From contig NZ_CP078078.1 of NCBI RefSeq assembly GCF_023101205.1, positions 2,108,001 to 2,172,000 on the forward strand: a DNA stretch of 64,000 nucleotides, given 5' to 3'. The stretch is from Microbacterium aurugineum. Its GTDB lineage: Bacteria > Actinomycetota > Actinomycetes > Actinomycetales > Microbacteriaceae. This document shows positions 1-64,000 of this stretch, piece by piece (position 1 is the stretch's first letter; every line of letters begins with the position of its first letter). Position numbers and translations under genes: made by a program. A model generated the notes under the pieces. That model was not told where the DNA came from and did no database searches. It saw only the letters and a program-made list of their open reading frames with translations.

Positions 1-428
1 GACGGCGTCCGCAGCTCACCCAGGTTGGTGTGCCTGGTGACCACGCCGATCGCTGTGGGGGCTGTGCCTGTGTCCCGGCGTTCGGGCACGATCGGCACGG
101 CTCGGACCCGCGTCGGCGTCTCCTCGAACCAGTCCGGCGATGAGGAATCCACGATCTCGGCCGACTCGAAAGCGCCCTGCACCTGCGTACGCCACTGAGG
201 CCGGACCCGCTCCCCGACGATGTCACGATAGAAGAGCGTGGCCGCACCACTCGGGCGTGCGTGCGCGACCGCGATGAAGGAGCCGTCCTCGGTCTGGATC
301 CAGATGACGATGTCGGCGGACGCGAGATCGGCGAGGAGCTGTCCGTCTCCGGCGAGACGATGGAGCCACTCCACGTCGCTGTCGGTCAGGAGGCCCTGGG
401 CATGGGCGAGATCGCTGAGGGTTGACAC
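1..428 (-). CDS. pdtaS: Sensor histidine kinase PdtaS, N-terminal part (cut by window edge)
   Basis: Only the first 142 codons are in the window; the gene runs off the left edge. It begins with a GTG at 428. The residues MSTLSDL, then a block with QLLADLASADIVIWI and later GVVTRHTNL, match the GAF-like N-terminal sensor domain of the actinobacterial kinase PdtaS (Rv3220c type). PdtaS phosphorylates the antiterminator-type response regulator PdtaR. The HisKA_2/HATPase part would lie outside. The start is favoured because TAGGCT sits at 435-440, six bases upstream, as for a leaderless message. The family call is by recall of the M. tuberculosis sequence and is fairly secure; the partner regulator is not visible. 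Confidence 0.85.
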   Translation of the reverse strand, partial: MSTLSDLAHAQGLLTDSDVEWLHRLAGDGQLLADLASADIVIWIQTEDGSFIAVAHARPSGAATLFYRDIVGERVRPQWRTQVQGAFESAEIVDSSSPDWFEETPTRVRAVPIVPERRDTGTAPTAIGVVTRHTNLGELRTP

Positions 429-440
429 CCTTCCAGCCTA
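429..440 (-). promoter_or_regulatory. Leaderless -10 element for pdtaS
   Basis: On the minus strand TAGGCT (435-440) fits the actinobacterial TAnnnT -10 pattern and lies 6 bases before the GTG at 428. Transcription would start at or next to the start codon. The spacer GGAAGG could also act as a very close ribosome site. No clear -35 is seen. Confidence 0.5.
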
Positions 441-452
441 CGGTCAGATCGG

Positions 453-839
453 TCAGAGAATCGCCAGGGAGGTCGCGCGCCAGCGTCGGTCGATCCCATC
501 CAGTCTCACCGCGACCGCCCGCGTGCGCCCCGGTCCGGCCACCACGACGACCGCTTCGATGACCCCGTCGATCGGAGCCGTCACCCGCAGGGACCGGATC
601 TCGAACGTCGGGCGAGCGGGAGCGACCCCGCGCGCGCTGCGCGCCCTCGCCGACAGGTTCGCCCGGGTCACCAGGCTGCGGAACGCGTCTTCGCTGAACC
701 ACCGCGCGAGCTGATCGACCTCACGGACGCCGGCGAGCACTTCGAGCACACCGCGGGTGAGACTGCGCAGGAGCGGTGCGGGATCGGGCAGTTCGCTGGT
801 CGGTGTCGGCTGCGGAGCGAAGTACTCGTGAGGCGTCAT
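453..839 (-). CDS. Rv3235 family protein
   Basis: A 128-residue soluble protein starting ATG at 839 (MTPHEYFAPQ). An acidic/proline N-terminus of about 20 residues is followed by a helical segment (LLRSLTRGVLEVLAGVR), then a region REVDQLARWFSEDAFRSL and a C-terminal beta-rich part ending in a WRATSLAIL-like sequence. This layout matches the Rv3235 family, whose members sit near secA in actinobacteria. Molecular function is unknown; some relatives resemble the SecA-adjacent Rv3235 fold but no catalytic residues stand out. GAGAG lies about 6 bases before the ATG. It ends 24 bases before pdtaS, so the two could be co-transcribed, although pdtaS also seems to have its own -10. Confidence 0.75.
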   Translation of the reverse strand: MTPHEYFAPQPTPTSELPDPAPLLRSLTRGVLEVLAGVREVDQLARWFSEDAFRSLVTRANLSARARSARGVAPARPTFEIRSLRVTAPIDGVIEAVVVVAGPGRTRAVAVRLDGIDRRWRATSLAIL

Positions 840-956
840 GTCGATCTCTCGGTCGGGAAGGTCTGCGAGGTCGTCAGTACAGCACCGACCGTCGGGCTCC
901 CGAACGCTGATCGAGGAAGTATGTGGATAACTCGTACGTCCGAAATCGGCGTCGCC

Positions 957-969
957 TACGCTCGGTCGG
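957..969 (+). promoter_or_regulatory. Leaderless -10 element for the gene at 970
   Basis: TACGCT at 957-962 followed by a 7-base spacer and the GTG at 970. There is no Shine-Dalgarno sequence in the spacer (CGGTCGG), so a leaderless transcript is the simplest reading. Confidence 0.5.
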
Positions 970-1581
970 GTGCACTGGGACCGACTGTTCGAAGACCTCG
1001 AGGGCCAACTGGCGTCCGAGTGGGAGGCCGAACGCGCCGTACTCGATGCGGAGTCGGAGAGGCTGCGCATCGCCCGGTTGGATCTGCGTGCGCGGCTGCG
1101 GGTTCTCTGCGGCTCCGACACGGACGCCCTGATCGACCTCGTGAACGGTCAACGCCTTCCGGTGACGGTGCGCACTCTCGGGGCCGACTGGATGGCCGTC
1201 GAATCGCGCGGCACCGGGGATGCCGTCCGCGCCCCGGCGGCCGCCCTTCTCGTCCCGCTGCACGCGATCGCCGGCATCACCACCGACCACGGCATGATCC
1301 TGGCGAGCCTCGAGGAGGCCCCTGTCAGCGAGCACGCACTCCGGGAGAGGATGACACTGGGCTTCGTGCTGCGTGATCTCGCGCGGCGCCGCGTCCCCGT
1401 ACACCTCACCACCCGGGTGGGTGAGGTGCACGGCACGATCGATCGCGCGGCCGCGGATCACCTGGATCTGGCGGTGCACGACCCGGGGCAGGCGCGCCTC
1501 GCCGGTGCGGTGCAGGGCTTCCGCATCGTCCCGTTCTCCGCACTGGTCGCGGTGCGTACCGCGGGAGATCAGTTGCCGTGA
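970..1581 (+). CDS. Conserved hypothetical protein, 203 aa
   Basis: I do not recognise a named family. The protein has no signal peptide or membrane segment. Its first 45 residues look like an alpha-helical or coiled-coil segment rich in Glu, Ala and Arg (EWEAERAVLDAESERLR). Two similar beta-rich halves follow: one around VNGQRLPVTVRTLGADWMAVE and one around RRRVPVHLTTRVGEVHGTIDRAAADHLDLAVHD. Each half reads like a short LSm/SH3-type barrel in which a polar surface is followed by a hydrophobic strand. The GTG start at 970 is supported by a TACGCT -10 seven bases upstream. The 3' end overlaps the convergent HTH gene by 13 bases. Function unknown. Confidence 0.7.
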   Translation: MHWDRLFEDLEGQLASEWEAERAVLDAESERLRIARLDLRARLRVLCGSDTDALIDLVNGQRLPVTVRTLGADWMAVESRGTGDAVRAPAAALLVPLHAIAGITTDHGMILASLEEAPVSEHALRERMTLGFVLRDLARRRVPVHLTTRVGEVHGTIDRAAADHLDLAVHDPGQARLAGAVQGFRIVPFSALVAVRTAGDQLP

Positions 1582-1847
1582 GCCGACGAGATGCCCCAGA
1601 CCTCGGGGAAGCTCGCCACCTGTGATTGCCTCCACAGCGCCATACGGCGAGACGTCTCCGATTCCTCGGCCAGATAGCCTTCCAGGCTCGACTCCTCCAC
1701 GCGCCAGCGCGGCGGCGACCCGAGCTGAGTTCCTCGCAGTCTGCCCTCGTGCACGAGCTCGATCACCTCGCCCACTCCGATGCTCAGCAGCTCGGCGACC
1801 TGCGCGGGGGCGAGGAATCGCGGCGCGCGCGAGGACGGGGCTGACAT
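1569..1847 (-). CDS. Small helix-turn-helix (MerR/excisionase-type) protein
   Basis: A 92-residue protein starting ATG at 1847. Residues 10-35 (RFLAPAQVAELLSIGVGEV) form the classic helix-turn-helix of MerR/excisionase/BldC-like DNA-binding domains. It is followed by a wing-like RGTQLGSPPRWRVE segment and the helix SLEGYLAE, typical of the HTH_17 fold. The C-terminal 25 residues are unrelated and contain two Trp. It is probably a DNA-binding regulator, but its target is unknown. GAGAAT lies six bases before the start, suggesting a leaderless transcript. It converges on and overlaps the upstream-facing gene at 970-1581 by 13 bases. Confidence 0.75.
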   Translation of the reverse strand: MSAPSSRAPRFLAPAQVAELLSIGVGEVIELVHEGRLRGTQLGSPPRWRVEESSLEGYLAEESETSRRMALWRQSQVASFPEVWGISSAHGN

Positions 1848-1859
1848 GCCCCCATTCTC
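1848..1859 (-). promoter_or_regulatory. Leaderless -10 element for the HTH gene
   Basis: GAGAAT (minus strand, 1854-1859) is followed by the six-base spacer GGGGGC and then the ATG at 1847. The hexamer keeps the A2 and T6 of the -10 box. A run of G could alternatively serve as a weak ribosome site. Confidence 0.35.
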
Positions 1860-1944
1860 CCTGACACGCTCCCCCGGATCGGGTCGGACGGAACCCTGTG
1901 GATAACCGAGGAAGTCCTGTTTCGATCTCTGTGACGATAGCGCC

Positions 1945-2565
1945 ATGCCTTTCCTCTCCCGACCTCGGCGCGCGTTCTGGGGCGACCTGCGGTTCCTCAT
2001 CGGGATCGCTCTCGTCGCGCTCTCGATCACCGCCGTGTGGCTCATCATCGATGCGGCAGACGACGCGGAACCGGTACTCCGAGCCGACCACACCATCGTC
2101 GAGGGCGAGACCCTCACCGCGGACGACTTCCAGGTCGTCGAGGTGGGACTCGGGTTGCTGAGCGACGACTACCTCGGCCCCGAAGACCTGCGATCGGGGC
2201 AGATCGCGGCACGGACGATCGAGAAGGGCGAGATCGTGCCGTTGTCGTCTCTCACCGACGCGGACCGGAGCCGGAAGACCACGATCGTGATCGAGAGCAA
2301 CACCGGCATCCCGGAGGAGGTGGAGCCCGGCACCGTCGTCGAGGTCTGGCACGCTCCGCCGATCGACGACGGGCGCTCGCGCGAGGCGCCCCGTATCCTC
2401 GTCGCCGACGTGATCGTGCGCGACGTGATCGAGCCGGACGGGGTCCTGGCTTCGGCGGGCACCCGGCTCGAGCTCGTGATCGACCGATCCGACGCGGCGG
2501 AGGTCCTCGCCGCGGTCACCGGCGGATCCGCCCTCTCGGTGCTGCCTGTCGGAGGCGCCTCATGA
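1945..2565 (+). CDS. SAF-domain membrane-anchored protein (CpaB/RcpC-like)
   Basis: 206 residues. A basic N-terminus (MPFLSRPRR) precedes one membrane helix at about residues 16-36, so the protein is likely anchored with most of it outside. A SAF domain starts near residue 45 (HTIVEGETLTADDFQVV) and contains the typical AARTIEKGEIV segment. The remainder (IPEEVEPGTVVEVWHAPP, GVLASAGTRLELVID) resembles the CpaB/RcpC extension found in Flp/tad pilus assembly. Its stop overlaps the next start by four bases (ATGA), so it is translationally coupled to a CpaE-like protein. No other tad genes are present here, so a pilus role is only a possibility. Confidence 0.75.
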   Translation: MPFLSRPRRAFWGDLRFLIGIALVALSITAVWLIIDAADDAEPVLRADHTIVEGETLTADDFQVVEVGLGLLSDDYLGPEDLRSGQIAARTIEKGEIVPLSSLTDADRSRKTTIVIESNTGIPEEVEPGTVVEVWHAPPIDDGRSREAPRILVADVIVRDVIEPDGVLASAGTRLELVIDRSDAAEVLAAVTGGSALSVLPVGGAS

Positions 2566-3839
2566 CCGCGGTGGTCGTGGCAATCGCGGAGCCACGCGCG
2601 AGCGCACTGGCCGCCGAACTGGAGCTGGAGGGGATCGACGTGCTCGCGGTCCTGACGGCCGGCACTCCGGTCGTCGATCTGCCTCCCGGCACCGAAGCGC
2701 TCATCGTTCCGGCGACCCGGGCCGTGCTGACCACCGAGCTGATCTCGACGTGTGATCGTGCGGGAGTGCGCGTCCTCGCCCTCGGCGGAGCGGACAGCCG
2801 CCTGCGCGGACGACTCGGGTTGTCTGCACCACTGCCCACCGAAGCCACCGGCTGGGAGGTCGCCGCGGCGCTGGGCACCGAGACCGTCGACGCGCCACTG
2901 CCTCACGGCCCCGAGCCCCACCGCGTCATCGCCGTCTGGGGACCGCACGGCGCCCCTGGACGCTCGACTGTCGCGATCCAACTCGCGGTCGAACTCGCCC
3001 GGGCCGGCCGCCGCACGGCTCTGATCGACGCCGACACCGTCGCGCCGTCGATCGCCCTGCTGCTCGGGCTCAGCGACGACGCTCCCGGAATCGCCGCCGC
3101 CTGTCGTCGAGCCGAACGAGGTGCCCTCGACGACGACGAACTGTCCCGCTTGTCCACCCGAATCCTGAGCGGAGGTCAGGACGTCGAAGTTCTGGCGGGG
3201 ATCAATCGCCCGAGCCGCTGGCCGGAACTGGCATCAGCCCGTCTCCGCACCACGCTGCAGGCCTGTCGTGGGTGGAGCGAGGAGACGGTCGTGGATGTGG
3301 CCGCAGCCTTCGACGCGGACGACGAGGTCACGTACGACCTCGCCGGGCCCCGTCGACACGCGGCGACCTCGGCGACGCTGATCGAGGCGGACCTGATCGT
3401 GGCCGTCGCGGCGGCGGATCCTCTCAGCATCAGCCGGTTCCTGCGTGACCACGCCGAACTGCGCCGCCTCACGGCCCCGACGCCCCTCGCCGTGGTCGTC
3501 AATCAGGTCAGGCAGGGTCCGCTCGGCATCGATGCGCGCAGGCAGGTCCGGCGCACCCTCGAGCGATTCGCGGGCATCACCGAGGTCACGTTCCTGCCCT
3601 TCGATCAGCGCGCTGCCGATGCCGCACTGCTGCACGCCCGGCCGATGACCGACGTCACGCCCCGTTCACAGCTCGTCGCCGGTGTGAGGAGACTGGCCGC
3701 GACCCTGTCTCCCACACGTCCGGAGCTTCCTACTGGCGGTAGCTCGAGAGGAAGTTCCCCAGTCGTTCGACGGCTTCGCTCAGTACTCGCGGCTCGGGCA
3801 GCGTCACCAGTCGCAGATGGTCGGGGGTCGGCCAGTTGA
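2562..3839 (+). CDS. CpaE/MinD-like P-loop protein with Arg in place of the P-loop Lys
   Basis: 425 residues, starting at the ATG that overlaps the SAF gene stop. An N-terminal receiver-like part (about 1-105) precedes a P-loop domain. The nucleotide loop reads GPHGAPGRST, with Arg where Walker A normally has Lys. It is followed by LIDADTVAPS, the switch-like Asp segment of SIMIBI/MinD ATPases, and later by LAVVVNQVRQG. This is the CpaE-type architecture. In tad systems CpaE localises the pilus machine, but here only the SAF partner is present. The last 110 bases lie antisense to the 3' end of alaA, and the Ala/Arg/Ser-rich tail of about 36 residues may be functionally unimportant. Confidence 0.7.
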   Translation: MTAVVVAIAEPRASALAAELELEGIDVLAVLTAGTPVVDLPPGTEALIVPATRAVLTTELISTCDRAGVRVLALGGADSRLRGRLGLSAPLPTEATGWEVAAALGTETVDAPLPHGPEPHRVIAVWGPHGAPGRSTVAIQLAVELARAGRRTALIDADTVAPSIALLLGLSDDAPGIAAACRRAERGALDDDELSRLSTRILSGGQDVEVLAGINRPSRWPELASARLRTTLQACRGWSEETVVDVAAAFDADDEVTYDLAGPRRHAATSATLIEADLIVAVAAADPLSISRFLRDHAELRRLTAPTPLAVVVNQVRQGPLGIDARRQVRRTLERFAGITEVTFLPFDQRAADAALLHARPMTDVTPRSQLVAGVRRLAATLSPTRPELPTGGSSRGSSPVVRRLRSVLAARAASPVADGRGSAS

Positions 3840-4956
3840 AGCCGGTGCCCTGCACCAGGAGGATGTGCTCGGAGACGAGGAGGTCGTAGACCAGGCGGGC
3901 GTCGTCCCTGATCTCGTGCACGTTCGGATCGAGACGCGGGAATGCGTAGAGCGCACCCTGAGGCTTGACGCAGGACACCCCGGGAATCGACTCCAGCCCT
4001 TCCCAGGCGATGTCTCGCTGCTCGCGCAGACGCCCGGTGGGAGCGATCAGCGCCTCGATGGACTGCACGCCCGACAGCGCGGCCTGGACGGCGTGCTGCG
4101 CAGGGACGTTCGGGCACAACCGCGTCGACGCCAGTAGCGTGATCCCCTCCAGGAAGCCCTTGGCGTGCCCCTGCGGGCCGGTGATGACCATCCACCCCGA
4201 GCGGTATCCCGCCACCCGGTACGTCTTGGACAAACCGTTGAACGTGAGGCAGAGCAGGTCGGGAGCGAGTGTCGCGGTCGGGATGTGGACCGCGTCGTCG
4301 AACAGGATCCGGTCGTAGATCTCGTCGGACAGGAGGAGCAGCTGGTGCTCCCGCGCGATCTGCACGAGACCTTCCAGGATTTCACGCGAATAGACGACAC
4401 CCGTCGGGTTGTTCGGGTTGATGATGACCAGAGCCTTGGTGCGAGGCGTGATCTTCGAGCGGATGTCCTCGAGATCCGGCTGCCACTCGTCGTCCTCGTC
4501 GCAGAGGTAATGCACGGGCGTGCCTCCCGCGAGACTGGTCATCGCGGTCCACAGCGGATAGTCGGGGGCGGGGATCAGAACCTCGTCGCCCTCGTCGAGC
4601 AGAGCCTGCATCGTCATCGTGATGAGTTCGGACACGCCGTTGCCGAGGTAGACGTCATCGGGGTCGAACCGGGGGAACCCCTCGATCTGCTCGTACCGGC
4701 TCACGACCGCGCGGCGGGCGGAGATGATGCCCTTGCTGTCGCTGTAGCCGTGCGCCGTGGGCATCGCGGCGAGCATGTCGTGCACGATCTGGTGCGGTGC
4801 ATCGAAGCCGAAGATGGCCGGATTGCCGGTGTTCAGCTTGAGGATCTTGTGACCCTCCGCTTCCAAGCGCGCCGCCTCGACGAGGGCGTTTCCGCGAATC
4901 TCGTACAGGACGTTCTTGAGCTTCGACGACTGGTCGAAGTTGCGCGTTGGGGTCAT
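3730..4956 (-). CDS. alaA: Alanine aminotransferase AlaA-like (glutamate-pyruvate aminotransferase)
   Basis: 408 residues, full length for class I/II PLP aminotransferases. It resembles E. coli AlaA throughout: SSKLKNV..EIRG near the N-terminus, LNTGNPAIFGFDAP, GYSDSKG, IINPNNPTG and the PLP lysine K244 in FNGLSKTYRVAG. The close match at SCVKPQGALY and LVQGTGFNWPTPDH makes alanine synthesis from pyruvate and glutamate the likely reaction, with PLP as cofactor in the cytoplasm. The ATG at 4956 is chosen because TAGGCT lies six bases upstream. Its 3' end is overlapped antisense by the CpaE-like gene. Confidence 0.9.
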   Translation of the reverse strand: MTPTRNFDQSSKLKNVLYEIRGNALVEAARLEAEGHKILKLNTGNPAIFGFDAPHQIVHDMLAAMPTAHGYSDSKGIISARRAVVSRYEQIEGFPRFDPDDVYLGNGVSELITMTMQALLDEGDEVLIPAPDYPLWTAMTSLAGGTPVHYLCDEDDEWQPDLEDIRSKITPRTKALVIINPNNPTGVVYSREILEGLVQIAREHQLLLLSDEIYDRILFDDAVHIPTATLAPDLLCLTFNGLSKTYRVAGYRSGWMVITGPQGHAKGFLEGITLLASTRLCPNVPAQHAVQAALSGVQSIEALIAPTGRLREQRDIAWEGLESIPGVSCVKPQGALYAFPRLDPNVHEIRDDARLVYDLLVSEHILLVQGTGFNWPTPDHLRLVTLPEPRVLSEAVERLGNFLSSYRQ

Positions 4957-4968
4957 CGACCAAGCCTA
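4957..4968 (-). promoter_or_regulatory. Leaderless -10 element for alaA
   Basis: Minus-strand TAGGCT at 4963-4968, then spacer TGGTCG and the ATG at 4956. No Shine-Dalgarno sequence. Confidence 0.5.
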
Positions 4969-4978
4969 CAGCGACGAA

Positions 4979-5010
4979 AGGAGGGCCAATCCACCCGGAC
5001 TGGCCCTCCT
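4979..5010 (-). terminator. Terminator downstream of secA
   Basis: A perfect 10-bp inverted repeat, AGGAGGGCCA (4979-4988) and TGGCCCTCCT (5001-5010), has a 12-base loop. In the secA direction the stem is followed by TTTCG. It lies 13 bases after the secA stop and just before the alaA promoter, so it separates the two genes. Confidence 0.75.
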
Positions 5011-5022
5011 CCTCACCGAACG

Positions 5023-7824
<2,802 letters not shown>

Positions 7825-7895
7825 GGATGTCATCTCCCTGTCAGTGGGTAAATCGCCGGCCATCGGTGGACCCGACGCCAGGCATACTTCGCCAT

Positions 7896-7991
7896 GTTAC
7901 CGGGCCGTGACCTCCACGTCGCCTGCACGTCGCCTGCAGGACGACCCGCGCGTCACGACGAGAGCATGCCCGGTAACCATATACTCGGTAT
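7896..7991. promoter_or_regulatory. Inverted and direct repeats in the secA-padR divergent region
   Basis: GTTACCGGG (7896-7904) and CCCGGTAAC (7969-7977) form a 9-bp inverted repeat 64 bases apart. Immediately right of it, ATACTCGGTAT (7981-7991) is a small palindrome (ATAC-3-GTAT) 32 bases before the padR start. An 11-base direct repeat, CACGTCGCCTG, occurs at 7915-7925 and 7926-7936. PadR regulators commonly bind dyads near their own promoter, so these are candidate autoregulatory sites. That is inference; no -10 is obvious. Confidence 0.4.
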
Positions 7992-8023
7992 CGCATTCGG
8001 CCCGATCACACGAGGAGACGACG

Positions 8024-8674
8024 ATGTCCGTACGCCAGAGCATGCTCGCCATCCTCGCCCAGGGACCCTGCTACGGATACCAGCTCCGGCACGAGTTCGA
8101 CCGACGCACCGGTTCGGTCTGGCCGTTGAACGTCGGCCAGATCTACAACACCCTCGAACGACTCGAACAGGACGGCCTCGTGCAGCGCGGCCACACCGAT
8201 GAGCAGGGGCATGTGTACTGGCGGATCACCCGCGCCGGAGAGGCGGAGGTCGCACGGTGGCTCGCCTCCCCCCTCGCGCGTGCCAAGGGAGCCCGCGATG
8301 AGCTGGCGATCAAGCTCGCCGTCGCCGCGACCCTCCCCGGTGTCGACGCCGCGGCCACGATCCACGCCCAGCGCGCGGCATCCCTGGAGCATCTCGAGAC
8401 GTTGCGGCAGGTCAGACGGACGAAGCGCGGTGAGGACGGACCCCAGGGACTCGCCTGGTCACTAGTGGTCGACTCGATGATCTTCTCCGCCGAAGCCGAG
8501 GTGCGCTGGCTCGACCACGCCGCCGAGCGCCTCACCGGACACCCGCAGCACGCGATGGCGCTCGAACTCACGGAGGAGCGACCCAAACGCGGACGCCCTG
8601 CGAAATCCGGCGCCGCGATCACCGATGCCGAGATCACCGGTGCCGAGATCACCGAAACCGCGCCTGCAGCCTGA
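8024..8674 (+). CDS. PadR family transcriptional regulator
   Basis: 216 residues. Residues 1-80 form the PadR winged helix: SMLAILAQGPCYGYQL, then GQIYNTLERLEQDGLV and the wing VYWRITRAGEAEV. A C-terminal helical dimerisation domain of the Vir family type follows (residues about 90-175), and a low-complexity tail contains KRGRPAK and near-repeats of ITDAEITGAEIT. PadR proteins repress efflux or stress genes, with a ligand often releasing them. GAGGAGA lies 6-12 bases before the ATG. There is no obvious efflux target beside it; the next gene is a coiled-coil protein 100 bases on. Autoregulation through the upstream dyads is plausible. Confidence 0.88.
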   Translation: MSVRQSMLAILAQGPCYGYQLRHEFDRRTGSVWPLNVGQIYNTLERLEQDGLVQRGHTDEQGHVYWRITRAGEAEVARWLASPLARAKGARDELAIKLAVAATLPGVDAAATIHAQRAASLEHLETLRQVRRTKRGEDGPQGLAWSLVVDSMIFSAEAEVRWLDHAAERLTGHPQHAMALELTEERPKRGRPAKSGAAITDAEITGAEITETAPAA

Positions 8675-8766
8675 GCGAACATCGTCGCGACGACCACAGG
8701 GCCGCTCGACCGAACTTCCCCGTTCGCCCGGAGCGGATGCTCAGCCGGCTCATGCGCCGGGGAAAC

Positions 8767-8778
8767 TAGGATCGACCC
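8767..8778 (+). promoter_or_regulatory. Leaderless -10 element for the coiled-coil protein
   Basis: TAGGAT at 8767-8772 and a six-base spacer (CGACCC) precede the ATG at 8779. No ribosome-binding site is visible. Confidence 0.5.
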
Positions 8779-10101
8779 ATGGCTGGTTTTTGGGGCAAGC
8801 GCAAACGCGAACAGGAAGAGCTCGCCGCTCGGGACGCCGATCTGGCTCGGCGTGCGGAGCAGGCCCTCGTCGGAGCGGACGAGCGGATCCGCACCACAGC
8901 CGACGAGCTCTCCTTCGCCGAGGCCGAACTCGGCGAAGGCCTGACCGCCGACCTGCGGACGGCACTCGCCGCGGTGCGCACCCATCTGCGCGAGGCGTTC
9001 CAGCTCCACCAGCTGAATCACGATGAGATCCCCGACACGGACGAAGAGCTCCGCACCCGCAATGCACGCATCCTGCAGCTGTGCGACTGGGCGCAGGACC
9101 TCCTCGACGAGAAGACCTCCGAGCTCGCGGAGTCCGTCTCCACGGTTCGACGCGCGCCCGAGATCATCGCACGGGTGAGAGCGGAGGCTGAGGCGCTCAG
9201 CGCCCGCATCCCGCAGACCAACGAGGCTGTCGCACGTCTCTCCGCACGCTACGCCGATTCCGCGATGCACCAGATCACGGCCAGCGCCGCCGAAGCGGAG
9301 CAGCTCATCAGCTTCGCGACCCACAGCGCCGACGTGTCGGAGCGCCGTCGCACGGCGAAGCAGAACGAAGAGGCGAACGTCGCGCTCGAGACCGCGACCG
9401 AAGCGACCCGGCGAGCATCCGCGCTCCTCGACGCGGTCGAGGACTTCGAGATCGAAGCATTGCGCGCCGAATCCACGCTCGCCGAAGTCGTGGCAGACTC
9501 CCGCAACGACCTCATCGCCGCACGCAACGCTCCCGCGGTACCGGCGGTGGCCTCAGCCGTCGCAGACCTCCAGGCCGCGCTCTCGGCGCTGACGCCGTCG
9601 GGACAACCCAACGATCCGTTCGCGGAGCTCTCCCGCTTGCGTGACGCCAACTCCGCGCTGGACGACGCCATCGCGAAGGCACGCCACCGCGCCGAGAACC
9701 CGCTCCCGAGCATCGCCCAGGTGCAGCACGCGATCGACGACGCCGACCGACAGCTGGGCGTGGCACGCGGCTTGATCGCCGGTCATCGCGGCTGGATCGG
9801 CGCGGACGCCCGCACACGCCTCGCCGAGGCGGAGCGACTTCGTGTCGACCTCTCCGACCTCCTCCCGGCCGAAGAGACCCGCGAAGCCGCCCTCGTGCAG
9901 GCACGACGGGTCGCACACCTCGCCTCCGAGGCTCTGCAGCTCGCCCAGCGCGACATCGATTCGTCCCGCCCGCAGGACGAGGGCTGGGGCGGCGGCGGAT
10001 GGGGAGGCGGCGGCGGACGACGCGGTGGCGGCGGTGACCTCGCATCCGGCATCCTCGGTGGACTCGTGATCGGCAGCCTGCTCGACGGAATCTTCGACTG
10101 A
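8779..10101 (+). CDS. Coiled-coil protein with Gly-rich C-terminus (TPM-protein-like, no TPM domain)
   Basis: 440 residues. After a basic start (MAGFWGKRKREQEE) nearly the whole chain is Ala/Glu/Arg-rich helix with long heptad-like stretches. It is followed by a Gly-rich loop (GWGGGGWGGGGGRRGGGG) and a hydrophobic end, ASGILGGLVIGSLLDGIFD. This helical-plus-glycine layout is the C-terminal half of actinobacterial TPM-domain membrane proteins, but the signal peptide, TPM domain and membrane helix are missing. It may be a cytoplasmic derivative, possibly with peripheral membrane contact through the C-terminal hydrophobic segment. Function unknown. Transcribed alone, with a leaderless -10 and a terminator shared with hpf. 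Confidence 0.75.
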   Translation: MAGFWGKRKREQEELAARDADLARRAEQALVGADERIRTTADELSFAEAELGEGLTADLRTALAAVRTHLREAFQLHQLNHDEIPDTDEELRTRNARILQLCDWAQDLLDEKTSELAESVSTVRRAPEIIARVRAEAEALSARIPQTNEAVARLSARYADSAMHQITASAAEAEQLISFATHSADVSERRRTAKQNEEANVALETATEATRRASALLDAVEDFEIEALRAESTLAEVVADSRNDLIAARNAPAVPAVASAVADLQAALSALTPSGQPNDPFAELSRLRDANSALDDAIAKARHRAENPLPSIAQVQHAIDDADRQLGVARGLIAGHRGWIGADARTRLAEAERLRVDLSDLLPAEETREAALVQARRVAHLASEALQLAQRDIDSSRPQDEGWGGGGWGGGGGRRGGGGDLASGILGGLVIGSLLDGIFD

Positions 10102-10127
10102 CCCGAGCCCTCACGCCTCCCGGACGT

Positions 10128-10167
10128 CGAAACGGCCCGGTCCCTTTCTCGGGGCCGGGCCGTTTCG
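10128..10167. terminator. Bidirectional terminator between convergent genes
   Basis: A perfect 13-bp inverted repeat, CGAAACGGCCCGG (10128-10140) and CCGGGCCGTTTCG (10155-10167), has a 14-base loop. It lies between the coiled-coil gene and hpf, which converge, so it can end both transcripts. Confidence 0.85.
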
Positions 10168-10176
10168 CAACGTCGA

Positions 10177-10833
10177 TCAGGAGGCGAGGGCCTCGGACGG
10201 CGGAGCCTGGGTGCTCAACGCGATCACGCCGTAGTCCCAGCCCTTGCGCCGGTAGACGACACTCGGGTGGTCGGTGCGGACGTCCACGAAGAGGAAGAAG
10301 TCGTGTCCGACCAGTTCCATCCGGTCGACGGCCTCCTCGACGGTCATCCACTCGGCGTCGAAGCTCTTCGTGCGGATGACGACGGGCGAGTACTCCTCCT
10401 CTTCCGTCTGCTGCACCGGCACGTTGCCGGTGGCGACGGCATGCAGGACATCCGCCGACGCCGGCTGGACGTCGATGCCCGTGAGAGCTCCGCTCTCCTT
10501 CTCGAAGTGAGCGCCGCGGGGGTGCTGTCGTCCATCGACCCGCTTCTCCTTCGCGCGACGCAGCTGCTCGGACATCTTGTCCACCGCGAGATCGAGAGCG
10601 ACGAACTTGTCTCCATCGGTCGCTTCGGCTCGGACGACCGGTCCCTTCCCGATCAGCGTGAGCTCGACGGTCTCATCGGGCACATGACCGTTGCGATACA
10701 CGCGATGGGTGACCTTCACATCCAGCCGCTGCGCGCGAGACGCGAGCATCTGGATCTTGGCGATCTTCTCTTCGACAACGGTTCGGAAGCGATCGGTGAT
10801 ACCCACTCCGACGCCAACGATGCTTGTTTCCAT
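10177..10833 (-). CDS. hpf: Long-form ribosome hibernation promoting factor HPF
   Basis: 218 residues, the long HPF form. The N-terminal domain (about 1-100) starts METSIVGVGVGITDRF and contains VKVTHRVYRNG. A flexible linker (about 105-150) leads to the C-terminal dimerisation domain with VVIRTKSFDAEWMTVEEAVDRMELVGHDFF and a VVYRRKGWDYGVI-type end. In actinobacteria it dimerises 70S ribosomes into 100S particles in stationary phase or stress. An AAGGAGG site lies just before the ATG, and a good -35/-10 pair lies further upstream. Monocistronic. Confidence 0.95.
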   Translation of the reverse strand: METSIVGVGVGITDRFRTVVEEKIAKIQMLASRAQRLDVKVTHRVYRNGHVPDETVELTLIGKGPVVRAEATDGDKFVALDLAVDKMSEQLRRAKEKRVDGRQHPRGAHFEKESGALTGIDVQPASADVLHAVATGNVPVQQTEEEEYSPVVIRTKSFDAEWMTVEEAVDRMELVGHDFFLFVDVRTDHPSVVYRRKGWDYGVIALSTQAPPSEALAS

Positions 10834-10895
10834 TGCTGCCTCCTTGTCCCGGTCCTCCCGGCCAAGGGCGGACCGTGGTCGCCTTGTGTCCCCCC

Positions 10896-10924
10896 ACCGT
10901 AGTCCGCCCGTCGACGGATGTCAC
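10896..10924 (-). promoter_or_regulatory. Promoter of hpf
   Basis: On the minus strand GTGACA (10919-10924, one mismatch to TTGACA), a 17-base spacer and TACGGT (10896-10901) are aligned as in a vegetative sigma promoter. The predicted leader is about 55 bases and carries AAGGAGG near its end. Confidence 0.55.
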
Positions 10925-10965
10925 GAGCTGGTTCTCCTGTGTCTCCGGTGGGTTGTCGATGAGGT

Positions 10966-11613
10966 TCATGCGAATCCGCCACGAAGCGGCGTGGCGGCGA
11001 GCGCGACGGCCGCGACGACTCGGAACCCGGCCACCGTGAGGGCGCGCGCTGCCTCGTCGAATGTCGCCCCGGTCGTGATCACGTCGTCGACGATGACCGC
11101 CTCGGCTCCCTCCCCTCGGTGCCGTGCACGCATCGCTCCGCGGACGTTCGTCTGGCGTGCGCGAGCGCCCAGCCCGCGCTGATCCGGGCGCGCTCCCTCG
11201 ACGGCGAGCACGGCCTGCGGATCCGCGTGCGCACGGCGGACCAGCAGGTCCGGGACACGGTAGCCCCGACGTCGGAAAGCGGCCCGGCTCGTCGGAACGG
11301 GCACGATCCACGTCGCCGATGTCACCAGCGGGCTGAGGACGCTCGCCAGCGCCGCACCGAGCGGGCGCGCGATGAGCGTGTCCCCCTCCCCCTTGAGCCG
11401 CCGGATGCAGCGCGCCGCCACCCCGTCGAACTCGAGGGCGGACCAGACGGGCAGCCCCGCCGGTGTCACCGACTCCTGCGCCCGCGGCGCCAAGGCACTC
11501 CGACAGCCTGGGCACAGCAGGAGGCCGGGCTCAGCGCAGCCCGCGCAGTTCGCGGCGAGCAGGAACGCGGCGACCTCGGCGCCGATCCGAAGGAGACGGG
11601 ATTCTTCCTGCAT
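10966..11613 (-). CDS. comF: ComF family phosphoribosyltransferase-like protein
   Basis: 215 residues. An N-terminal four-cysteine zinc ribbon (C23, C26, C34, C37) precedes a phosphoribosyltransferase-fold domain. The PRPP-binding loop reads AVIVDDVITTGAT near residues 165-177, and the ComF signature VPVPTSRAAFRRRGY lies before it. ComF helps handle incoming single-stranded DNA in competent bacteria. In Actinobacteria the gene is conserved next to hpf and mtrAB-lpqB, as here, but its role there is unclear. The start at 11613 is supported by CAGAAT six bases upstream. Confidence 0.88.
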   Translation of the reverse strand: MQEESRLLRIGAEVAAFLLAANCAGCAEPGLLLCPGCRSALAPRAQESVTPAGLPVWSALEFDGVAARCIRRLKGEGDTLIARPLGAALASVLSPLVTSATWIVPVPTSRAAFRRRGYRVPDLLVRRAHADPQAVLAVEGARPDQRGLGARARQTNVRGAMRARHRGEGAEAVIVDDVITTGATFDEAARALTVAGFRVVAAVALAATPLRGGFA

Positions 11614-11625
11614 CCGACGATTCTG
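11614..11625 (-). promoter_or_regulatory. Leaderless -10 element for comF
   Basis: CAGAAT (minus strand, 11620-11625), spacer CGTCGG, then the ATG. The same CAGAAT-6 arrangement precedes two glycosyltransferase genes at 48380 and 60692. Confidence 0.45.
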
Positions 11626-11706
11626 CGACTCCTGGCATCGGTGACGCCGCCGAGCCGCCGGCCGTCCTGCACAAGCCTCGTGCGGGACTCTGCCGTGCAG
11701 GAAGGG

Positions 11707-13425
11707 TCATTCGCCTGCGCGGGTGGCGAGGACGGAGATCCCGGACGCGACTTCACGCCAGGCCGTCCCCGCATGTGCGAACAGCTGTCCGCCCGCACCG
11801 AGGATGCGCACTCCCGCGGTCGTCCGCGCACCGGCGGCGGAGATCGCATCGCCCGGAGCGGCCTCCGAGGTACCCGGCCCCCCGACCATCTGAGTGATGA
11901 GTTTCGGACTGCTCGGGTCCATCAGCACACCCAGCTGGTCGGGACCCAACCACACCAGGCCCGTCGCCGGCTCGGAGAGCTGGATCAGCTGCTTGGCATC
12001 GCTGAGCTCGATCGGAACACCCGCGGCGTCGCGGACGACGCCGGCCACGACCACCCAGTACTGCCTGCCGACCGTGATGACCGCGGCAACCCGACTGCCG
12101 TCCGCGGCGACCCGGAGGTCCGAGATCGCGGAAGCATTCGGCCAGGCGTTCGCCACCGTCTGCGGAACCACCTCAGCGTCCCAGGCGCGTAGGGCGGAAG
12201 GATCCCCTCGCGGCACCGACCAGGTGTACCCGTACGGGTCGAGTGAAGGATCGATGAGCCCGGTACGCGAATCCAGCTCGATGCGGCTGCCGTCGCGGAC
12301 GAGGTAGACGTGACCGTCTCCGAGTCGCGCCGCGACCTGGGACTCGTCCGCCGCCACATCGAGGGAGAGGATGGGTTGAGCGATCGCGGCGATCTCGGTG
12401 CTGATGCCGGGGAGCGGCGAGATCTCATCTCCCACGATCTTGCCGAAGACCCCGTCCTTCAGGACGAGCGTGCCGATCTCGGTCGAAGGTTCGATCACGT
12501 CGACCACGCCGGCATCGAGGTCGCGGCCGTCCACGGTGAACTGCACGCGCGTGACTGCGACCCCCGCGGCCCTCAGCGTCGCCTGCAACTGGGTGCGCAT
12601 CCGCGCGAGCGTCGTCTCGTCGAGCGCGACCGCAGGACGGGTGAGCGCGACTTCGGCCACCTGCCCGGTGATCGGAACCGCGTCCTGGGCCAGCTGGACG
12701 TCGGCGGGGAACGAGTTCTGCACGACGGGATCCAGCCAGGCGCTGGGCACACCGCCGATCAGTGCCCGCGTCACCGTCGTCGCCGGACTCTGGCGCCGAG
12801 GGAACCACCTCATGTCGGGGACGAGTCGCGACCAGCTGACGTCGAAATACTGCAGCGGGTAGGCGTCGTACACCTTGTCGAACCGCGGGTCGTCGATCAC
12901 GACCCCGTCCAGCGCTTCCGTGATGCGCCATTCGCCGTCGTCCATCCGCTCGAGGGCGAACGGCATGGTCGAGGCACCGGGCGCATCCGCGTAGGCACCG
13001 GATTCGTCGACGCTCGCGACCAGGTCCAGCTCGACCTGCACCTCCGCCGAATCCGCCTCCTCGACCAGCTCTTCGGGGACCGTCGAGGTGAGCGTGCGGG
13101 ATTCCGGGCCCGCGTCGACGGACACGCCGGACGCGGGTCGCCAGGTCCGCTGCAACGCCGGCGAAAGGAACTCGCGTGCTGTGGCCCAGTTGTCAGCCGT
13201 GGTGATGCCGGCCTCCAGGAAGCCCTCCACGATCCGCTCGGGGCCGGCCCCCTTGACCGGGCCCGAGGCGACCGGGAAGAAGTCGATGTCCTGCGACGAT
13301 TCGCCGAGCTTGAGGCCGACCGTCACATCGCCGCTGGTCGGAAGCCCTGCACACGCCGGCAGCAGCAGCGCGGCGATCGCCAGCGCCGCGCCACGCAATC
13401 GTCTCTTCGATCGTGCGCGGATCAT
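11707..13425 (-). CDS. lpqB: Lipoprotein LpqB (MtrAB accessory)
   Basis: 572 residues. A basic n-region and a hydrophobic stretch end in the lipobox LLPAC with the lipidated Cys at position 25. A GerMN-like domain region follows (about 150-300), then a beta-propeller-like C-terminal half. LpqB acts outside the membrane with the sensor kinase MtrB and modulates MtrA phosphorylation, cell-wall metabolism and division in actinobacteria. Its ATG overlaps the mtrB stop by four bases (ATGA), so the three genes form one operon, mtrA-mtrB-lpqB. Confidence 0.93.
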   Translation of the reverse strand: MIRARSKRRLRGAALAIAALLLPACAGLPTSGDVTVGLKLGESSQDIDFFPVASGPVKGAGPERIVEGFLEAGITTADNWATAREFLSPALQRTWRPASGVSVDAGPESRTLTSTVPEELVEEADSAEVQVELDLVASVDESGAYADAPGASTMPFALERMDDGEWRITEALDGVVIDDPRFDKVYDAYPLQYFDVSWSRLVPDMRWFPRRQSPATTVTRALIGGVPSAWLDPVVQNSFPADVQLAQDAVPITGQVAEVALTRPAVALDETTLARMRTQLQATLRAAGVAVTRVQFTVDGRDLDAGVVDVIEPSTEIGTLVLKDGVFGKIVGDEISPLPGISTEIAAIAQPILSLDVAADESQVAARLGDGHVYLVRDGSRIELDSRTGLIDPSLDPYGYTWSVPRGDPSALRAWDAEVVPQTVANAWPNASAISDLRVAADGSRVAAVITVGRQYWVVVAGVVRDAAGVPIELSDAKQLIQLSEPATGLVWLGPDQLGVLMDPSSPKLITQMVGGPGTSEAAPGDAISAAGARTTAGVRILGAGGQLFAHAGTAWREVASGISVLATRAGE

Positions 13426-15104
13426 GGCCTCTCCCCCTCGTCGAACAGCTCGATGCGACTCTCGGCGAGCGAGATCGGCTGTGTCGCGTCGCCCAGTTCC
13501 GCCAACGGCTCCTGCGGCTCGACGGGAACCGGGCTCGGTCCGTCCAGCGTCCCCTCGTGCCGAGGAATGGTCAGCACGAAGTTCGTCCCGACCCCGAGTT
13601 CCGACCAGACCGCCAGCGTTCCGCCGTGCAGGGTGGCGTCGCCGAGAGCGATCGACAGCCCGAGCCCCGTGCCGCCGATGGTGCGCTGTCGCGACGGGTC
13701 CGCCCGCCAGAACCGGTCGAACACCCGCTCCGCGTCACCCGGCTCCATCCCGAGACCGAAGTCCCGGACGCCGGCGGCGACCGCGTGCTGGTTGCTGTCG
13801 ACCGTGATGACGACCGGACGGCCCTCACCGTGCTCGATCGCGTTGCCGATCAGATTTCGCAGCACCCGGCGCACCCGGCGGGGGTCCATGTCCACGGGCG
13901 AGTAGCCGCCCGGCGCCACCAAGCGCAATTCGGTGCCGTGGCCATCCGCGAGCGGCCTCATCTGTTCGATGATGTCCTCGGCCAGGTGCGCGAGACTCGT
14001 GGCCTCGAGCTCGAGCTGCACCGATCCCGCGTCGTAGCGACTGATCTCGAGCAGATCCGAGAGCAGCGTCTCGAACCTCTGCACCTGCGCGTGCAACAGT
14101 TCCGCCGCGCGCGCCGTGGTCGGCTCGAACTCCGCACGCTGGTCGTTCAGCATGTCCGCGGCGAGTCGGATAGTGGTCAGCGGTGTACGCAACTCGTGCG
14201 AGACATCGGAGACGAAGCGCTGCTGCACCATCGACAGCTCGCCGAGTTCCTTGATCTGCGCCTCGATGCTGTCGGCCATGGCGTTGAACGAACGCCCGAG
14301 GACGGCCAGCTCGTCCTCGCCGTGCACATCGATCCGCACCCCCAGATCGCCCGCGGCGAGTCGCGCACTCGTCTCGGCGGCCTGGACGATCGGTGTCGAC
14401 ACGGCTCGCAGGACGATCCAGGAGATCGCCGCCACGATCGCCACGAGCCCGATTCCGGCGATCCAGAGCGTCCGTTGCACGAACAGGAGCGTCTGATCGG
14501 CATCGCCCAGGTCATAGGCGAAGTAGATCTCGAACGGCCCCGCTTCCGGGACCTGGAGCTGCTGCCCCACGACGATCCCGGGGACCACCCCGCCGTTCTC
14601 GACCGGGAGCGCGACGGACTGCCACTCCTGGCGGTCATCGAGCTCGACCACGCGCCTGCGCAGTTCCGGGCTCAACAGGCTTTCGTTCAGCCCGGCCTCG
14701 AACCCGTTCAACGGCGAGGTGTCGGCGCCCGTCTCGATCTTGTATCCCGCGAGCTGGTCGGTGCTCGACGTCCGCGCCAACGTGTCCCTGATGCCGTCCC
14801 AGAGAGTGCTGAGTGCAGCCGGGTCGTCGCCCACCTCGGCCACATCGAGGATCCGCTGCGCCTGGTCGACCGCCCGACGGGCGTCTTCGAGGGCGACGTT
14901 CTTCCGTGAGATGAAGAGGTCGTTCTGGATCGCGAGAGCCATCGTCACGCACGTGATGAAGATCGCCAACGAGGTCGCGAGCAGCGTGATCGAGAGGGTG
15001 CGGAACCGGAGGGACCGTCTCCACAGGAGACCGAACATCGTCGGCCAGCCTCGCCAGTCGCGCAGGACGGCGACCGTCGTCGTGGTCGCTGTCGTCGCAG
15101 CCAT
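13422..15104 (-). CDS. mtrB: Sensor histidine kinase MtrB
   Basis: 560 residues. The first membrane helix lies at about 32-55 and the second at about 195-220, with an extracellular sensor between. A HAMP domain follows, then the HisKA H-box SHELRTPLTTI, the N-box RNLIGNAIEHG and the G-boxes DFGLGM and GTGLGLS. MtrB senses envelope and osmotic state and phosphorylates MtrA. The ATG at 15104 was chosen because GGAG lies about five bases before it and the mtrA stop lies seven bases upstream. A longer frame to 15146 would overlap mtrA. C-terminal tail is Pro/Glu-rich. Confidence 0.95.
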   Translation of the reverse strand: MAATTATTTTVAVLRDWRGWPTMFGLLWRRSLRFRTLSITLLATSLAIFITCVTMALAIQNDLFISRKNVALEDARRAVDQAQRILDVAEVGDDPAALSTLWDGIRDTLARTSSTDQLAGYKIETGADTSPLNGFEAGLNESLLSPELRRRVVELDDRQEWQSVALPVENGGVVPGIVVGQQLQVPEAGPFEIYFAYDLGDADQTLLFVQRTLWIAGIGLVAIVAAISWIVLRAVSTPIVQAAETSARLAAGDLGVRIDVHGEDELAVLGRSFNAMADSIEAQIKELGELSMVQQRFVSDVSHELRTPLTTIRLAADMLNDQRAEFEPTTARAAELLHAQVQRFETLLSDLLEISRYDAGSVQLELEATSLAHLAEDIIEQMRPLADGHGTELRLVAPGGYSPVDMDPRRVRRVLRNLIGNAIEHGEGRPVVITVDSNQHAVAAGVRDFGLGMEPGDAERVFDRFWRADPSRQRTIGGTGLGLSIALGDATLHGGTLAVWSELGVGTNFVLTIPRHEGTLDGPSPVPVEPQEPLAELGDATQPISLAESRIELFDEGERP

Positions 15105-15111
15105 CGTGCTC

Positions 15112-15792
15112 CTAGCCCACGCTCCCGGCACGGTAGCCCACACCACGCACCGTCATCACGATCTTGGGGTTGTCCGGGTCGAGCTCGACCTTGGCGCGAA
15201 GGCGCTGCACGTGCACGTTCACGAGTCGCGTGTCGGCCTTGTAGTGGTATCCCCACACCTGTTCCAGGAGCATCTCCCGGGAGAAGACCTGCTGCGGCTT
15301 CGAGGCGAGAGCGACGAGCAGCTGGAACTCCAAAGGCGTGAGTGCGATCGGGTCCGTCCCTCGACGCACCTCATGCGCGTCCACGTCGACGGTGAGGTCA
15401 CCGACCCGCAGCTGTTCGCTGGTGGCCTGCGGCGTCGGGCGGAGACGAGTACGGATCCGCGCCACGAGTTCCTTGGGGTTGAACGGCTTGACCATGTAAT
15501 CGTCCGCGCCCACCTCGAGCCCACGGACGACGTCGGCGGTGTCGCTGCGTGCCGTGAGCATGATGATCGGCACCCCGGATTCGGCGCGGATGCGCGTGCA
15601 GATCTCGATCCCGTCCATCCCGGGGAGCATGAGGTCGAGCAGCACCAGATCGGGTCGCTGCGTGCGCCACTCCTCGACGGCTCGCGCTCCGTCCGCGCAG
15701 AAGACCGGCTCGAAACCCTCGGTGCGCAGCACGATTCCGATCATCTCGGCGAGTGCTGTGTCATCGTCGACCACGAGAATGCGTGAGGTCAT
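15112..15792 (-). CDS. mtrA: Response regulator MtrA
   Basis: 226 residues. The receiver domain has the acidic pocket (VVDDD, residues 7-11), the phosphoacceptor D53 in LVLLDLMLPG and K102 in MVKPFNP. An OmpR/PhoB winged-helix domain follows (about 130-226) with TPLEFQLLVALA and RLVNVHVQRLRAK. MtrA is the actinobacterial regulator of cell-wall hydrolases, division and chromosome replication genes. The start at 15792 gives the usual family length. The AAGG before it sits inside TAAGGT, which is seven bases from the ATG, so it can be read as either a ribosome site or a leaderless -10. Confidence 0.97.
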   Translation of the reverse strand: MTSRILVVDDDTALAEMIGIVLRTEGFEPVFCADGARAVEEWRTQRPDLVLLDLMLPGMDGIEICTRIRAESGVPIIMLTARSDTADVVRGLEVGADDYMVKPFNPKELVARIRTRLRPTPQATSEQLRVGDLTVDVDAHEVRRGTDPIALTPLEFQLLVALASKPQQVFSREMLLEQVWGYHYKADTRLVNVHVQRLRAKVELDPDNPKIVMTVRGVGYRAGSVG

Positions 15793-15805
15793 AACTGTTA
15801 CCTTA
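15793..15805 (-). promoter_or_regulatory. Candidate leaderless -10 for the mtrA operon
   Basis: TAAGGT (minus strand, 15800-15805) with a 7-base spacer before the mtrA ATG. The embedded AAGG could also be a ribosome-binding site, so the two readings compete. Confidence 0.4.
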
Positions 15806-15889
15806 TGGCACCCAGTCCCAGAGGCCCCAGGTCTGCGCACCACGTCGTGGATATGACACGATGGGACCGCACGATGGAGGGAGTGCCTT

Positions 15890-17341
15890 TTGAGTGGCCA
15901 GACATGGACGCCCGCCCCGAAGAAGGGGATCATCCCTCTTCATCCGCTGACCTTCGGAATGCTGCTAGGGAAGGCCTTCGCGGCGCTTCGGCACAACCCG
16001 AAGGTGCTGTTCGGGTTCGCCGTCGTCATCCAGCTCGTCGTCGTTCTCGTCACCGCGGGCGTGATGGGGGTCGTGTTCTTCACGACGTTCTCCCGGTTGG
16101 AGACGGTCTCCCCCTCGTCACCGGACTTCGAGGCGGTGCTGGCCGGGACGGTCGGGATCAACCTCATCGCCGGAATCGCCGTGGGCCTCGCGACGATCGC
16201 GTTCACCGCGGTCATGCAGGGCGTCGTCGCCGCCGAGATCGGCTACGCAGCCGTCGGCGTGAAGGCCACGCTCCGGATGCTCTGGCGCAGGATGGCGCCG
16301 TCGTTCTGGCGGCTCGCCGGCTTCGCGTCGCTGACGGTGGCCGCGGTCTTCGGGCTCTTCGCGATCGTCGCGGCGATCATCGCCGCGTTCGTGGCGGGTG
16401 GCCTGGGTGGCAGTGCCGAGCTCATCGGGGTCGTCGTGCTCACGGTGATCCTCATCGCGCTGGCCGCCATCCCGCTGTTCGTGTGGCTGACGACGAAGCT
16501 GCTGCTGGTGCCGTCGATCCTCGTCCTCGAACGCGCACGCTTCCGCGACGCACTCGTCCGGTCCTGGCGCCTCACCCGAGGCCGCTTCTGGGTCGCCTTC
16601 GGGGTCGTGTTCCTCATCAACCTCATCATGGGTGTGGCGATGCAGGTCGTGAGCATCCCCGCGACGCTGCTGAGCACGCTCCTCACTCCCGTGATCGCGC
16701 CCACCGGCGCCGTGGAACCTGCGGCCGTCGTCGGTTTCGTCCTCGCGATCCTCGCGCCGCAGATCCTGATCCTCGTGATCCAGGCGATCGCGGCGGTGGT
16801 CCAGAGCACCGGTGCCGCACTCATCTACGTCGACTGCCGGATGCGGTACGAGGGCCTGGATCAGACACTCCTCGCGTATGTGGAACGCCGGGACCTCGGC
16901 TGGACGGATGAGCAGCAGGGTGACCCGTTCCGCGTGGACCCCGCCCGTGCCGTCAGCTCCGCACCACCGCCCCGACAGGTTCCCGAGCACGTGCAGATGA
17001 CCCAGGGCTACGCCTCTGCTCCGTACGGCACCGCACCGGGTGCTCCCTCCTCCCCCTACCCGGCAGCACAGCCCTACCCAGCAGCACAGCCCTACCCGGC
17101 AGCACAGCCCTACCCGGCAGCACAGCCCTACCCGGGACAGCCTTCACCCCCGCCCCCGGCGCAGCCCTCCGCACCACAGGTGGCGACACCATCGCCGGGG
17201 AGCACGGGATCGATGGGGACCGCGCCGACGGGGTTCCCGCCCCCGCCTCCGCCCGCACCGCCCGCACCGCCCGCACCGACCGCACCGACCGCACCGCGGG
17301 AGACCGGGTGGGCTGCGCCCGGCGGCGATGACACGGCATGA
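15890..17341 (+). CDS. Polytopic membrane protein of the MoxR operon (DUF7847 / GDPD membrane-domain type)
   Basis: 483 residues. An N-terminal PAPKKGIIPLHPLTFG motif precedes about six membrane helices (residues about 35-330), with internal ERARFRDALVRSWRLTRGRFW. This is the family annotated as glycerophosphoryl-diester-phosphodiesterase membrane domain, though no catalytic domain is present. The cytoplasmic tail (about 345-483) is Pro/Ala-rich and contains four tandem PYPAAQ repeats from residue 389. The start is a TTG at 15890, supported by GGAGGGAG seven bases before it. Its stop overlaps the next start (ATGA). It heads a conserved actinobacterial operon with DUF4129, DUF4350, MoxR and DUF58 genes. 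Confidence 0.8.
   Translation: MSGQTWTPAPKKGIIPLHPLTFGMLLGKAFAALRHNPKVLFGFAVVIQLVVVLVTAGVMGVVFFTTFSRLETVSPSSPDFEAVLAGTVGINLIAGIAVGLATIAFTAVMQGVVAAEIGYAAVGVKATLRMLWRRMAPSFWRLAGFASLTVAAVFGLFAIVAAIIAAFVAGGLGGSAELIGVVVLTVILIALAAIPLFVWLTTKLLLVPSILVLERARFRDALVRSWRLTRGRFWVAFGVVFLINLIMGVAMQVVSIPATLLSTLLTPVIAPTGAVEPAAVVGFVLAILAPQILILVIQAIAAVVQSTGAALIYVDCRMRYEGLDQTLLAYVERRDLGWTDEQQGDPFRVDPARAVSSAPPPRQVPEHVQMTQGYASAPYGTAPGAPSSPYPAAQPYPAAQPYPAAQPYPAAQPYPGQPSPPPPAQPSAPQVATPSPGSTGSMGTAPTGFPPPPPPAPPAPPAPTAPTAPRETGWAAPGGDDTA
17054..17125 (+). repeat. Four tandem 18-bp repeats (PYPAAQ coding)
   Basis: Units of CCCTACCCGGCAGCACAG at 17054-17071, 17072-17089 (one G-to-A change), 17090-17107 and 17108-17125. 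A partial fifth unit starts at 17126. The units keep the reading frame and encode PYPAAQ in the membrane protein's tail. Copy number could vary by slippage between strains. Confidence 0.95.
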
Positions 17342-17979
17342 TCCGACCGTTCGACGACCTGTTCGTCCCCGACGGCGACGAGGCGCGACGCTGGGCCGAG
17401 GAGGAACTCTCCAACCCGCGCTATGCCGACGCGAAGCCGACGTGGTTCGACCTCTTCGCCCGTGACGTGGGCCGTTTCCTCGCCGATCTGTTCAACGCCG
17501 ACAACAGTGCGAATGTGGGGCCGGCCGCCCTCATCATCGTGATCACCCTCATCGTCGCCGCGTTGATCGCGGCCCTCATCATCTGGGGTCGGCCTCGAAG
17601 GTCTCGCACCGTCCGACGCGGCCGCGCGGATCTCCTGGGCGCGGCCGATGATCGCTCGGCGTCACAACTGCGCAGCGACGCCGAGCGCCGAGCACGCGAA
17701 GGCGATTGGAGCACGGCGACGATCCTCCGGTACCGCGCCATCGCCCGGAGCCTGCTGGAGCGGGATCTGATCGATCCCGCCCCCGGCGCCACCGCGCAGT
17801 CCATCGCGCGCGACGCGATCCGGGTGTTCGAGCAGGAGGCGGAGGCGATGCGCCGCGCGGCCACTGCGTTCGACGACGTCCGCTACCTCGGGCACGCCGC
17901 GACGGAGCAGACCTATCGAGAGCTCGCCGCGACCGACGCCCGACTGCTGTCGCTTCGCCCCGAGGAGGTGCCGGCGTGA
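17338..17979 (+). CDS. DUF4129 domain protein
   Basis: 213 residues. A soluble N-terminus of about 60 residues (PDGDEARRWAEEELSNPRYADAKPTWFD) precedes one membrane helix (about 62-84) and a cytoplasmic C-terminal DUF4129 domain (about 115-210, ATILRYRAIARSLLERDLIDPAPGATA). These proteins accompany MoxR/DUF58 modules; in archaeal and bacterial relatives the domain is linked to transglutaminase-like proteins, absent here. Starts four bases inside the preceding gene and ends overlapping the next by GTGA, so it is strictly operonic. Molecular role unknown. Confidence 0.85.
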   Translation: MIRPFDDLFVPDGDEARRWAEEELSNPRYADAKPTWFDLFARDVGRFLADLFNADNSANVGPAALIIVITLIVAALIAALIIWGRPRRSRTVRRGRADLLGAADDRSASQLRSDAERRAREGDWSTATILRYRAIARSLLERDLIDPAPGATAQSIARDAIRVFEQEAEAMRRAATAFDDVRYLGHAATEQTYRELAATDARLLSLRPEEVPA

Positions 17980-19163
17980 GCATGACCGCTCAAACCCCGT
18001 CGGTCCCGTCGACCGCCGAGCACCGACCGCGCAAGACGAAGGCGATCGTGGGCTGGCTGATCGTGGTGACCCTCGTGCTGATCGTCGCCTTCGTCGCGCT
18101 CCGTGTCAGTGTGTCACCGCCGGGAGCACGGGGAGCGCTCGATCCGGAAGGCCGGGACGACGCGGGCGCGCTCGCCCTCGCCGAGATCCTTCGCGACCGA
18201 GGAGTCGACGTCGACGTCGAGCGTTCCCGGACGGCCGCGCGCGCGGCGATCGGCGACGACACGACCCTCGTCATGGCGAATCCGTACACGTTGACGGACG
18301 ACGCCTTGGAGACGCTGATGGAACCGGCGGACCGCATCGTGTTCCTCTCCGCAGGCACCCATCTCCTGAGCGCACTCGACATCGGCGAGAACGCCTCGGG
18401 GACGCTTCCTGCGGTGTCCGCCGAGTGCGATGTCGCCGAGTTCGCGCGAGTGGGGACGATCCGCGCGGACAGACTCTTCTCCCCCACGAGTGGGGTGGTG
18501 CCCTGCTTCGGCGATGCGAACGGCGCCGCGGTGCTCGTGGACGACCGCACGGACGACCGCCGCATCGTCGTGGAGGGCTCCAGGCTCTTCGGAAACGCCT
18601 CCCTCGCGGAGAACGGCAACGCTGCGCTGGCCCTCGCCCTGCTCGGGCAGACGGACCACGTCGTCTGGTACGTCCCGAGTTTCGCGGACTCCGACATCGA
18701 GGGCGAGTCGATCGACACGCTCGGAACCTTGACACCGCCCTGGGTCACCCCGGTGATCCTCCTGCTGCTCCTCACGGGGATCGCCGCAGCCGTCTGGCGC
18801 GGTCAGCGCTTCGGCCCGCTGGTTGCCGAGACCCTGCCCGTGACCGTCCGCGCCTCCGAGACGATGCACGGACGCGCGCGTCTGACGGCCAGGGCCGCGG
18901 ACTCGGCGCACGCCGCGGAAGCTCTCCGCGACGGCGCCCAGCGCCGACTCGCACGACGACTCGGGCTCGCCGCACACGCCGGCGCGGACGAGGTCGCTGA
19001 CGCGGCCTCCGACCGACTTCGGATCCCGCGCGGCACCCTGCAAGCCCTGCTGGCCGGGCCCCTGCCCACCGACGACACAGCCCTGATCGATCTCGCACGA
19101 CGACTCGACGACCTCGAGGCCGCAGTGGAGTCGAGCACGCACAGTGCGAGGCATGACGAATGA
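17976..19163 (+). CDS. DUF4350 domain membrane protein
   Basis: 395 residues. A membrane helix lies at about 22-45, then a DUF4350 domain (about 50-245) shaped like an extracellular or periplasm-side GATase1-like fold: ALALAEILRDRGVDVDVERS, TLVMANPYTLTDDAL and IVFLSAGTHLL. A second helix lies at about 258-280, followed by a cytoplasmic helical tail. The GTG at 17976 overlaps the previous stop (GTGA) and has GAGGAGG upstream; the ATG at 17982 is an alternative. M. tuberculosis has the equivalent gene (Rv3691) directly before moxR2. Role unknown, probably part of a MoxR-dependent envelope assembly or chaperone system. Confidence 0.85.
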   Translation: MSMTAQTPSVPSTAEHRPRKTKAIVGWLIVVTLVLIVAFVALRVSVSPPGARGALDPEGRDDAGALALAEILRDRGVDVDVERSRTAARAAIGDDTTLVMANPYTLTDDALETLMEPADRIVFLSAGTHLLSALDIGENASGTLPAVSAECDVAEFARVGTIRADRLFSPTSGVVPCFGDANGAAVLVDDRTDDRRIVVEGSRLFGNASLAENGNAALALALLGQTDHVVWYVPSFADSDIEGESIDTLGTLTPPWVTPVILLLLLTGIAAAVWRGQRFGPLVAETLPVTVRASETMHGRARLTARAADSAHAAEALRDGAQRRLARRLGLAAHAGADEVADAASDRLRIPRGTLQALLAGPLPTDDTALIDLARRLDDLEAAVESSTHSARHDE

Positions 19164-19211
19164 TCGAACGAACCGACCCTTCCATCCACCCAGAGAAGCC
19201 GAGGGAACCCC

Positions 19212-20183
19212 GTGACCGTTGAGAACCTCCCCGCCGACGACGCCGCGCTTCGTCAGGCCATGCATCGGGTCCGCACCGAGATCGACAAGGCCGTCGTCGG
19301 GCAGGCCGGCACCGTCACCGGACTCCTGGTGTCCCTGCTCGCCCGGGGCCACGTCCTCCTCGAGGGCGTGCCCGGGGTCGCGAAGACGCTGGTGGTCCGG
19401 TCCTTCGCTCGAGCGCTCGGCCTCGACACGAAGCGCGTCCAGTTCACGCCCGACCTCATGCCGGGCGATGTCACCGGTTCGCTCGTGTACGACGCTCGCA
19501 CCGGTGAGTTCGATTTCCGGGCCGGCCCCGTGTTCACCAACATCCTGCTCGCGGACGAGATCAACCGCACGCCTCCGAAGACGCAGGCAGCCCTTCTCGA
19601 GGCGATGGAGGAGCGCCAGGTGTCGGCCGACGGTGTCAGTCGTCCTCTGCCGGATCCGTTCCTCGTCGCTGCGACCCAGAACCCGATCGAGCACGAGGGC
19701 ACCTACTCACTGCCCGAGGCACAGCTGGACCGCTTCCTGATGAAGCTCGTCGTCGGCATGCCCGAACGCGATGCCGAGCTCTCGGTGCTGCGCCGCCACG
19801 CCGACGGCTTCTCCCCCCGCGAGCTGACGGGTATCGATCCGGTGGTCTCGCCGGACGAGATCCGTGCCGCCCAGGAGCGCGCGGCGGCGGTCGAGGTCAC
19901 CGACGACGTGCTCGGTTACGTCGTCGACCTCGCGCGCGCGACACGCCAGTCCCCCTCGGTCGAGCTCGGTGCCAGCCCCCGCGCCTCGACGGGACTGCTC
20001 GCGGCGGCCAAAGCCTGGGCCTGGCTCAATGCCTCCTCCGCGGTGACCCCCGACCACGTGCAGACCATGCTGGTTCCGGTCTGGCGCCATCGGCTCCAGT
20101 TGCGGCCGGATGCCCAGATGGAAGGCGTGTCGGCCGATGCGGTCCTCACTTCCGTGGTGCAGCAGACCCGGGTGCCGATCTAG
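19212..20183 (+). CDS. MoxR family AAA ATPase
   Basis: 323 residues. Walker A is GVPGVAKT, Walker B is ILLADEINRTPPKTQAALLEAMEERQV, and the sensor region is FLVAATQNPIEHEGTYSLPEAQLDRF, the MoxR hallmark. MoxR ATPases act as chaperones that help assemble or activate protein complexes with VWA or DUF58 partners. The GTG start has GAGGG about 7 bases upstream. The stop codon is immediately followed by the GTG of the DUF58 gene, so expression is tightly linked. Confidence 0.93.
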   Translation: MTVENLPADDAALRQAMHRVRTEIDKAVVGQAGTVTGLLVSLLARGHVLLEGVPGVAKTLVVRSFARALGLDTKRVQFTPDLMPGDVTGSLVYDARTGEFDFRAGPVFTNILLADEINRTPPKTQAALLEAMEERQVSADGVSRPLPDPFLVAATQNPIEHEGTYSLPEAQLDRFLMKLVVGMPERDAELSVLRRHADGFSPRELTGIDPVVSPDEIRAAQERAAAVEVTDDVLGYVVDLARATRQSPSVELGASPRASTGLLAAAKAWAWLNASSAVTPDHVQTMLVPVWRHRLQLRPDAQMEGVSADAVLTSVVQQTRVPI

Positions 20184-21491
20184 GTGTTCGTCACCGGCCG
20201 GCTCACCATCGCCCTCGCCGTGGGCGTCCTCCCGCTCGTCCTCATCGGACTGGCGGGCTATCCGGCGTACCCCGCCCTCGGGGCTTGGATCGGCCTGTGC
20301 GTGCTGCTGGTCGCCCTGGATGTCGCACTCGCTGCGAACCCCCGATCGGTGACCGTGAGCCGCCGGGTGCCCCAGCGAGCTCGTCTGGGCGAGCAGGTCC
20401 CGGTGAGCGTCGCCGTCCACAACCACGGCACCAGGACACTGAACGCCGTGATCCGCGACGCCTGGCAGCCCACGGCCGGGGCTCCCGCCGAACGCCAGCA
20501 CCTGCGTGTGGCGCGGGGGGAACGCGCCCGGGTCTCGATCACCCTCCGCCCCCGGCGACGTGGGGAACTGGTGAGCGAGTTCGTGATGATCCGCTCGCGC
20601 GGCCCGCTCGGCCTCGCCGGCCGACAAGCGCGACACGTCGTCCGCGGCGCGATCCGGGTGCTGCCTGCCTTCTCCTCGCGAAAGCACCTGCCCTCGCGCC
20701 TCGCACGGTTGCGCGAACTGGACGGCAACACCAGCATCCAGGTGCGCGGTCAGGGAACCGAGTTCGATTCGCTGCGCGAATACGTACGGGGCGATGACGT
20801 GCGCTCGATCGACTGGCGGGCCACGGCTCGAGCCGGAACGACGATGCTGCGCACGTGGCGTCCTGAGCGCGACAGGCACGTGGTCATCATCATCGACACG
20901 GGCCGCACAGCCGCTGCCCGAGTCGGGGACGGCACCCGTGTCGATGCCTCCCTCGAGGCCGCTCTCCTCCTCGCCGCGCTCGCCTCCCGTGCCGGCGATC
21001 ACGTGCACCTGCTCCTGTACGACCGCGTCGTCCGTGGCAGGGTGACCGGTGTCGACGGCAGCGCGCTGCTCCCGGCGATGACCGACGCGATGGCCCCGGT
21101 GCACGCACGCCTGGTCGACACCGACTGGCGCGGTGCCTTCGCCGCGGTCCGCTCGCTCACCACACGACCGTCGCTGATCGTCGCGCTCACCGCGCAGGAT
21201 GCCGCAGAATCGGCGCGCGGCTTCCTCGGTGCCTTCCCCCGGGCGTCACGGGCGACGACGGTCCTCGTCGGTTCGGTGACGGACGACGGCATCGGTGCTC
21301 TCGCCCGAGAACGAGGTTCCCGGGAAGAGGTGTATCTCGCCGCCGCGGCCGAACGCACCCTCCGTGACGCGGAGAACGTCGCCGACGCGATCCGCAGAGC
21401 CGGTGGAGAGGCGATCGCCGCCGACCCGGAGGAACTCCCCCCTCGCATCGCGGATCGCTACCTCGAGCTGAAGGCCGCAGGACGCCTCTGA
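20184..21491 (+). CDS. DUF58 domain protein (VWA-like partner of MoxR)
   Basis: 435 residues. Two N-terminal membrane helices (about 5-50) are followed by a beta-sandwich region and the DUF58 signature LREYVRGDDVRSIDWRATARAG at about 194-215. A von Willebrand-A-like part follows (HVVIIIDTGRT, a MIDAS-like segment lacking the full DxSxS). DUF58 proteins are the usual MoxR partners. The GTG start abuts the moxR stop. It corresponds in order and orientation to Rv3693 in M. tuberculosis, next to the divergent SpoIIM and RDD genes. Confidence 0.88.
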   Translation: MFVTGRLTIALAVGVLPLVLIGLAGYPAYPALGAWIGLCVLLVALDVALAANPRSVTVSRRVPQRARLGEQVPVSVAVHNHGTRTLNAVIRDAWQPTAGAPAERQHLRVARGERARVSITLRPRRRGELVSEFVMIRSRGPLGLAGRQARHVVRGAIRVLPAFSSRKHLPSRLARLRELDGNTSIQVRGQGTEFDSLREYVRGDDVRSIDWRATARAGTTMLRTWRPERDRHVVIIIDTGRTAAARVGDGTRVDASLEAALLLAALASRAGDHVHLLLYDRVVRGRVTGVDGSALLPAMTDAMAPVHARLVDTDWRGAFAAVRSLTTRPSLIVALTAQDAAESARGFLGAFPRASRATTVLVGSVTDDGIGALARERGSREEVYLAAAAERTLRDAENVADAIRRAGGEAIAADPEELPPRIADRYLELKAAGRL

Positions 21492-21520
21492 CCTGTGCCG
21501 TGCCCGTGCGCTGAGGGCGA

Positions 21521-22513
21521 TCAGCCGGAGATCAGCCGCGGAGTCCCCGCCTCGTACTCGACGAGGTCGCCGGTCTCCCCCGCCCGGTGCGCACGCCCGC
21601 CGATGACGAGCATGTAGATCAGGAACACCGCGAGCGCGGCCGCACCGATCCCGATCTTCACCGGCCACGGGAGACCCCAGCCGGTCACGAAGCCCTCGAC
21701 GAGCCCCGACAGGAACAGCGCGAAGATGAGTCCGATCGCGACCGTGGCGAGTGCCCTCCCCTCCTCGGCGAGAGCCTCCCCGCGGGTGCGGTGCCCGGGA
21801 GCGACCCAGGCCCAGAAGATGTGCAGCCCCGCGGCGCCGGCGACGAAGATGCAGGTCATCTCGAGCATGCCGTGCGGGAGGATGTAGAGCACCATCAGAT
21901 CGGCCTTGTCGTGCGCCGCCATGATCGCGCCGGCAGTGCCGATCCCCATCGCGTTCTGCACGAGCATGTAGACGGGCCAGATCCCGGTGACGCCGAACAG
22001 CACACACTGCATCGCGATCCAGGCGTTGTTCGTCCACACCATGCCCATGAACGTGGCCGCGGCGTTCTCGGTGTAGTAGCCCGTGAAGCTCTCGTCCGCG
22101 TACTGCTCGAGGGCGTCGGGCGGACCGAGGGTCGCGATCAGCGCCGGGTCGCTCGCGATCCATGCGGCTGTGCCGACCGCGACCGCGATGAAGGCGACCG
22201 CGATCACCAGAGTGGTCCATCGCAGACGATAGAGAGCGGCAGGAAGCTGCAGTCGGAAGAACCGTGCCGTCTGGGTGAGGATGCTGTCGGACGCGCCGGT
22301 GAGGCGGAGCCGGGCTCTCACGAGGATCGTGGACAGGTACGCACCCTGCGGCGAGTCGCCGACCGAGGTCTTCAGTTCGGCGAGGTCGGCCGACGCGGCG
22401 CGGTAGCGGACGATGAGCTCATCCACTCCGGCGCCGTCGAGTCGGGCGCGGCTGAGCTCGTCGAGCCGTTCCCACTCGGCACGGCGTGCATCGGTCAACG
22501 CGTCGGCATCCAC
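21521..22513 (-). CDS. Stage II sporulation protein M-like membrane protein
   Basis: 330 residues from a GTG at 22513 (336 from an ATG at 22531). A soluble helical N-terminus (RRAEWERLDELSRARLDGAGVDELI) precedes five or six membrane helices typical of SpoIIM proteins, including GTAGAIMAAHDKADLMVLYILPHGMLEM with the family's PHG motif. In Bacillus SpoIIM is part of the engulfment peptidoglycan machinery; in non-sporulating actinobacteria the role is unknown. I prefer the GTG because TACAGT (minus strand) lies seven bases before it; the ATG at 22531 would overlap the RDD start codon. Confidence 0.85.
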   Translation of the reverse strand: MDADALTDARRAEWERLDELSRARLDGAGVDELIVRYRAASADLAELKTSVGDSPQGAYLSTILVRARLRLTGASDSILTQTARFFRLQLPAALYRLRWTTLVIAVAFIAVAVGTAAWIASDPALIATLGPPDALEQYADESFTGYYTENAAATFMGMVWTNNAWIAMQCVLFGVTGIWPVYMLVQNAMGIGTAGAIMAAHDKADLMVLYILPHGMLEMTCIFVAGAAGLHIFWAWVAPGHRTRGEALAEEGRALATVAIGLIFALFLSGLVEGFVTGWGLPWPVKIGIGAAALAVFLIYMLVIGGRAHRAGETGDLVEYEAGTPRLISG

Positions 22514-22526
22514 CTGATTTACTGTA
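22514..22526. promoter_or_regulatory. Overlapping divergent -10 elements between spoIIM-like and RDD genes
   Basis: The near-palindrome TACTGTA (22520-22526) supplies TACTGT to the plus strand and TACAGT to the minus strand. The minus element is seven bases before the spoIIM-like GTG (22513); the plus element is four bases before the RDD ATG (22530). Start codons for the two genes are at most 16 bases apart, leaving no room for separate promoters. Confidence 0.5.
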
Positions 22527-22529
22527 CTC

Positions 22530-23339
22530 ATGTCCACCCCGATCGACGTCTCCGACGAGGTGCTCTCCGGCGAAGCCGTCGCCATCGATGTGCAGCCGGT
22601 CGGCTTCCTGCTGCGCGCGCTCGGTGCCGCCATCGACATGCTCCTCGGATACGCCGTGTTCGCGCTGTGGCTCTTCCTGCGCATCTGGCTGCTGAACGCC
22701 GGCGTGCTCGACGATGCCACCGACCGCATCGCGACGGTCGCGGCGATCGTGGTCAGCTTCGTGGTGCTGCCGATCACCATGGAGGTCGCGCTCAAGGGCC
22801 GCAGTCTGGGCAAGCTCGCGATCGGCGGACGCATCGTCCGCGTGGACGGAGGCGCCGCCGGATTCCGCCATGCCTTCATCCGCGCGCTCATCGGCGTTCT
22901 GGAGATCTACATCACGTTCGGCGGCATCGCCGTGCTCACGGGCGCCTTCACGGCGCGGTCCCAGCGGCTGGGCGACCTCGTCGCGGGGACCTACAGCCAG
23001 CGCGTCCGCACTCCGGCCCTCATCTCGCACGCCCCCGTGCTGCCCCCGGCGCTGGCCGGGTGGGCGCAGATCGCCGACGTCGCGCGAATGCCCGACCGGC
23101 TGGCTCGGCGCATCTCGCAGTTCCTGGTGAGCGCTCCGCGGATGATCCCCGCCGCGCGGGCCCGCGTCGCGCAGGAGCTGCTGGCGGAAGCGACACCGTT
23201 CGTGTCGCCGGTGCCGCCCGTGTCACCCGAGCACGTTCTCGTCGGCATCACCGTGCTGCGCCGCGAACGGGAGCGCCGAGCGCTGGAGAACGCCGACCGC
23301 CGCGCCGAACGGCTCACCGGACGTCACGTCGGCGTCTGA
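22530..23339 (+). CDS. RDD family membrane protein
   Basis: 269 residues. The RDD domain (about 20-150) has three to four membrane helices and the features VGFLLRALGAAIDMLLGY, SLGKLAIGGRIV and SQRLGDLVAGT. The Arg-Asp-Asp pattern is represented by RA..ID at the first helix. A cytoplasmic tail of about 110 residues is Arg-rich. RDD proteins have been linked to ion/proton exchange or substrate transport, with no firm role in this family. The gene is divergent from the SpoIIM-like gene, the same arrangement as Rv3694c/Rv3695. Confidence 0.88.
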   Translation: MSTPIDVSDEVLSGEAVAIDVQPVGFLLRALGAAIDMLLGYAVFALWLFLRIWLLNAGVLDDATDRIATVAAIVVSFVVLPITMEVALKGRSLGKLAIGGRIVRVDGGAAGFRHAFIRALIGVLEIYITFGGIAVLTGAFTARSQRLGDLVAGTYSQRVRTPALISHAPVLPPALAGWAQIADVARMPDRLARRISQFLVSAPRMIPAARARVAQELLAEATPFVSPVPPVSPEHVLVGITVLRRERERRALENADRRAERLTGRHVGV

Positions 23340-23390
23340 GTCCCGCCGGAGGACGAGCTCCGAAGCGCACGAGCGCCGACGCGGACGCGG

Positions 23391-24836
23391 TCAGTAGCGG
23401 TAGTGCTCGAGCTTGTACGGCCCCTCGACCGGCACGCCGATGTATGCGGCCTGCGCGGCGCTGAGCGTGGTCAGCTGCACCCCCAACGCGTCGAGATGGA
23501 GGCGGGCCACCTTCTCGTCCAGGGACTTGGGAAGCACGTACACGCCGATCGGGTACGCCTCGATGTTCGTGTAGAGCTCGAGCTGCGCCAGCACCTGGTT
23601 CGTGAAGGACGCACTCATCACGAAGGACGGGTGGCCGGTGGCATTGCCGAGGTTCATCAAGCGGCCCTCGCTGAGCACGAGCACACTGCGTCCGTGGGGC
23701 AGACGCCACTCGTGGACCTGCGGCTTGATCTCGATCTTCTCCGCGCCGTCGAGGGCTTCCAGACCCGCCATGTCGATCTCGTTGTCGAAGTGCCCGACGT
23801 TGGCGACGATCGCCAGGTGCTTCAGCGCCAGCATGTGCTCGGTCGTGACGACATCGCGGTTGCCGGTCCCGGTCACGACGATGTCGACCTCGCCCGCGAC
23901 GTCGAGCAGACGCGCCACCTGGAAGCCGTCCATGGCGGCCTGGAGCGCGCAGATCGGATCGATTTCACTGACGATGACCCTGGCGCCCTGTCCACGGAGG
24001 GCTTCTGCCGCCCCCTTGCCGACGTCGCCGTACCCGCAGACGAAGGCCACCTTGCCGCCGATGAGCACGTCGGTCGCGCGGTTGAGCCCATCGGGGAGGG
24101 AGTGGCGGATTCCGTACTTGTTGTCGAACTTGCTCTTGGTCACCGAGTCGTTGACGTTGATCGCCGGGAACAGCAGGTCTTCGGAGGCGGCGAGCTCGTA
24201 GAGACGATGCACGCCCGTCGTGGTCTCTTCCGTGACCCCGATCAGCCCTGCGGCGAGCGCCGTCCAGCGATCGCTCGACTCCGCGAGGGAGCGGCGCAGG
24301 AGGTCGAGGATGATCGAGTATTCCTGTGAATCGGTCTCGGTCGGAGCAGGTACTGCTCCGGCCTTCTCGAACTCGACGCCCTTGTGCACGAGCAGAGTCG
24401 CATCGCCGCCGTCGTCGAGGATCAGGTTGGGTCCGTCGAACCCGCTCGACGACCAATCGAAGATCCGCGCCGTGCAGGCCCAGTACTCTTCGAGGGTCTC
24501 CCCCTTCCAGGCGAAGACGGGCACGCCTGCCGGGGCGTCGACGGTGCCTTCGGGACCCACGACGACGGCGGCGGCCGCCTCGTCCTGCGTGGAGAAGATG
24601 TTGCAGCTCGCCCACCGGACCTCGGCGCCGAGGGCCACGAGCGTCTCGATGAGGACCGCGGTCTGCACCGTCATGTGGAGCGAGCCCGCGATCCTGGCGC
24701 CCTTCAGCGGCTGAGCACCGCCGAACTCCTCCCGGAGTGCCATGAGTCCGGGCATCTCGTTCTCCGCGAGCCGCAGCTGGTGACGGCCGGCTTCGGCGAG
24801 GGACAGATCGGCCACACGGTACTCGAGCTCAGGCAT
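23391..24836 (-). CDS. ahcY: S-adenosyl-L-homocysteine hydrolase
   Basis: 481 residues. AhcY splits S-adenosylhomocysteine into adenosine and homocysteine, recycling the product of SAM-dependent methylation; it carries tightly bound NAD. Seen: [11 protein letters not shown] and [15 protein letters not shown] in the substrate domain, [16 protein letters not shown], the NAD-binding GYGDVGKG, and the C-terminal lock PYKLEHYRY. Full length. Upstream AAGAAT lies six bases before the ATG with no ribosome site. Only 43 bases separate it from the next gene, so no SAH riboswitch fits. Confidence 0.97.
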
Positions 24837-24848
24837 GCGCTCATTCTT
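24837..24848 (-). promoter_or_regulatory. Candidate leaderless -10 for ahcY
   Basis: Minus-strand AAGAAT (24843-24848) and spacer GAGCGC precede the ATG at 24836. The hexamer is weaker than the TAnnnT cases. Confidence 0.35.
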
Positions 24849-24879
24849 CCATCATGTCGGCCCCTCACGACCGTGTGTG

Positions 24880-26094
24880 TCAGAAGCGGATCGCGTCGAT
24901 CACCTTCACCCGTAGAGCCACGAGCGCGGGGATGAACCCCGACACGGCGCCCACGACGACCGAGGCGATGAGTCCGACCAGCGCCGCCCTCATCGGGAAC
25001 GGCGGGACGTCCTGGATCCCGTAGAACATCGTGGTCACGATCCAGTCCGATCGCAGGACGGCGACGACGATCGCGATCCCGATGACTCCGGCGACGGTCG
25101 TCGCGACGAGGCTCTCGAGGAAGACCGAGAAGAAGACCCGGCCCGAACTGGCGCCGAAGGCGCGTCGCACGCCGATCTCCCGCACGCGCTGCCGCATCGC
25201 CACGAGCTGGATGTTGATCAGGCTGAGAGCACCGAGGGCGAGGATCAGCGAGGCGATTCCTCCCGTGATCATCTCGAAGGTCGCCTGGACGTCCAGAGCG
25301 CCCGGCTGCGCCGCCCAGTCGGTGCGACTCACCGAGATCGTCTGCCCCTCGGGCAGCCCCGCGCGCAGATCCATCGCCAGCACCGGGCCGATCTGATCGG
25401 CTTGATCGACACCGACCCACACCTCGTACTGCGTCGAGACTTCCGCGGGCAGAGCGTCAACTCTGTCGCGATAGTCGTCGTACAGCAGATCGACCCGCAG
25501 CTCCTCGTCCCCGAAGCCCTGCCGGGGAACGATGCCGATCACCTGATAGGTGCCGCCTGCCGCGCCGCCGAACTCGACGGTGGGGTGCTGAGACAGCGGC
25601 ACCCTCCCCAGACGGTCCCAGAGCGCCTCCGTGATCACGACCGGAGGTGCCATCGCCTCCAGGTCGGAGTCGAGGAACCAGCGCCCCTCCAGGAGCTTCT
25701 CGCGATGGATCTGTGGGAATGCCGGGTCCATGATGCGCGCGGGGACCGAGGTGATGCCCTCGGGAAGATGCACATCCAGCATGACGCCCTGCGCGATCCG
25801 CGTGGTGTGACTGAAACCGAACCGCTCGGACACCCGGGTGAAGCGATCGTCGAATTCGTCGGCGTCGATCGGCGTGCCGTCGGCCGTGCTCGCCGAGACG
25901 GCGATGGTCGCGGCGCGTCCGCCCCACCGGTCGGACTGCTCCGCCTGGAACTGGCGCTGGTACTCCGAGATCGCCACGACCGCGGTGAGTGCGCCGACCG
26001 AGACGGCGATGCCGATCAGGCTCAGCAGCACTCGCAGCTTGTGGACGCGGATCTCCGCCCAGGCGTCGGAGAGCGCGCCGAGGAACCCGGTCAC
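24880..26094 (-). CDS. MacB/FtsX-type ABC transporter permease
   Basis: 404 residues. One N-terminal membrane helix (about 20-42, preceded by HKLRVLLSLIGIAVSVGAL), a large extracytoplasmic MacB-PCD region (about 45-270), then three helices with the FtsX-type RQRVREIGVRRAFGASSGRV loop. The topology is that of MacB/LolCE mechanotransmission permeases. Its start overlaps the ATPase stop by four bases. With the ATPase and the adaptor upstream it forms a three-gene system of the MacAB type in a monoderm, where such systems export or resist antimicrobial peptides or extract lipoproteins. The substrate cannot be read from the sequence. Confidence 0.88.
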   Translation of the reverse strand: MTGFLGALSDAWAEIRVHKLRVLLSLIGIAVSVGALTAVVAISEYQRQFQAEQSDRWGGRAATIAVSASTADGTPIDADEFDDRFTRVSERFGFSHTTRIAQGVMLDVHLPEGITSVPARIMDPAFPQIHREKLLEGRWFLDSDLEAMAPPVVITEALWDRLGRVPLSQHPTVEFGGAAGGTYQVIGIVPRQGFGDEELRVDLLYDDYRDRVDALPAEVSTQYEVWVGVDQADQIGPVLAMDLRAGLPEGQTISVSRTDWAAQPGALDVQATFEMITGGIASLILALGALSLINIQLVAMRQRVREIGVRRAFGASSGRVFFSVFLESLVATTVAGVIGIAIVVAVLRSDWIVTTMFYGIQDVPPFPMRAALVGLIASVVVGAVSGFIPALVALRVKVIDAIRF

Positions 26095-26855
26095 GAGACG
26101 GACTCCGCCACCGCGGGTGTCCCCTCCGACGGCACGGACGCCGCGAGCGTCGAGGCCTCGAAGGCGCGGCCCAGGTCCACCGGTTCCAGGCGTCCGGCAT
26201 CCAGGCGGTAGTGCCTGCGTGCGCGCGCGGCGACGTGCAGGTCGTGCGTGATGGTGACGAGCGCCGCATCGGTCTCGGTGGCGACCTCGTCGAGAAGGGA
26301 CATCACGGAGGCCCCGGTATCGATGTCGAGGGCGCCCGTCGGCTCATCCGCGAGGATCAGGACGGGCTTCCGCACCAGCGCCCTGGCGATCGCGACCCGC
26401 TGCTGTTCACCCCCGGAGAGCTTGTCGGCGATCTGGTCGATGCGATGGCCGAGGCCGACACGCTCGAGCATGTCCGCGGCGATCTGTCTGCGGTTCCAGA
26501 ACATCCGGCCCTTCGCATGTCCGAGAGGCATCGTCACGTTGTCGAGCGCGGTGCGCCCGGGGAGCAGATTGAACTGCTGGAAGACGAAGCCCACGTTGTC
26601 GCCCCGCAGCCGATCGAGGCGCCCCGATCGCATCCGGCGCACTTCACGCCCTTCGAAGGAGACGGAACCGGAGGTCGGCGCATCCAGCATCCCGAGGATG
26701 TTGAGCAGCGTCGACTTGCCGGACCCCGAGCGTCCGACGATCGAGACGTGGTCCCCTGCACCGACTTCCACGGTGATGCCGCGAAGGATCTCGAGCCACG
26801 AGTCGTCCGGGAGCAGAACGCTCTTCGCGACGTCGTCGAGAGCGACGAGGCTCAC
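26091..26855 (-). CDS. ABC transporter ATP-binding protein (MacB/LolD-type)
   Basis: 254 residues. Walker A GRSGSGKST, Q-loop FVFQQFNLL, signature LSGGEQQRVAIARAL, Walker B VLILADEPTGALD and H-loop TITHD are all intact. It belongs to the LolD/MacB family that powers FtsX-fold permeases. I chose the GTG at 26855, which overlaps the adaptor stop by four bases (GTGA), over a GTG at 26876 that would overlap by 25. Middle gene of the adaptor-ATPase-permease operon. Confidence 0.92.
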   Translation of the reverse strand: MSLVALDDVAKSVLLPDDSWLEILRGITVEVGAGDHVSIVGRSGSGKSTLLNILGMLDAPTSGSVSFEGREVRRMRSGRLDRLRGDNVGFVFQQFNLLPGRTALDNVTMPLGHAKGRMFWNRRQIAADMLERVGLGHRIDQIADKLSGGEQQRVAIARALVRKPVLILADEPTGALDIDTGASVMSLLDEVATETDAALVTITHDLHVAARARRHYRLDAGRLEPVDLGRAFEASTLAASVPSEGTPAVAESVS

Positions 26856-27778
26856 CAGCTCATCCCGCTGTCGCACTGTTCGACCCCCGGCGACACTTCG
26901 TAGCAGAACTCCTCGACGGGGGCGACGAAACCGGGCACGAACTCGCGGATGCTGTCGCCTTCCGCCAGTCCCTCCGTGACCTCGACGATCACCCCGTCGT
27001 TGACCCCGAGCGTCACCGTGCGCTCCTCCGGCTCGGAGCCGTCAGCCGCGTCCACCCAGACGACGCCTGATCCGGCACCGCCCTGCACCGCGGTGACCGG
27101 GACCACGAGTGCGTCGTCGACCTGGCCGAGGGCGAGGTCGAGGGTCGCGGGAAGCCCGGCGAAGACCGTCTGGTCCTTCGGGATGGCGCACCGCACGCTG
27201 GCTGTCCCCTCTGCCGAGACCTGGACGCGCACGCCGGTGCACGCGAACGGGGCCGGTCCGCCCGTGATGGTGATCGTGGCCTCGCTCGGCGCGTTCACGA
27301 GACGGTACAGCTGGACCGGGTCGACGGTCGCCAGCAGGTGGTAGCGCGCGGGCGTGAGCTTGTACGTCTCGGTACCGACGGACGTCATCTGCCCCTTCAC
27401 GAGAGCGATCTCCGACACGTCGCCGGCTTCGGGGGCGAGCACGTCGATCTCCTTCCGGGGATACTCCTGACGAACGGTGAAGAGCTTCTGACCGGCGCTC
27501 ACCGCCGCGCCTTCGCTCACGTGGACGGCCGTGACCGTCCCGTCGAGTTCGCTGCGCACCCCGAAAGTCTCGTCGCGAGCGATGTTGCCGGTCAGGGTCA
27601 GAGCATTGACGACCGAACCACGTTCCACGGCGATGATCGGGTCGGTGATCCCGGCATCAGGGCTGACGATGGTCTCGGCCCTGTCGGGGAAGAAGGCGAT
27701 CTTGACGAGCGCGGCGGCGCACGCACCGAAGACCACGACGAGAAGCAGGGGGAAGATCCAGCGACGCCAGACGATCAC
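26852..27778 (-). CDS. HlyD/MacA-like periplasmic adaptor
   Basis: 308 residues from a GTG at 27778 with AAAGG five bases upstream. One N-terminal membrane helix (about 8-28) is followed by a biotinyl-lipoyl-like region (LDGTVTAVHVSEGAAVSAGQKLFTV), a short barrel and a membrane-proximal domain (GVVWVDAADG, GVNDGVIVEVTEGLAEGD). The long coiled-coil hairpin of Gram-negative MacA is absent, as usual in Gram-positive homologues. Ends with two Cys (CYEVSPGVEQC) near the C-terminus, possibly a disulfide outside the cell. First gene of the MacAB-like operon. Confidence 0.85.
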   Translation of the reverse strand: MIVWRRWIFPLLLVVVFGACAAALVKIAFFPDRAETIVSPDAGITDPIIAVERGSVVNALTLTGNIARDETFGVRSELDGTVTAVHVSEGAAVSAGQKLFTVRQEYPRKEIDVLAPEAGDVSEIALVKGQMTSVGTETYKLTPARYHLLATVDPVQLYRLVNAPSEATITITGGPAPFACTGVRVQVSAEGTASVRCAIPKDQTVFAGLPATLDLALGQVDDALVVPVTAVQGGAGSGVVWVDAADGSEPEERTVTLGVNDGVIVEVTEGLAEGDSIREFVPGFVAPVEEFCYEVSPGVEQCDSGMSW

Positions 27779-27886
27779 GAGTGCCTTTCCGGCTGCGCCG
27801 CCCTGGCACGCCTCGGGACAGCGTATCCAGGCTCAGGCGTTCTCCCGCGGCGGCGGACACCGCGTGTCCGGCCCGAAGGGGCGCCG

Positions 27887-28093
27887 TCAGACGCGGAGGG
27901 CTTCGTGGCGGACGACGAGCCAGCCGGCCGGGACCGAGAGTCGATCCGCGTGCGGCGAGCAGAGGTCGTGGGCCTGAGGGTCGTTCGCGGCACCGAGCGG
28001 TCCGAGCGCCGCCATCTGGTCGCCATAGTCATAGGTGAGGGTGGCCACGGCTTCTCGCACGCAGCCGACCTTCGAGCACAGTCGTCCGTCCAT
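27887..28093 (-). CDS. DUF3499 family protein (Rv3258c-like), zinc-binding
   Basis: 68 residues starting ATG at 28093 (MDGRLCSKVGC). Two cysteines (LCSKVGC), then AVATLTYDYGDQMAALGPL and LCSPHADRLSVPAGW match the DUF3499 pattern. C6, C11 and the later C45/H48 are likely zinc ligands, so a small zinc-ribbon fold is inferred. Function unknown. The start is supported by TACGCT seven bases upstream. Divergent from the metallopeptidase-like gene, as Rv3258c is from Rv3259. Confidence 0.88.
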   Translation of the reverse strand: MDGRLCSKVGCVREAVATLTYDYGDQMAALGPLGAANDPQAHDLCSPHADRLSVPAGWLVVRHEALRV

Positions 28094-28106
28094 CTCCGCC
28101 AGCGTA
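28094..28106 (-). promoter_or_regulatory. Leaderless -10 element for the DUF3499 gene
   Basis: Minus-strand TACGCT (28101-28106), seven-base spacer GGCGGAG, then the ATG. GGAG directly before the ATG is too close for normal ribosome binding. Confidence 0.5.
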
Positions 28107-28159
28107 CGGCTGCCGTCCGTCGACGCTCGGGATGCCGCGCCGCAGACGCGGACACCACC

Positions 28160-28171
28160 TAGACTTTCGTC
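28160..28171 (+). promoter_or_regulatory. Leaderless -10 element for the gene at 28172
   Basis: TAGACT at 28160-28165 and spacer TTCGTC before the ATG at 28172; no ribosome site. Confidence 0.5.
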
Positions 28172-28600
28172 ATGCCCCGTCGTCGCACTGCCCACACCTC
28201 CGCCGCCCCTCGGCGTGGTGCCCGGCACGGACGTCACGGACGTCTGGGCCGCAGCGAGGTCGTACGGCCTCCCCTCGCGCCCCTCGACGGACGCCTGGAC
28301 CGCTTCGACCTCACGGTCGGCACGGCGGTCGAGTTCCTCCGTGGAACCTGGCCGGAGCTGCAGGAGGTGCGATTCGAGATCGGGGCGATCCCGGGTTTCG
28401 ACGCGACCGACGAGGTTCCGCGCTGGTACCTCGACCGTGAGAACCGACGCATCGTGCTGTTCCGTCTGCCCATCGAACGGTTGCTTCCCCCGGGTCACGA
28501 CGACGCGCCGCATCGGCGGATGGCGATCGAGAGCGCCGTATTCCGGGCCGCCGCCGAGTACGTCGGTCGCGAGCCGTGGGATCTGGGCCACGAGCACTGA
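28172..28600 (+). CDS. Metallopeptidase-family (Rv3259-like) protein lacking HExxH
   Basis: 142 residues. A basic first 30 residues (RRRTAHTSAAPRRGARHGRHGR) lead to a zincin_1-like domain: LDRFDLTVGTAVEFLR, a central GFDATDEVPRWYLDRENRRIVLFRLPIERL, and HRRMAIESAVFRAAAEYVGREPWDL. Families annotated as metallopeptidase have HExxH at this last helix; here the position reads ESAVF, so zinc catalysis is not supported by the sequence. It may be a structural or binding relative. Equivalent in order to Rv3259 beside whiB2. Confidence 0.75.
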   Translation: MPRRRTAHTSAAPRRGARHGRHGRLGRSEVVRPPLAPLDGRLDRFDLTVGTAVEFLRGTWPELQEVRFEIGAIPGFDATDEVPRWYLDRENRRIVLFRLPIERLLPPGHDDAPHRRMAIESAVFRAAAEYVGREPWDLGHEH

Positions 28601-28617
28601 CCTCTCCCCGCGGGAGA

Positions 28618-30000
28618 TCAGGGGTAGACCGTGATCGCCTTCTCCACGCCGGCGCTGGCCTGCACGGGTGACACGGCGATCGCTCCCGGGGCGGTGAGGG
28701 TCAGGGCGGCGCGAATCGAGCCGTCCGTCCTCATCCGATAGGTGGCGCCGGGATCGACTTCCACGCCGAGCGACTCGCCTGCGGCGATGACCATCTCCTC
28801 GGGCAGACCCCCGTCCGACGTCTCGAGGGTGACGGTCACATCCTGATCCGACGTGTTCGCGAGCTGGACCCGGGGCGCCGGCCCCGACGGCACGGCGAAC
28901 AGGACATCGCCCTCGATCTCCGGCGCCGGGGTGATCCAGGCGAAGTCGGAGTCGCGACCGAAGCCGTCCTGCTCCCGGAGCGCGGCCACGACCGGAGCGT
29001 CCGAAACGACGTCGACCGTGTACGAACCCGGTGCCAGGCCGGTGAGCGCGACCTGCGCGGGCAGGTCGGCTTCGACGGGGACCGAGAACTCATCGACCAC
29101 GGCGGACGATCCCTCGGCCCGCACCCGGACCTGCACCCGAGCATCCACTCCCGGTGACAGCACTCGGAGGACGGCCATCTCGGCATCGTCCCCTGCGGAC
29201 GCGAAGACTTGGACCCCGGCCAGCACGAGGTTCTCCTGCGGGCCCGCGACGGCGTCCTGCAGATCGATACCCGCCGGGTCGAGGACCTGCACGAGGGAGG
29301 ACTGGAGGACGGCACGGACGGGTGCCCCCACCGCCCCGACGCGAACCACGGGCGTGGTGTTCCCCGCCGCGATCGACGTCAGCGGGACCGCGGTCTGCGT
29401 GCGAGCGGGCACGATCACGGTGCGCGCGCTCCTCGTCTCTCCATAGACCGAGAGCGTGACGGTCGACGGCACCTCGGCCGCGTTCGTCAGGATCACGATG
29501 TCTTCGGTGCCGGTCGCGGTGCTGCCGCCCACGAGCCACGAGTCCAGCTTCGGAACACCGCAGGGGGCGGCCGCGTATCCGGCGAGATCCTCTGTCGCGA
29601 TGCTGACCGACTCGGCGGCGGCGATCAAGGGAGCAGTGCGTCCTTCCACAGTGCCGGTGAGCACGCGGACCTCGCCGGCATCCGGCACATCCTTCACGGC
29701 GAGCCCCTCGGACGCGGGGTCTCCCGAGGTTCCGCCGAGGGTCACGGTCGGCCGCGCGGCGGACGACATGCTGAGCGGATCGATCGCGTCGCGACCGAGC
29801 GCGCGGAGGTCCCCGTTGCAGACGAGCACGCTGTCGCCGGGAAGGGGGGTGACCTGCATCTGGGCCGCGTCGTGGCTGATGCTCGGCCAGGGCGCATGCA
29901 CGGCCGCAGCGATCCCTGCCACACAGGCGACGATGACCACGCCTCCCGTGACCAGGCGCGCGCTGGTGGCGGCGACGCGGATTGCGCGTGAGCGGCTCAT
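28618..30000 (-). CDS. DUF5719 family secreted/anchored protein
   Basis: 460 residues. One N-terminal membrane helix (about 14-36) leaves most of the chain outside. The body is beta-rich with a repeating pattern of about 100 residues (IVILTNAAEVPSTVTLSVYG, RVQLANTSDQDVTVTLETSDG), like tandem immunoglobulin-type folds. DUF5719 genes sit beside the giant glycosyltransferase and whiB in Microbacteriaceae and relatives. The ATG overlaps the glycosyltransferase stop by four bases. A cell-wall-associated or glycan-assembly accessory role is inferred only from position. Confidence 0.82.
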   Translation of the reverse strand: MSRSRAIRVAATSARLVTGGVVIVACVAGIAAAVHAPWPSISHDAAQMQVTPLPGDSVLVCNGDLRALGRDAIDPLSMSSAARPTVTLGGTSGDPASEGLAVKDVPDAGEVRVLTGTVEGRTAPLIAAAESVSIATEDLAGYAAAPCGVPKLDSWLVGGSTATGTEDIVILTNAAEVPSTVTLSVYGETRSARTVIVPARTQTAVPLTSIAAGNTTPVVRVGAVGAPVRAVLQSSLVQVLDPAGIDLQDAVAGPQENLVLAGVQVFASAGDDAEMAVLRVLSPGVDARVQVRVRAEGSSAVVDEFSVPVEADLPAQVALTGLAPGSYTVDVVSDAPVVAALREQDGFGRDSDFAWITPAPEIEGDVLFAVPSGPAPRVQLANTSDQDVTVTLETSDGGLPEEMVIAAGESLGVEVDPGATYRMRTDGSIRAALTLTAPGAIAVSPVQASAGVEKAITVYP

Positions 30001-33000
30001 CGGTCTCCCTCCACGGACCTGTCGGGGCCGTCCTCATCAGCGCCTGCCGGTGGGGACGCGTCGTCCGCTGCGGCAGCCTCATCGCCGCTCGGCTCGGGGT
30101 CGGTCTCAGGTTCAGCGATCGGCATCAGCGCCTCATCGTTCAGGGCAGCGGCATCCTGCGGCTCCTCGAGAGCACCGACCGGAGCCTGCTCCTCGAGATC
30201 GTGCCGGTCCTCCGCATGCCGCGGAAGCACCAGAGGCTCATCCGGAGCGCGCCCGACGATCCGGGACTGCGCGCGCGCCGCGCGTCGCGAGGCGCGCGTG
30301 GGGATCGACAACAGCAATGCGGCGAGCACCGCCATCAGCTGGAGCGTGAGGACGAGCCTGACCGTCCCCTGCTGAGCGGCGCTGAGGGCAGGAGAGGCCA
30401 CAGCCTCCGCCTCCAGCCGCCAGAGCACCCCGCGATCCGTACGGCCCGCATGCACGAGCCCGGGACGCTGATCGATCGAGGCGATGGCCATGGCACGGAG
30501 GGCACGCGCCTTGTCTCCGTCGCTGCCGGCGCCCTGAGCGACCAGCACGTAGCTGATCCCCTTCGCCGCCAGCTCACCCGGCGCATCGAACTCGCGAGCG
30601 GACAGCAGGTCCACCGCGAGGGTGGAGACGTCCGCCCCCTGCGGTTCCGTCGCCGTCGAGGTCATGGTCGTCTGCGACCCCAAGGTCTTGCTCGCACCCC
30701 GGACGACCTCGACCGCGAGTCCGCCGTCGTTCTTCGGGGTGAGGACGAGCGTCGCGACGTCGCGATCACCCGCTGCCTGGGCTGCGACGTAGGCGGGCAG
30801 AGTGGATTCGGGACCGTTCGTGAGGAGGGAGCGATCCGTGTGGAAAGCCGTGAGCGCCGGGACCGCGCAGACCGCGAGGGACAGGGCCGCGACGGTCGCT
30901 GCGACACCTCTCAGGCGAGGCGCAGTGATGGCCGTGTCCAGCGTGACGAGCGCAGCGCCGAGCACCCCGATCCAGGCCAGACTGAGGCCTGCCCCCGGCC
31001 AGATCGCCACTCCAGCGCCCTGGTCGAAGCTCACGGTGACGCCCACGGCGAAGAAGGCGGTGGCGAGGCCGGTGACCGCGACGACGAGGAGCATGATCCC
31101 CGCCCGCCACCGCGGCGCCAGGGCCGAGCACAGAGCGAGGAGCGCGGTCGGGGCACAGAGAACCCAGACCCAGGGTGTGACCGCTTCGGGCGCGAATGAT
31201 GCCCACCCGGCGAGGTCCGTGGTCGGGAAGCCCATCGCGAGGGCCAACCTGCCCGCGGCGTCGGCTGAGGCCTGCGAGCCCGCCCAGATCAGACCGGGGT
31301 CGCCCAGGACACCCCACGGTGTCCCGTGCGCGAACTGCCAGAAGACGAGGGGGGCGAACAGAGCCACCGTCGGAACCGGCAGCCAGAGCAGACGCACGGC
31401 CCCCCGGAACTGCGCCGTGCCGAGCACGATGCCGAGCGCCACGATCCACAGCAGGACCAGCGCGGGCGCCAGCGAGGGCGCGCACGCGAGGACGGCCGCG
31501 AGCAGCAGCGATGCACTGCCGGCGGCTCCCCACGACCGGTGGGCGACCACGGCGGTGTGGAAGAGCCAAGGAAGGAGGAGATGTACGAGGACGGCGCTCG
31601 GACGCCCCTCAACGAGCGCCGTGAGGAACGGAGGGGTGAGCGCCCATGCGACGCCGGCGAAGATGCGCAAGCCCGACCGGTCGGTCACCCGAGTCGCGGC
31701 GAACCATCCCCCGAGGACGGCGAGCGGGAGGGCGAGGATCCACAGGAGCACCATCGCGAACGACGGACCAGCAGGCCACAGGGTACCGAGCACCGCCACG
31801 ACCGCTGCGAACGGATCGGCAGGTCCGATGAGGTCGACGGCGGTGCCCCGAAGGCCCCAGGCCGCGTCGCTCCACAGCGTGGCGACGGTCTGACGGAGCG
31901 GGAGGAGTCCGCCGCCGCCGAGTGCCGGCCACGCCAGGAGGGTGGTGAACGAGGCGATGCTGACGACGAGCGCCCCGAGCACGGCCCACGCTCCCCCTCC
32001 GGAGAAGAAGCGGAGTTCGCTGACCGCGCCGCCCTCGCTGCCATGCCCGTCGTCGAGGTGCCGACGCAGATCCGAGGAGGTGATGCGCAGCGGCGCGATG
32101 CTCGCCCACGTCGACGTTCGGAAGGCGCGGATGCGCGACCTCGATCGCGCGATCGCTCCGAGGCGGATCATCGCGGTGAGCGCTGCCCCCCATTCAGGGA
32201 GCACGGCCTCGGGCCGCTTGCCGATGAGGTGGGTGAGGGAGCGCCACAGCGCGAGCGGAAGCAGGCTCAGCCAGTGCAGCGGCACCGCCGCGGCGGGAGC
32301 GTAGGCCAGGCGTCGATGCAATTGGGCGAGCCGCGTGACGTACGCCCGGCGCGACCGCCCGGACGGCAGCGCCGCAGGACCACCGGGAGCAGCCGAGATT
32401 CGTGCGCTCGGTGCGAGTACGACGCGTCCGCCGCCCAGGCGTGCCCGCACCCCGAGGTCGAGTCCCTCATCGGCGCCGGCGAGGGCGGGGTCGAGACGCA
32501 GAGCATCGCGGACTTCGCCCCGGATGAGGATGCCCCGCACATCGGACCCGAGAGCGTCATCCATGCGATCGTGCTGGCCCTGGTCGAGTTCGCCGGCCGC
32601 GAGCTCGACCGAGCGGCCGAGAGCGGTCATCGTCACCCCGAGGGAGACGATCTCGCGGTCGTTGTCGGTCGCGACGAGCTTGGGCGCGATGATCGCTGCG
32701 GAGGGCGAGCGTTCCAGCGTTCCGCGAAGACGCTCCAGTGCGCGCGGATGCGGGGCCGTGTCCTGGGCGAGCAACCAGATCGCTGAGCCTTCGAGCACCC
32801 GCGGCCGAGCGAGGTCGACCGCCTCGGCGAAGGAGGTGCTGGCGCGTGCCTCGATGATGCCCTCGACCGTCGCGGCGACCGCTTCGCTCTCCCGCATCGA
32901 AGACGAATCCCCGCAGACGACGAGCGTCACGGCGTCCGCGGGTGCGGTCTGGGATCGCACGGCGTCGAGAGTGCGGAGGAGCTGCGCGCGGGAGGCGGAT

Positions 33001-33041
33001 CCGGGGCGCGCGACGATGATGGCGTGAACTCGGGCTGGCAT
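29997..33041 (-). CDS. Large membrane glycosyltransferase (GT2 domain plus about a dozen helices)
   Basis: 1014 residues. The N-terminal 250 residues form a GT2-type domain: VHAIIVARPGSASRAQLLRTL, LVVCGDSS, IWLLAQDTAPHP (in place of the canonical DDD region) and an ADEGLDLGVRARLGG segment. About twelve membrane helices follow (about 340-900), and a Pro/Glu/Asp-rich acidic tail ends the protein. The canonical Asp-rich metal site is weak, so activity is uncertain. This fusion lies beside whiB and DUF5719 in actinobacteria and is thought to act on cell-envelope glycans. GACGAGGAC before the ATG is a weak start signal. Confidence 0.82.
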   Translation of the reverse strand: MPARVHAIIVARPGSASRAQLLRTLDAVRSQTAPADAVTLVVCGDSSSMRESEAVAATVEGIIEARASTSFAEAVDLARPRVLEGSAIWLLAQDTAPHPRALERLRGTLERSPSAAIIAPKLVATDNDREIVSLGVTMTALGRSVELAAGELDQGQHDRMDDALGSDVRGILIRGEVRDALRLDPALAGADEGLDLGVRARLGGGRVVLAPSARISAAPGGPAALPSGRSRRAYVTRLAQLHRRLAYAPAAAVPLHWLSLLPLALWRSLTHLIGKRPEAVLPEWGAALTAMIRLGAIARSRSRIRAFRTSTWASIAPLRITSSDLRRHLDDGHGSEGGAVSELRFFSGGGAWAVLGALVVSIASFTTLLAWPALGGGGLLPLRQTVATLWSDAAWGLRGTAVDLIGPADPFAAVVAVLGTLWPAGPSFAMVLLWILALPLAVLGGWFAATRVTDRSGLRIFAGVAWALTPPFLTALVEGRPSAVLVHLLLPWLFHTAVVAHRSWGAAGSASLLLAAVLACAPSLAPALVLLWIVALGIVLGTAQFRGAVRLLWLPVPTVALFAPLVFWQFAHGTPWGVLGDPGLIWAGSQASADAAGRLALAMGFPTTDLAGWASFAPEAVTPWVWVLCAPTALLALCSALAPRWRAGIMLLVVAVTGLATAFFAVGVTVSFDQGAGVAIWPGAGLSLAWIGVLGAALVTLDTAITAPRLRGVAATVAALSLAVCAVPALTAFHTDRSLLTNGPESTLPAYVAAQAAGDRDVATLVLTPKNDGGLAVEVVRGASKTLGSQTTMTSTATEPQGADVSTLAVDLLSAREFDAPGELAAKGISYVLVAQGAGSDGDKARALRAMAIASIDQRPGLVHAGRTDRGVLWRLEAEAVASPALSAAQQGTVRLVLTLQLMAVLAALLLSIPTRASRRAARAQSRIVGRAPDEPLVLPRHAEDRHDLEEQAPVGALEEPQDAAALNDEALMPIAEPETDPEPSGDEAAAADDASPPAGADEDGPDRSVEGDR

Positions 33042-33133
33042 GTCCTCGTCAGCCTATGCGCGGGTCAGGCGGCGCTGGAGCAGCCCGTGCGGCGCGCCCG
33101 CGAAGCCGTGCCACGCGGAGACGATGCGGACGA

Positions 33134-33499
33134 TCAGCTGGCGCGACGCTTGAGCTTGCGGCGTTCGCGCTCCGAGAGACCGCCCCAGATGCCGAAGCGC
33201 TCATCGTTGTTGAGCGCGTACTCGAGGCACTCGCTGCGGACGTCGCACGTCGTGCAGATGCGCTTGGCGTCCCTGGTGGATCCACCCTTCTCAGGGAAGA
33301 ATGCCTCCGGGTCCGTCTGCGAGCAGAGTGCGTCGCTCTGCCAGGCGAGGGCGTTGTCATCGTCGGATGCTTCGGTCCGTCGAACCCCGGGAACACCGAG
33401 GTTGATCGGATCGACGAACCAGTTCTCCGGTACGTCGGAACGGTATCCCGTCATCTCGATCTCCAACCCTGTCTCCGCCCCCCGGCGGGCCGTGCTCAT
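33134..33499 (-). CDS. whiB2: WhiB-family iron-sulfur regulator (WhiB2/WhmD type)
   Basis: 121 residues. The four cluster cysteines are C59, C82, C85 and C91 (ALCSQTDPEAFFP, ICTTC, SECLEYAL), followed by the GIWGGLSERERR turn and a basic KLKRR tail for DNA contact. WhiB2/WhmD/WhiB proteins bind a 4Fe-4S cluster, partner the main sigma factor and are needed for septation and division. The neighbourhood (manA, DUF3499, Rv3259-like) matches whiB2 of mycobacteria. The start at 33499 is favoured by a promoter whose -10 ends five bases upstream. Confidence 0.92.
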   Translation of the reverse strand: MSTARRGAETGLEIEMTGYRSDVPENWFVDPINLGVPGVRRTEASDDDNALAWQSDALCSQTDPEAFFPEKGGSTRDAKRICTTCDVRSECLEYALNNDERFGIWGGLSERERRKLKRRAS

Positions 33500-33533
33500 G
33501 ACTAATTACACCCGTGTCATTCGCTCCGGTCAA
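33500..33533 (-). promoter_or_regulatory. Promoter of the whiB gene, probably leaderless
   Basis: Minus-strand TTGACC (33528-33533), a 17-base spacer and TGTAAT (33505-33510) end five bases before the ATG. This is one of the few places in the window with a recognisable -35. Confidence 0.55.
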
Positions 33534-33547
33534 GTCGCGGATCGTAA

Positions 33548-33580
33548 ACCCTCAAGCGGCTCTTTAAGGTTCTTGAGGGT
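33548..33580 (-). terminator. Stem-loop downstream of manA
   Basis: ACCCTCAAG (33548-33556) and CTTGAGGGT (33572-33580) form a perfect 9-bp stem with a 15-base loop, followed by TTTACG in the manA direction. It lies between the manA stop and the whiB promoter. Confidence 0.6.
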
Positions 33581-33609
33581 CGATCGGCGTGTCGCGCGGT
33601 CGGGTCTGC

Positions 33610-34746
33610 TCAGCGCCCGGGGCTCGCGATGAAGACCTCGCCGACGCCGGAAACGGAGAGGGTGTCTTCGTCGGCACTCGCGAACGCCGCTGCACCGACC
33701 ACGACGTCGATTCGCTCGCCGTCCGCAGAAGCGACGGCGACCTGCCCGTCCGTCGCGAGCACCATCGTCGGCCCGGACACGTCGAGGGCGACGGGGGTTC
33801 CGTCGAGCTCGATCCTCGTGAGCGCGAAGTCGGGCACCGGAACCGGATACGCCGTGACCCCGCCGTCACCGTGGGGGCGCAGCACCGGAACCTCACCGGG
33901 AGTGGCGTCGAGGATCGCGAGCAGTTCGGGGACATCGATGCGTTTCGGGGTGAGCCCGCCCCGCAGCACGTTGTCGCTCGCCGCCATGATCTCCACCCCG
34001 AGTCCGGACAGGTACGCATGGAGCAGACCCGCGCGCAGGAACACCGCCTCGCCGCGACGCAGGACGACGTGGTTCATGAGCAGGGCGACCACGACGCCCG
34101 GATCCCCCGGATAGTTCTCGGCGACGCTCGCGATGGCACGGAGCGTCGTCCCCCACTCCCCCGTGTCACCGTCTCCACGCACGGACGCGGCCACGACGGC
34201 CGAGATGATGTCGTCGACCGCAGCGTTCGCTCCGCCCCCGAGCAACCAGCCGATCGTGTCCCGCAGGGAATCGTCGCCGGCGCCGAGTCGGTCGCGCAGC
34301 TGGACGACGCCCTCGCTCTCGTCGAGCAGCCCCAGCAGCGCGAGCGTCTCGTCGACCGGACGAAGACCGCTCAGCGACTCGAACCGCTCGCTGAGGGCGA
34401 CGATGAGCTCGGGCTTGTGGTTGTCGTCCCGGTAGTTGCGCTGCGGATCATCCGCAGCGAGTTCACTCTCGCGCTCCCAGCCCGCGCGTGCCTGCGCGAT
34501 CGTCGGGTGCACCTGGATCGAGAGCGGACGCCCGGCCGCGAGGAGCTTGAGCAGGTACGGCAGGGTCCCTCCGGTGACCTGATCGAGGGTTCCCCCTCCG
34601 GCGACATCGGCCGGATCTCCGGGGTGGTCCCCGAACCACACCTCAGCCTCCGGCGCGCCTGTCGGCGTGCGCCCTTCGAGTCCGGCGAGGAGGGAGTCGG
34701 ATCCCCACGCGTAGTCGCGGGGAGCATTCGTGAGGCTCAGCAGCAT
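33610..34746 (-). CDS. manA: Mannose-6-phosphate isomerase, class I
   Basis: 378 residues. ManA interconverts fructose-6-phosphate and mannose-6-phosphate, feeding GDP-mannose synthesis. Seen: YAWGS near the N-terminus, the zinc ligands in LSIQVHP and HKPEL, and the signature VEIMAASDNVLRGGLTPKRID. Full length. The ATG at 34746 has TACGCT six bases upstream. The neighbourhood (whiB2, DUF3499) is the same as in mycobacteria. Supplies mannose for cell-envelope glycans. Confidence 0.95.
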   Translation of the reverse strand: MLLSLTNAPRDYAWGSDSLLAGLEGRTPTGAPEAEVWFGDHPGDPADVAGGGTLDQVTGGTLPYLLKLLAAGRPLSIQVHPTIAQARAGWERESELAADDPQRNYRDDNHKPELIVALSERFESLSGLRPVDETLALLGLLDESEGVVQLRDRLGAGDDSLRDTIGWLLGGGANAAVDDIISAVVAASVRGDGDTGEWGTTLRAIASVAENYPGDPGVVVALLMNHVVLRRGEAVFLRAGLLHAYLSGLGVEIMAASDNVLRGGLTPKRIDVPELLAILDATPGEVPVLRPHGDGGVTAYPVPVPDFALTRIELDGTPVALDVSGPTMVLATDGQVAVASADGERIDVVVGAAAFASADEDTLSVSGVGEVFIASPGR

Positions 34747-34758
34747 GGTCCCAGCGTA
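34747..34758 (-). promoter_or_regulatory. Leaderless -10 element for manA
   Basis: Minus-strand TACGCT (34753-34758) and spacer GGGACC before the ATG at 34746. Confidence 0.5.
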
Positions 34759-34800
34759 GGGTGCACTGCGGCGTTCAGCGACGCGCCGAGCGCGGCGCGG

Positions 34801-34813
34801 TAGCCTGAACGCG
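34801..34813 (+). promoter_or_regulatory. Leaderless -10 element for the O-antigen ligase operon
   Basis: TAGCCT (34801-34806), then the seven-base spacer GAACGCG and the ATG at 34814. Confidence 0.5.
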
Positions 34814-36229
34814 ATGGCCCAGTACACCAAGCACCCGGTGGCAGCCCCGCCGACACCGCCGGAGCGCGAGTCGACGGGGCATCTGATGCTGCGCGGCTAC
34901 GTGATCCTCGTGTTGATCGTGACGTTCGCGCACACCGCGGTGTACAACCTCGTCGGCATGGAGGGGGCCGGTGCCACTCTCGTCGCCTTCACACTCGCGA
35001 CGCTGGCCATCGGCGTCCCGATGCTGGCCCGCAATCACCCGCAGCCGTTCCGCTGGCGGCGCCTGCCCTGGACGGCGATCGGCTACACGGCGTTCGCCCT
35101 CCTGTCCGTCGCCTGGTCGCAATGGCGGGGGCCGACTCTGATCACCTGGTTCCTCCTCGCCGCGGTGACCGTCAACGGCCTCTTCATCGCGCACGTGCTC
35201 ACCTGGCATGAGATCGTGCGGGCCCTCTCCTCCGCGTTCAAGTGGATCCTCGGCCTCTCGCTCGCCCTCGAGCTGTGGGTCTCACTCGTCCTGCACGGTC
35301 CGCTCCTGCCGAATTTCGCGACGCTGCCGGACGGCCGGATCGACCCGCAGCTCTACTGGGTGCGCGACAACCTCTTCGACGGCGGCAGGATCCAGGGGAT
35401 CGTCGGCAATGCGAACGTGCTCGCGATCATCTCGCTGTTCTCGATCATCACTTTCGGGGTGCTGTTCGTCGCCCGCGCGCGCTGGCGCACCACGCTCGCG
35501 CTCTGGATGCTCCTCGCGGCATACTTCCTGTTCCGCACGTCCTCCGTGACCGCGTTCATCTGCGCAGCCGCGACCGCGGTCGTCCTCGTGGTCGCACTCC
35601 TCATGCGTCGCGCCCGCACTCCCGGCGCACGAACGCGCATCTACGTCGTCGCCATCGGCGGGACGGCTCTGGCCGCGGCCGTGGTCTGGCTGCTTCGAGA
35701 GCCACTCCTCGGACTCGTCGGCCGCACCTCCGATCTCACCGGACGTTCCGATCTGATCTGGGCGAAAGTCCTGGAACGCGTCCGCGAGCACCCGATTCTC
35801 GGCAACGGCTTCTCCAGCCCCTGGATCCCCACCGACCCGTCGTTCGATCACTGGATCACCGATCACGGCATCACCGTCTTCCACGCGCACAACATGTGGC
35901 TCGATGTCCTGTTCCAGCTCGGCGTCGTCGGCGTCATCCTGATGGGCGTGGCGTACCTGAGCCTGTTGTGGCGCTCCTGGTTCTTCGCCGTCGATCGCCC
36001 TCGGTGGGATCTCGATTCCGCGCGCCCCTTCTCTCCGCTGACTCTGCTGCCCAGCCTGTTCACCGTGGTCCTCCTCGTCCAGGGGTTCGCCGAGTCGACG
36101 CCGATCATGCTGTGGGGCTGGATGCTCGTGGTGCTCCTGTCGTTCAAGCTGAAGTCGGTCCCGCTGGTCGGGGTCGGCGAGCGCGACCTCGTGTTCGAGC
36201 GCGGTGCCCGGCAACGGCGGGTTCCGTGA
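34814..36229 (+). CDS. O-antigen ligase family (WaaL/Wzy-like) membrane protein 1
   Basis: 471 residues with about eleven membrane helices (from residue 27 to 445). The Wzy_C region includes RIQGIVGNANVLAII, then a large extracellular loop with GRTSDLTGRSDLIWAKVLERVREHPILGNGFSSPW and HAHNMWLDVLFQLGVVG, the conserved H-N-D segment of the ligase/polymerase family. These enzymes transfer or polymerise lipid-linked glycans outside the membrane. Its stop overlaps the start of a second, related gene (GTGA). Position upstream of galactan genes suggests joining of surface glycans; substrate unknown. Confidence 0.85.
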   Translation: MAQYTKHPVAAPPTPPERESTGHLMLRGYVILVLIVTFAHTAVYNLVGMEGAGATLVAFTLATLAIGVPMLARNHPQPFRWRRLPWTAIGYTAFALLSVAWSQWRGPTLITWFLLAAVTVNGLFIAHVLTWHEIVRALSSAFKWILGLSLALELWVSLVLHGPLLPNFATLPDGRIDPQLYWVRDNLFDGGRIQGIVGNANVLAIISLFSIITFGVLFVARARWRTTLALWMLLAAYFLFRTSSVTAFICAAATAVVLVVALLMRRARTPGARTRIYVVAIGGTALAAAVVWLLREPLLGLVGRTSDLTGRSDLIWAKVLERVREHPILGNGFSSPWIPTDPSFDHWITDHGITVFHAHNMWLDVLFQLGVVGVILMGVAYLSLLWRSWFFAVDRPRWDLDSARPFSPLTLLPSLFTVVLLVQGFAESTPIMLWGWMLVVLLSFKLKSVPLVGVGERDLVFERGARQRRVP

Positions 36230-37524
36230 CGTCGTCGCGCCCCCTGGTGCGGCTGCTCGGATCGGTCGAGCTGGCTCGCGCCTTCGCCCTCGCCACTCTG
36301 ACCACGATCTTCGCCTCGTACGCGATCGAGCGGATGACGTCGAAGGTCACGCTGGCCACCATCATCACGGTGCTCTGCCTCCTGGGCGCGGCGATCCTGT
36401 GGGTCCGACGGGATGAGCTGTCCCTTCTCCGGATCGCCCCGTCGTCGCTCATCGCCTTCCTCGGCTGGGCTCTGGTGAGCTTGGTGTGGACGACGGACCG
36501 CTCGGACACGCTGTTCGGCTGGATGTCACTGTTCGGCTACGCGTTCCTCGCGATCACGATCGGCCACATCCGTGACACCCTCCAGACCGTTCGCGCGATC
36601 GGCGACACCCTGCGCGCCCTCCTCGCCGTCTCGCTGGGGATCGAGATCCTGTCCGGCATCCTCCTCGATCTCCCGTTCACCTTCCTCGCGATCCAGGGAA
36701 ACCTGGCGGAAGGCGGTCCGATCCAGGGCCTGTTCGGCAGCCGCAACATGCTCGGGTTCATCGCGGTCATCGCCCTCATCACGTTCGTCATCGAGTGGCG
36801 CACGCAGTCCGTGAACCCGCCACTCGCCGTGGTCTCGATCGGCCTCGCCGGTTCCCTGGCCTTCCTCTCGGCATCGCCGACCGTGCTCGTTCTCGCCGTC
36901 GCAGTGGGCACCGTCACGCTCGCGCTGACGATCGTGCGACACACGTCACCCGCGCGGCGCAACATCGTGCAGCTCGTCCTCGGGATCCTCGTGACCCTGA
37001 CGCTCGCGATCGCGTTCGCGCTGCGCCACCAGATCATCGCGCTGCTGGATGCCGGATCGGACTTCTCGATCCGCGCGTCTCTGTGGAACACGATCCTCGA
37101 CTTCGTCGCCGTGAGACCGATCAACGGGTGGGGATGGTTCGGTGAGTGGGCCCGTGGCGAATACCCGTTCACCTTCATCAACTTCCAGCTGGACGACCAT
37201 CACCAGAGCGCACTGAACGCGTTCTTCGATGTGCTGCTCCAGCTCGGCGCGGCCGGTCTGGTGCTGTTCCTTTTGCTGGGCGGCGTTGCGCTGATCCGCT
37301 CCTGGCTGGTGGCCAGCGTGCGACGCTCGGTCGTCTACGCCTGGACGCCGATCATGCTGGTCACGTTGGCCGTCGACTCGATGTTCGAGAGCTTCACGCT
37401 GGTCGGCGCCGGGTGGTTCATGCTGGTGCTCTGCGCGTTGCGCGCCGGACAATCGCGGTCCTGGCGCGAGAACATCGACGCTGTGCACACGGGCGCGATC
37501 CCGACGCTCCGCCCACAGGAGTGA
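36226..37524 (+). CDS. O-antigen ligase family membrane protein 2
   Basis: 432 residues from a GTG at 36226 that overlaps the preceding stop. About ten membrane helices. Family features: IQGLFGSRNMLGFIAVIALITF in the core, SIRASLWNTILDFVAVRPINGWGWFGEW in the loop, and DDHHQSALNAFFDVLLQLGAAG corresponding to the HxHN..LD segment of the first paralogue. The two genes are tandem paralogues, diverged in the loop, so they may act on different glycans or as ligase and polymerase. Codon use fits the neighbours. Confidence 0.85.
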   Translation: MTSSRPLVRLLGSVELARAFALATLTTIFASYAIERMTSKVTLATIITVLCLLGAAILWVRRDELSLLRIAPSSLIAFLGWALVSLVWTTDRSDTLFGWMSLFGYAFLAITIGHIRDTLQTVRAIGDTLRALLAVSLGIEILSGILLDLPFTFLAIQGNLAEGGPIQGLFGSRNMLGFIAVIALITFVIEWRTQSVNPPLAVVSIGLAGSLAFLSASPTVLVLAVAVGTVTLALTIVRHTSPARRNIVQLVLGILVTLTLAIAFALRHQIIALLDAGSDFSIRASLWNTILDFVAVRPINGWGWFGEWARGEYPFTFINFQLDDHHQSALNAFFDVLLQLGAAGLVLFLLLGGVALIRSWLVASVRRSVVYAWTPIMLVTLAVDSMFESFTLVGAGWFMLVLCALRAGQSRSWRENIDAVHTGAIPTLRPQE

Positions 37525-37541
37525 CCGCCCACAGGGGTGGC

Positions 37542-37563
37542 TGAGGGCGCCGCGGCGCGCTCA
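37542..37563. terminator. Possible hairpin between convergent ligase and galE genes
   Basis: TGAGGGCGCC (37542-37551) and GGCGCGCTCA (37554-37563) pair with one mismatch. The right arm includes the galE stop codon and the loop is very tight, so only a weak bidirectional terminator is proposed. Confidence 0.3.
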
Positions 37564-38550
37564 GCTCAGCGAGCGCAGCTTCTCGGCCCAGGCGATCGCG
37601 TCGCGCACACCATCGTCGACCGAGCGCTCTGCACGCCAGTCCAGCACCTCGGCCGCACGGTCGACGATCGCGAAGGCACCCGCCTGGTCACCGGGGCGGC
37701 GATCGGTCTCGATCACCGCGAGAGGTTCACCGGTCACGCGTTCGAACGCGGCCACGAGCTCTCGGACCGTCACACCGTCGCCGGTGCCGAGGTTGATCAC
37801 CTGGTACGGCTCATCGTGGGTGGCGACATCGTCGAACTTCTGAACCGCCGCGACATGTGCCAGAGCGAGATCCCAGACGTGGATGTAGTCGCGGAGACCC
37901 GAGCCGTCGCGTGTGGCCCAGTCGGTTCCAGTGATCGTGAAGGGCTCTCCGGACGCGCTGGCCTGCATGATCTTTCCCAGCGCGTGCGAAGGAGTCGGAT
38001 TCTGCAGGCCGGTGCGCAACTGCGGGTCGGCCCCGATCGGGTTGAAGTACCGCAGCGCGATCGCGCGGAAGTCGCCGGCGTTCGCTGCATCGTCGAGGAT
38101 CTGCTCGACCATCGCCTTGCTCGTGGCGTACGGGCTCGCCGGCGCCAGTCGGCCGGCCTCATCCACGCCGTCGCCGCCCTCCCCGGCGTACACGGCCGCC
38201 GAGGAGCTGAACACGATGCGAGGGATGCCCGCGTCCCGCAAGCGCTGGAGAAGCACGATCGTCTTCCCGACGTTCGCCTCGTAGTACCCGAGCGGGTCGG
38301 CGACGGATTCCGGGACGACGATGCGGGCGGCGCAGTGAATGACCGCATCGATGTCGGGGTGATCGGCCAGAAGTCGGTCGACCACGGCGACGTCGGCGAT
38401 GTCGCCGACGTACAGATCGCGCCCCTCACCGAAGGACCGGAGCCCGCGGGAGAGGTCGTCGAGGAGGACCACATCGAGACCCGCCTCGATGCACGCCGTC
38501 GCAATGGTCGAGCCAATGTAGCCGGCGCCGCCGGTGATCAATACCTTCAT
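37561..38550 (-). CDS. galE: UDP-glucose 4-epimerase
   Basis: 329 residues. Extended SDR: NAD motif GGAGYIG at 7-13, DDLSRG, SSSAAVYAG and the catalytic Tyr-Lys in SPYATSK, and RYFNPIGAD, which is typical of GalE. It interconverts UDP-glucose and UDP-galactose, supplying the substrate for Glf downstream. The ATG at 38550 has TAGACT seven bases upstream. Divergent from glfT2, so precursor supply and polymerisation share a control region. Confidence 0.94.
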   Translation of the reverse strand: MKVLITGGAGYIGSTIATACIEAGLDVVLLDDLSRGLRSFGEGRDLYVGDIADVAVVDRLLADHPDIDAVIHCAARIVVPESVADPLGYYEANVGKTIVLLQRLRDAGIPRIVFSSSAAVYAGEGGDGVDEAGRLAPASPYATSKAMVEQILDDAANAGDFRAIALRYFNPIGADPQLRTGLQNPTPSHALGKIMQASASGEPFTITGTDWATRDGSGLRDYIHVWDLALAHVAAVQKFDDVATHDEPYQVINLGTGDGVTVRELVAAFERVTGEPLAVIETDRRPGDQAGAFAIVDRAAEVLDWRAERSVDDGVRDAIAWAEKLRSLS

Positions 38551-38563
38551 CGCGGTCAGTCTA
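38551..38563 (-). promoter_or_regulatory. Leaderless -10 element for galE
   Basis: Minus-strand TAGACT (38558-38563) and a seven-base spacer precede the ATG at 38550. Confidence 0.5.
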
Positions 38564-38568
38564 GTCAG

Positions 38569-38607
38569 TGCATCTGCAGGGCCGGAGGGAGACTCTCCGC
38601 AGATGCA
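38569..38607. promoter_or_regulatory. Inverted repeat in the galE-glfT2 divergent region
   Basis: TGCATCTGC (38569-38577) and GCAGATGCA (38599-38607) are perfect inverted copies around a 21-base centre that itself contains GGAG and CTCC. It sits just upstream of the galE -10 and where a glfT2 -35 would be, so it could be an operator. Confidence 0.4.
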
Positions 38608-38621
38608 GAGGTCATCGACGG

Positions 38622-38627
38622 TAGGCT
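38622..38627 (+). promoter_or_regulatory. Candidate -10 element for glfT2
   Basis: TAGGCT in the intergenic region about 70 bases before the GTG at 38699. The leader would then carry the GGAGA ribosome site at 38686-38690. Confidence 0.35.
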
Positions 38628-38698
38628 ACTCACTGCTCGTCGAGTCCCGCGCTGTCCGCTGACAGCGGCCTGTGGCATCAACATCGGAGAACCTCCCA

Positions 38699-40609
38699 GT
38701 GGCCCACGTGCTTCAGAACGTCGTCTTCCCACTTGATCGCGACCCCGACCTCCTTCCGCTGTATGCCGATCCGGAGACGTGGTCCGTGATCGAGAACGAA
38801 CCCGTCCGCGTCTCGAACCGCGCGCACCTGGGGAACATCCTGGGCAGGAATCGTGCCCGCATCGTCGCCGGACGTCGCGTGTCGATGGGGACGTACTTCA
38901 ATGCCTTCCCCGCGTCTTATTGGCAGCACTGGACGAGTGTCCGCCAGGTTCAGCTCACCGTGCGCACCACCGGCCCGGCGACGATCCTGGTGTACCGCTC
39001 CAACGGATCGGGCGTGCGTCAGCGTGTCGCCACCCGCGAAGTGACCGGCGAAGCGTCGACATCCTTCGACCTCGAGCTCACGCAGTACAGCGACGGCGGG
39101 TGGATCTGGTTCGACATCGTCGCGGATGAGAAGCCGGCCGTGCTTGAAGGCGCGGAGTGGACCACCGAGCAGGACCCCGCCCGCAGGGGCAAAGCCTCTC
39201 TGGGGATCACGACCTACAACAAGCCGGACTATTGCGTCGAGACCCTCCGCGCGCTGGCCGCGTCGCCCGACGCGCTGGAGTTCATCGACCGCATCTTCCT
39301 GATCGACCAGGGCACACAGCTCGTCGCCGAACAGGACGGTTACGACGATGTCGCGGAGAGCCTCGGGGAAACACTCCAGGTGATCCGCCAGGACAACCTG
39401 GGCGGCTCCGGAGGATTCGCCCGGGCGATGCACGAGACGCTGCAGCGTCCGGAGAGCGATTTCGTGCAGCTGCTCGACGACGATATCCGTCTCGAACCGG
39501 AGTCGCTGCGCCGCTCCATCGTCTTCGGTCGGTATGCGACCACCCCGGTCCTGGTCGGCGGTCACATGTTCGACCTACTCGACCGCCCGAAGCTGCACGG
39601 ATGGGCGGAGGTCGTCGACGAGGGCCCGTTCATGTGGCGAAACCTCTATCAGGAGAAGATGCCGCATGACTTCGGCGTCTCGAACCTGCGCCAATCGACT
39701 CTTCTGCACATGCGCATGGATGCCGACTACAACGGCTGGTGGATGTGCTTGATCCCCCTCGACGCGATCAGGAAAGTGGGGCTGTCGCTCCCTGCCTTCA
39801 TCAAGTGGGACGACGCCGAGTTCTGCCTCCGCGCGGGTGAAGCCGGCTTCCCCACCGTGTCGATGCCCGGGGTCGCGCTCTGGCACGTCTCATGGGTGAA
39901 CAAGGACGACTCGATCGACTGGCAAGCCTACTTCCATGCACGCAACCGCCTCGTCGCCGGACTTCTGCACTCCAACACCCCGCGCGGCGGACGATTGATC
40001 CGGCACAGCCGACGCGTCGACCTGAAGCACCTCATGATGATGCAGTACTACCCCGTCGCGCTCCGCGCGCAAGCGCTGCGCGATGTCCTCTCCGGCCCCG
40101 ACCACATGCGGCAGAACCTGGCGACGGCGATGCCCGCGGCCCGCGTGATCGCCGCGGACTACCCGGAGACGGTCGTTCATCGGGACCCGACCACGGTCCT
40201 CCACTCTCGGCGCGGTCGCCAGGTGTACAAGAAGCTGTCGAAGAACGACTTCGACAGCCCGAAGGGTGTGCGGCTGCGCTTGTTCACACTGTCGACCCTC
40301 GTCTCCCACTGGATGCATCGGCCGGACCCGGCGAACATCGCGCAGCCCGAGGTCGAGTTCGGTAAGGAGGACGCGCACTGGTGGCGCGTCCCCGCATTCG
40401 ACAGTGCCCTGGTGAGCGCGGCCGACGGTTCCGGGAAGAACATCTACACCCGCGACCGCGCGAAGTACCGGCGCATGCTTCGAGACACGATGCGACTGCA
40501 CGCGGAACTCCGTCGCCGGTGGCCCGAATTGCAGCAGCAGTACCGCCAGGCGTTGCCCGATCTCGTCTCCCCCCAGTCCTGGCAGAAGATCTTCGAGGAG
40601 AAGGCATGA
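38699..40609 (+). CDS. glfT2: Galactofuranosyltransferase GlfT2-like
   Basis: 636 residues from a GTG at 38699, chosen because GGAGA lies 8 bases upstream; the length equals M. tuberculosis GlfT2 (637). An N-terminal beta-barrel domain contains TYFNAFPASYWQHW. The GT-A domain has ASLGITTYNKPDYC, NLGGSGGFARAM and the metal-binding QLLDDDIRLEP, then KWDDAEFCLRAGEAG and LWHVSW with the active-site His. A C-terminal helical domain completes it. GlfT2 polymerises galactofuranose with alternating beta-1,5 and beta-1,6 links on a lipid-linked primer, using UDP-Galf from Glf. Overlaps the next gene by four bases. Confidence 0.93.
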   Translation: MAHVLQNVVFPLDRDPDLLPLYADPETWSVIENEPVRVSNRAHLGNILGRNRARIVAGRRVSMGTYFNAFPASYWQHWTSVRQVQLTVRTTGPATILVYRSNGSGVRQRVATREVTGEASTSFDLELTQYSDGGWIWFDIVADEKPAVLEGAEWTTEQDPARRGKASLGITTYNKPDYCVETLRALAASPDALEFIDRIFLIDQGTQLVAEQDGYDDVAESLGETLQVIRQDNLGGSGGFARAMHETLQRPESDFVQLLDDDIRLEPESLRRSIVFGRYATTPVLVGGHMFDLLDRPKLHGWAEVVDEGPFMWRNLYQEKMPHDFGVSNLRQSTLLHMRMDADYNGWWMCLIPLDAIRKVGLSLPAFIKWDDAEFCLRAGEAGFPTVSMPGVALWHVSWVNKDDSIDWQAYFHARNRLVAGLLHSNTPRGGRLIRHSRRVDLKHLMMMQYYPVALRAQALRDVLSGPDHMRQNLATAMPAARVIAADYPETVVHRDPTTVLHSRRGRQVYKKLSKNDFDSPKGVRLRLFTLSTLVSHWMHRPDPANIAQPEVEFGKEDAHWWRVPAFDSALVSAADGSGKNIYTRDRAKYRRMLRDTMRLHAELRRRWPELQQQYRQALPDLVSPQSWQKIFEEKA

Positions 40610-41568
40610 CCGCGGCGACCGCTGCATTCGACCCGAAGGCCGCCACGATCGTCATCGTCACCTTCAACCGTTCCCACCTTCTCTCTGGCCTGCTCACGAG
40701 CATCACCGCGATGGACCCCAAGCCGGGCCACGTCGTGATCATCGACAACGCCTCGGCTGACGACACCACCGACGTGGTCGAGTCGTTCCGCGATGACATC
40801 GGGACCGAGATCGTGTACCGACGTCTGGAGACGAACACCGGCGGCTCGGGAGGCTTCAGCGAGGGCATGCGCACCGCATACGACCTCGGCTCCGAGTGGA
40901 TCTGGATGATGGACGACGACGTCGAGGTCCTTCCCGAGGGGCTCGCGAGAATGGGAGCCTGGAGCAGCCGGTTCAAGAGCATCCAGGGCCGTCGATTCGA
41001 CTACGACGGCAGCGAATTCTACTGGCAGTACCGCATCGCCGAGCGCATGGGCATCCCGATTCCGTTCGCTCCTTCCGCCTTCGATGAGAGCGGATACAAG
41101 GAGATGAACAGCGGTTGCTTCGAGGGCATGTTCATCCACCGCTCGCTGGTGCAGCAGATCGGTCTGCCCGATCCGCGCTTCTTCATCTACTGGGACGACC
41201 AGATGTACGGCTGGTTGGCATCGCGACTGACCACCGCGGTCATCGTCGATGAGTTCGTCCTGCGACGCACGCGGGAGATCAAGCAGTGGGACATGGGCAT
41301 CCGCCACATGAACGCCTCGAGCAACGCCTACCGCTACTACATCATGCGCAACCGCGGCTTCATCAAGCAGTATTACCGGGTCCACGGCGTCTACAACCCG
41401 CTCCTCTTCGGCCTCGGCACCACGGCGACGTTCTTCAAGGAGCTCATCCGCCTCGTCTTCGTCGAGCGGACCGTTCGCGGCACGAGCAACCTCTTCCGCG
41501 GCATCCGTGACGGCGGCAAGGTCGGACGTGACCGCAGCTGGCAGCCGATGCCCCCGTTGGAGGCGTGA
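40606..41568 (+). CDS. GT2 glycosyltransferase, probable GlfT1-type galactan initiator
   Basis: 320 residues starting inside the glfT2 stop (ATGA), with GAGGAG upstream. GT2 features: TIVIVTFNRSHLLSGLL, VVIIDNASADDT, NTGGSGGFSEGM, WIWMMDDDVEVLP (metal-binding Asp cluster) and IYWDDQMYGWLAS. It resembles the galactofuranosyltransferase group that primes the galactan (GlfT1) more than general rhamnosyltransferases. Position between glfT2 and Wzm/Wzt/Glf supports this. It could instead add a different decorating sugar. Confidence 0.8.
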   Translation: MTAATAAFDPKAATIVIVTFNRSHLLSGLLTSITAMDPKPGHVVIIDNASADDTTDVVESFRDDIGTEIVYRRLETNTGGSGGFSEGMRTAYDLGSEWIWMMDDDVEVLPEGLARMGAWSSRFKSIQGRRFDYDGSEFYWQYRIAERMGIPIPFAPSAFDESGYKEMNSGCFEGMFIHRSLVQQIGLPDPRFFIYWDDQMYGWLASRLTTAVIVDEFVLRRTREIKQWDMGIRHMNASSNAYRYYIMRNRGFIKQYYRVHGVYNPLLFGLGTTATFFKELIRLVFVERTVRGTSNLFRGIRDGGKVGRDRSWQPMPPLEA

Positions 41569-41570
41569 CG

Positions 41571-42164
41571 ATGGACGAACCGCAGCCCGAGCTCCGCTGG
41601 GCCCCGCTGCCCGCGCAGCCGAAGAAGACCGGAAAGGTCTGGCTGATCGTCGGGCTCGTCGTCGCTGCACTCGCCATCGTCGGTGCACTGTTGTTCTTCT
41701 TCCTCCCGCGCGGGGACGCGCCGGCACCGACGGATTCCGCCTCACCGTCGCCCTCGGCCACCTCAACCCCGACTGCGACTCCGACGCCGACCTCCTCACC
41801 CACCCCCGAACCGGTGCAGACGCCGCAGGTCACAGCGCCGCCGGTGGCTGATCCCTCGATCGAGGTCTTCCGCGAACGAGTCAGCGGATGGCTGGGCGAC
41901 GCGCCCCGAGGGCTCGACATCATCGCCGGTGCGAGCGGCCAGGACGCACTGCCGGTCCTCGACACGCTGCAGCAGGACGCGCAACGGCTGTCGGACGCGC
42001 TCCCTCCGTCCTCGATCGAGCAGCAGTGGCGCGAAGGAGTGTCGACCTACGCCACCCGCCTCACCCAGCTGCGCAGCGCCATCACCGACGGCTCAGGCGT
42101 CGCCGCAGCCGTCGAGGCTGCCCGGTCGTCGGTTCAGCAACTGAGGAGCCTGGCCGGACTCTGA
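41571..42164 (+). CDS. Membrane-anchored protein with Ser/Thr/Pro linker
   Basis: 197 residues from an ATG at 41571 with GGAGG seven bases upstream (a GTG at 41565 is also possible). A short Pro-rich cytoplasmic start precedes one membrane helix (about 24-45), then a low-complexity linker of alternating SPSPSATSTPTATPTPT type (about 50-85) that could cross the cell wall, and a small helical domain (about 90-197). No known family recognised. As the last gene of the glfT2 operon it may be an envelope-assembly accessory protein; that is inference from position. Confidence 0.7.
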   Translation: MDEPQPELRWAPLPAQPKKTGKVWLIVGLVVAALAIVGALLFFFLPRGDAPAPTDSASPSPSATSTPTATPTPTSSPTPEPVQTPQVTAPPVADPSIEVFRERVSGWLGDAPRGLDIIAGASGQDALPVLDTLQQDAQRLSDALPPSSIEQQWREGVSTYATRLTQLRSAITDGSGVAAAVEAARSSVQQLRSLAGL

Positions 42165-42171
42165 ACGACCG

Positions 42172-42906
42172 TCACGCCGCGTAATCGGCGTTGTAGCGGT
42201 CCAGAACCTCGCCGATCGGCGCATCGAGAGCGAGCTCGCCCTTGTCGAGGTAGAGGCCCCGCGTGCAGAACCGACGAAGATCTCGTTCGTTGTGACTGAC
42301 GAAGAAGAGCGTGCGTCCGTCGGCGAGCAGCTCGTCGATGCGCTTGTAGCACTTGTCGCGGAATGCCTTGTCGCCGACCGCGAGGACCTCGTCCACGAGC
42401 AGGATGGGCTCGTCGAGCTGGGATACCACGGAGAAGGCCAGACGGACCTTCATGCCGTTCGAGAGGTGCTTGTAGGGTGTCTCCTCGAACCCCGCCAACT
42501 CGGCGAACGCGATGATGTCGTCGTAACGACGCGACACCTCGTCACGGGACATCCCGTGCAGGCCCGCCGTGAGCCGGACGTTCTCGCGCACGGTGAGATC
42601 GCCCACGAAGCCTCCGGTGATCTCGATCAAGGGAGCCACGCCGCCGTTGACGCTGACCGTCCCCTCATCGGGGAGCAGCACCTTCGCGACCAGGCGAAGC
42701 AGCGTGGACTTGCCCTGACCGTTGCGTCCGACGACGCCGATCGACTCACCGGGTTGCACGGTGAAGGAGACGTTGCGCAGCGCCCAGAACTCCCCCGGAC
42801 GAGACCTGCGGGAGGCACCGGCGAAGAGATCCTTGAAACTCCGGCGCCCGCGCCGGTTTCTTCGGAAGTGCACACCGAGGTTCGTGACTTCGATCGCCGC
42901 AGCCAT
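42172..42906 (-). CDS. wzt: Polysaccharide ABC exporter ATPase Wzt-type
   Basis: 244 residues. Walker A GRNGQGKST, signature HLSNGMKVRLAF, Walker B ILLVDEVLAVGD and H-loop FVSHN are intact. It belongs to the O-antigen/teichoic-acid/galactan exporter ATPases and lacks the C-terminal carbohydrate-binding extension of some Wzt proteins. The ATG overlaps the permease stop by one base (TGATG). In mycobacteria the paralogous Rv3781/Rv3783 pair exports lipid-linked galactan; glfT genes next door support the same role here. Confidence 0.88.
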   Translation of the reverse strand: MAAAIEVTNLGVHFRRNRRGRRSFKDLFAGASRRSRPGEFWALRNVSFTVQPGESIGVVGRNGQGKSTLLRLVAKVLLPDEGTVSVNGGVAPLIEITGGFVGDLTVRENVRLTAGLHGMSRDEVSRRYDDIIAFAELAGFEETPYKHLSNGMKVRLAFSVVSQLDEPILLVDEVLAVGDKAFRDKCYKRIDELLADGRTLFFVSHNERDLRRFCTRGLYLDKGELALDAPIGEVLDRYNADYAA

Positions 42907-43697
42907 CACAGCTCCTTCAGCACGGGTCGCTCCAGGCGTCCGAACGTCCACATCCCGAGCGCGAGAATTCCCACGCACATCACCGCGCTGATCAGGATCG
43001 GCATCGGATCCCAGAGGTCGGCGAAGAAGCCCACGCGGTAGAGGGTGAAGATCCCGGCGAGCGGGTTGAAGGCGCCGATCACGTCGAACGGCGCCGGGAG
43101 GTCCCGGAAACTGTAGATCACCGGCGAGGCGTAGAAGAGCGCCCGCAGGATGAGCGCCGTCGTCCGTTCCAGGTCGGTGTAGAGCGCGCAGAGCGGCGCG
43201 ACCAGGAGCCCGAGCCCGACCAAAAGCATCGTCTGCAAGACGACCGCCACCGGGAACCACAGCAGCAGCCAGTTCACATGCGCACCGCTGAACACGGCGA
43301 AGAGCACCAGGACCGGCATCGAGAAGAGGAACTCGATGCCCTTGCTCAGCACGATGCGGTTGACCCAGATCGAGCGCGGGATCGCCGTCGAACGGACGAG
43401 CCGGGCATCCTTCTTGAACGCGCGGGTGAAGTCGGACACCGAGGTGTTGAACCATACCCACGGCAGCAGCGCGACGATGAGGAAGACGATGTAGGGGTCT
43501 TCCCCCACGTCACGGTTGAACACCTGCGTGAACACGAACCAGTAGATCGCGCTCATCACCAAGGGGTCGAGGATCGACCAGAGGTATCCGAGGGAGCTCG
43601 TGGCGTAGCGGACTTTCAGGTCGCGAGCCGAGAGCAGCCACAGCGAATGCAGATAACGCCGGGGCGTCCCGGGCGCCCCGACAGCAGCGTGACTCAC
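42906..43697 (-). CDS. wzm: Polysaccharide ABC exporter permease Wzm-type
   Basis: 263 residues from a GTG at 43697 (VSHAAVGAPG). Six membrane helices typical of ABC-2 polysaccharide permeases, with the N-terminal LWLLSARDLKVRYATSSLGYLWSILDP motif and a later NPLAGIFTLYRVGFF segment. It starts 10 bases after the glf stop, without a clear ribosome site. Works with the ATPase to flip an undecaprenyl-linked polymer across the membrane. Confidence 0.88.
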   Translation of the reverse strand: MSHAAVGAPGTPRRYLHSLWLLSARDLKVRYATSSLGYLWSILDPLVMSAIYWFVFTQVFNRDVGEDPYIVFLIVALLPWVWFNTSVSDFTRAFKKDARLVRSTAIPRSIWVNRIVLSKGIEFLFSMPVLVLFAVFSGAHVNWLLLWFPVAVVLQTMLLVGLGLLVAPLCALYTDLERTTALILRALFYASPVIYSFRDLPAPFDVIGAFNPLAGIFTLYRVGFFADLWDPMPILISAVMCVGILALGMWTFGRLERPVLKEL

Positions 43698-43707
43698 GAT
43701 GTCGAGT

Positions 43708-44877
<1,170 letters not shown>

Positions 44878-46977
44878 TCAGCCAGCGACCCCCATCGCCT
44901 GGGCGAGCGGCGGCGCCAACCGACGGACGTAGTCCAGATTGAGGTGATCGGCGTCGTAGTAGACAGACACTCCACCGATCACGGCGTAGCACGCGTCCGA
45001 GTCGCAGAAGTAGGGATCTGCATCGAAGGCGCGGATCGCCGGCGACGCCGACTGTGCGGCCGCGACGAGATAGGGGTCGCTGGGCTGCGCCTCCGATCTC
45101 GGAACGGCGCAGGCGCCAGGGTTGCCGGCGTTCACCACCACGCAGTCGGGAGAGCGCACCTCTCCGTTGAACGGCACACCGCCGAGGGGGATGACGGTGA
45201 TGCCCGCATCAGCCCACTCCGTCCAGGTACGCACGAGCCCGTCGGCGAACTGGACGTCCTGAGGACGACCCGACCCGTCCGCGACGAGCTGTACGCGGCC
45301 GGCGGAGGAGGTCAGCACGAAATCGGGCTTCTGCTCGACGACGGCTGCGCGCACGGCCGTCGACCAGTCCCGACACTTTTGCTGATCGGCTCCGGGTGCC
45401 GCCTTGCGAAAGCCGACGAACGGGACATCGATGACGGGGCATCCGCCCCCGAAACTCGCCGTCACCGACCAGTGGTTCTGACGCGCGAGATCGAACACCG
45501 CCCCCTGCCACTGCTGCGCGTGCGAATCGCCGACGAGCCAGACTGTGGTCGGATCCTCGGTGCCATCGCTGAAGTCGCATTCCACCGTGGCGGTCTTGTC
45601 GCCGAACGGCAGCAGGTCCCGGCGGGCGACGCACTCTGCCGGGACGTGGAAGTACGAGTTCCGCGGCCCCATGACGGTCTCCACGGCTGGAGCGAAGCGG
45701 TCTTCGCAGCTCACCGACTGCGGCATTGCCTGCGGTCCGACACATTCCTGGATGGTCACGGAGATCGGCGGCACGTCCGCTGCCGCGCGGACGTTGCCGG
45801 CCAGCATCAGGGCACCTCCGGCGACGATCACAGTCGCCATGCCTGCCAGCATGGCAAGGAAGGTACGCCGATTCGACGCGGCGACCAGGCGCCAGCGTTG
45901 CCCGGGACGCTCCACTAGCCGATACGTCAGCCAAGCCAGGACGAAGGCGACACCGAGGATGCCGACCTTCATCATTGTCGTCATCGTGCTCGCCAGTGCC
46001 GACGGGACAAGGACGATCAGCGGCCAGTGCCACAGATAGAGGGAATACGACACGTCCCCGAGCCATTGCACGGGGCGCAGGGAAGTGAGCCGCGAGTGCC
46101 ACAGCCGCTGCGTGACAGTGCCCGCGGCGATTACCGCTCCCGCGCCGAGTACGGGGAGGAGCGCATACGCGCCAGGGAACGGCGTCTCCGGCCCGAACGC
46201 CACGGCCGACACGGCAATCACGACGAACCCGATGATCGCGACGACGTTGGCTGCGAGCCGTGGCAGTCGTCGGAACGTGACGAGAGACAGGAGGCCGCCG
46301 ATGCCGAATTCCCACGCACGCGTGTAGGTGACGAAGTATGCCTGACTCGGCATCCCCGCGGTCGCGAACATGCTGATCGCGATGCCCAGCGTGACGACGA
46401 CGCTGAGCGTGATCGCGGCCACGAGGCGCGGACGCCACGCCTTCTTCGCAGCCCACCACCAGGTGGCGAGGAGGAGAAGTGGCCAAACGAGGTAGAACTG
46501 TTCCTCGACCGACAGAGACCAATAGTGTTGCGCCACGGTTGCCTGGTCGTTGAGAGCCGAGTAGTCGACCGACATCGCGGCGAGGAACCAGTTCTCGACG
46601 TAGCCGGCACTCGCCATGATCTCGGCTCCGCCGCGCGTCCATCGCGGGTAGGGCAAGACCAGGAGGGTTCCGACCGCGCTCACGAGGAGTACGAGGAGCG
46701 CGGCCGGGAGCAGTCTCCGCACGCGCCGGGCGTAGAACGACGCGAGCGCGATACGTCCGCTCGAGGTCGCGTCGCGGACCAGATGACTCGTGATGAGGAA
46801 TCCGGAGATCACGAAGAACACATCGACACCGATGTATCCACCGGTCAAGCGCGTCGGCCACAGATGATTCAAGACGACCGCGAGGATCGCGATGGCGCGT
46901 AGCGCCTGGATGTCAGGGCGGAAGCCCCTCCTGACAGACGACGGGGCTTCCGGCGTCTGGATCAGCGTCAGCGTCAG
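44878..46977 (-). CDS. Acyltransferase 3 / SGNH membrane protein with probable CTG start
   Basis: 699 residues if read from a CTG at 46977. The first membrane helix contains RPDIQALRAIAILAVVLNHLW, the invariant acyltransferase-3 start, so coding must begin well upstream of the first standard start codon (TTG at 46872, inside helix 1). No ATG, GTG or TTG exists in frame above it, whereas the CTG overlaps the upstream stop as CTGA. About eleven helices follow (FFVISGFLITSHL, SLSVEEQFYLVWP), then an extracytoplasmic SGNH domain with GDSH and the DxxH pair in DADHLN. These enzymes O-acetylate or otherwise acylate surface glycans. Confidence 0.85.
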   Translation of the reverse strand: MTLTLIQTPEAPSSVRRGFRPDIQALRAIAILAVVLNHLWPTRLTGGYIGVDVFFVISGFLITSHLVRDATSSGRIALASFYARRVRRLLPAALLVLLVSAVGTLLVLPYPRWTRGGAEIMASAGYVENWFLAAMSVDYSALNDQATVAQHYWSLSVEEQFYLVWPLLLLATWWWAAKKAWRPRLVAAITLSVVVTLGIAISMFATAGMPSQAYFVTYTRAWEFGIGGLLSLVTFRRLPRLAANVVAIIGFVVIAVSAVAFGPETPFPGAYALLPVLGAGAVIAAGTVTQRLWHSRLTSLRPVQWLGDVSYSLYLWHWPLIVLVPSALASTMTTMMKVGILGVAFVLAWLTYRLVERPGQRWRLVAASNRRTFLAMLAGMATVIVAGGALMLAGNVRAAADVPPISVTIQECVGPQAMPQSVSCEDRFAPAVETVMGPRNSYFHVPAECVARRDLLPFGDKTATVECDFSDGTEDPTTVWLVGDSHAQQWQGAVFDLARQNHWSVTASFGGGCPVIDVPFVGFRKAAPGADQQKCRDWSTAVRAAVVEQKPDFVLTSSAGRVQLVADGSGRPQDVQFADGLVRTWTEWADAGITVIPLGGVPFNGEVRSPDCVVVNAGNPGACAVPRSEAQPSDPYLVAAAQSASPAIRAFDADPYFCDSDACYAVIGGVSVYYDADHLNLDYVRRLAPPLAQAMGVAG
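46919..46952 (-). promoter_or_regulatory. Hairpin at the dehydrogenase-acyltransferase junction, enclosing an AGGAGG
   Basis: CGGAAGCCCC (46919-46928) and GGGGCTTCCG (46943-46952) form a perfect 10-bp stem with a 14-base loop, 22 bases after the dehydrogenase stop. On the mRNA an AGGAGG spans the loop and stem. No T-run follows, and the hairpin lies inside the acyltransferase's first 20 codons, so an attenuator or translation-control element is as likely as a terminator. Confidence 0.5.
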
Positions 46978-48278
46978 GCCTCGGTGTGCGCAGTGCCGAC
47001 GACGATGCGCGGCGTACCGGCCCAGCGCGCCGCATCTGTCGCCGCTCGTCCGTCGACGAGAAGCTTGATGCCCGGCAGCTGCGCAGGCGTGAGCTCCCTG
47101 TAGTCGGCGTGATCGGTCTGCAGGATCGCGAGATCGACTTCTCCGCCGATCGTGTACGGCTCGAAGCCAAGGCCTCGCAACTCCTCGTCGGTGTACAGCG
47201 GGTCATGCACGACGACCTCGGCACCGCGATCCTCAAGGGCCTTCACCGTCGGGAAGACGCCGGAGAACGCCGTCTCCTTGACGCCGCCGCGATAGGCCGC
47301 GCCGAGCACGACCGCGCGCTGCCCGCTCAGGTCGCCCAGGATGCCTTCTGCCTGCGCGACGAGCCGCTCCGGCATGGAGGCGTTCAGCTGACGCGCCACA
47401 CGGACGATGTCGGCATCGGGGTCCGTCGACAGGTACAGACGCGGGTAGACGGGGATGCAGTGGCCGCCGACGGCGATGCCGGGTCGGTGGATGTGGCTGT
47501 AGGGCTGCGAGTTGCAGGCTTCGATGACCTTGTAGACATCGATCCCGTGCGAGGCGGCGAAGAGCCCGAACTGATTCGCGAGGCCGATGTTCACGTCGCG
47601 GTAGGTCGTCTCGGCGAGCTTGGCCATTTCGGAGGCCTCTGTCGTGCCGAGGTCCCAGACCCCGTTCGGACGAGGAAGGTCGGGGCGCTCATCGAACTGC
47701 AGCACCGCCTCGTAGAACTCGCGTGCGCGGCGGTTGCCCTCGTCGGAGAGCGCGCCGATGAGCTTCGGGTACTTGCGGAGGTCTGCGAACACCCGACCGG
47801 TGAGCACCCGCTCGGGTGAGTATGCCAGGAAGAAGTCCTCACCCTCGACAAGTCCGGAGCCCTCCTCGAGCATCGGCTTCCAGCGGGTGCGGGTGGTCCC
47901 CACGGGGAGCGTCGTCTCGTAGGAGACGAGGGTCCCAGGGGTCAGGTGCTCGGAGAGCGAGCGGGTCGCGGCGTCCATGTACTTGAAGTCCGGTTCCCAG
48001 GTCTCATCGTTCACGAAAACGGGAGCGACGAGCACCACGGCATCCGCACCGGGGATCGCATCACCGTAGTCGGTGGTCGCCCGCAACCGTCCGGAGGAGA
48101 CCAACTCGGAGAGCCGCTCCTGGAGTTCGGCCTCGCCGGGGAAAGGCTCCTGCGCTGCGTTGATCGTGTCGACGGCCTTCTGGTTCACGTCGACGCCGAT
48201 CACCTCGTGACCGGAAGAGGCGAACTGGACGGCGAGGGGAAGCCCGATCTTTCCGAGGGCGACGACGGCGATACGCAT
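46974..48278 (-). CDS. UDP-HexNAc 6-dehydrogenase (WbpA/WecC-type nucleotide sugar dehydrogenase)
   Basis: 434 residues. N-terminal NAD motif MRIAVVALGKIGLPLA, catalytic Cys in AVGGHCIPVYP and a complete C-terminal UDP-binding domain (GAAYRGGVKETAFSG). The GGHCIPV motif is that of UDP-GlcNAc/UDP-ManNAc dehydrogenases rather than GGSCFPKD of UDP-glucose enzymes. It would oxidise C6 of UDP-GlcNAc, the first step toward 2,3-diamino uronic acids. The ATG at 48278 is supported by TAGAAT seven bases upstream; the ATG at 48287 falls within that element. Followed by the acyltransferase. Confidence 0.85.
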   Translation of the reverse strand: MRIAVVALGKIGLPLAVQFASSGHEVIGVDVNQKAVDTINAAQEPFPGEAELQERLSELVSSGRLRATTDYGDAIPGADAVVLVAPVFVNDETWEPDFKYMDAATRSLSEHLTPGTLVSYETTLPVGTTRTRWKPMLEEGSGLVEGEDFFLAYSPERVLTGRVFADLRKYPKLIGALSDEGNRRAREFYEAVLQFDERPDLPRPNGVWDLGTTEASEMAKLAETTYRDVNIGLANQFGLFAASHGIDVYKVIEACNSQPYSHIHRPGIAVGGHCIPVYPRLYLSTDPDADIVRVARQLNASMPERLVAQAEGILGDLSGQRAVVLGAAYRGGVKETAFSGVFPTVKALEDRGAEVVVHDPLYTDEELRGLGFEPYTIGGEVDLAILQTDHADYRELTPAQLPGIKLLVDGRAATDAARWAGTPRIVVGTAHTEA

Positions 48279-48291
48279 GGTCTTCATTCTA
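48279..48291 (-). promoter_or_regulatory. Leaderless -10 element for the UDP-HexNAc dehydrogenase
   Basis: Minus-strand TAGAAT (48286-48291), one base from TATAAT, with a seven-base spacer to the ATG at 48278. No ribosome-binding site. Confidence 0.6.
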
Positions 48292-48367
48292 TGGTGCGAG
48301 GACCACGTGAACGCCATCCACGCTCCCGGCGTCAGCACGTCCGGTCAATGCTCAGGCGAGTCTCAGG

Positions 48368-48379
48368 CAGAATCGAAAG
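48368..48379 (+). promoter_or_regulatory. Leaderless -10 element for the glycan operon
   Basis: CAGAAT (48368-48373) and six bases (CGAAAG) precede the GTG at 48380. The same hexamer and spacing precede the gene at 60692. Confidence 0.45.
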
Positions 48380-49573
48380 GTGGATTCCCTCATTGGGCGC
48401 CGGATCGCGCTCGTCTCGCGCATCTTCACGCCCGAACCCGGCGCTGCCTCTCTGCGTTTGCGAGCGCTCGCCCGTCGTCTGCACGACGGAGGAGCGAACG
48501 TCGCAGTCTTCACGAGCGCCCCTCCACGTGGCACTCCGTCCGCCGAGCCCTCCGAGCACTACTCCGTCTCCCGCGCGCCGGTGCTACGCGATCGCGCCGG
48601 CTATGTCCGCGGGTATCTCCAGTATTTGAGCTTCGATGTGCCCGCCTTCTTCCGCGTGCTCTTCGCGCGCCGATTCGACGCGCTCATCGTTGAACCCCCG
48701 CCGACCACAGGCGTCATGATGCGCGTCGCTGCTTGGGCGCGCCGCACGCCGTATCACTTCTACGCGGCCGACGTGTGGTCAGAGGCAGCCGCTGTCGCCG
48801 GCGCGCCCGCTTTCGTCGTTCGAGTGGTCCGCTCGTTCGAACGTTTCGCCTATGTAGGTGCGCGTTCGGTGCTCGCTGTCTCGGAGTCCGTCGCTGAGCG
48901 CGTTCTCGCGGTGTGTGAAACCGCTACGGTCACCGTCGTCGGGAACGGTTTCGACACCGAGGTCTTCCGCCCCGACGGCACCATGATCGTCTCCGAGCGA
49001 CCGTACCTTCTCTACGCCGGCACGGCTTCAGAGGTTCATGGAGCGATCATTTTCATCCAGGCCCTGCCTCTCGTTCTCAGCGAAGTTCCGGATGCGAGAA
49101 TCGTGTTCATCGGACAGGGTTCGGAGAGAGACGCGATCTCCGAGGCTGCTGAAGCGCTGGCACCGGGTGCCGTCGAATTCATGTCACGCATGAGCGCTGA
49201 GGAGACGGCGATGTGGATCCGCGGAGCACGCGCTACCTTGGCGAGCATGCTCCCGCACGGCTACGACGCGTTCCCGACGAAGATGTACGCATCCGCTGGT
49301 TGCGGTGTCCCTGTGGTCTATGCGGGTGACAATGCTGACCAGGAGTTCTTCGATCAACCGGGATCCGGATGGACCGCGGACTACGAGCCTGCTGCTGTAG
49401 CGAACGCGATGCTCGAAGCGCTTCGGCACGAGCGCGACGAGCAGGAGACCCGACAGCGGGCAGAGTGGGCAGAGGCGAATTGGTCACTCAGGGCCGTGGC
49501 CGATCGCATCGTCGACAGGCTGAACCCCGAAGCGAAACCCCACCCAAGCCGAGAAAGAGATGCCACAGAATGA
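48380..49573 (+). CDS. Family 4 glycosyltransferase
   Basis: 397 residues, GT-B fold. The N-terminal half has IALVSRIFTPEPGAASLRL, typical of WbuB/WecB-like GT4 enzymes; the C-terminal half has VVGNGFDTEVFRP, RPYLLYAGTASEVHG and PTKMYASAGCGVPVVYAG, which form the nucleotide-sugar site. First gene of a plus-strand operon; its stop overlaps the next start by four bases. It likely adds an early sugar of the surface glycan on a lipid carrier. Donor and acceptor cannot be read from sequence. Confidence 0.85.
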   Translation: MDSLIGRRIALVSRIFTPEPGAASLRLRALARRLHDGGANVAVFTSAPPRGTPSAEPSEHYSVSRAPVLRDRAGYVRGYLQYLSFDVPAFFRVLFARRFDALIVEPPPTTGVMMRVAAWARRTPYHFYAADVWSEAAAVAGAPAFVVRVVRSFERFAYVGARSVLAVSESVAERVLAVCETATVTVVGNGFDTEVFRPDGTMIVSERPYLLYAGTASEVHGAIIFIQALPLVLSEVPDARIVFIGQGSERDAISEAAEALAPGAVEFMSRMSAEETAMWIRGARATLASMLPHGYDAFPTKMYASAGCGVPVVYAGDNADQEFFDQPGSGWTADYEPAAVANAMLEALRHERDEQETRQRAEWAEANWSLRAVADRIVDRLNPEAKPHPSRERDATE

Positions 49574-50757
49574 GCAACGAGCGGCCACGCATCCTGTGCA
49601 TATCCCTCTCCCCTCTGCGCAGCGACGCGCGCGTCCTCCGACAGATCTCGCTTCTGAGTGAGATCGGTGATGTCACCACGGTGGGCTTCGGAGCGGCTCC
49701 CGACGGCGTGTTCGCGCATCACCAAGTTCCCGAAGGCCTCTCGACCCTGCCCCAGACGCCGCTCGGAATCGTGCGCCTCGCATTGCGAATGCACAGGTCG
49801 GCTGAGATCTCCGCGCCGGCTGTTCGTTGGACAGCGAACCGCGTCGGCGGGCATACTTTCGACTTGGTCGTCGCGAACGAGGCACGAGCGCTGGGCGTGG
49901 CGCACCGCATAGCCGACGGAGCTCCTGTCTGGGCGGATATGCATGAATGGGCCCCCGAAGAGCGCACGCACATTCTCCGTTGGCGCTTGCTCGTCGCCCC
50001 GTTCATGGTGCATCTATGCAGGACGTATCTGCCGCCGTCGGCGCTCGTGACCACCGTAGGAGACGGCATTGCCGCCCTCTACCGGCAGCAGTTCGATGTG
50101 CCTGCCTTGGTCATGCGCAATGCCGGCGGATTCCGCGCCCTCAAGCCTTCGCCCGTGAGCGACGAACAGATCAGGCTCGTCCACAGCGGAGCAGCGATTC
50201 ACGGGCGACGACTCGAACTCATGATCGAGACAATGAAACTGCTTGATGCGCGCTTCACTCTAGATCTCTATCTCATGCCCGGCGGCGACGGAGGAGCCTA
50301 CCTGCGAGAGCTCCGTGCGTCAGCCGCGCCGGACAGCCGGATCACCTTCCACCCGCCAGTCCCGCCGGAAGACCTCCCCCGAGTGCTCAATGCGTACGAC
50401 GTCGGGGTGTTCTGGATCCCCCCCACTCACACGAACGCACGCCTGACCTTGCCCAACAAGTTCTTCGATTTCGTACAGGCGCGTCTGATGGTGGCTGTCG
50501 GCCCGTCGCCGGAGATGGCCGAGTTGGTCACGCGCCACGACCTGGGTGTGATCAGCCATGACTTCACACCGGAATCGTGCGCACAGTCGCTAACGTCACT
50601 CGACATGGAATCCGTAAGATCAGCGAAGGCCGCCTCGGATGCGGCAGCGCAGGAGCTCAGCTTCGAAAACGACGCGGCTCACATCCGCGCAGTCATCGAG
50701 CGCATCCTGGGTGCGCGGTCCGGCGGCGAAACCCCCCCACAGGAGGAGAAAGCGTGA
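49570..50757 (+). CDS. GT-B glycosyltransferase, paralogue A
   Basis: 395 residues from an ATG overlapping the previous stop. GT-B signs: RILCISLSPLRSDARVLRQI at the start, WADMHEWAPEER, IRLVHSGAAIHGRRLELMI at the start of the second domain and LPNKFFDFVQARLMVAVGPSPEMAEL in the donor site. It is clearly related along its length to the gene at 55259 (both share ARLMVAVGPSPEM / ARLGVIVGPSPEM segments). The pair probably arose by duplication. Ends overlapping the flippase start by GTGA. Confidence 0.82.
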   Translation: MSNERPRILCISLSPLRSDARVLRQISLLSEIGDVTTVGFGAAPDGVFAHHQVPEGLSTLPQTPLGIVRLALRMHRSAEISAPAVRWTANRVGGHTFDLVVANEARALGVAHRIADGAPVWADMHEWAPEERTHILRWRLLVAPFMVHLCRTYLPPSALVTTVGDGIAALYRQQFDVPALVMRNAGGFRALKPSPVSDEQIRLVHSGAAIHGRRLELMIETMKLLDARFTLDLYLMPGGDGGAYLRELRASAAPDSRITFHPPVPPEDLPRVLNAYDVGVFWIPPTHTNARLTLPNKFFDFVQARLMVAVGPSPEMAELVTRHDLGVISHDFTPESCAQSLTSLDMESVRSAKAASDAAAQELSFENDAAHIRAVIERILGARSGGETPPQEEKA

Positions 50758-52586
50758 AGATCGCTCTGAACCTCTATCGCGAGCTCCTGCAGGCGCTTCC
50801 CACGGACGCACGTCGTTTCCTCAACGTCTACGCCACACTCCTCGCGTCACTCGCCGTGTTCGACGCTGCTGCCTTGGCTCTGCTGGCCGTCGTGATCGGC
50901 CCACTTTCCGTCGGCAATGCGGTGACCCTTCCGCTCGTCGGCACTCTCGACAGCGCAGGTGTAGTCGTCGCGATTCTCGTCATCTGCGCGCTGATGATCA
51001 CGAAAGGCGCTCTTTCCGCGCTCGTGATGCGCTGGGGATCGCAGCGCATCGCCACCTACGAGGTCGCTCTCGGGGATCGACTGTTCCGGGCCTACCTCGG
51101 CGCATCCTGGCAGGAACGTCTCACGAAGAACTCCACAGACATGCTCCGTTTCACAGACGGCGGTGTCGACGCCGCAGTGAACTCGTTCATTCGGCCCGGA
51201 GCAACGTTGCTCGGCGAGGTAGTGAGCATGGTTGTGATGGTGGGCACCATAGCCATCGTTCAGCCGCTGATCGCTCTGGTGACTCTCGTCTATCTGCTGG
51301 CGCTGGCAGCCGTGCTCTATCTGTGGATCGCTCGCCACTCTCGCCGCGCCGGCGAGATCAACGTCGAATCAACGATCCGCACCTCCCGTCTCATCCTTGA
51401 GGTGATGTCGGCCCTGAAGGAGGTCACCCTCCGCCGAAAAGAGCCTGAGGTGGCCGAGGTCGTCGAGCGGAGCCGAACACGCAGCGCACGGGCACGGGCG
51501 AACATCTATTTCCTGGGTCAGGTGCCTCGCTACGTTTTGGAATCAGGAATCATCGGCGGCTTCATCGTCGTCGGCGGTGCCGGATTCCTGATCGGCGGAC
51601 AGGAGCAGGCGATTACCGCCGTGGCGCTCTTCGCCCTCGCAGGGTTCCGCATGGCCCCCTCCGTGATCCGGTTTCAAGCGGCAATCTCGCAGATGCTGGC
51701 TGCTTCGATCTACCCCCGGCGTGTCATCGACGAGCTCACCGCTGCGGAGCACCACATCACTTCGGTCAACGAACGACCGACCGTGCCGCTGCCCTCGCCG
51801 ATCCACAGGATCAGCTTCCGTGACGTCACCTTCGGCTACGACTCGACCGCTGACCCCGCGGTCGAAGGTGTCTCGTTCGACATCGATATCGGAACATCGG
51901 TGGCGTTCGTCGGCTCTTCGGGCTCGGGGAAATCCACCCTGGTCGATCTCCTCCTCGGACTTCTCGAGCCGCAGTCTGGACGCATCGAGATCGACGGGCT
52001 GGATGTGCAGCATGTCGCGAGGGCATGGCGAGATCACGTCGCGTATGTGCCGCAGGAAGTCGCGCTCTTCGACGCGAGCCTGGCACAAAATGTTGCTCTC
52101 ACCTGGACGGATGACTACGACGAACAACGCGTCATCGAGGCGCTACAGAGCGCCCACGTTTGGGACATCGTCGCGAGCCGCCGAGATGGAATCCGGGGAT
52201 CTGTGGGAGAGCGCGGCATGGCACTGTCGGGTGGGCAACGACAGCGCATCGGGATTGCCCGGGCGTTGTACTCCGATCCCCTCGTTCTCGTCATGGACGA
52301 GGCAACCAGTGCGCTCGACACGCAGACTGAGGCCGCAGTGAGCGATTCCATCCGCGCCATGACCGGCGAACGCACCATCGTCACCGTGGCGCATCGGTTG
52401 GCAACCGTGAAGCACGCCGATCAGATCTTCTTCATGAAGGGCGGCCGTCTTGTGCACTCGGGAACATTCGATGAAGTCGTCGCGGCCGTGCCAGATTTCG
52501 CGCGGCAAGCGGCGCTTGCAGGTCTTGCGCCCATGCCCGCTGAGGGAATCGGCGGCGCTCAGCCTTCGGGACCGCACGAAGTGTAA
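50754..52586 (+). CDS. ABC transporter with fused membrane and ATPase domains (PglK/Wzk-like flippase)
   Basis: 610 residues from a GTG inside the previous stop, with AGGAGGAG just upstream. Six membrane helices (about 20-320) precede an ATPase domain: Walker A GSSGSGKST, signature ALSGGQRQRIGIARAL, Walker B LVLVMDEATSALD. The type IV exporter fold, and its place inside a glycan operon, match lipid-linked oligosaccharide flippases such as PglK, rather than drug exporters. It would flip the repeat unit made by neighbouring glycosyltransferases. Confidence 0.85.
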   Translation: MKIALNLYRELLQALPTDARRFLNVYATLLASLAVFDAAALALLAVVIGPLSVGNAVTLPLVGTLDSAGVVVAILVICALMITKGALSALVMRWGSQRIATYEVALGDRLFRAYLGASWQERLTKNSTDMLRFTDGGVDAAVNSFIRPGATLLGEVVSMVVMVGTIAIVQPLIALVTLVYLLALAAVLYLWIARHSRRAGEINVESTIRTSRLILEVMSALKEVTLRRKEPEVAEVVERSRTRSARARANIYFLGQVPRYVLESGIIGGFIVVGGAGFLIGGQEQAITAVALFALAGFRMAPSVIRFQAAISQMLAASIYPRRVIDELTAAEHHITSVNERPTVPLPSPIHRISFRDVTFGYDSTADPAVEGVSFDIDIGTSVAFVGSSGSGKSTLVDLLLGLLEPQSGRIEIDGLDVQHVARAWRDHVAYVPQEVALFDASLAQNVALTWTDDYDEQRVIEALQSAHVWDIVASRRDGIRGSVGERGMALSGGQRQRIGIARALYSDPLVLVMDEATSALDTQTEAAVSDSIRAMTGERTIVTVAHRLATVKHADQIFFMKGGRLVHSGTFDEVVAAVPDFARQAALAGLAPMPAEGIGGAQPSGPHEV

Positions 52587-52604
52587 TCTTGACGAAGAAT
52601 TTCT

Positions 52605-52659
52605 GTCGCGCACACGCGACGAAGAACCGTCCCCACGACGAACCTCGGCGTCACCGAGG
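52605..52659 (+). promoter_or_regulatory. Two small hairpins upstream of the amidotransferase gene
   Basis: GTCGCG-CACA-CGCGAC (52605-52620) and CCTCGG-CGTCA-CCGAGG (52643-52659) lie in the 90-base gap between the flippase and the WbpG-like gene. They may act as an RNA processing or attenuation site that sets a lower level for the downstream genes. No T-run follows. Confidence 0.35.
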
Positions 52660-52676
52660 GATCAAGGAGCAACAGG

Positions 52677-53861
52677 TTGGCAATCGTAAACGGAGAATCC
52701 GTCCAGACTCCTGACGAGTCTCGGCCGTATCAGCGGTGTGTGCGAACCATCATGGACACCACCGATCCGGAAATCTGGTTCGACGAGCAGGGCGTCTCCT
52801 CTCATGCGCTCCGCTTCGATGAAATGATGCGGGCTGACGTTGAGGCAGCGCAGAGCGGACAGCGAGCTGGCGAACTCGACGAGCTTGTTGCAGAGATCAA
52901 GCGCGCCGGCCAAGGCAAGCCCTATGACTGTATCGTCGGCGTCTCCGGCGGGGTCGACAGCACCTTCCTCATTCTCCAAGCGGTCAAGCTCGGCCTCCGC
53001 CCCCTTGCCGTGCATTTCGACAGCGGCTGGAACTCAGAGCTCGCCGTCGACAACATCCACAACATCGTCTCCCGCCTCGATCTCGATCTCTACACCCACG
53101 TCGTCGACTGGCGGGAAATGAAGGACCTGCAACTGTCCTTCTTCAAGGCCTCAGTGGCCAACTGCGATATCCCCACCGATCACGCCTTCGGCTGGGTCGC
53201 CTACCAGCAGGCCGTCAAGTACGGGATCAAGTACATCCTCTCGGGGGCGAACCTCGCGAGCGAGTCGATCTTGCCTCAGTCCTGGGGATACAACGCCTCC
53301 GATGCCAAGCACGTCAAAGGCATCCAGAAGCGGTTCGGCTCCGTCAAGCTCAAGACCTATCCGTTGATGGGGCTCTTCAAGCGCCACATCTGGTACCCCT
53401 ACTTCCGCGGTGTGAAGACCGTCAAGCCGCTCAACCTCATGCCCTATCGCTACAAAGATGCGAAGCGGGAGATCACCGAGGAACTCGGGTGGCGAGACTA
53501 CGGCGGTAAGCATTACGAGTCTGTGTTCACGCGCTACTTCCAGGGTTACTACCTCCCCATGAAGTTCGGATTCGACAAGCGCATCGCTCACTACTCCTCG
53601 CTGATCCTGTCCGATCAGATGACTCGCGAGGAAGCGCTCGAACTCATGGAGACGGAGAACTACCCCGAGGGACTCCGGAAACAGGATCACGAGTTCATCG
53701 CCAAGAAGCTGGGCGTCAGCGTCGACGAACTCGAGCGCATCTATGCGCAGCCGCCGAAGGACTACAGCGAGTACCCGAATGCGAAGAAGCAATGGGAGCT
53801 CGCAATGGCACTCGTTCGTGTTCCCATGAAGGTGCTCAGGGCGCTCGGGATTCGCAAATGA
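52677..53861 (+). CDS. N-acetyl sugar amidotransferase (WbpG/PseA-type)
   Basis: 394 residues from a TTG at 52677, with AAGGAG seven bases upstream. The N-terminus has RCVRTIMDTTDPEIWFDEQGV, the family's opening motif, but the CNHC-type cysteines that usually follow read SSHA. The PP-loop ATP site is VGVSGGVDST (about 90-99), then HFDSGWNSELAV and ILSGANLASESILPQSWGYN. WbpG uses ammonia supplied by HisH/HisF-like partners to turn a 3-acetamido into a 3-acetamidino group on a nucleotide or lipid-linked sugar. Its stop overlaps the hisH-like start (ATGA), which strongly supports the three-protein complex. Confidence 0.9.
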   Translation: MAIVNGESVQTPDESRPYQRCVRTIMDTTDPEIWFDEQGVSSHALRFDEMMRADVEAAQSGQRAGELDELVAEIKRAGQGKPYDCIVGVSGGVDSTFLILQAVKLGLRPLAVHFDSGWNSELAVDNIHNIVSRLDLDLYTHVVDWREMKDLQLSFFKASVANCDIPTDHAFGWVAYQQAVKYGIKYILSGANLASESILPQSWGYNASDAKHVKGIQKRFGSVKLKTYPLMGLFKRHIWYPYFRGVKTVKPLNLMPYRYKDAKREITEELGWRDYGGKHYESVFTRYFQGYYLPMKFGFDKRIAHYSSLILSDQMTREEALELMETENYPEGLRKQDHEFIAKKLGVSVDELERIYAQPPKDYSEYPNAKKQWELAMALVRVPMKVLRALGIRK

Positions 53862-54463
53862 CTGTTTCCCTCGTCGACTACGGTCTGGGAAATCTCGGGT
53901 CTGTCGCGAACATGCTCAAACGCGTCGGCGTCCAGAGCAGGCGTGTGACGACCCCGGAAGAGGTTCTCGACAGCGAGCGGGTACTTCTCCCGGGGGTCGG
54001 AGCGTTCGACGCCGGGGTCCGCCTCCTCAAGGAGAGCGGTCTCCATGAGGGACTGCAACAGTTCGCGCGCACGGGGCGCCCGCTCTTGGGCATCTGCCTC
54101 GGGATGCAGTTGCTCGTCGACACGAGCGCCGAGGGAAGCGAACACGGCCTCGGCCTGATCCCCGGGCATTGCCAGCGCTTCGTTGAGAGCCCCCGGCTCC
54201 GCGTTCCCCACATGGGGTGGAATCACGCACGAGCTTTGCGCTCGGACTCCCTCCTCCATGGTGTCATGGAGGACAGCCGCTATTACTTCGTGCACAGCTA
54301 CCATGTCGTCCCCTCGGCGACGGAAGATGCGCTCGCGGAGACTGAGTACGGCAACACCTTCGTCTCGATGGTCCGCCGCGAAAATGTCATGGGCGCCCAG
54401 TTTCACCCCGAGAAGAGCCACACCTTCGGCATGACCATTCTGAGGAACTTCGCGAACATATGA
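53858..54463 (+). CDS. HisH-like glutamine amidotransferase subunit (WbpG partner)
   Basis: 201 residues. Class I glutaminase: C80 in LGICLGMQ and H183-x-E185 in QFHPEKS, plus LVDYGLGNLGSV and VPHMGWN of the HisH family. It releases ammonia from glutamine. In histidine synthesis HisH partners HisF, but here it is overlapped on both sides (ATGA twice) by a WbpG-type and a HisF-like gene, the arrangement seen in Gram-negative acetamidino-sugar operons. No other his gene is nearby, so a role in histidine synthesis is unlikely. Confidence 0.9.
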   Translation: MTVSLVDYGLGNLGSVANMLKRVGVQSRRVTTPEEVLDSERVLLPGVGAFDAGVRLLKESGLHEGLQQFARTGRPLLGICLGMQLLVDTSAEGSEHGLGLIPGHCQRFVESPRLRVPHMGWNHARALRSDSLLHGVMEDSRYYFVHSYHVVPSATEDALAETEYGNTFVSMVRRENVMGAQFHPEKSHTFGMTILRNFANI

Positions 54464-55221
54464 GTGCATTCCCCCGTGTCATCCCCGTCCTCCTCGTCAG
54501 CGACGGCTATCTTGTGAAGCCGGTGAAGTTCCACGGCGACAAGTACATCGGGGATCCGATCAACGCCGTACGCATCTTCAACGAAAAGCAAGTCGACGAG
54601 CTTGTTATTTGTGACATCGACTCGTCCGTCAAAGGCGCGGGGGTGAACTACTCACTCATCGAGGAGATCGCCAGCGAGGCCTTTATGCCCGTCGGTTACG
54701 GCGGCGGAGTGTCATCCGCCGCCGAAGCTCAGCGCATCACCGGTATCGGTATCGAGAAGGTGATCTTGAACTCTGCTGCTTTCAACAGACCCGAGGCGAT
54801 CGGCGAGATCTCGGCTGCGCTCGGTTCTTCGAGCACGGTGGTGAGTGTCGATGCGAAGAAGCGCCTTACGGGGGGCTGGGATACGTACTCGCAACGGGGG
54901 AAGAAGAAGCTCGGGATGACGCCCGCGGAGGCCGCGCGGCTGGCCCAAGAGCACGGAGCAGGTGAGATCATCGTCTCTGCAATCGACCGGGAGTCGACGT
55001 TCTCTGGCTATGACCTCAAGCTCGTCACTGCCGTCTCAGAGGCAGTAACGGTGCCGGTGATCGCGCTTGGAGGCGCCTCCGGGTACGCAGACTTCGCGCC
55101 GGCTCTGGAAGCAGGCGCGTCCGCCGTTGCTGCAGGCAGCATGTTCGTCCTGAACGGCAAGCACCGCGCCGTGCTGATCACCTATCCGACGCCGGATCAG
55201 ATACGCGCGTTGAAGTCCTGA
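54460..55221 (+). CDS. HisF-like ammonia-channel subunit lacking catalytic Asp11
   Basis: 253 residues, TIM-barrel HisF. It keeps KYIGDPINAVRIFN, ELVICDID, VGYGGGV, D131 in VVSVDAKK (equivalent to Asp130 of HisF) and VIALGGASGYADF. The first strand reads RVIPVLLVSDG, so the position of catalytic Asp11 (CLD in true HisF) is Leu12. That loss fits the HisF2 subfamily, which passes ammonia from HisH to WbpG rather than making the imidazole ring. Starts inside the hisH stop. Confidence 0.9.
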   Translation: MSAFPRVIPVLLVSDGYLVKPVKFHGDKYIGDPINAVRIFNEKQVDELVICDIDSSVKGAGVNYSLIEEIASEAFMPVGYGGGVSSAAEAQRITGIGIEKVILNSAAFNRPEAIGEISAALGSSSTVVSVDAKKRLTGGWDTYSQRGKKKLGMTPAEAARLAQEHGAGEIIVSAIDRESTFSGYDLKLVTAVSEAVTVPVIALGGASGYADFAPALEAGASAVAAGSMFVLNGKHRAVLITYPTPDQIRALKS

Positions 55222-55258
55222 GCGCGCCCGCCCCTTCCGTCGATCGAGGAGCTTCCTT

Positions 55259-56419
55259 GTGACCGTCCGTCGAAAAATTCTCGTCCTGACTTACACGCCC
55301 ATCGCGAGGGAACCGCGAGCACTCAAGCAGATTCGATTCCTCCGGCAGCACCATGACGTCACGACCGCCGGATTCGGGCCGGCTCCTTTCGATGATCTCC
55401 CCCATATCGAACTGCACGATAGCCGACCGTATCGCGGAGGTCTGCTCGGGCGCGCGCTCTACCTGGCCCTGCTCCTTCTGCGTCTCTACCCGTTGGTCAC
55501 GTCGCTCAGTCCTCGCGACGACGCCGCACGCTCGCGACTGGCAGGCACGCAGTGGGACGCGATCATCGCACACGATCCGCAGACAAGTGCCCTCGCGAGC
55601 TCTCTGTCGACGACGCACGGAGTGATCGCAGACCTGCACGAATACTCGCCTCGGCAGAATGAGCATTCGCGGCTCTGGCGCATCCTCATCGCTCCGTACG
55701 TGCGGTGGCTGTGTCGCACATACGTGGCCAAATCGGCCGCGATCGTGACCGTTGGGCAGGGCATCGCCGACGAGTACTACCGAAACTTCGGCATCGTGTC
55801 CACGGTCGTGATCAACGCGACGCCTTTCCACGACCTGACGCCCGGCGCTGTCAAGCAACCGATCAAGCTCGTCCATTCAGGCGTCCCCGGCGTCCAGCGC
55901 AAACTCGAGATCATGATCGACGCCGTCCTACAGACGCGGGCAGACGTCACCCTGGACTTCTTCCTTGTCGACGATGGTTCTGCCTATCTGCAGTCCCTGA
56001 AGGAACGCGCTGGCGGTGATGAGCGGATCCGGTTCAACGACGCGGTTCCGTATGCCCAGCTCGTGCCCACGCTCAATCGCTACGACATCGGTCTGAGCAT
56101 CTTCGCTCCGACCACCTTCAATCTTGCCTGGTGCCTCCCGAACAAGTTCTTCGACTTCATCCAGGCCCGCCTGGGAGTCATCGTCGGACCGTCGCCGGAG
56201 ATGAAACGCATCGTCACGAGGAACGGTATCGGCCGGGTAATGCCCGACTTCGAGGCGTCTTCTCTCGCTGCTCTTCTGAGCGAGATCACGGTCGACGACG
56301 TGGAATCCTGGAAGAGCGCCTCTTCCGCGCACGCCGTCGAGCTTTCGAGCGAGAAGCAGTCGGAGATTTGGGGCGACATCATGGAATCGGTGTTCGGAGA
56401 CGACGAGCAGGCGCGATGA
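55259..56419 (+). CDS. GT-B glycosyltransferase, paralogue B
   Basis: 386 residues from a GTG with CGAGGAGC upstream. Same layout as the gene at 49570: KILVLTYTPIAREPRALKQI, ADLHEYSPRQNEHSR, KLVHSGVPGVQRKLEIMI and LPNKFFDFIQARLGVIVGPSPEM. The acceptor half is more diverged than the donor half, so it may use a similar donor on a different acceptor. It lies just after the acetamidino trio, 37 bases downstream of hisF2, and could transfer the acetamidino sugar; that is inference. Stop overlaps the next start. Confidence 0.82.
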   Translation: MTVRRKILVLTYTPIAREPRALKQIRFLRQHHDVTTAGFGPAPFDDLPHIELHDSRPYRGGLLGRALYLALLLLRLYPLVTSLSPRDDAARSRLAGTQWDAIIAHDPQTSALASSLSTTHGVIADLHEYSPRQNEHSRLWRILIAPYVRWLCRTYVAKSAAIVTVGQGIADEYYRNFGIVSTVVINATPFHDLTPGAVKQPIKLVHSGVPGVQRKLEIMIDAVLQTRADVTLDFFLVDDGSAYLQSLKERAGGDERIRFNDAVPYAQLVPTLNRYDIGLSIFAPTTFNLAWCLPNKFFDFIQARLGVIVGPSPEMKRIVTRNGIGRVMPDFEASSLAALLSEITVDDVESWKSASSAHAVELSSEKQSEIWGDIMESVFGDDEQAR

Positions 56420-57852
56420 CCCCCTCAACGGGCCTGCCCTACAGCCGATCGGTTCGTCTACTTCTCGACGTCGAGGATTCCGAGCCCTCCGAACTCCTGG
56501 AACCGCTCCCCGGCACAGCATTGCCGCTCTGGCCTCGGGTGCGCATGTTCTTTGCGAGCGCCCTCGCCGCCGTGGAACTCGGCGAAACCGGGGTGCCCCA
56601 ACGGCAATCTCGGGCGAAGACCTATCGCAGACTCGCACGGTCGTTCCTCCCTTCCAGGCATGACGCAGCGTGGCTTCGGGGGCGCTCCCCCGTTGTCATG
56701 GTCGCGAGCGGCGTCACGACCTCCCGGGAGGGCGGGTACGAGCGCAATTGGCTCGTCGGCGATCTCGCAGAAGCCCTCGGCCCGGAGGCAACTCTGCTCC
56801 AGTGGACCCCGCCGCACCCCGGAATCAAGCCGGCCTTCCCGCGCACGCGCAGCCTGGACGCGATCAACGCACGCACGGATCTACGTACGTATCGAAGAGA
56901 ACTGTCCACGGAGACGGCAACAGCGATCGATGTTCTCGTGCACCGCTATGCGGCGCTCTTCTCTGGTGCGATCTCCGCTGAGCAAGAGCGGACGATCGCA
57001 GCGTCGGTTCGCTACCAGGAACGGCGAGCACCTCTCCTGCAGGACGCATTTCTCACGGTCATCGATCGTCTCGACCCTCACACCGTTGTCCTGGAGGACG
57101 CGTCCTACGGTCACCGCGGCGGACTCATCCAAGCGATGAAAAAAGATGGCCGACACGTCGCAGAACCTCAGCACGGGTGGATCGGCCCGTCCCACGCTGC
57201 CTACAACTATGGCAGCATCTTCCGCCATGAGGGCCTGCATTCGCAGATTCCAGACGAGCTGCTTCTCTTCGGCGAGTACTGGGGCCGCAGTATCCAGCAT
57301 CCTGCAACGCTGACGACTATCGGCAAGCCGCATCTGCAACGGGCGATGGCGTCGGCACCACCGGTCGCAGACCGCGAGAACATCGCCTTGATCGCCAGCA
57401 GCATCACTGACCCCGATGCAACGACGAGTCTCATTTTGGCCCTACGCAAGAAATTGCCGGGCTGGCGGTTACGCTTCCGTCCGCACCCCTCCGAGCGCGC
57501 GACTCTCGCCGACCGGTATCCCTCTCTGATCGACGTCGTCGGTGTGGAGATCGACCCCCACGACGACCTCTACGAGTCGCTCGCCGACTGCCGCGCGGTG
57601 GTCGGCGTAGCCAGCACCGTCCTCTTCGAAGCGGCCAGCTTCGGTTGCGACGTCCTGGTGCGTCGCAGCCCCTTCACCGAGTACTACGTGGGCGAGCTGT
57701 TCGGACCCGCCTACGATGATGCTCGAGACGTCGAGGCCATGGCAGCTCGTCTGCGCGCGGGCAACACGCCCGTCGACGTGGAATCGTTCTGGGCGTCACA
57801 CAGTCTCGATCTGGTCCGACGTTGGGCCCTATCGACAGGAACGGCAGACTAG
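56416..57852 (+). CDS. GT-B-like polysaccharide biosynthesis protein (TagF/KpsS-like)
   Basis: 478 residues, no membrane segments. The C-terminal half reads EPQHGWIGPSHAAYNYG, ELLLFGEYWGRSIQHP, IGKPHL, LRFRPHPSER and VVGVASTVLFEAASFGCDVLV. The RPHP motif and the Ser/Glu-rich STVLFEA turn resemble glycerophosphotransferases and Kdo/polysialyl transferases with a GT-B core. The N-terminal half (about 1-150) is not recognisable. I cannot name the substrate. Last gene of the plus-strand operon; it converges on the wbpB-like gene with 25 bases between stops. Confidence 0.75.
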   Translation: MTPSTGLPYSRSVRLLLDVEDSEPSELLEPLPGTALPLWPRVRMFFASALAAVELGETGVPQRQSRAKTYRRLARSFLPSRHDAAWLRGRSPVVMVASGVTTSREGGYERNWLVGDLAEALGPEATLLQWTPPHPGIKPAFPRTRSLDAINARTDLRTYRRELSTETATAIDVLVHRYAALFSGAISAEQERTIAASVRYQERRAPLLQDAFLTVIDRLDPHTVVLEDASYGHRGGLIQAMKKDGRHVAEPQHGWIGPSHAAYNYGSIFRHEGLHSQIPDELLLFGEYWGRSIQHPATLTTIGKPHLQRAMASAPPVADRENIALIASSITDPDATTSLILALRKKLPGWRLRFRPHPSERATLADRYPSLIDVVGVEIDPHDDLYESLADCRAVVGVASTVLFEAASFGCDVLVRRSPFTEYYVGELFGPAYDDARDVEAMAARLRAGNTPVDVESFWASHSLDLVRRWALSTGTAD

Positions 57853-57877
57853 AGTTCCCTGGTGCGCTCAGGCCGCT

Positions 57878-58870
57878 TCACTCGACTACCGCGGATGGTC
57901 GATGCAACAGTCCGTCCGCGGCCATCCTTTCAGCAATCTGCACCACTTTGGCCCCCTCGTCGAGCGTCACGATACCTTTCGCCGCCCCGTTGATCACCGA
58001 ATCGCGGAAAGCCTCGTGTTCGGCGAGTAGCGGTTCACGGCGCTCGAGCGCGAAACGGGTGACATCACCTTCGACGACACCACGGAAGGTCGAGACCTGC
58101 TCCCATTCGCTGCGGATCGTCCCGTTCTTGAAATACGTCAGGTCTGCCGTCAGCGTGTCCGCGACGAGCGAGCCCTTCTCGCCCGTGATCACGGTCGTGC
58201 GTTCCTTGAAGGGCGTCAACCAGTTCACCGTGTGCGACGTGATCGTTCCCGAAGAAAGCGTCCCCACCGCCAGCACCATGTCCTCATGCGGACGACCACT
58301 GCGGAACGTGGTGCGTGCATTGACAGACACGTACTGCTGTTGTGTCACCCACGCCGTCAGGTCGATGTCGTGAGTCGCCAAGTCCTTGATCACCCCGACA
58401 TCCGCGATGCGCCCAGGGAACGGACCTTGGCGCCGCGTGGTCACCTGATAGATGTCACCCAGAAGGCCGGCCTCGATCCGCTGACGCGCGGCCTGCAACG
58501 CAGGATTGTATCGTTCGATATGGCCGACACCGCCGATCAGCCCCTTCGCGTCGAAGAGATCCCGCAATGCGCGAGCATCCTCGCTCGTGGAAGCCACCGG
58601 CTTCTCGATCAACGCGTGGATGCCACTCTCCGCCAAACGCGTACCCATCTCGAGATGGTAGACAGTCGGAGCGGCGACGACCACGTATGAGAGGTCTTGG
58701 GCGAGGAACTCGTCGAGGTCGCGGAACACAGGGCGGTCGTGAACGAAATCCGGTGTGGATTCCGCCGGGTCAAAGACACCAACGAACTCGACTCCCGTGA
58801 GCCCGGCAAGAATTCGCGCATGATTGCGCCCCATCACTCCCAGCCCCATCACGCCCGCACGCAGAACCAT
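57878..58870 (-). CDS. Gfo/Idh/MocA oxidoreductase (WbpB/WlbA-like)
   Basis: 330 residues. Rossmann start GVMGLGVMGRNHARIL, the EKP motif (ALIEKPVASTSED) and the GHIERYNPAL and DLATHDIDLTAW blocks of the C-terminal domain are typical. In WbpA-WbpB-WbpE-WbpD sets this enzyme oxidises C3 of UDP-GlcNAcA with NAD to the 3-keto sugar, passing it to the aminotransferase. Its ATG overlaps the aminotransferase stop by one base. Third gene of the minus-strand operon. Confidence 0.88.
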   Translation of the reverse strand: MVLRAGVMGLGVMGRNHARILAGLTGVEFVGVFDPAESTPDFVHDRPVFRDLDEFLAQDLSYVVVAAPTVYHLEMGTRLAESGIHALIEKPVASTSEDARALRDLFDAKGLIGGVGHIERYNPALQAARQRIEAGLLGDIYQVTTRRQGPFPGRIADVGVIKDLATHDIDLTAWVTQQQYVSVNARTTFRSGRPHEDMVLAVGTLSSGTITSHTVNWLTPFKERTTVITGEKGSLVADTLTADLTYFKNGTIRSEWEQVSTFRGVVEGDVTRFALERREPLLAEHEAFRDSVINGAAKGIVTLDEGAKVVQIAERMAADGLLHRPSAVVE

Positions 58871-59967
58871 CAGGCGCCTGCCTTCGCGACGGCGTTCACC
58901 GCGGCGACGACGCGCTCGAGGTCGTCACTGCTCAGCGACGGGTGCACGGGCAGCGATGCGACCTCGCGCGCGGCACGCTCCGTCTCCGGAAGGTCGAGCC
59001 CCGGCGCGAAGTGCGTCAGCGAAGGCAAGCGGTGGTTCGGGATGGGGTAATACACGCCCGCACCCACGTTGTACTCGCTCTTGAGCGCGGCGACGAATCC
59101 ATCGCGGTCCTCGGGGACGCGGATCGTGTACTGGTGGTACACGTGCACCGCTCCGTCGGCGACCGGCGGGACGACGACGCCCTGCAGGTTCGCGTCGAGG
59201 AACGCGGCGTTGGACTGGCGGGTCTTCGTCCAGGCGTCGACCTTGGTCAGCTGCACGCGACCGATCGCGGCGTGGATGTCGGTCATGCGTGCATTGAAGC
59301 CGATGACCTCGTTCTCGTACTGGCGCTCCATGCCCTGGTTGCGCAGGAGCTTCACCTGACGTGCGAGCTCATCGGTCGCGGTCGTCACCATCCCGCCCTC
59401 GCCGCTGGTCATGTTCTTCGTCGGGTAGAGACTGAACATCGCGAACTCGCCGAACGAGCCGACCGGACGACCGTCGAGCGACGCACCGTGCGCCTGCGCC
59501 GCGTCCTCATAGAGAGCGACGCCGCGCTCCGCCGCCAACGCCTCGAGCTCACGCATCCGCGCGGGGTGCCCGTAAAGGTGCACCGGGAGGATCCCTTTGG
59601 TCTTCGGGGTGATCGCGGCCTCGACCGCCGCAGGGTCGAGAGTGAACGTCTCCGGCTCGATGTCGACGAACACCGGCGTTCCGCCCGTGAGCGCGACCGA
59701 GTTGCCGGTCGCGGCGAAGGTGAACGAGGGCACGATGACCTCGTCGCCCGGTCCGACCCCGGCCGCCAGGAGGCCGAGGTGGAGGCCTGCCGTACCCGAG
59801 TTCACCGCGACGGACGGTCGACCGGGCACGAAATGCGCCGAGAACTCCTGCTCGAAGGCGGCGACCTCCGGCCCCTGCGCGACCATGCCACTACGGAGCA
59901 CACGATCGACGGCCTCGCGCTCCTCGTCGCCGATGATGGGCTTTGCCGGGGGAATGAACTCGCTCAC
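58870..59967 (-). CDS. DegT/DnrJ/EryC1 sugar aminotransferase (WbpE/WlbC-like)
   Basis: 365 residues. PLP lysine in SLYPTKNMTSGEGG, the NSGTAGLHLGLLAAG and EDAAQAHGAS segments, and FNARMTDIHAAIG place it in the DegT/DnrJ sugar-aminotransferase family. It would transfer an amino group from glutamate to the 3-keto sugar, giving UDP-GlcNAc(3N)A. The GTG at 59967 overlaps the acetyltransferase stop by four bases. Middle gene of wbpD-wbpE-wbpB. Confidence 0.9.
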   Translation of the reverse strand: MSEFIPPAKPIIGDEEREAVDRVLRSGMVAQGPEVAAFEQEFSAHFVPGRPSVAVNSGTAGLHLGLLAAGVGPGDEVIVPSFTFAATGNSVALTGGTPVFVDIEPETFTLDPAAVEAAITPKTKGILPVHLYGHPARMRELEALAAERGVALYEDAAQAHGASLDGRPVGSFGEFAMFSLYPTKNMTSGEGGMVTTATDELARQVKLLRNQGMERQYENEVIGFNARMTDIHAAIGRVQLTKVDAWTKTRQSNAAFLDANLQGVVVPPVADGAVHVYHQYTIRVPEDRDGFVAALKSEYNVGAGVYYPIPNHRLPSLTHFAPGLDLPETERAAREVASLPVHPSLSSDDLERVVAAVNAVAKAGA

Positions 59968-60575
59968 ACGATCTCCTTGGTCAGTGTTCCGTCAGTCTCG
60001 ATGTAGCGCGCGCCCGTCGAGGGGCACACCCAGGTGTTCTCGTCATCACCGACGACGAGCGGTACACCCGACTCCCCCACCCAGCCGATGCGCTTCGCGG
60101 GGACGCCGGCGACGAGCGCGAAAGCGGGGACGTCCTTGACGACGACGGCGCCGGCAGCGACCGTCGCCCAGGCGCCGATGGTCACCGGCGCTACGCAGGT
60201 GGCCCTCGCGCCGATGGCCGCCCCGCGCTCGATCGTCACGCCGACAGGCTCCCAGTCGTGCGCGCTCTTGATCGTGCCGTCCTCGTTGATCGCGCGAGGG
60301 TACGTGTCATTGGTGAGAACCACGGCGGGACCGATGAAGACGCCGTCGCCCAAGCGCGCCGGCTCATACACGAGCGCGTAGTTCTGCACCTTGCAGTTGT
60401 CTCCCATGACGACGCCCGTCCCGATGTACGCGCCTCGACCGATGATGCAGTTCTCGCCGAGCTGAGCCTGCTCACGCACCTGAGCGAGATGCCAGATGGA
60501 CGAGCCGTCCCCCACACTCGCGGCCGGGGACACATCTGCGGATTCGACAATCCGGACGGGAGTAGGGTGGGTCAC
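59964..60575 (-). CDS. Hexapeptide-repeat 3-N-acetyltransferase (WbpD/WlbB-like)
   Basis: 203 residues from a GTG at 60575 (VTHPTPVRIVE), with GGAAG eight bases upstream; a GTG at 60596 adds seven residues. Left-handed beta-helix repeats run from SVGDGSSIWHLAQVREQAQLGENC through KVQNYALVYEPARLGDGVFIGPAVV to GAIGARATC-type turns, matching WbpD/WlbB acetyltransferases. It transfers acetyl from acetyl-CoA to the 3-amino group. First gene of its operon. Confidence 0.9.
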   Translation of the reverse strand: MTHPTPVRIVESADVSPAASVGDGSSIWHLAQVREQAQLGENCIIGRGAYIGTGVVMGDNCKVQNYALVYEPARLGDGVFIGPAVVLTNDTYPRAINEDGTIKSAHDWEPVGVTIERGAAIGARATCVAPVTIGAWATVAAGAVVVKDVPAFALVAGVPAKRIGWVGESGVPLVVGDDENTWVCPSTGARYIETDGTLTKEIV

Positions 60576-60620
60576 TTCGCACGCTTCCTGCGCCACCGTG
60601 ACATGGCAGTCGCACTCCCT

Positions 60621-60626
60621 AGTCTA
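60621..60626 (-). promoter_or_regulatory. Candidate -10 for the wbpD-E-B operon
   Basis: Minus-strand TAGACT about 45 bases before the GTG at 60575. The leader would contain the GGAAG ribosome site. No clear -35. Confidence 0.4.
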
Positions 60627-60679
60627 TCGGCTGCGGGTGCGACACCTGGCGAATGGCCGAAAGCACGCACCCGCCCTGT

Positions 60680-60691
60680 CAGAATGGTTGC
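60680..60691 (+). promoter_or_regulatory. Leaderless -10 element for the DPMS-like gene
   Basis: CAGAAT (60680-60685) and a six-base spacer (GGTTGC) precede the ATG at 60692, as for comF and the gene at 48380. Confidence 0.45.
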
Positions 60692-61387
60692 ATGAGCGAA
60701 ACACCGATCGGCTCCGAAGCCGACAGCACCGCATGGATCGTGATACCGCTCTACAACGAAGCGAGCGTCATCGGAGACGTCATCACGAGCCTCCTGCCAC
60801 ATTTCCCCCACGTGGTCTGCGTCGATGATGGGTCGACCGACGGCTCTGCCGAGGTCGCAGCGCGAAAGGGGGCACATCTTGTGAAGCACCCCGTCAATCT
60901 CGGACAGGGGGCCGCGCTCCAGACCGGGATCGAGTACGCTCTGGCCCACGATTCCTGCGAGTACATCGTCACATTCGATGCGGACGGTCAGCATCGGATC
61001 GAAGATGCCATCGAAATGCTCGAGTTCGCCCGAACTGAAGACGTCGCCATCGTGTTCGGATCGCGATTCCTCGACGATCGGACGGACCCGGGTTGGATCA
61101 AGAAAGTCGTGTTGAAGACAGCCATCCGCGTCACGAACCTCACGACCGGCATGAAGTTGACCGACGCGCACAACGGGCTCCGTGTGATCAGGCGCGACGC
61201 CGCCGCAAAGATCGACCTCAAGCAAGACAGAATGGCGCACGCCACGGAGATCGTCCTCGAACTCGGGCGCACGGGCCTCCCGTGGCGTGAGCACCCGGTC
61301 GAACTCCTGTATACCGACTATTCCAAGAGCAAAGGCCAGAGCGTGCTCAACTCCGTCAACATCCTCGTCGATCTGGTGGTGCGCTGA
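60692..61387 (+). CDS. DPMS-like family 2 glycosyltransferase
   Basis: 231 residues. WIVIPLYNEASVIGDVI, VCVDDGSTDGSAEVA, NLGQGAALQTGIEYAL and TFDADGQH are the signatures of polyprenyl-phosphate glycosyltransferases such as DPM1. No membrane helices in the protein itself; the small DUF2304 protein that follows three bases later probably anchors it. It would make a polyprenyl-phosphate sugar used by a GT-C enzyme, perhaps the DUF6541 protein on the other strand. Confidence 0.9.
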   Translation: MSETPIGSEADSTAWIVIPLYNEASVIGDVITSLLPHFPHVVCVDDGSTDGSAEVAARKGAHLVKHPVNLGQGAALQTGIEYALAHDSCEYIVTFDADGQHRIEDAIEMLEFARTEDVAIVFGSRFLDDRTDPGWIKKVVLKTAIRVTNLTTGMKLTDAHNGLRVIRRDAAAKIDLKQDRMAHATEIVLELGRTGLPWREHPVELLYTDYSKSKGQSVLNSVNILVDLVVR

Positions 61388-61389
61388 GC

Positions 61390-61743
61390 ATGTGGATCCA
61401 GTTCCTCCTCATCGCCGCGATCATCGTTCTCGGACTGATCGTGATGCGTCGAACCGGTGCCGACAGTCACCTCGCTATCCGCCGCCTACTCATGATGCTG
61501 TTCATCCTCGCGGCGATACTTTCCGTGCTCTTCCCGCAGTGGCTCACATGGATCGCTACCCTCATCGGTGTCGGACGAGGCACAGACTTGCTTCTCTACG
61601 CCCTTGTCCTGATGTTCCTCACCTTCGTCTACACGCAGTATCGAAGGAACCTGCAACTACAACGACAGCTGACGTTGCTGGCACGTAAGATCGCGTTGCT
61701 CGACGCGGAAGAAGACGAGGACCGCACTACCCGCAGCCAGTGA
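61390..61743 (+). CDS. DUF2304 membrane protein
   Basis: 117 residues, starting two bases after the preceding stop. Three membrane helices (about 4-20, 30-50, 65-82) and a basic/acidic cytoplasmic tail with a short coiled-coil (NLQLQRQLTLLARKIALL). DUF2304 proteins almost always follow DPMS-like genes and are thought to anchor or regulate them. The last 17 bases overlap the 3' end of the DUF6541 gene antisense. Confidence 0.85.
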   Translation: MWIQFLLIAAIIVLGLIVMRRTGADSHLAIRRLLMMLFILAAILSVLFPQWLTWIATLIGVGRGTDLLLYALVLMFLTFVYTQYRRNLQLQRQLTLLARKIALLDAEEDEDRTTRSQ

Positions 61744-63613
61744 CCTCATAGAGAACGGCGTCGCCAACGCGATCGACCTCGCTGAGCAACGGCGAATCGG
61801 CAAGGTGGTGCAGACCATCGAACGTTGTCCAGTGATTCTCAAACAGCTGACGATCCCCAAAGTCGAGCACGAAGGTCACTCCAAGACGCGCGGCCGCATC
61901 ACACACGACCTCGCCTCCTTCAGAGAAGCTGCGTGCCAGCAGCTCAGCGTCGGCTCCATAGCGGCCGGTGACGTGAGGGAAGACCACACGGTGCCCGGTG
62001 TACGCGAAGAGGAGTCCGGCCCCGGTCAAGGGGTCGCCGAGCACGATGTCTTCACTGTTCAGCCGCCCCGCGATCTTCTCGAACAGGGCCGCTTCATCAG
62101 ACGAAAGACCCTGCGAGTCCGGGGTGAACGCGAAACTCGAATTCCTCATGTAGGAGAGGTCATTGACGACCGCAGGAATGTGGGTCGCAGCGCCCAGCAC
62201 CAAGAGCCCTGAGATCGCGCCTGCGAGAAGGCGGGATCCATTGCGCCAGCGGTCACCCACCCAGGAGACGACCACGGCGGCTCCGAGTCCGGCCAACGGG
62301 ATGCCCCACATCGCGAGAAGCGCTCCCACCCGGGTCGTGTCGTCATACCAGACGCCGACGGCAAGGCTTCGGAGCGACAGCACAGGGAACCACGCCGAAG
62401 CGAGATAAAAGGCGATGCTCACGCCATACGAGTACAGGATCCACCACTGACGATCCTTCACGACCCGCCAGATACCGATCGCGGCGAGAGGACCGAGAAG
62501 GAGACCCGCAGTGCGCCCGACCGGGCTCAGGAACGCCACCTCACCGAATGCCTGGCTCATGGTTTCGTTCGGCAGCCATTCATGAGTCGTCACATTCGCG
62601 GCGAGCCAGACCGCGATCAGCAGTCCGCCGCCGAGCAGCAGCGATCCGACAAGCACCACACGACGCGTCGTGCCGCCCGTCGGCCAGAGCCGAAGCGCTC
62701 TCCACACCACGAACGGCACGCTGAGGGCCACGCCCGCGAGAAGAGATGACGGATGGGCAGCAGCGACCGCTGCGGCTGTTGCCGCTGCGGTGAGGATCCA
62801 CAGGGCCTTCCCTGCTCTTCCGTCGCCGGGCTCGAAGCATCGCACGATGAAGGAAAGAAGAAGAGGGAGAAGCAGGTTGCCTAGGAGGTTCGGATACAGC
62901 ACCCCCCAGGTCAGGAAGCCGAGCGGAAAGACACTGAAGCCGAAAGCAACCAACGGCGCCCACACCGCCACCGACGGGCGTGAGGGGAAGAGAATTGATG
63001 CCAGACAAGCCATCGCGAGCGGCCAGATCACGGCGATCACCGCCACCGTCACAGTGTTCGTCGCGGTGACCACGCCTCCTGAGACAGGCACGACCAAGGC
63101 GACGATCGCATGCCACAGCGTGGGATACGTGCCCGTCGCGGCGCCAGGCGTCACCATCGTCATGTGGAGGGGCGACGCATCACCGGTCTGGGTGATGAAC
63201 TCGACCGCGTTCAGATGGAATAGTCCGTCGTAGAGCTGGCTAGGGTGCGTCGGATCGGCAATACCGAGCGCCACGACCACGACCCAGCCGGTGAATGCGG
63301 CACCCAGCGCGCCCCAGACAGCAGGTGTCCGCGAACCACCGAGCCCAGGAACGCCCCGCCCTGTCCAGCGCAGCAACGACGCGATAGCAGTGACGATCGA
63401 TGCGACGATGGCTACGGGCAGCGGAGACCATGCGAGGCCGAAGACGGGCGCGATCACGGTTGCCGTGGCAACGATCCCGAGCGAAAGCGCGACGGCGGCT
63501 CCCGCCCGCAGCAATGGGCTAGCCCTCAGGCACATCGCGGCTGGCAGGCCAGGCAACACGATGACCGCTATGGCGACGAGGAGCGCGGGAACTTGCCCGG
63601 CCCACGACAGCAT
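61727..63613 (-). CDS. DUF6541 family large membrane protein
   Basis: 628 residues with about thirteen membrane helices and a C-terminal extracytoplasmic region (about 500-628) with DSQGLSSDEAALFEKIAG and VLGDPLTGAGLLFAYTGHRVVFPHVTG. The topology and the DPTHPSQLYDGLFHLN motif in the first extracellular loop resemble GT-C fold glycosyltransferases that use polyprenyl-phosphate sugars. Annotated only as DUF6541. Its ATG overlaps the stop of the Wzt-type gene by one base, linking it to that exporter. Confidence 0.82.
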   Translation of the reverse strand: MLSWAGQVPALLVAIAVIVLPGLPAAMCLRASPLLRAGAAVALSLGIVATATVIAPVFGLAWSPLPVAIVASIVTAIASLLRWTGRGVPGLGGSRTPAVWGALGAAFTGWVVVVALGIADPTHPSQLYDGLFHLNAVEFITQTGDASPLHMTMVTPGAATGTYPTLWHAIVALVVPVSGGVVTATNTVTVAVIAVIWPLAMACLASILFPSRPSVAVWAPLVAFGFSVFPLGFLTWGVLYPNLLGNLLLPLLLSFIVRCFEPGDGRAGKALWILTAAATAAAVAAAHPSSLLAGVALSVPFVVWRALRLWPTGGTTRRVVLVGSLLLGGGLLIAVWLAANVTTHEWLPNETMSQAFGEVAFLSPVGRTAGLLLGPLAAIGIWRVVKDRQWWILYSYGVSIAFYLASAWFPVLSLRSLAVGVWYDDTTRVGALLAMWGIPLAGLGAAVVVSWVGDRWRNGSRLLAGAISGLLVLGAATHIPAVVNDLSYMRNSSFAFTPDSQGLSSDEAALFEKIAGRLNSEDIVLGDPLTGAGLLFAYTGHRVVFPHVTGRYGADAELLARSFSEGGEVVCDAAARLGVTFVLDFGDRQLFENHWTTFDGLHHLADSPLLSEVDRVGDAVLYEVTGCG

Positions 63614-64000
63614 CAGGCGTCCACCAGGGCGATCGCACCCTCGACGTCACCGTCGTAAACGACTTCACCTCGGTTGATCACGATGCCTCTGGTGCAGAGT
63701 TCCCGAACCATCTCCATGTCGTGACTCACGATCACGAGCGTCTTGCCCTGAGCAATCAGCTCCTCGAACTTCAGACGGCACTTCTCTCGGAACGGAGCAT
63801 CGCCGACAGAAAGGATCTCGTCCACCAACAGCACGTCGAGTTCTACGTGAATGGCGACGGAGAAGGCCAGACGCATGAACATACCCGACGAATAGTGCTT
63901 GACTTCCTGGTCGATGAACTGTTCGATCTCGCTGAACGCCACGATCTCGTCATAGCGCCCCTCGATCTCATGCTTCTTCATTCCGAGGATCGCGGCGTTG
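63613..64000 (-). CDS. Second Wzt-type ABC exporter ATPase (partial, cut by window edge)
   Basis: The last 128 codons are present; the 5' part, including Walker A, lies beyond the right edge. Signature HYSSGMFMRLAF, Walker B VLLVDEILSVGD and H-loop IVSHDMEMV are intact. The closing part (VINRGEVVYDGDVEGAI) is Wzt/TagH-like. It is a different gene from the exporter ATPase at 42172, so a second polysaccharide exporter with a permease beyond the window is expected. Confidence 0.9.
   Translation of the reverse strand, partial: NAAILGMKKHEIEGRYDEIVAFSEIEQFIDQEVKHYSSGMFMRLAFSVAIHVELDVLLVDEILSVGDAPFREKCRLKFEELIAQGKTLVIVSHDMEMVRELCTRGIVINRGEVVYDGDVEGAIALVDA

Follow-up and report, generated by a model that had tools for sequence, protein, structure and literature searches.

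A predicted pathway to an acetamidino diamino-uronic acid in a glycan gene cluster of Microbacterium aurugineum

Acetamidino uronic sugars are rare and are known best from Gram-negative surfaces. A gene cluster in the 64,000-nucleotide stretch of Microbacterium aurugineum DNA analysed here (the window) raises the question of whether a monoderm actinobacterium may build such a sugar, and on which substrate its amidotransferase, glutaminase and HisF-like genes (the trio) would act. A sequence-only reading had proposed a pathway to UDP-GlcNAc(3NAm)A. This proposal is upheld by gene linkage, phylogeny and natural controls, its reactions being predictions, and we put at a little above three in four the probability that the cluster makes this gluco-configured, zwitterionic sugar for incorporation into a lipid-linked glycan. 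The observed basis consists of the presence, integrity, linkage and phylogeny of the genes. The seven predicted pathway enzymes were all found as intact ORFs where that reading had placed them, among the following features:

46974..48278, minus strand: UDP-HexNAc 6-dehydrogenase, WbpA-like (TIGR03026, 297 bits, above cut-off)
48380..49573, plus strand: GT4 glycosyltransferase (Pfam Glyco_trans_1_4 and Glyco_transf_4)
49369..50757, plus strand: weak glycosyltransferase-like protein (Pfam Glyco_trans_1_4, 24.7 bits, under the cut-off of 27)
50577..52586, plus strand: ABC exporter of the MsbA/PglK kind (ABC_tran, 104 bits)
52677..53861, plus strand: WbuX/WbpG N-acetyl sugar amidotransferase, PP-loop (TIGR03573, 275 bits, cut-off 203)
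53858..54463, plus strand: HisH2 glutaminase (TIGR01855, 225 bits, above cut-off)
54460..55221, plus strand: HisF2, presumed ammonia-channel partner (NF038364, 314 bits, cut-off 310)
55259..56419, plus strand: weak GT4-like protein (Pfam Glyco_transf_4, 22.8 bits, under the cut-off of 28.5)
56131..57852, plus strand: conserved protein, ORF overlapping the preceding ORF, without Pfam match
57878..58870, minus strand: C3-dehydrogenase, WbpB role (Pfam Gfo/Idh/MocA family)
58870..59967, minus strand: PLP aminotransferase, WbpE role (DegT, 408 bits)
59964..60596, minus strand: N-acetyltransferase, WbpD/WlbB role (PDB 3mqg)
60653..61387, plus strand: PpgS-like polyprenyl-phosphate sugar synthase (NF058614, 272 bits, under the cut-off of 370)
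61727..63613, minus strand: DUF6541 protein (PF20176, 433 bits)

The top PDB match of the WbpA-like protein is 4r16, a hypothetical UDP-ManNAcA dehydrogenase. The only model that it passes is TIGR03026, which describes a broad dehydrogenase subfamily, the equivalog models all staying under their cut-offs, and this would fit an enzyme that converts UDP-glucose to UDP-glucuronic acid, in which case the 3-amino sugar would not be a uronic acid. However, the UDP-HexNAc model NF040825 (262 bits) outscores the UDP-glucose models (148 and 84 bits), the gene is tied to the amidotransferase in all 13 actinobacterial loci described below, and a separate, UGD-like candidate for the UDP-glucose dehydrogenase lies at genome position 1936935, its best equivalog being the UDP-glucose model TuaD (328 bits, under its cut-off of 700); we consider this alternative highly improbable.

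The WbuX gene is the only match to TIGR03573 in the genome, and both partner genes of the WbpG/WbuX module, for the HisH2 glutaminase and for HisF2, are present. The HisH2 ORF opens at 53792, its start being placed by eye at 53858, where it overlaps the WbuX stop, and a Cys, His, Glu triad was identified by eye in its translation. The model matched by HisF2 is named 'AglZ/HisF2 family acetamidino modification protein' in NCBIfam, and a housekeeping HisF was ruled out as its identity by further PF00977 genes elsewhere in the genome. The cluster likewise holds both the DegT-type aminotransferase and the hexapeptide N-acetyltransferase of the Wbp route. The top PDB match of the former is 7b0d (281 bits), WbpE itself scoring lower (229 bits), and the latter matches best the lipopolysaccharide acetyltransferase 3mqg (residues 19-204, 133 bits). 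The WbpB-like protein reaches 195 bits with NF040723 (UDP-GlcNAc 3-dehydrogenase), under the cut-off of 450, and in a PDB profile search it matched 7bvj (108 bits), then 9azo (87) and 3q2k (86). It belongs to the same superfamily as proteobacterial WbpB, with 28-30% identity in three of eight loci and no match in the other five, a distance that weighs against the pathway reading; a structure model built with eight sequences had a mean pLDDT of 62, too low for a fold search.

We infer all reactions, the sequence in which C6 and C3 are modified, and wall attachment. C6 of the sugar would be oxidised by the WbpA-like enzyme, C3 would be oxidised and then aminated by the WbpB/WbpE pair, and the new amine would be acetylated by WbpD, so that the four enzymes together would yield UDP-GlcNAc(3NAc)A. 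Ammonia released from glutamine by HisH2 would pass through HisF2 to WbuX, which would activate the 3-N-acetyl group with ATP and exchange its oxygen for NH, turning the acetamido into an acetamidino group. As a carboxylate and an amidinium would then be carried by one sugar, the product would be zwitterionic. The lipid-linked glycan would be assembled by the glycosyltransferases of the cluster and moved by the ABC exporter, a candidate flippase that scores 240 bits with MsbA and 221 bits with PglK, each under its own cut-off. The flippase proposed from the sequence alone thus has a gene, of the MsbA/PglK kind and not Wzx; among the four glycosyltransferase-like genes proposed with it, one is clear, two fall under the Pfam cut-offs and one, which has a relative in the Cryobacterium locus L030, is without Pfam match. 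The DUF6541 protein is possibly a partner of the PpgS-like enzyme, and the same pair was found again next to WbpD in locus L032.

The configuration at C2 depends on whether a WbpI-type epimerase is available. The window had been said to hold none, and this holds for the whole genome, in which no Epimerase_2 gene (PF02350, the WbpI family) was found by a search that gave a match in 11 of 14 control genomes. Of the two alternatives offered earlier, an epimerase beyond position 64000 therefore finds no PF02350 match anywhere in the genome, and the gluco sugar, which without a 2-epimerase of known type would remain as it is, is the likely end product in this strain. Such genes do occur inside the cluster in 4 of the 13 actinobacterial loci (L032, L035, L036 and L042). 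Epimerase_2 enzymes are also needed in the known routes to UDP-ManNAc and L-FucNAc (FnlC in the L-FucNAc route of E. coli O145) and in those to legionaminic and sialic acid (LegG and NeuC). As none was found in the genome, legionaminic and sialic acid made by these routes and L-FucNAc made as in E. coli O145 were rejected as substrates of the trio, and UDP-ManNAc made by the known route is disfavoured.

For the amidotransferase, 93 relatives scoring > 300 bits with the window's WbuX were aligned after removal of repeats of the same loci, and a tree of 127 proteins was built. The PP-loop SGGVDS is present in the window's enzyme, and SGGxDS is found in 92 of the 93 relatives, the exception being a fragment. 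The tetracysteine zinc motif CxxC...[GN]xCxxC is lost, the four places being occupied by C, T, S and A. These four cysteines are called characteristic and conserved in the part of the literature consulted, and the lack of three of them was counted against the pathway reading. Among the aligned relatives the motif is complete in 46 and incomplete in 46, one being a fragment, so that its conservation does not hold across them. In the tree, the Microbacteriaceae enzymes group together (support 0.99) as sister (0.98) to seven proteobacterial enzymes, of which six are encoded amid WbpB, WbpE, WbpD and epimerase genes.

The gene context was compared in 13 actinobacterial amidotransferase loci with flanks of up to ~30 kb where the contig allowed; the set leaves out L132 and L133 (on a contig other than that of L037) and L136 and L137 (other than that of L033). 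L028, one of the 13, belongs to the same species as the window, with 99.67% identity across 21,183 bases; the pair differs so little that its synonymous and nonsynonymous counts cannot carry an argument, and the ABC exporter row of the comparison, read in a wrong frame, was left out. The window locus is 99.7% identical to Microbacterium sp. strain CBA3102. WbpA lies near the amidotransferase in 13/13 loci (as two split frames in L043), WbpE in 12/13, HisH2 and HisF2 in 11/13 (missing nearby in two), WbpB and WbpD in 10/13 each, and PseI in 2/13. In Mycetocola miduiensis (L038) the seven genes form an unbroken row on a single strand, and neither a PseI nor an Epimerase_2 match was found in its genome. 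The link between amidotransferase and uronic-acid genes does not hold beyond the Microbacteriaceae: seven other actinobacterial genomes have an amidotransferase over the cut-off, and their stretches of 3.6-20 kb showed no WbpA, WbpB or WbpD, with PseI present in one (L170). Within the Microbacteriaceae, one of the five genomes over the amidotransferase cut-off (G104, a 9-kb contig) has it in a NeuB-type context. These exceptions, and the two loci missing HisH2 and HisF2 nearby, speak against the pathway reading.

Actinomycetes commonly carry the base pathway but no trio: the C3-dehydrogenase was found in 60 of 296 actinomycete genomes. The amidotransferase is rare (8 of 396 genomes). As a natural control, 12 actinomycete WbpB + WbpE + WbpD clusters, chosen chiefly among the highest-ranking hits rather than at random, were inspected, and the trio was absent from every one within the stretch read. 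In five of these genomes (G106, G079, G170, G301 and G185) no amidotransferase match was found genome-wide either, and for the remaining seven the absence of the trio covers the stretch read. The amidine pathway of the host is apparently a three-gene module added to a wall-sugar pathway already present in its relatives.

Genes for a pseudaminic-acid pathway begin 1.4 kb beyond the window end (5377-10828 of the extended stretch L005, or 65377-70828 in window numbering), and the trio could for this reason serve pseudaminic acid instead, as a PseA-like system that converts CMP-Pse5Ac7Ac to its acetamidino form and leaves the uronic acid as GlcNAc(3NAc)A. PseB (489 bits) and PseI (457 bits) of this set are over the cut-off, PseC (406 bits) is just under 423.5 and PseG (134 bits) is under 153.6; a CMP-sugar transferase is also present, whereas the short frame that takes the place of PseH matches no NCBIfam model. 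PseA is listed as CMP-Pse5Ac7Am acetamidino-synthase, and such gene sets are reported in Clostridium, in the part of PMC13317340 consulted. Most of a pseudaminic-acid set is also present in the Cryobacterium locus L030. Linkage and phylogeny nevertheless disfavour pseudaminic acid as the substrate, and we regard it as unlikely. PseI is over the cut-off in 3/13 actinobacterial trio genomes, near the cluster in two, compared with 13/13 for WbpA, and the Mycetocola seven-gene row stands in a genome without a PseI match. The sole amidotransferase copies of L022 and L170, from NeuB-type loci, fall in a deep clade separate from the window's enzyme. Outside this phylum, two of nine genomes that carry related loci have PseI over the cut-off (L051 Arcobacter and L040 Bordetella trematum). 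This nonulosonate-linked clade is defined by NeuB-type loci and not by a characterised PseA: PseA beside PseI was sought in 14 Campylobacterales stretches, NeuB-like genes appeared in only two (L216 and L218, one of two matches being partial at a stretch end), and with no bona fide PseA from this source the clade rests on L022, L170 and, from the two-copy loci L083 and L216, a single copy apiece. Locus L071, whose NeuB-like match is weak (80 bits, label threshold 100), groups in the tree on the same side as the window's enzyme.

Even with the uronic acid as its target, the trio might modify another site, namely the 2-acetamido group, or act once the sugar is on the lipid carrier. Sequence does not reveal where the amidine sits, and two WbuX copies per cluster in several relatives (L029, L030, L031, L036 and L037, one L037 copy being of another clade) suggest that modification may extend to several sites or sugars. 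The window genome, however, has a single WbuX match, and according to the part of PMC10607449 consulted it is the C-3 group that the homologous WbpG makes in P. aeruginosa O5; this variant appears quite improbable.

Amidines are strongly basic, and the proposed formation of UDP-GlcNAc(3NAm)A would thus make an acidic wall polymer zwitterionic. Tentatively, some Microbacteriaceae may have grafted a zinc-less amidotransferase module related to proteobacterial ones onto a native teichuronic-acid pathway, giving a zwitterionic wall polymer that would here contain GlcNAc(3NAm)A together with pseudaminic acid. The proposed pathway predicts a defined sugar for the wall of a Gram-positive genus that can be cultured. 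The amidine step should alter the binding of phages, lectin-bearing toxins and cations, and clusters with and without the trio, including two congeners lacking it in the stretch read (G106 and G756), offer natural pairs for studying the effect of the amidine. In Streptomyces, variation in this polymer class mediates the target species of umbrella toxins, according to the part of PMC13274773 consulted.

The same part of that paper describes Streptomyces teichuronic acids containing ManNAc3NAcA and GlcNAc3NAcA, established by NMR. The earlier suggestion of a new wall glycan is narrowed by this: diacetamido-uronic acids are already proven in actinobacterial walls, and the acetamidino step would be the new part. 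The utr pathway of S. griseus and S. antibioticus likewise has dehydrogenase, oxidase, aminotransferase and N-acetyltransferase genes and its polymer is joined to ribitol teichoic acid, whereas the words 'amidotransferase' and 'amidin' do not occur in the main text of PMC13274773 as consulted. The PseA system of the Campylobacter type shares the WbuX-family amidotransferase, and Pse genes adjoin the window cluster, but its enzymes fall in another tree clade, as far as the NeuB-linked copies represent it, and PseI over the cut-off is absent from 10 of the 13 trio-bearing genomes. The Achromobacter and Bordetella trematum clusters (L039 and L040) share HisH2, HisF2, WbpB, WbpE and WbpD and have an amidotransferase 60-61% identical to that of the window, but they also contain an Epimerase_2 gene and, from a different clade, a second WbuX. 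The Wbp system of P. aeruginosa (WbpA, B, E, D and I with WbpG, HisH2 and HisF2) has the same predicted chain of steps and a trio of the same families; the window's C3- and 6-dehydrogenases are ~28-31% identical to the matched proteobacterial ones, in a comparison set of proteobacteria other than P. aeruginosa, and in contrast to that system the window genome is without a gene of the WbpI family and its host is a monoderm.

The seven enzymes named by the sequence-only reading, namely the WbpA-, WbpB-, WbpE- and WbpD-like enzymes predicted to lead to UDP-GlcNAc(3NAc)A and the trio WbuX (WbpG), HisH2 and HisF2, predicted to convert an acetamido into an acetamidino group, all have intact frames, lie where that reading had placed them and were assigned to families. 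The genome is a single contig of 3.63 Mb with a completeness rating of 100%, of which the window covers 2108001-2172000; window 42677-63858 matches Microbacterium sp. CBA3102 at 99.67% identity. The frames of WbuX, HisH2 (with an inferred start) and HisF2 each run a few bases into the next, as do those of WbpB, WbpE and WbpD, and because of these overlaps each set probably forms one operon. The G+C minimum of the window falls in the 52-54 kb bin (0.606, in 2-kb bins; 0.59 for the WbuX gene), which is compatible with a later acquisition but no proof of it. The relevant features are:

38672-40609, GlfT2-like gene (galactan)
42172-43850, second Wzm/Wzt-like exporter pair, adjoining the galactan genes
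43708-44853, Glf gene (galactan)
52677-53861, plus strand, WbuX amidotransferase gene
57878-58870, WbpB-like C3-dehydrogenase gene
60653-63613, PpgS-like polyprenyl-phosphate sugar synthase adjoining a DUF6541 protein

The PpgS-like and DUF6541 pair also adjoins WbpD in Microbacterium arabinogalactanolyticum (L032); in Homoserinimonas (L042) only the PpgS-like gene is next to WbpD, with DUF6541 at another place in the locus.

Genome contigs were searched for the amidotransferase, and 79 loci were kept from 439 confirmed stretches. Thirteen were counted as actinobacterial (L028-L038, L042 and L043, L028 being the window's own species); they include L034, labelled a Mesorhizobium MAG yet carrying a Microbacteriaceae-like cluster, a label that is probably a binning error. 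Within flanks of up to ~30 kb, where the contig was long enough, WbpA lies near the amidotransferase in all 13 (split over two frames in L043), WbpE in 12 (missing in L034, where the contig ends), WbpB in 10 (missing in L031, L034 and L037), WbpD in 10 (missing in L034, L035 and L037), and HisH2 and HisF2 in 11 (missing in L042 and L043). An amidotransferase scored above the cut-off in 8/396 genomes of the phylum and 5/150 of the family, the latter with Wbp context in four and NeuB-type context in one (G104, 9-kb contig). Within the phylum, the association with Wbp genes is one of Microbacteriaceae, since WbpA, WbpB and WbpD were absent from the stretches fetched from seven further genomes of the phylum with an amidotransferase above the cut-off, one of which carries PseI.

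Four Microbacteriaceae clusters (L029, L030, L031 and L036) contain two amidotransferase copies, one of them a fragment in L031, with HisH2/HisF2 beside one copy only; amidation there may extend to a further sugar or position. Two other loci (L013 and L016, from G075 and G032) encode, beside a WbpA-like gene, a WbuX-like domain inside a longer protein whose N-terminal part resembles a class II glutaminase by eye; this is a different amidotransferase.

The main rival reading is that the trio modifies pseudaminic acid, since PseA, an enzyme acting on that sugar, belongs to the WbuX family (PMC13317340), and a Pse gene set starts ~1.4 kb past the window end (5377-10828 of the fetched continuation, L005, corresponding to window 65377-70828). 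PseB and PseI score above their cut-offs, PseC slightly under and a PseG-like gene under; a CMP-sugar transferase is also present, and a small frame at the PseH position is acetyltransferase-like by eye and matched none of the NCBIfam models. A Wzm/Wzt-type exporter separates this set from the uronic-acid genes. This set of PseB, C, G, I and F with a PseH candidate recurs in CBA3102, and its first five members also adjoin the cluster in Cryobacterium (L030). However, PseI lies near the amidotransferase in only two of the 13 loci (L028 and L030), as against 13/13 for WbpA; genome-wide it exceeds the cut-off in three, the third (L036 genome) on a 4.2-kb contig. Mycetocola miduiensis (L038) carries WbuX, HisH2, HisF2, WbpA, WbpD, WbpE and WbpB in this order on one strand, and genome-wide model searches detected neither PseI nor Epimerase_2.

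The phylogeny of 127 amidotransferases (FastTree, midpoint-rooted) groups the Microbacteriaceae proteins with a support of 0.99. Their neighbours (joint support 0.98) are seven proteobacterial proteins, from Achromobacter, Bordetella, Ramlibacter, Thauera, a Burkholderiaceae MAG, an Accumulibacter MAG and Rhizobium, and six of these seven loci contain WbpB, WbpE, WbpD and epimerase genes. The sole amidotransferase copies of L022 and L170, whose loci have a NeuB-type gene, sit in another, deep clade, which also argues against pseudaminic acid. The NeuB label of L083 and L216 is ambiguous because each has one copy per clade, and L071, with a weak NeuB-like match, is placed on the window's side. 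The uronic acid is thus our preferred substrate for the trio, and we put the probability of the whole account, a wall sugar derived from UDP-GlcNAc(3NAm)A, at roughly three in four (0.77).

The actinobacterial-type C3-dehydrogenase occurs in 60/296 genomes of the class (E <= 1e-60); of the 59 besides the window genome, 12 supplied clusters for a natural control. WbpB, WbpE and WbpD were found in 12/12, WbpA within the stretch in 8/12 and an epimerase in 3/12, whereas WbuX, HisH2 and HisF2 were found in none of the 12 stretches read (E 1e-10). Two controls are congeners, with identities to the window of 85-89% for WbpA, WbpE and WbpD (G106) and of 95% for WbpE and 91% for WbpD (G756). Compared with eight proteobacterial loci, the window WbuX is 55-61% identical, HisH2 40-46% and HisF2 43-52%, against just 35-42% for WbpE and WbpD, 29-31% for WbpA (match in 4/8) and 28-30% for WbpB (match in 3/8). 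Since the trio is closer to proteobacteria than the Wbp enzymes are and the base pathway is common without it, addition of the amidine module onto a native wall-sugar pathway would fit. Between the window and L032, WbpE, WbpD and WbpA are 88-92% identical and WbpB 56%; the C3-dehydrogenase seems to have been exchanged within the cluster.

The PP-loop of the window WbuX is intact, but T, S and A stand at three of the four positions that hold zinc cysteines in the Legionella enzyme (PMC10607449). Among 93 aligned relatives this motif is complete in 46 and incomplete in 46, the remaining sequence being a fragment; L038 and L042 are the only actinobacterial members with all four cysteines. The second sugar dehydrogenase of the genome is closest to UDP-glucose dehydrogenases, which makes a housekeeping role for the WbpA-like enzyme unlikely. 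Among PDB entries, the C3-dehydrogenase matched 7bvj (108 bits; GnnA, acting on UDP-GlcNAc) better than 3q2k (86 bits; WlbA, acting on UDP-GlcNAcA), so that oxidation at C3 may come before or after that at C6.

The absence of a WbpI-type 2-epimerase, first noticed in the window, extends to the whole genome, where Epimerase_2 (PF02350) had no match; the same search was positive in 11/14 control genomes. With this family absent, and barring a 2-epimerase of some unknown family, the product should retain the gluco configuration, and the 6-dehydrogenase would receive no UDP-ManNAc via the WecB route. An Epimerase_2 gene is present somewhere in 6/13 actinobacterial amidotransferase genomes and inside the cluster in four (L032, L042, L035 from a Leucobacter MAG and L036 from a Microbacteriaceae MAG). 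These four score 253-261 bits with the WecB model (cut-off 210), and a Cryobacterium gene, distant from its cluster, 475 bits. The in-cluster epimerases make a manno version probable in these relatives, the gluco version being predicted for the window species.

The Wbp pathway steps are laid out in PMC10622841, and a Sphingomonas exopolysaccharide locus contains WbuX, HisF2 and HisH genes (PMC11340318). A literature search, with subscription journals mostly outside it, found no paper title on an acetamidino actinobacterial glycan. The proposal of a new cell-wall glycan has to be narrowed, as the wall teichuronic acid of S. griseus contains ManNAc3NAcA, that of S. antibioticus is a GlcNAc3NAcA homopolymer, and a Wbp-like route has been predicted for them; neither 'amidotransferase' nor 'amidin' occurs in the main text of that study (PMC13274773). 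The diamino-uronic acid is therefore already known from actinobacterial walls, and the novelty, as far as the searches show, would lie in its amidine version.
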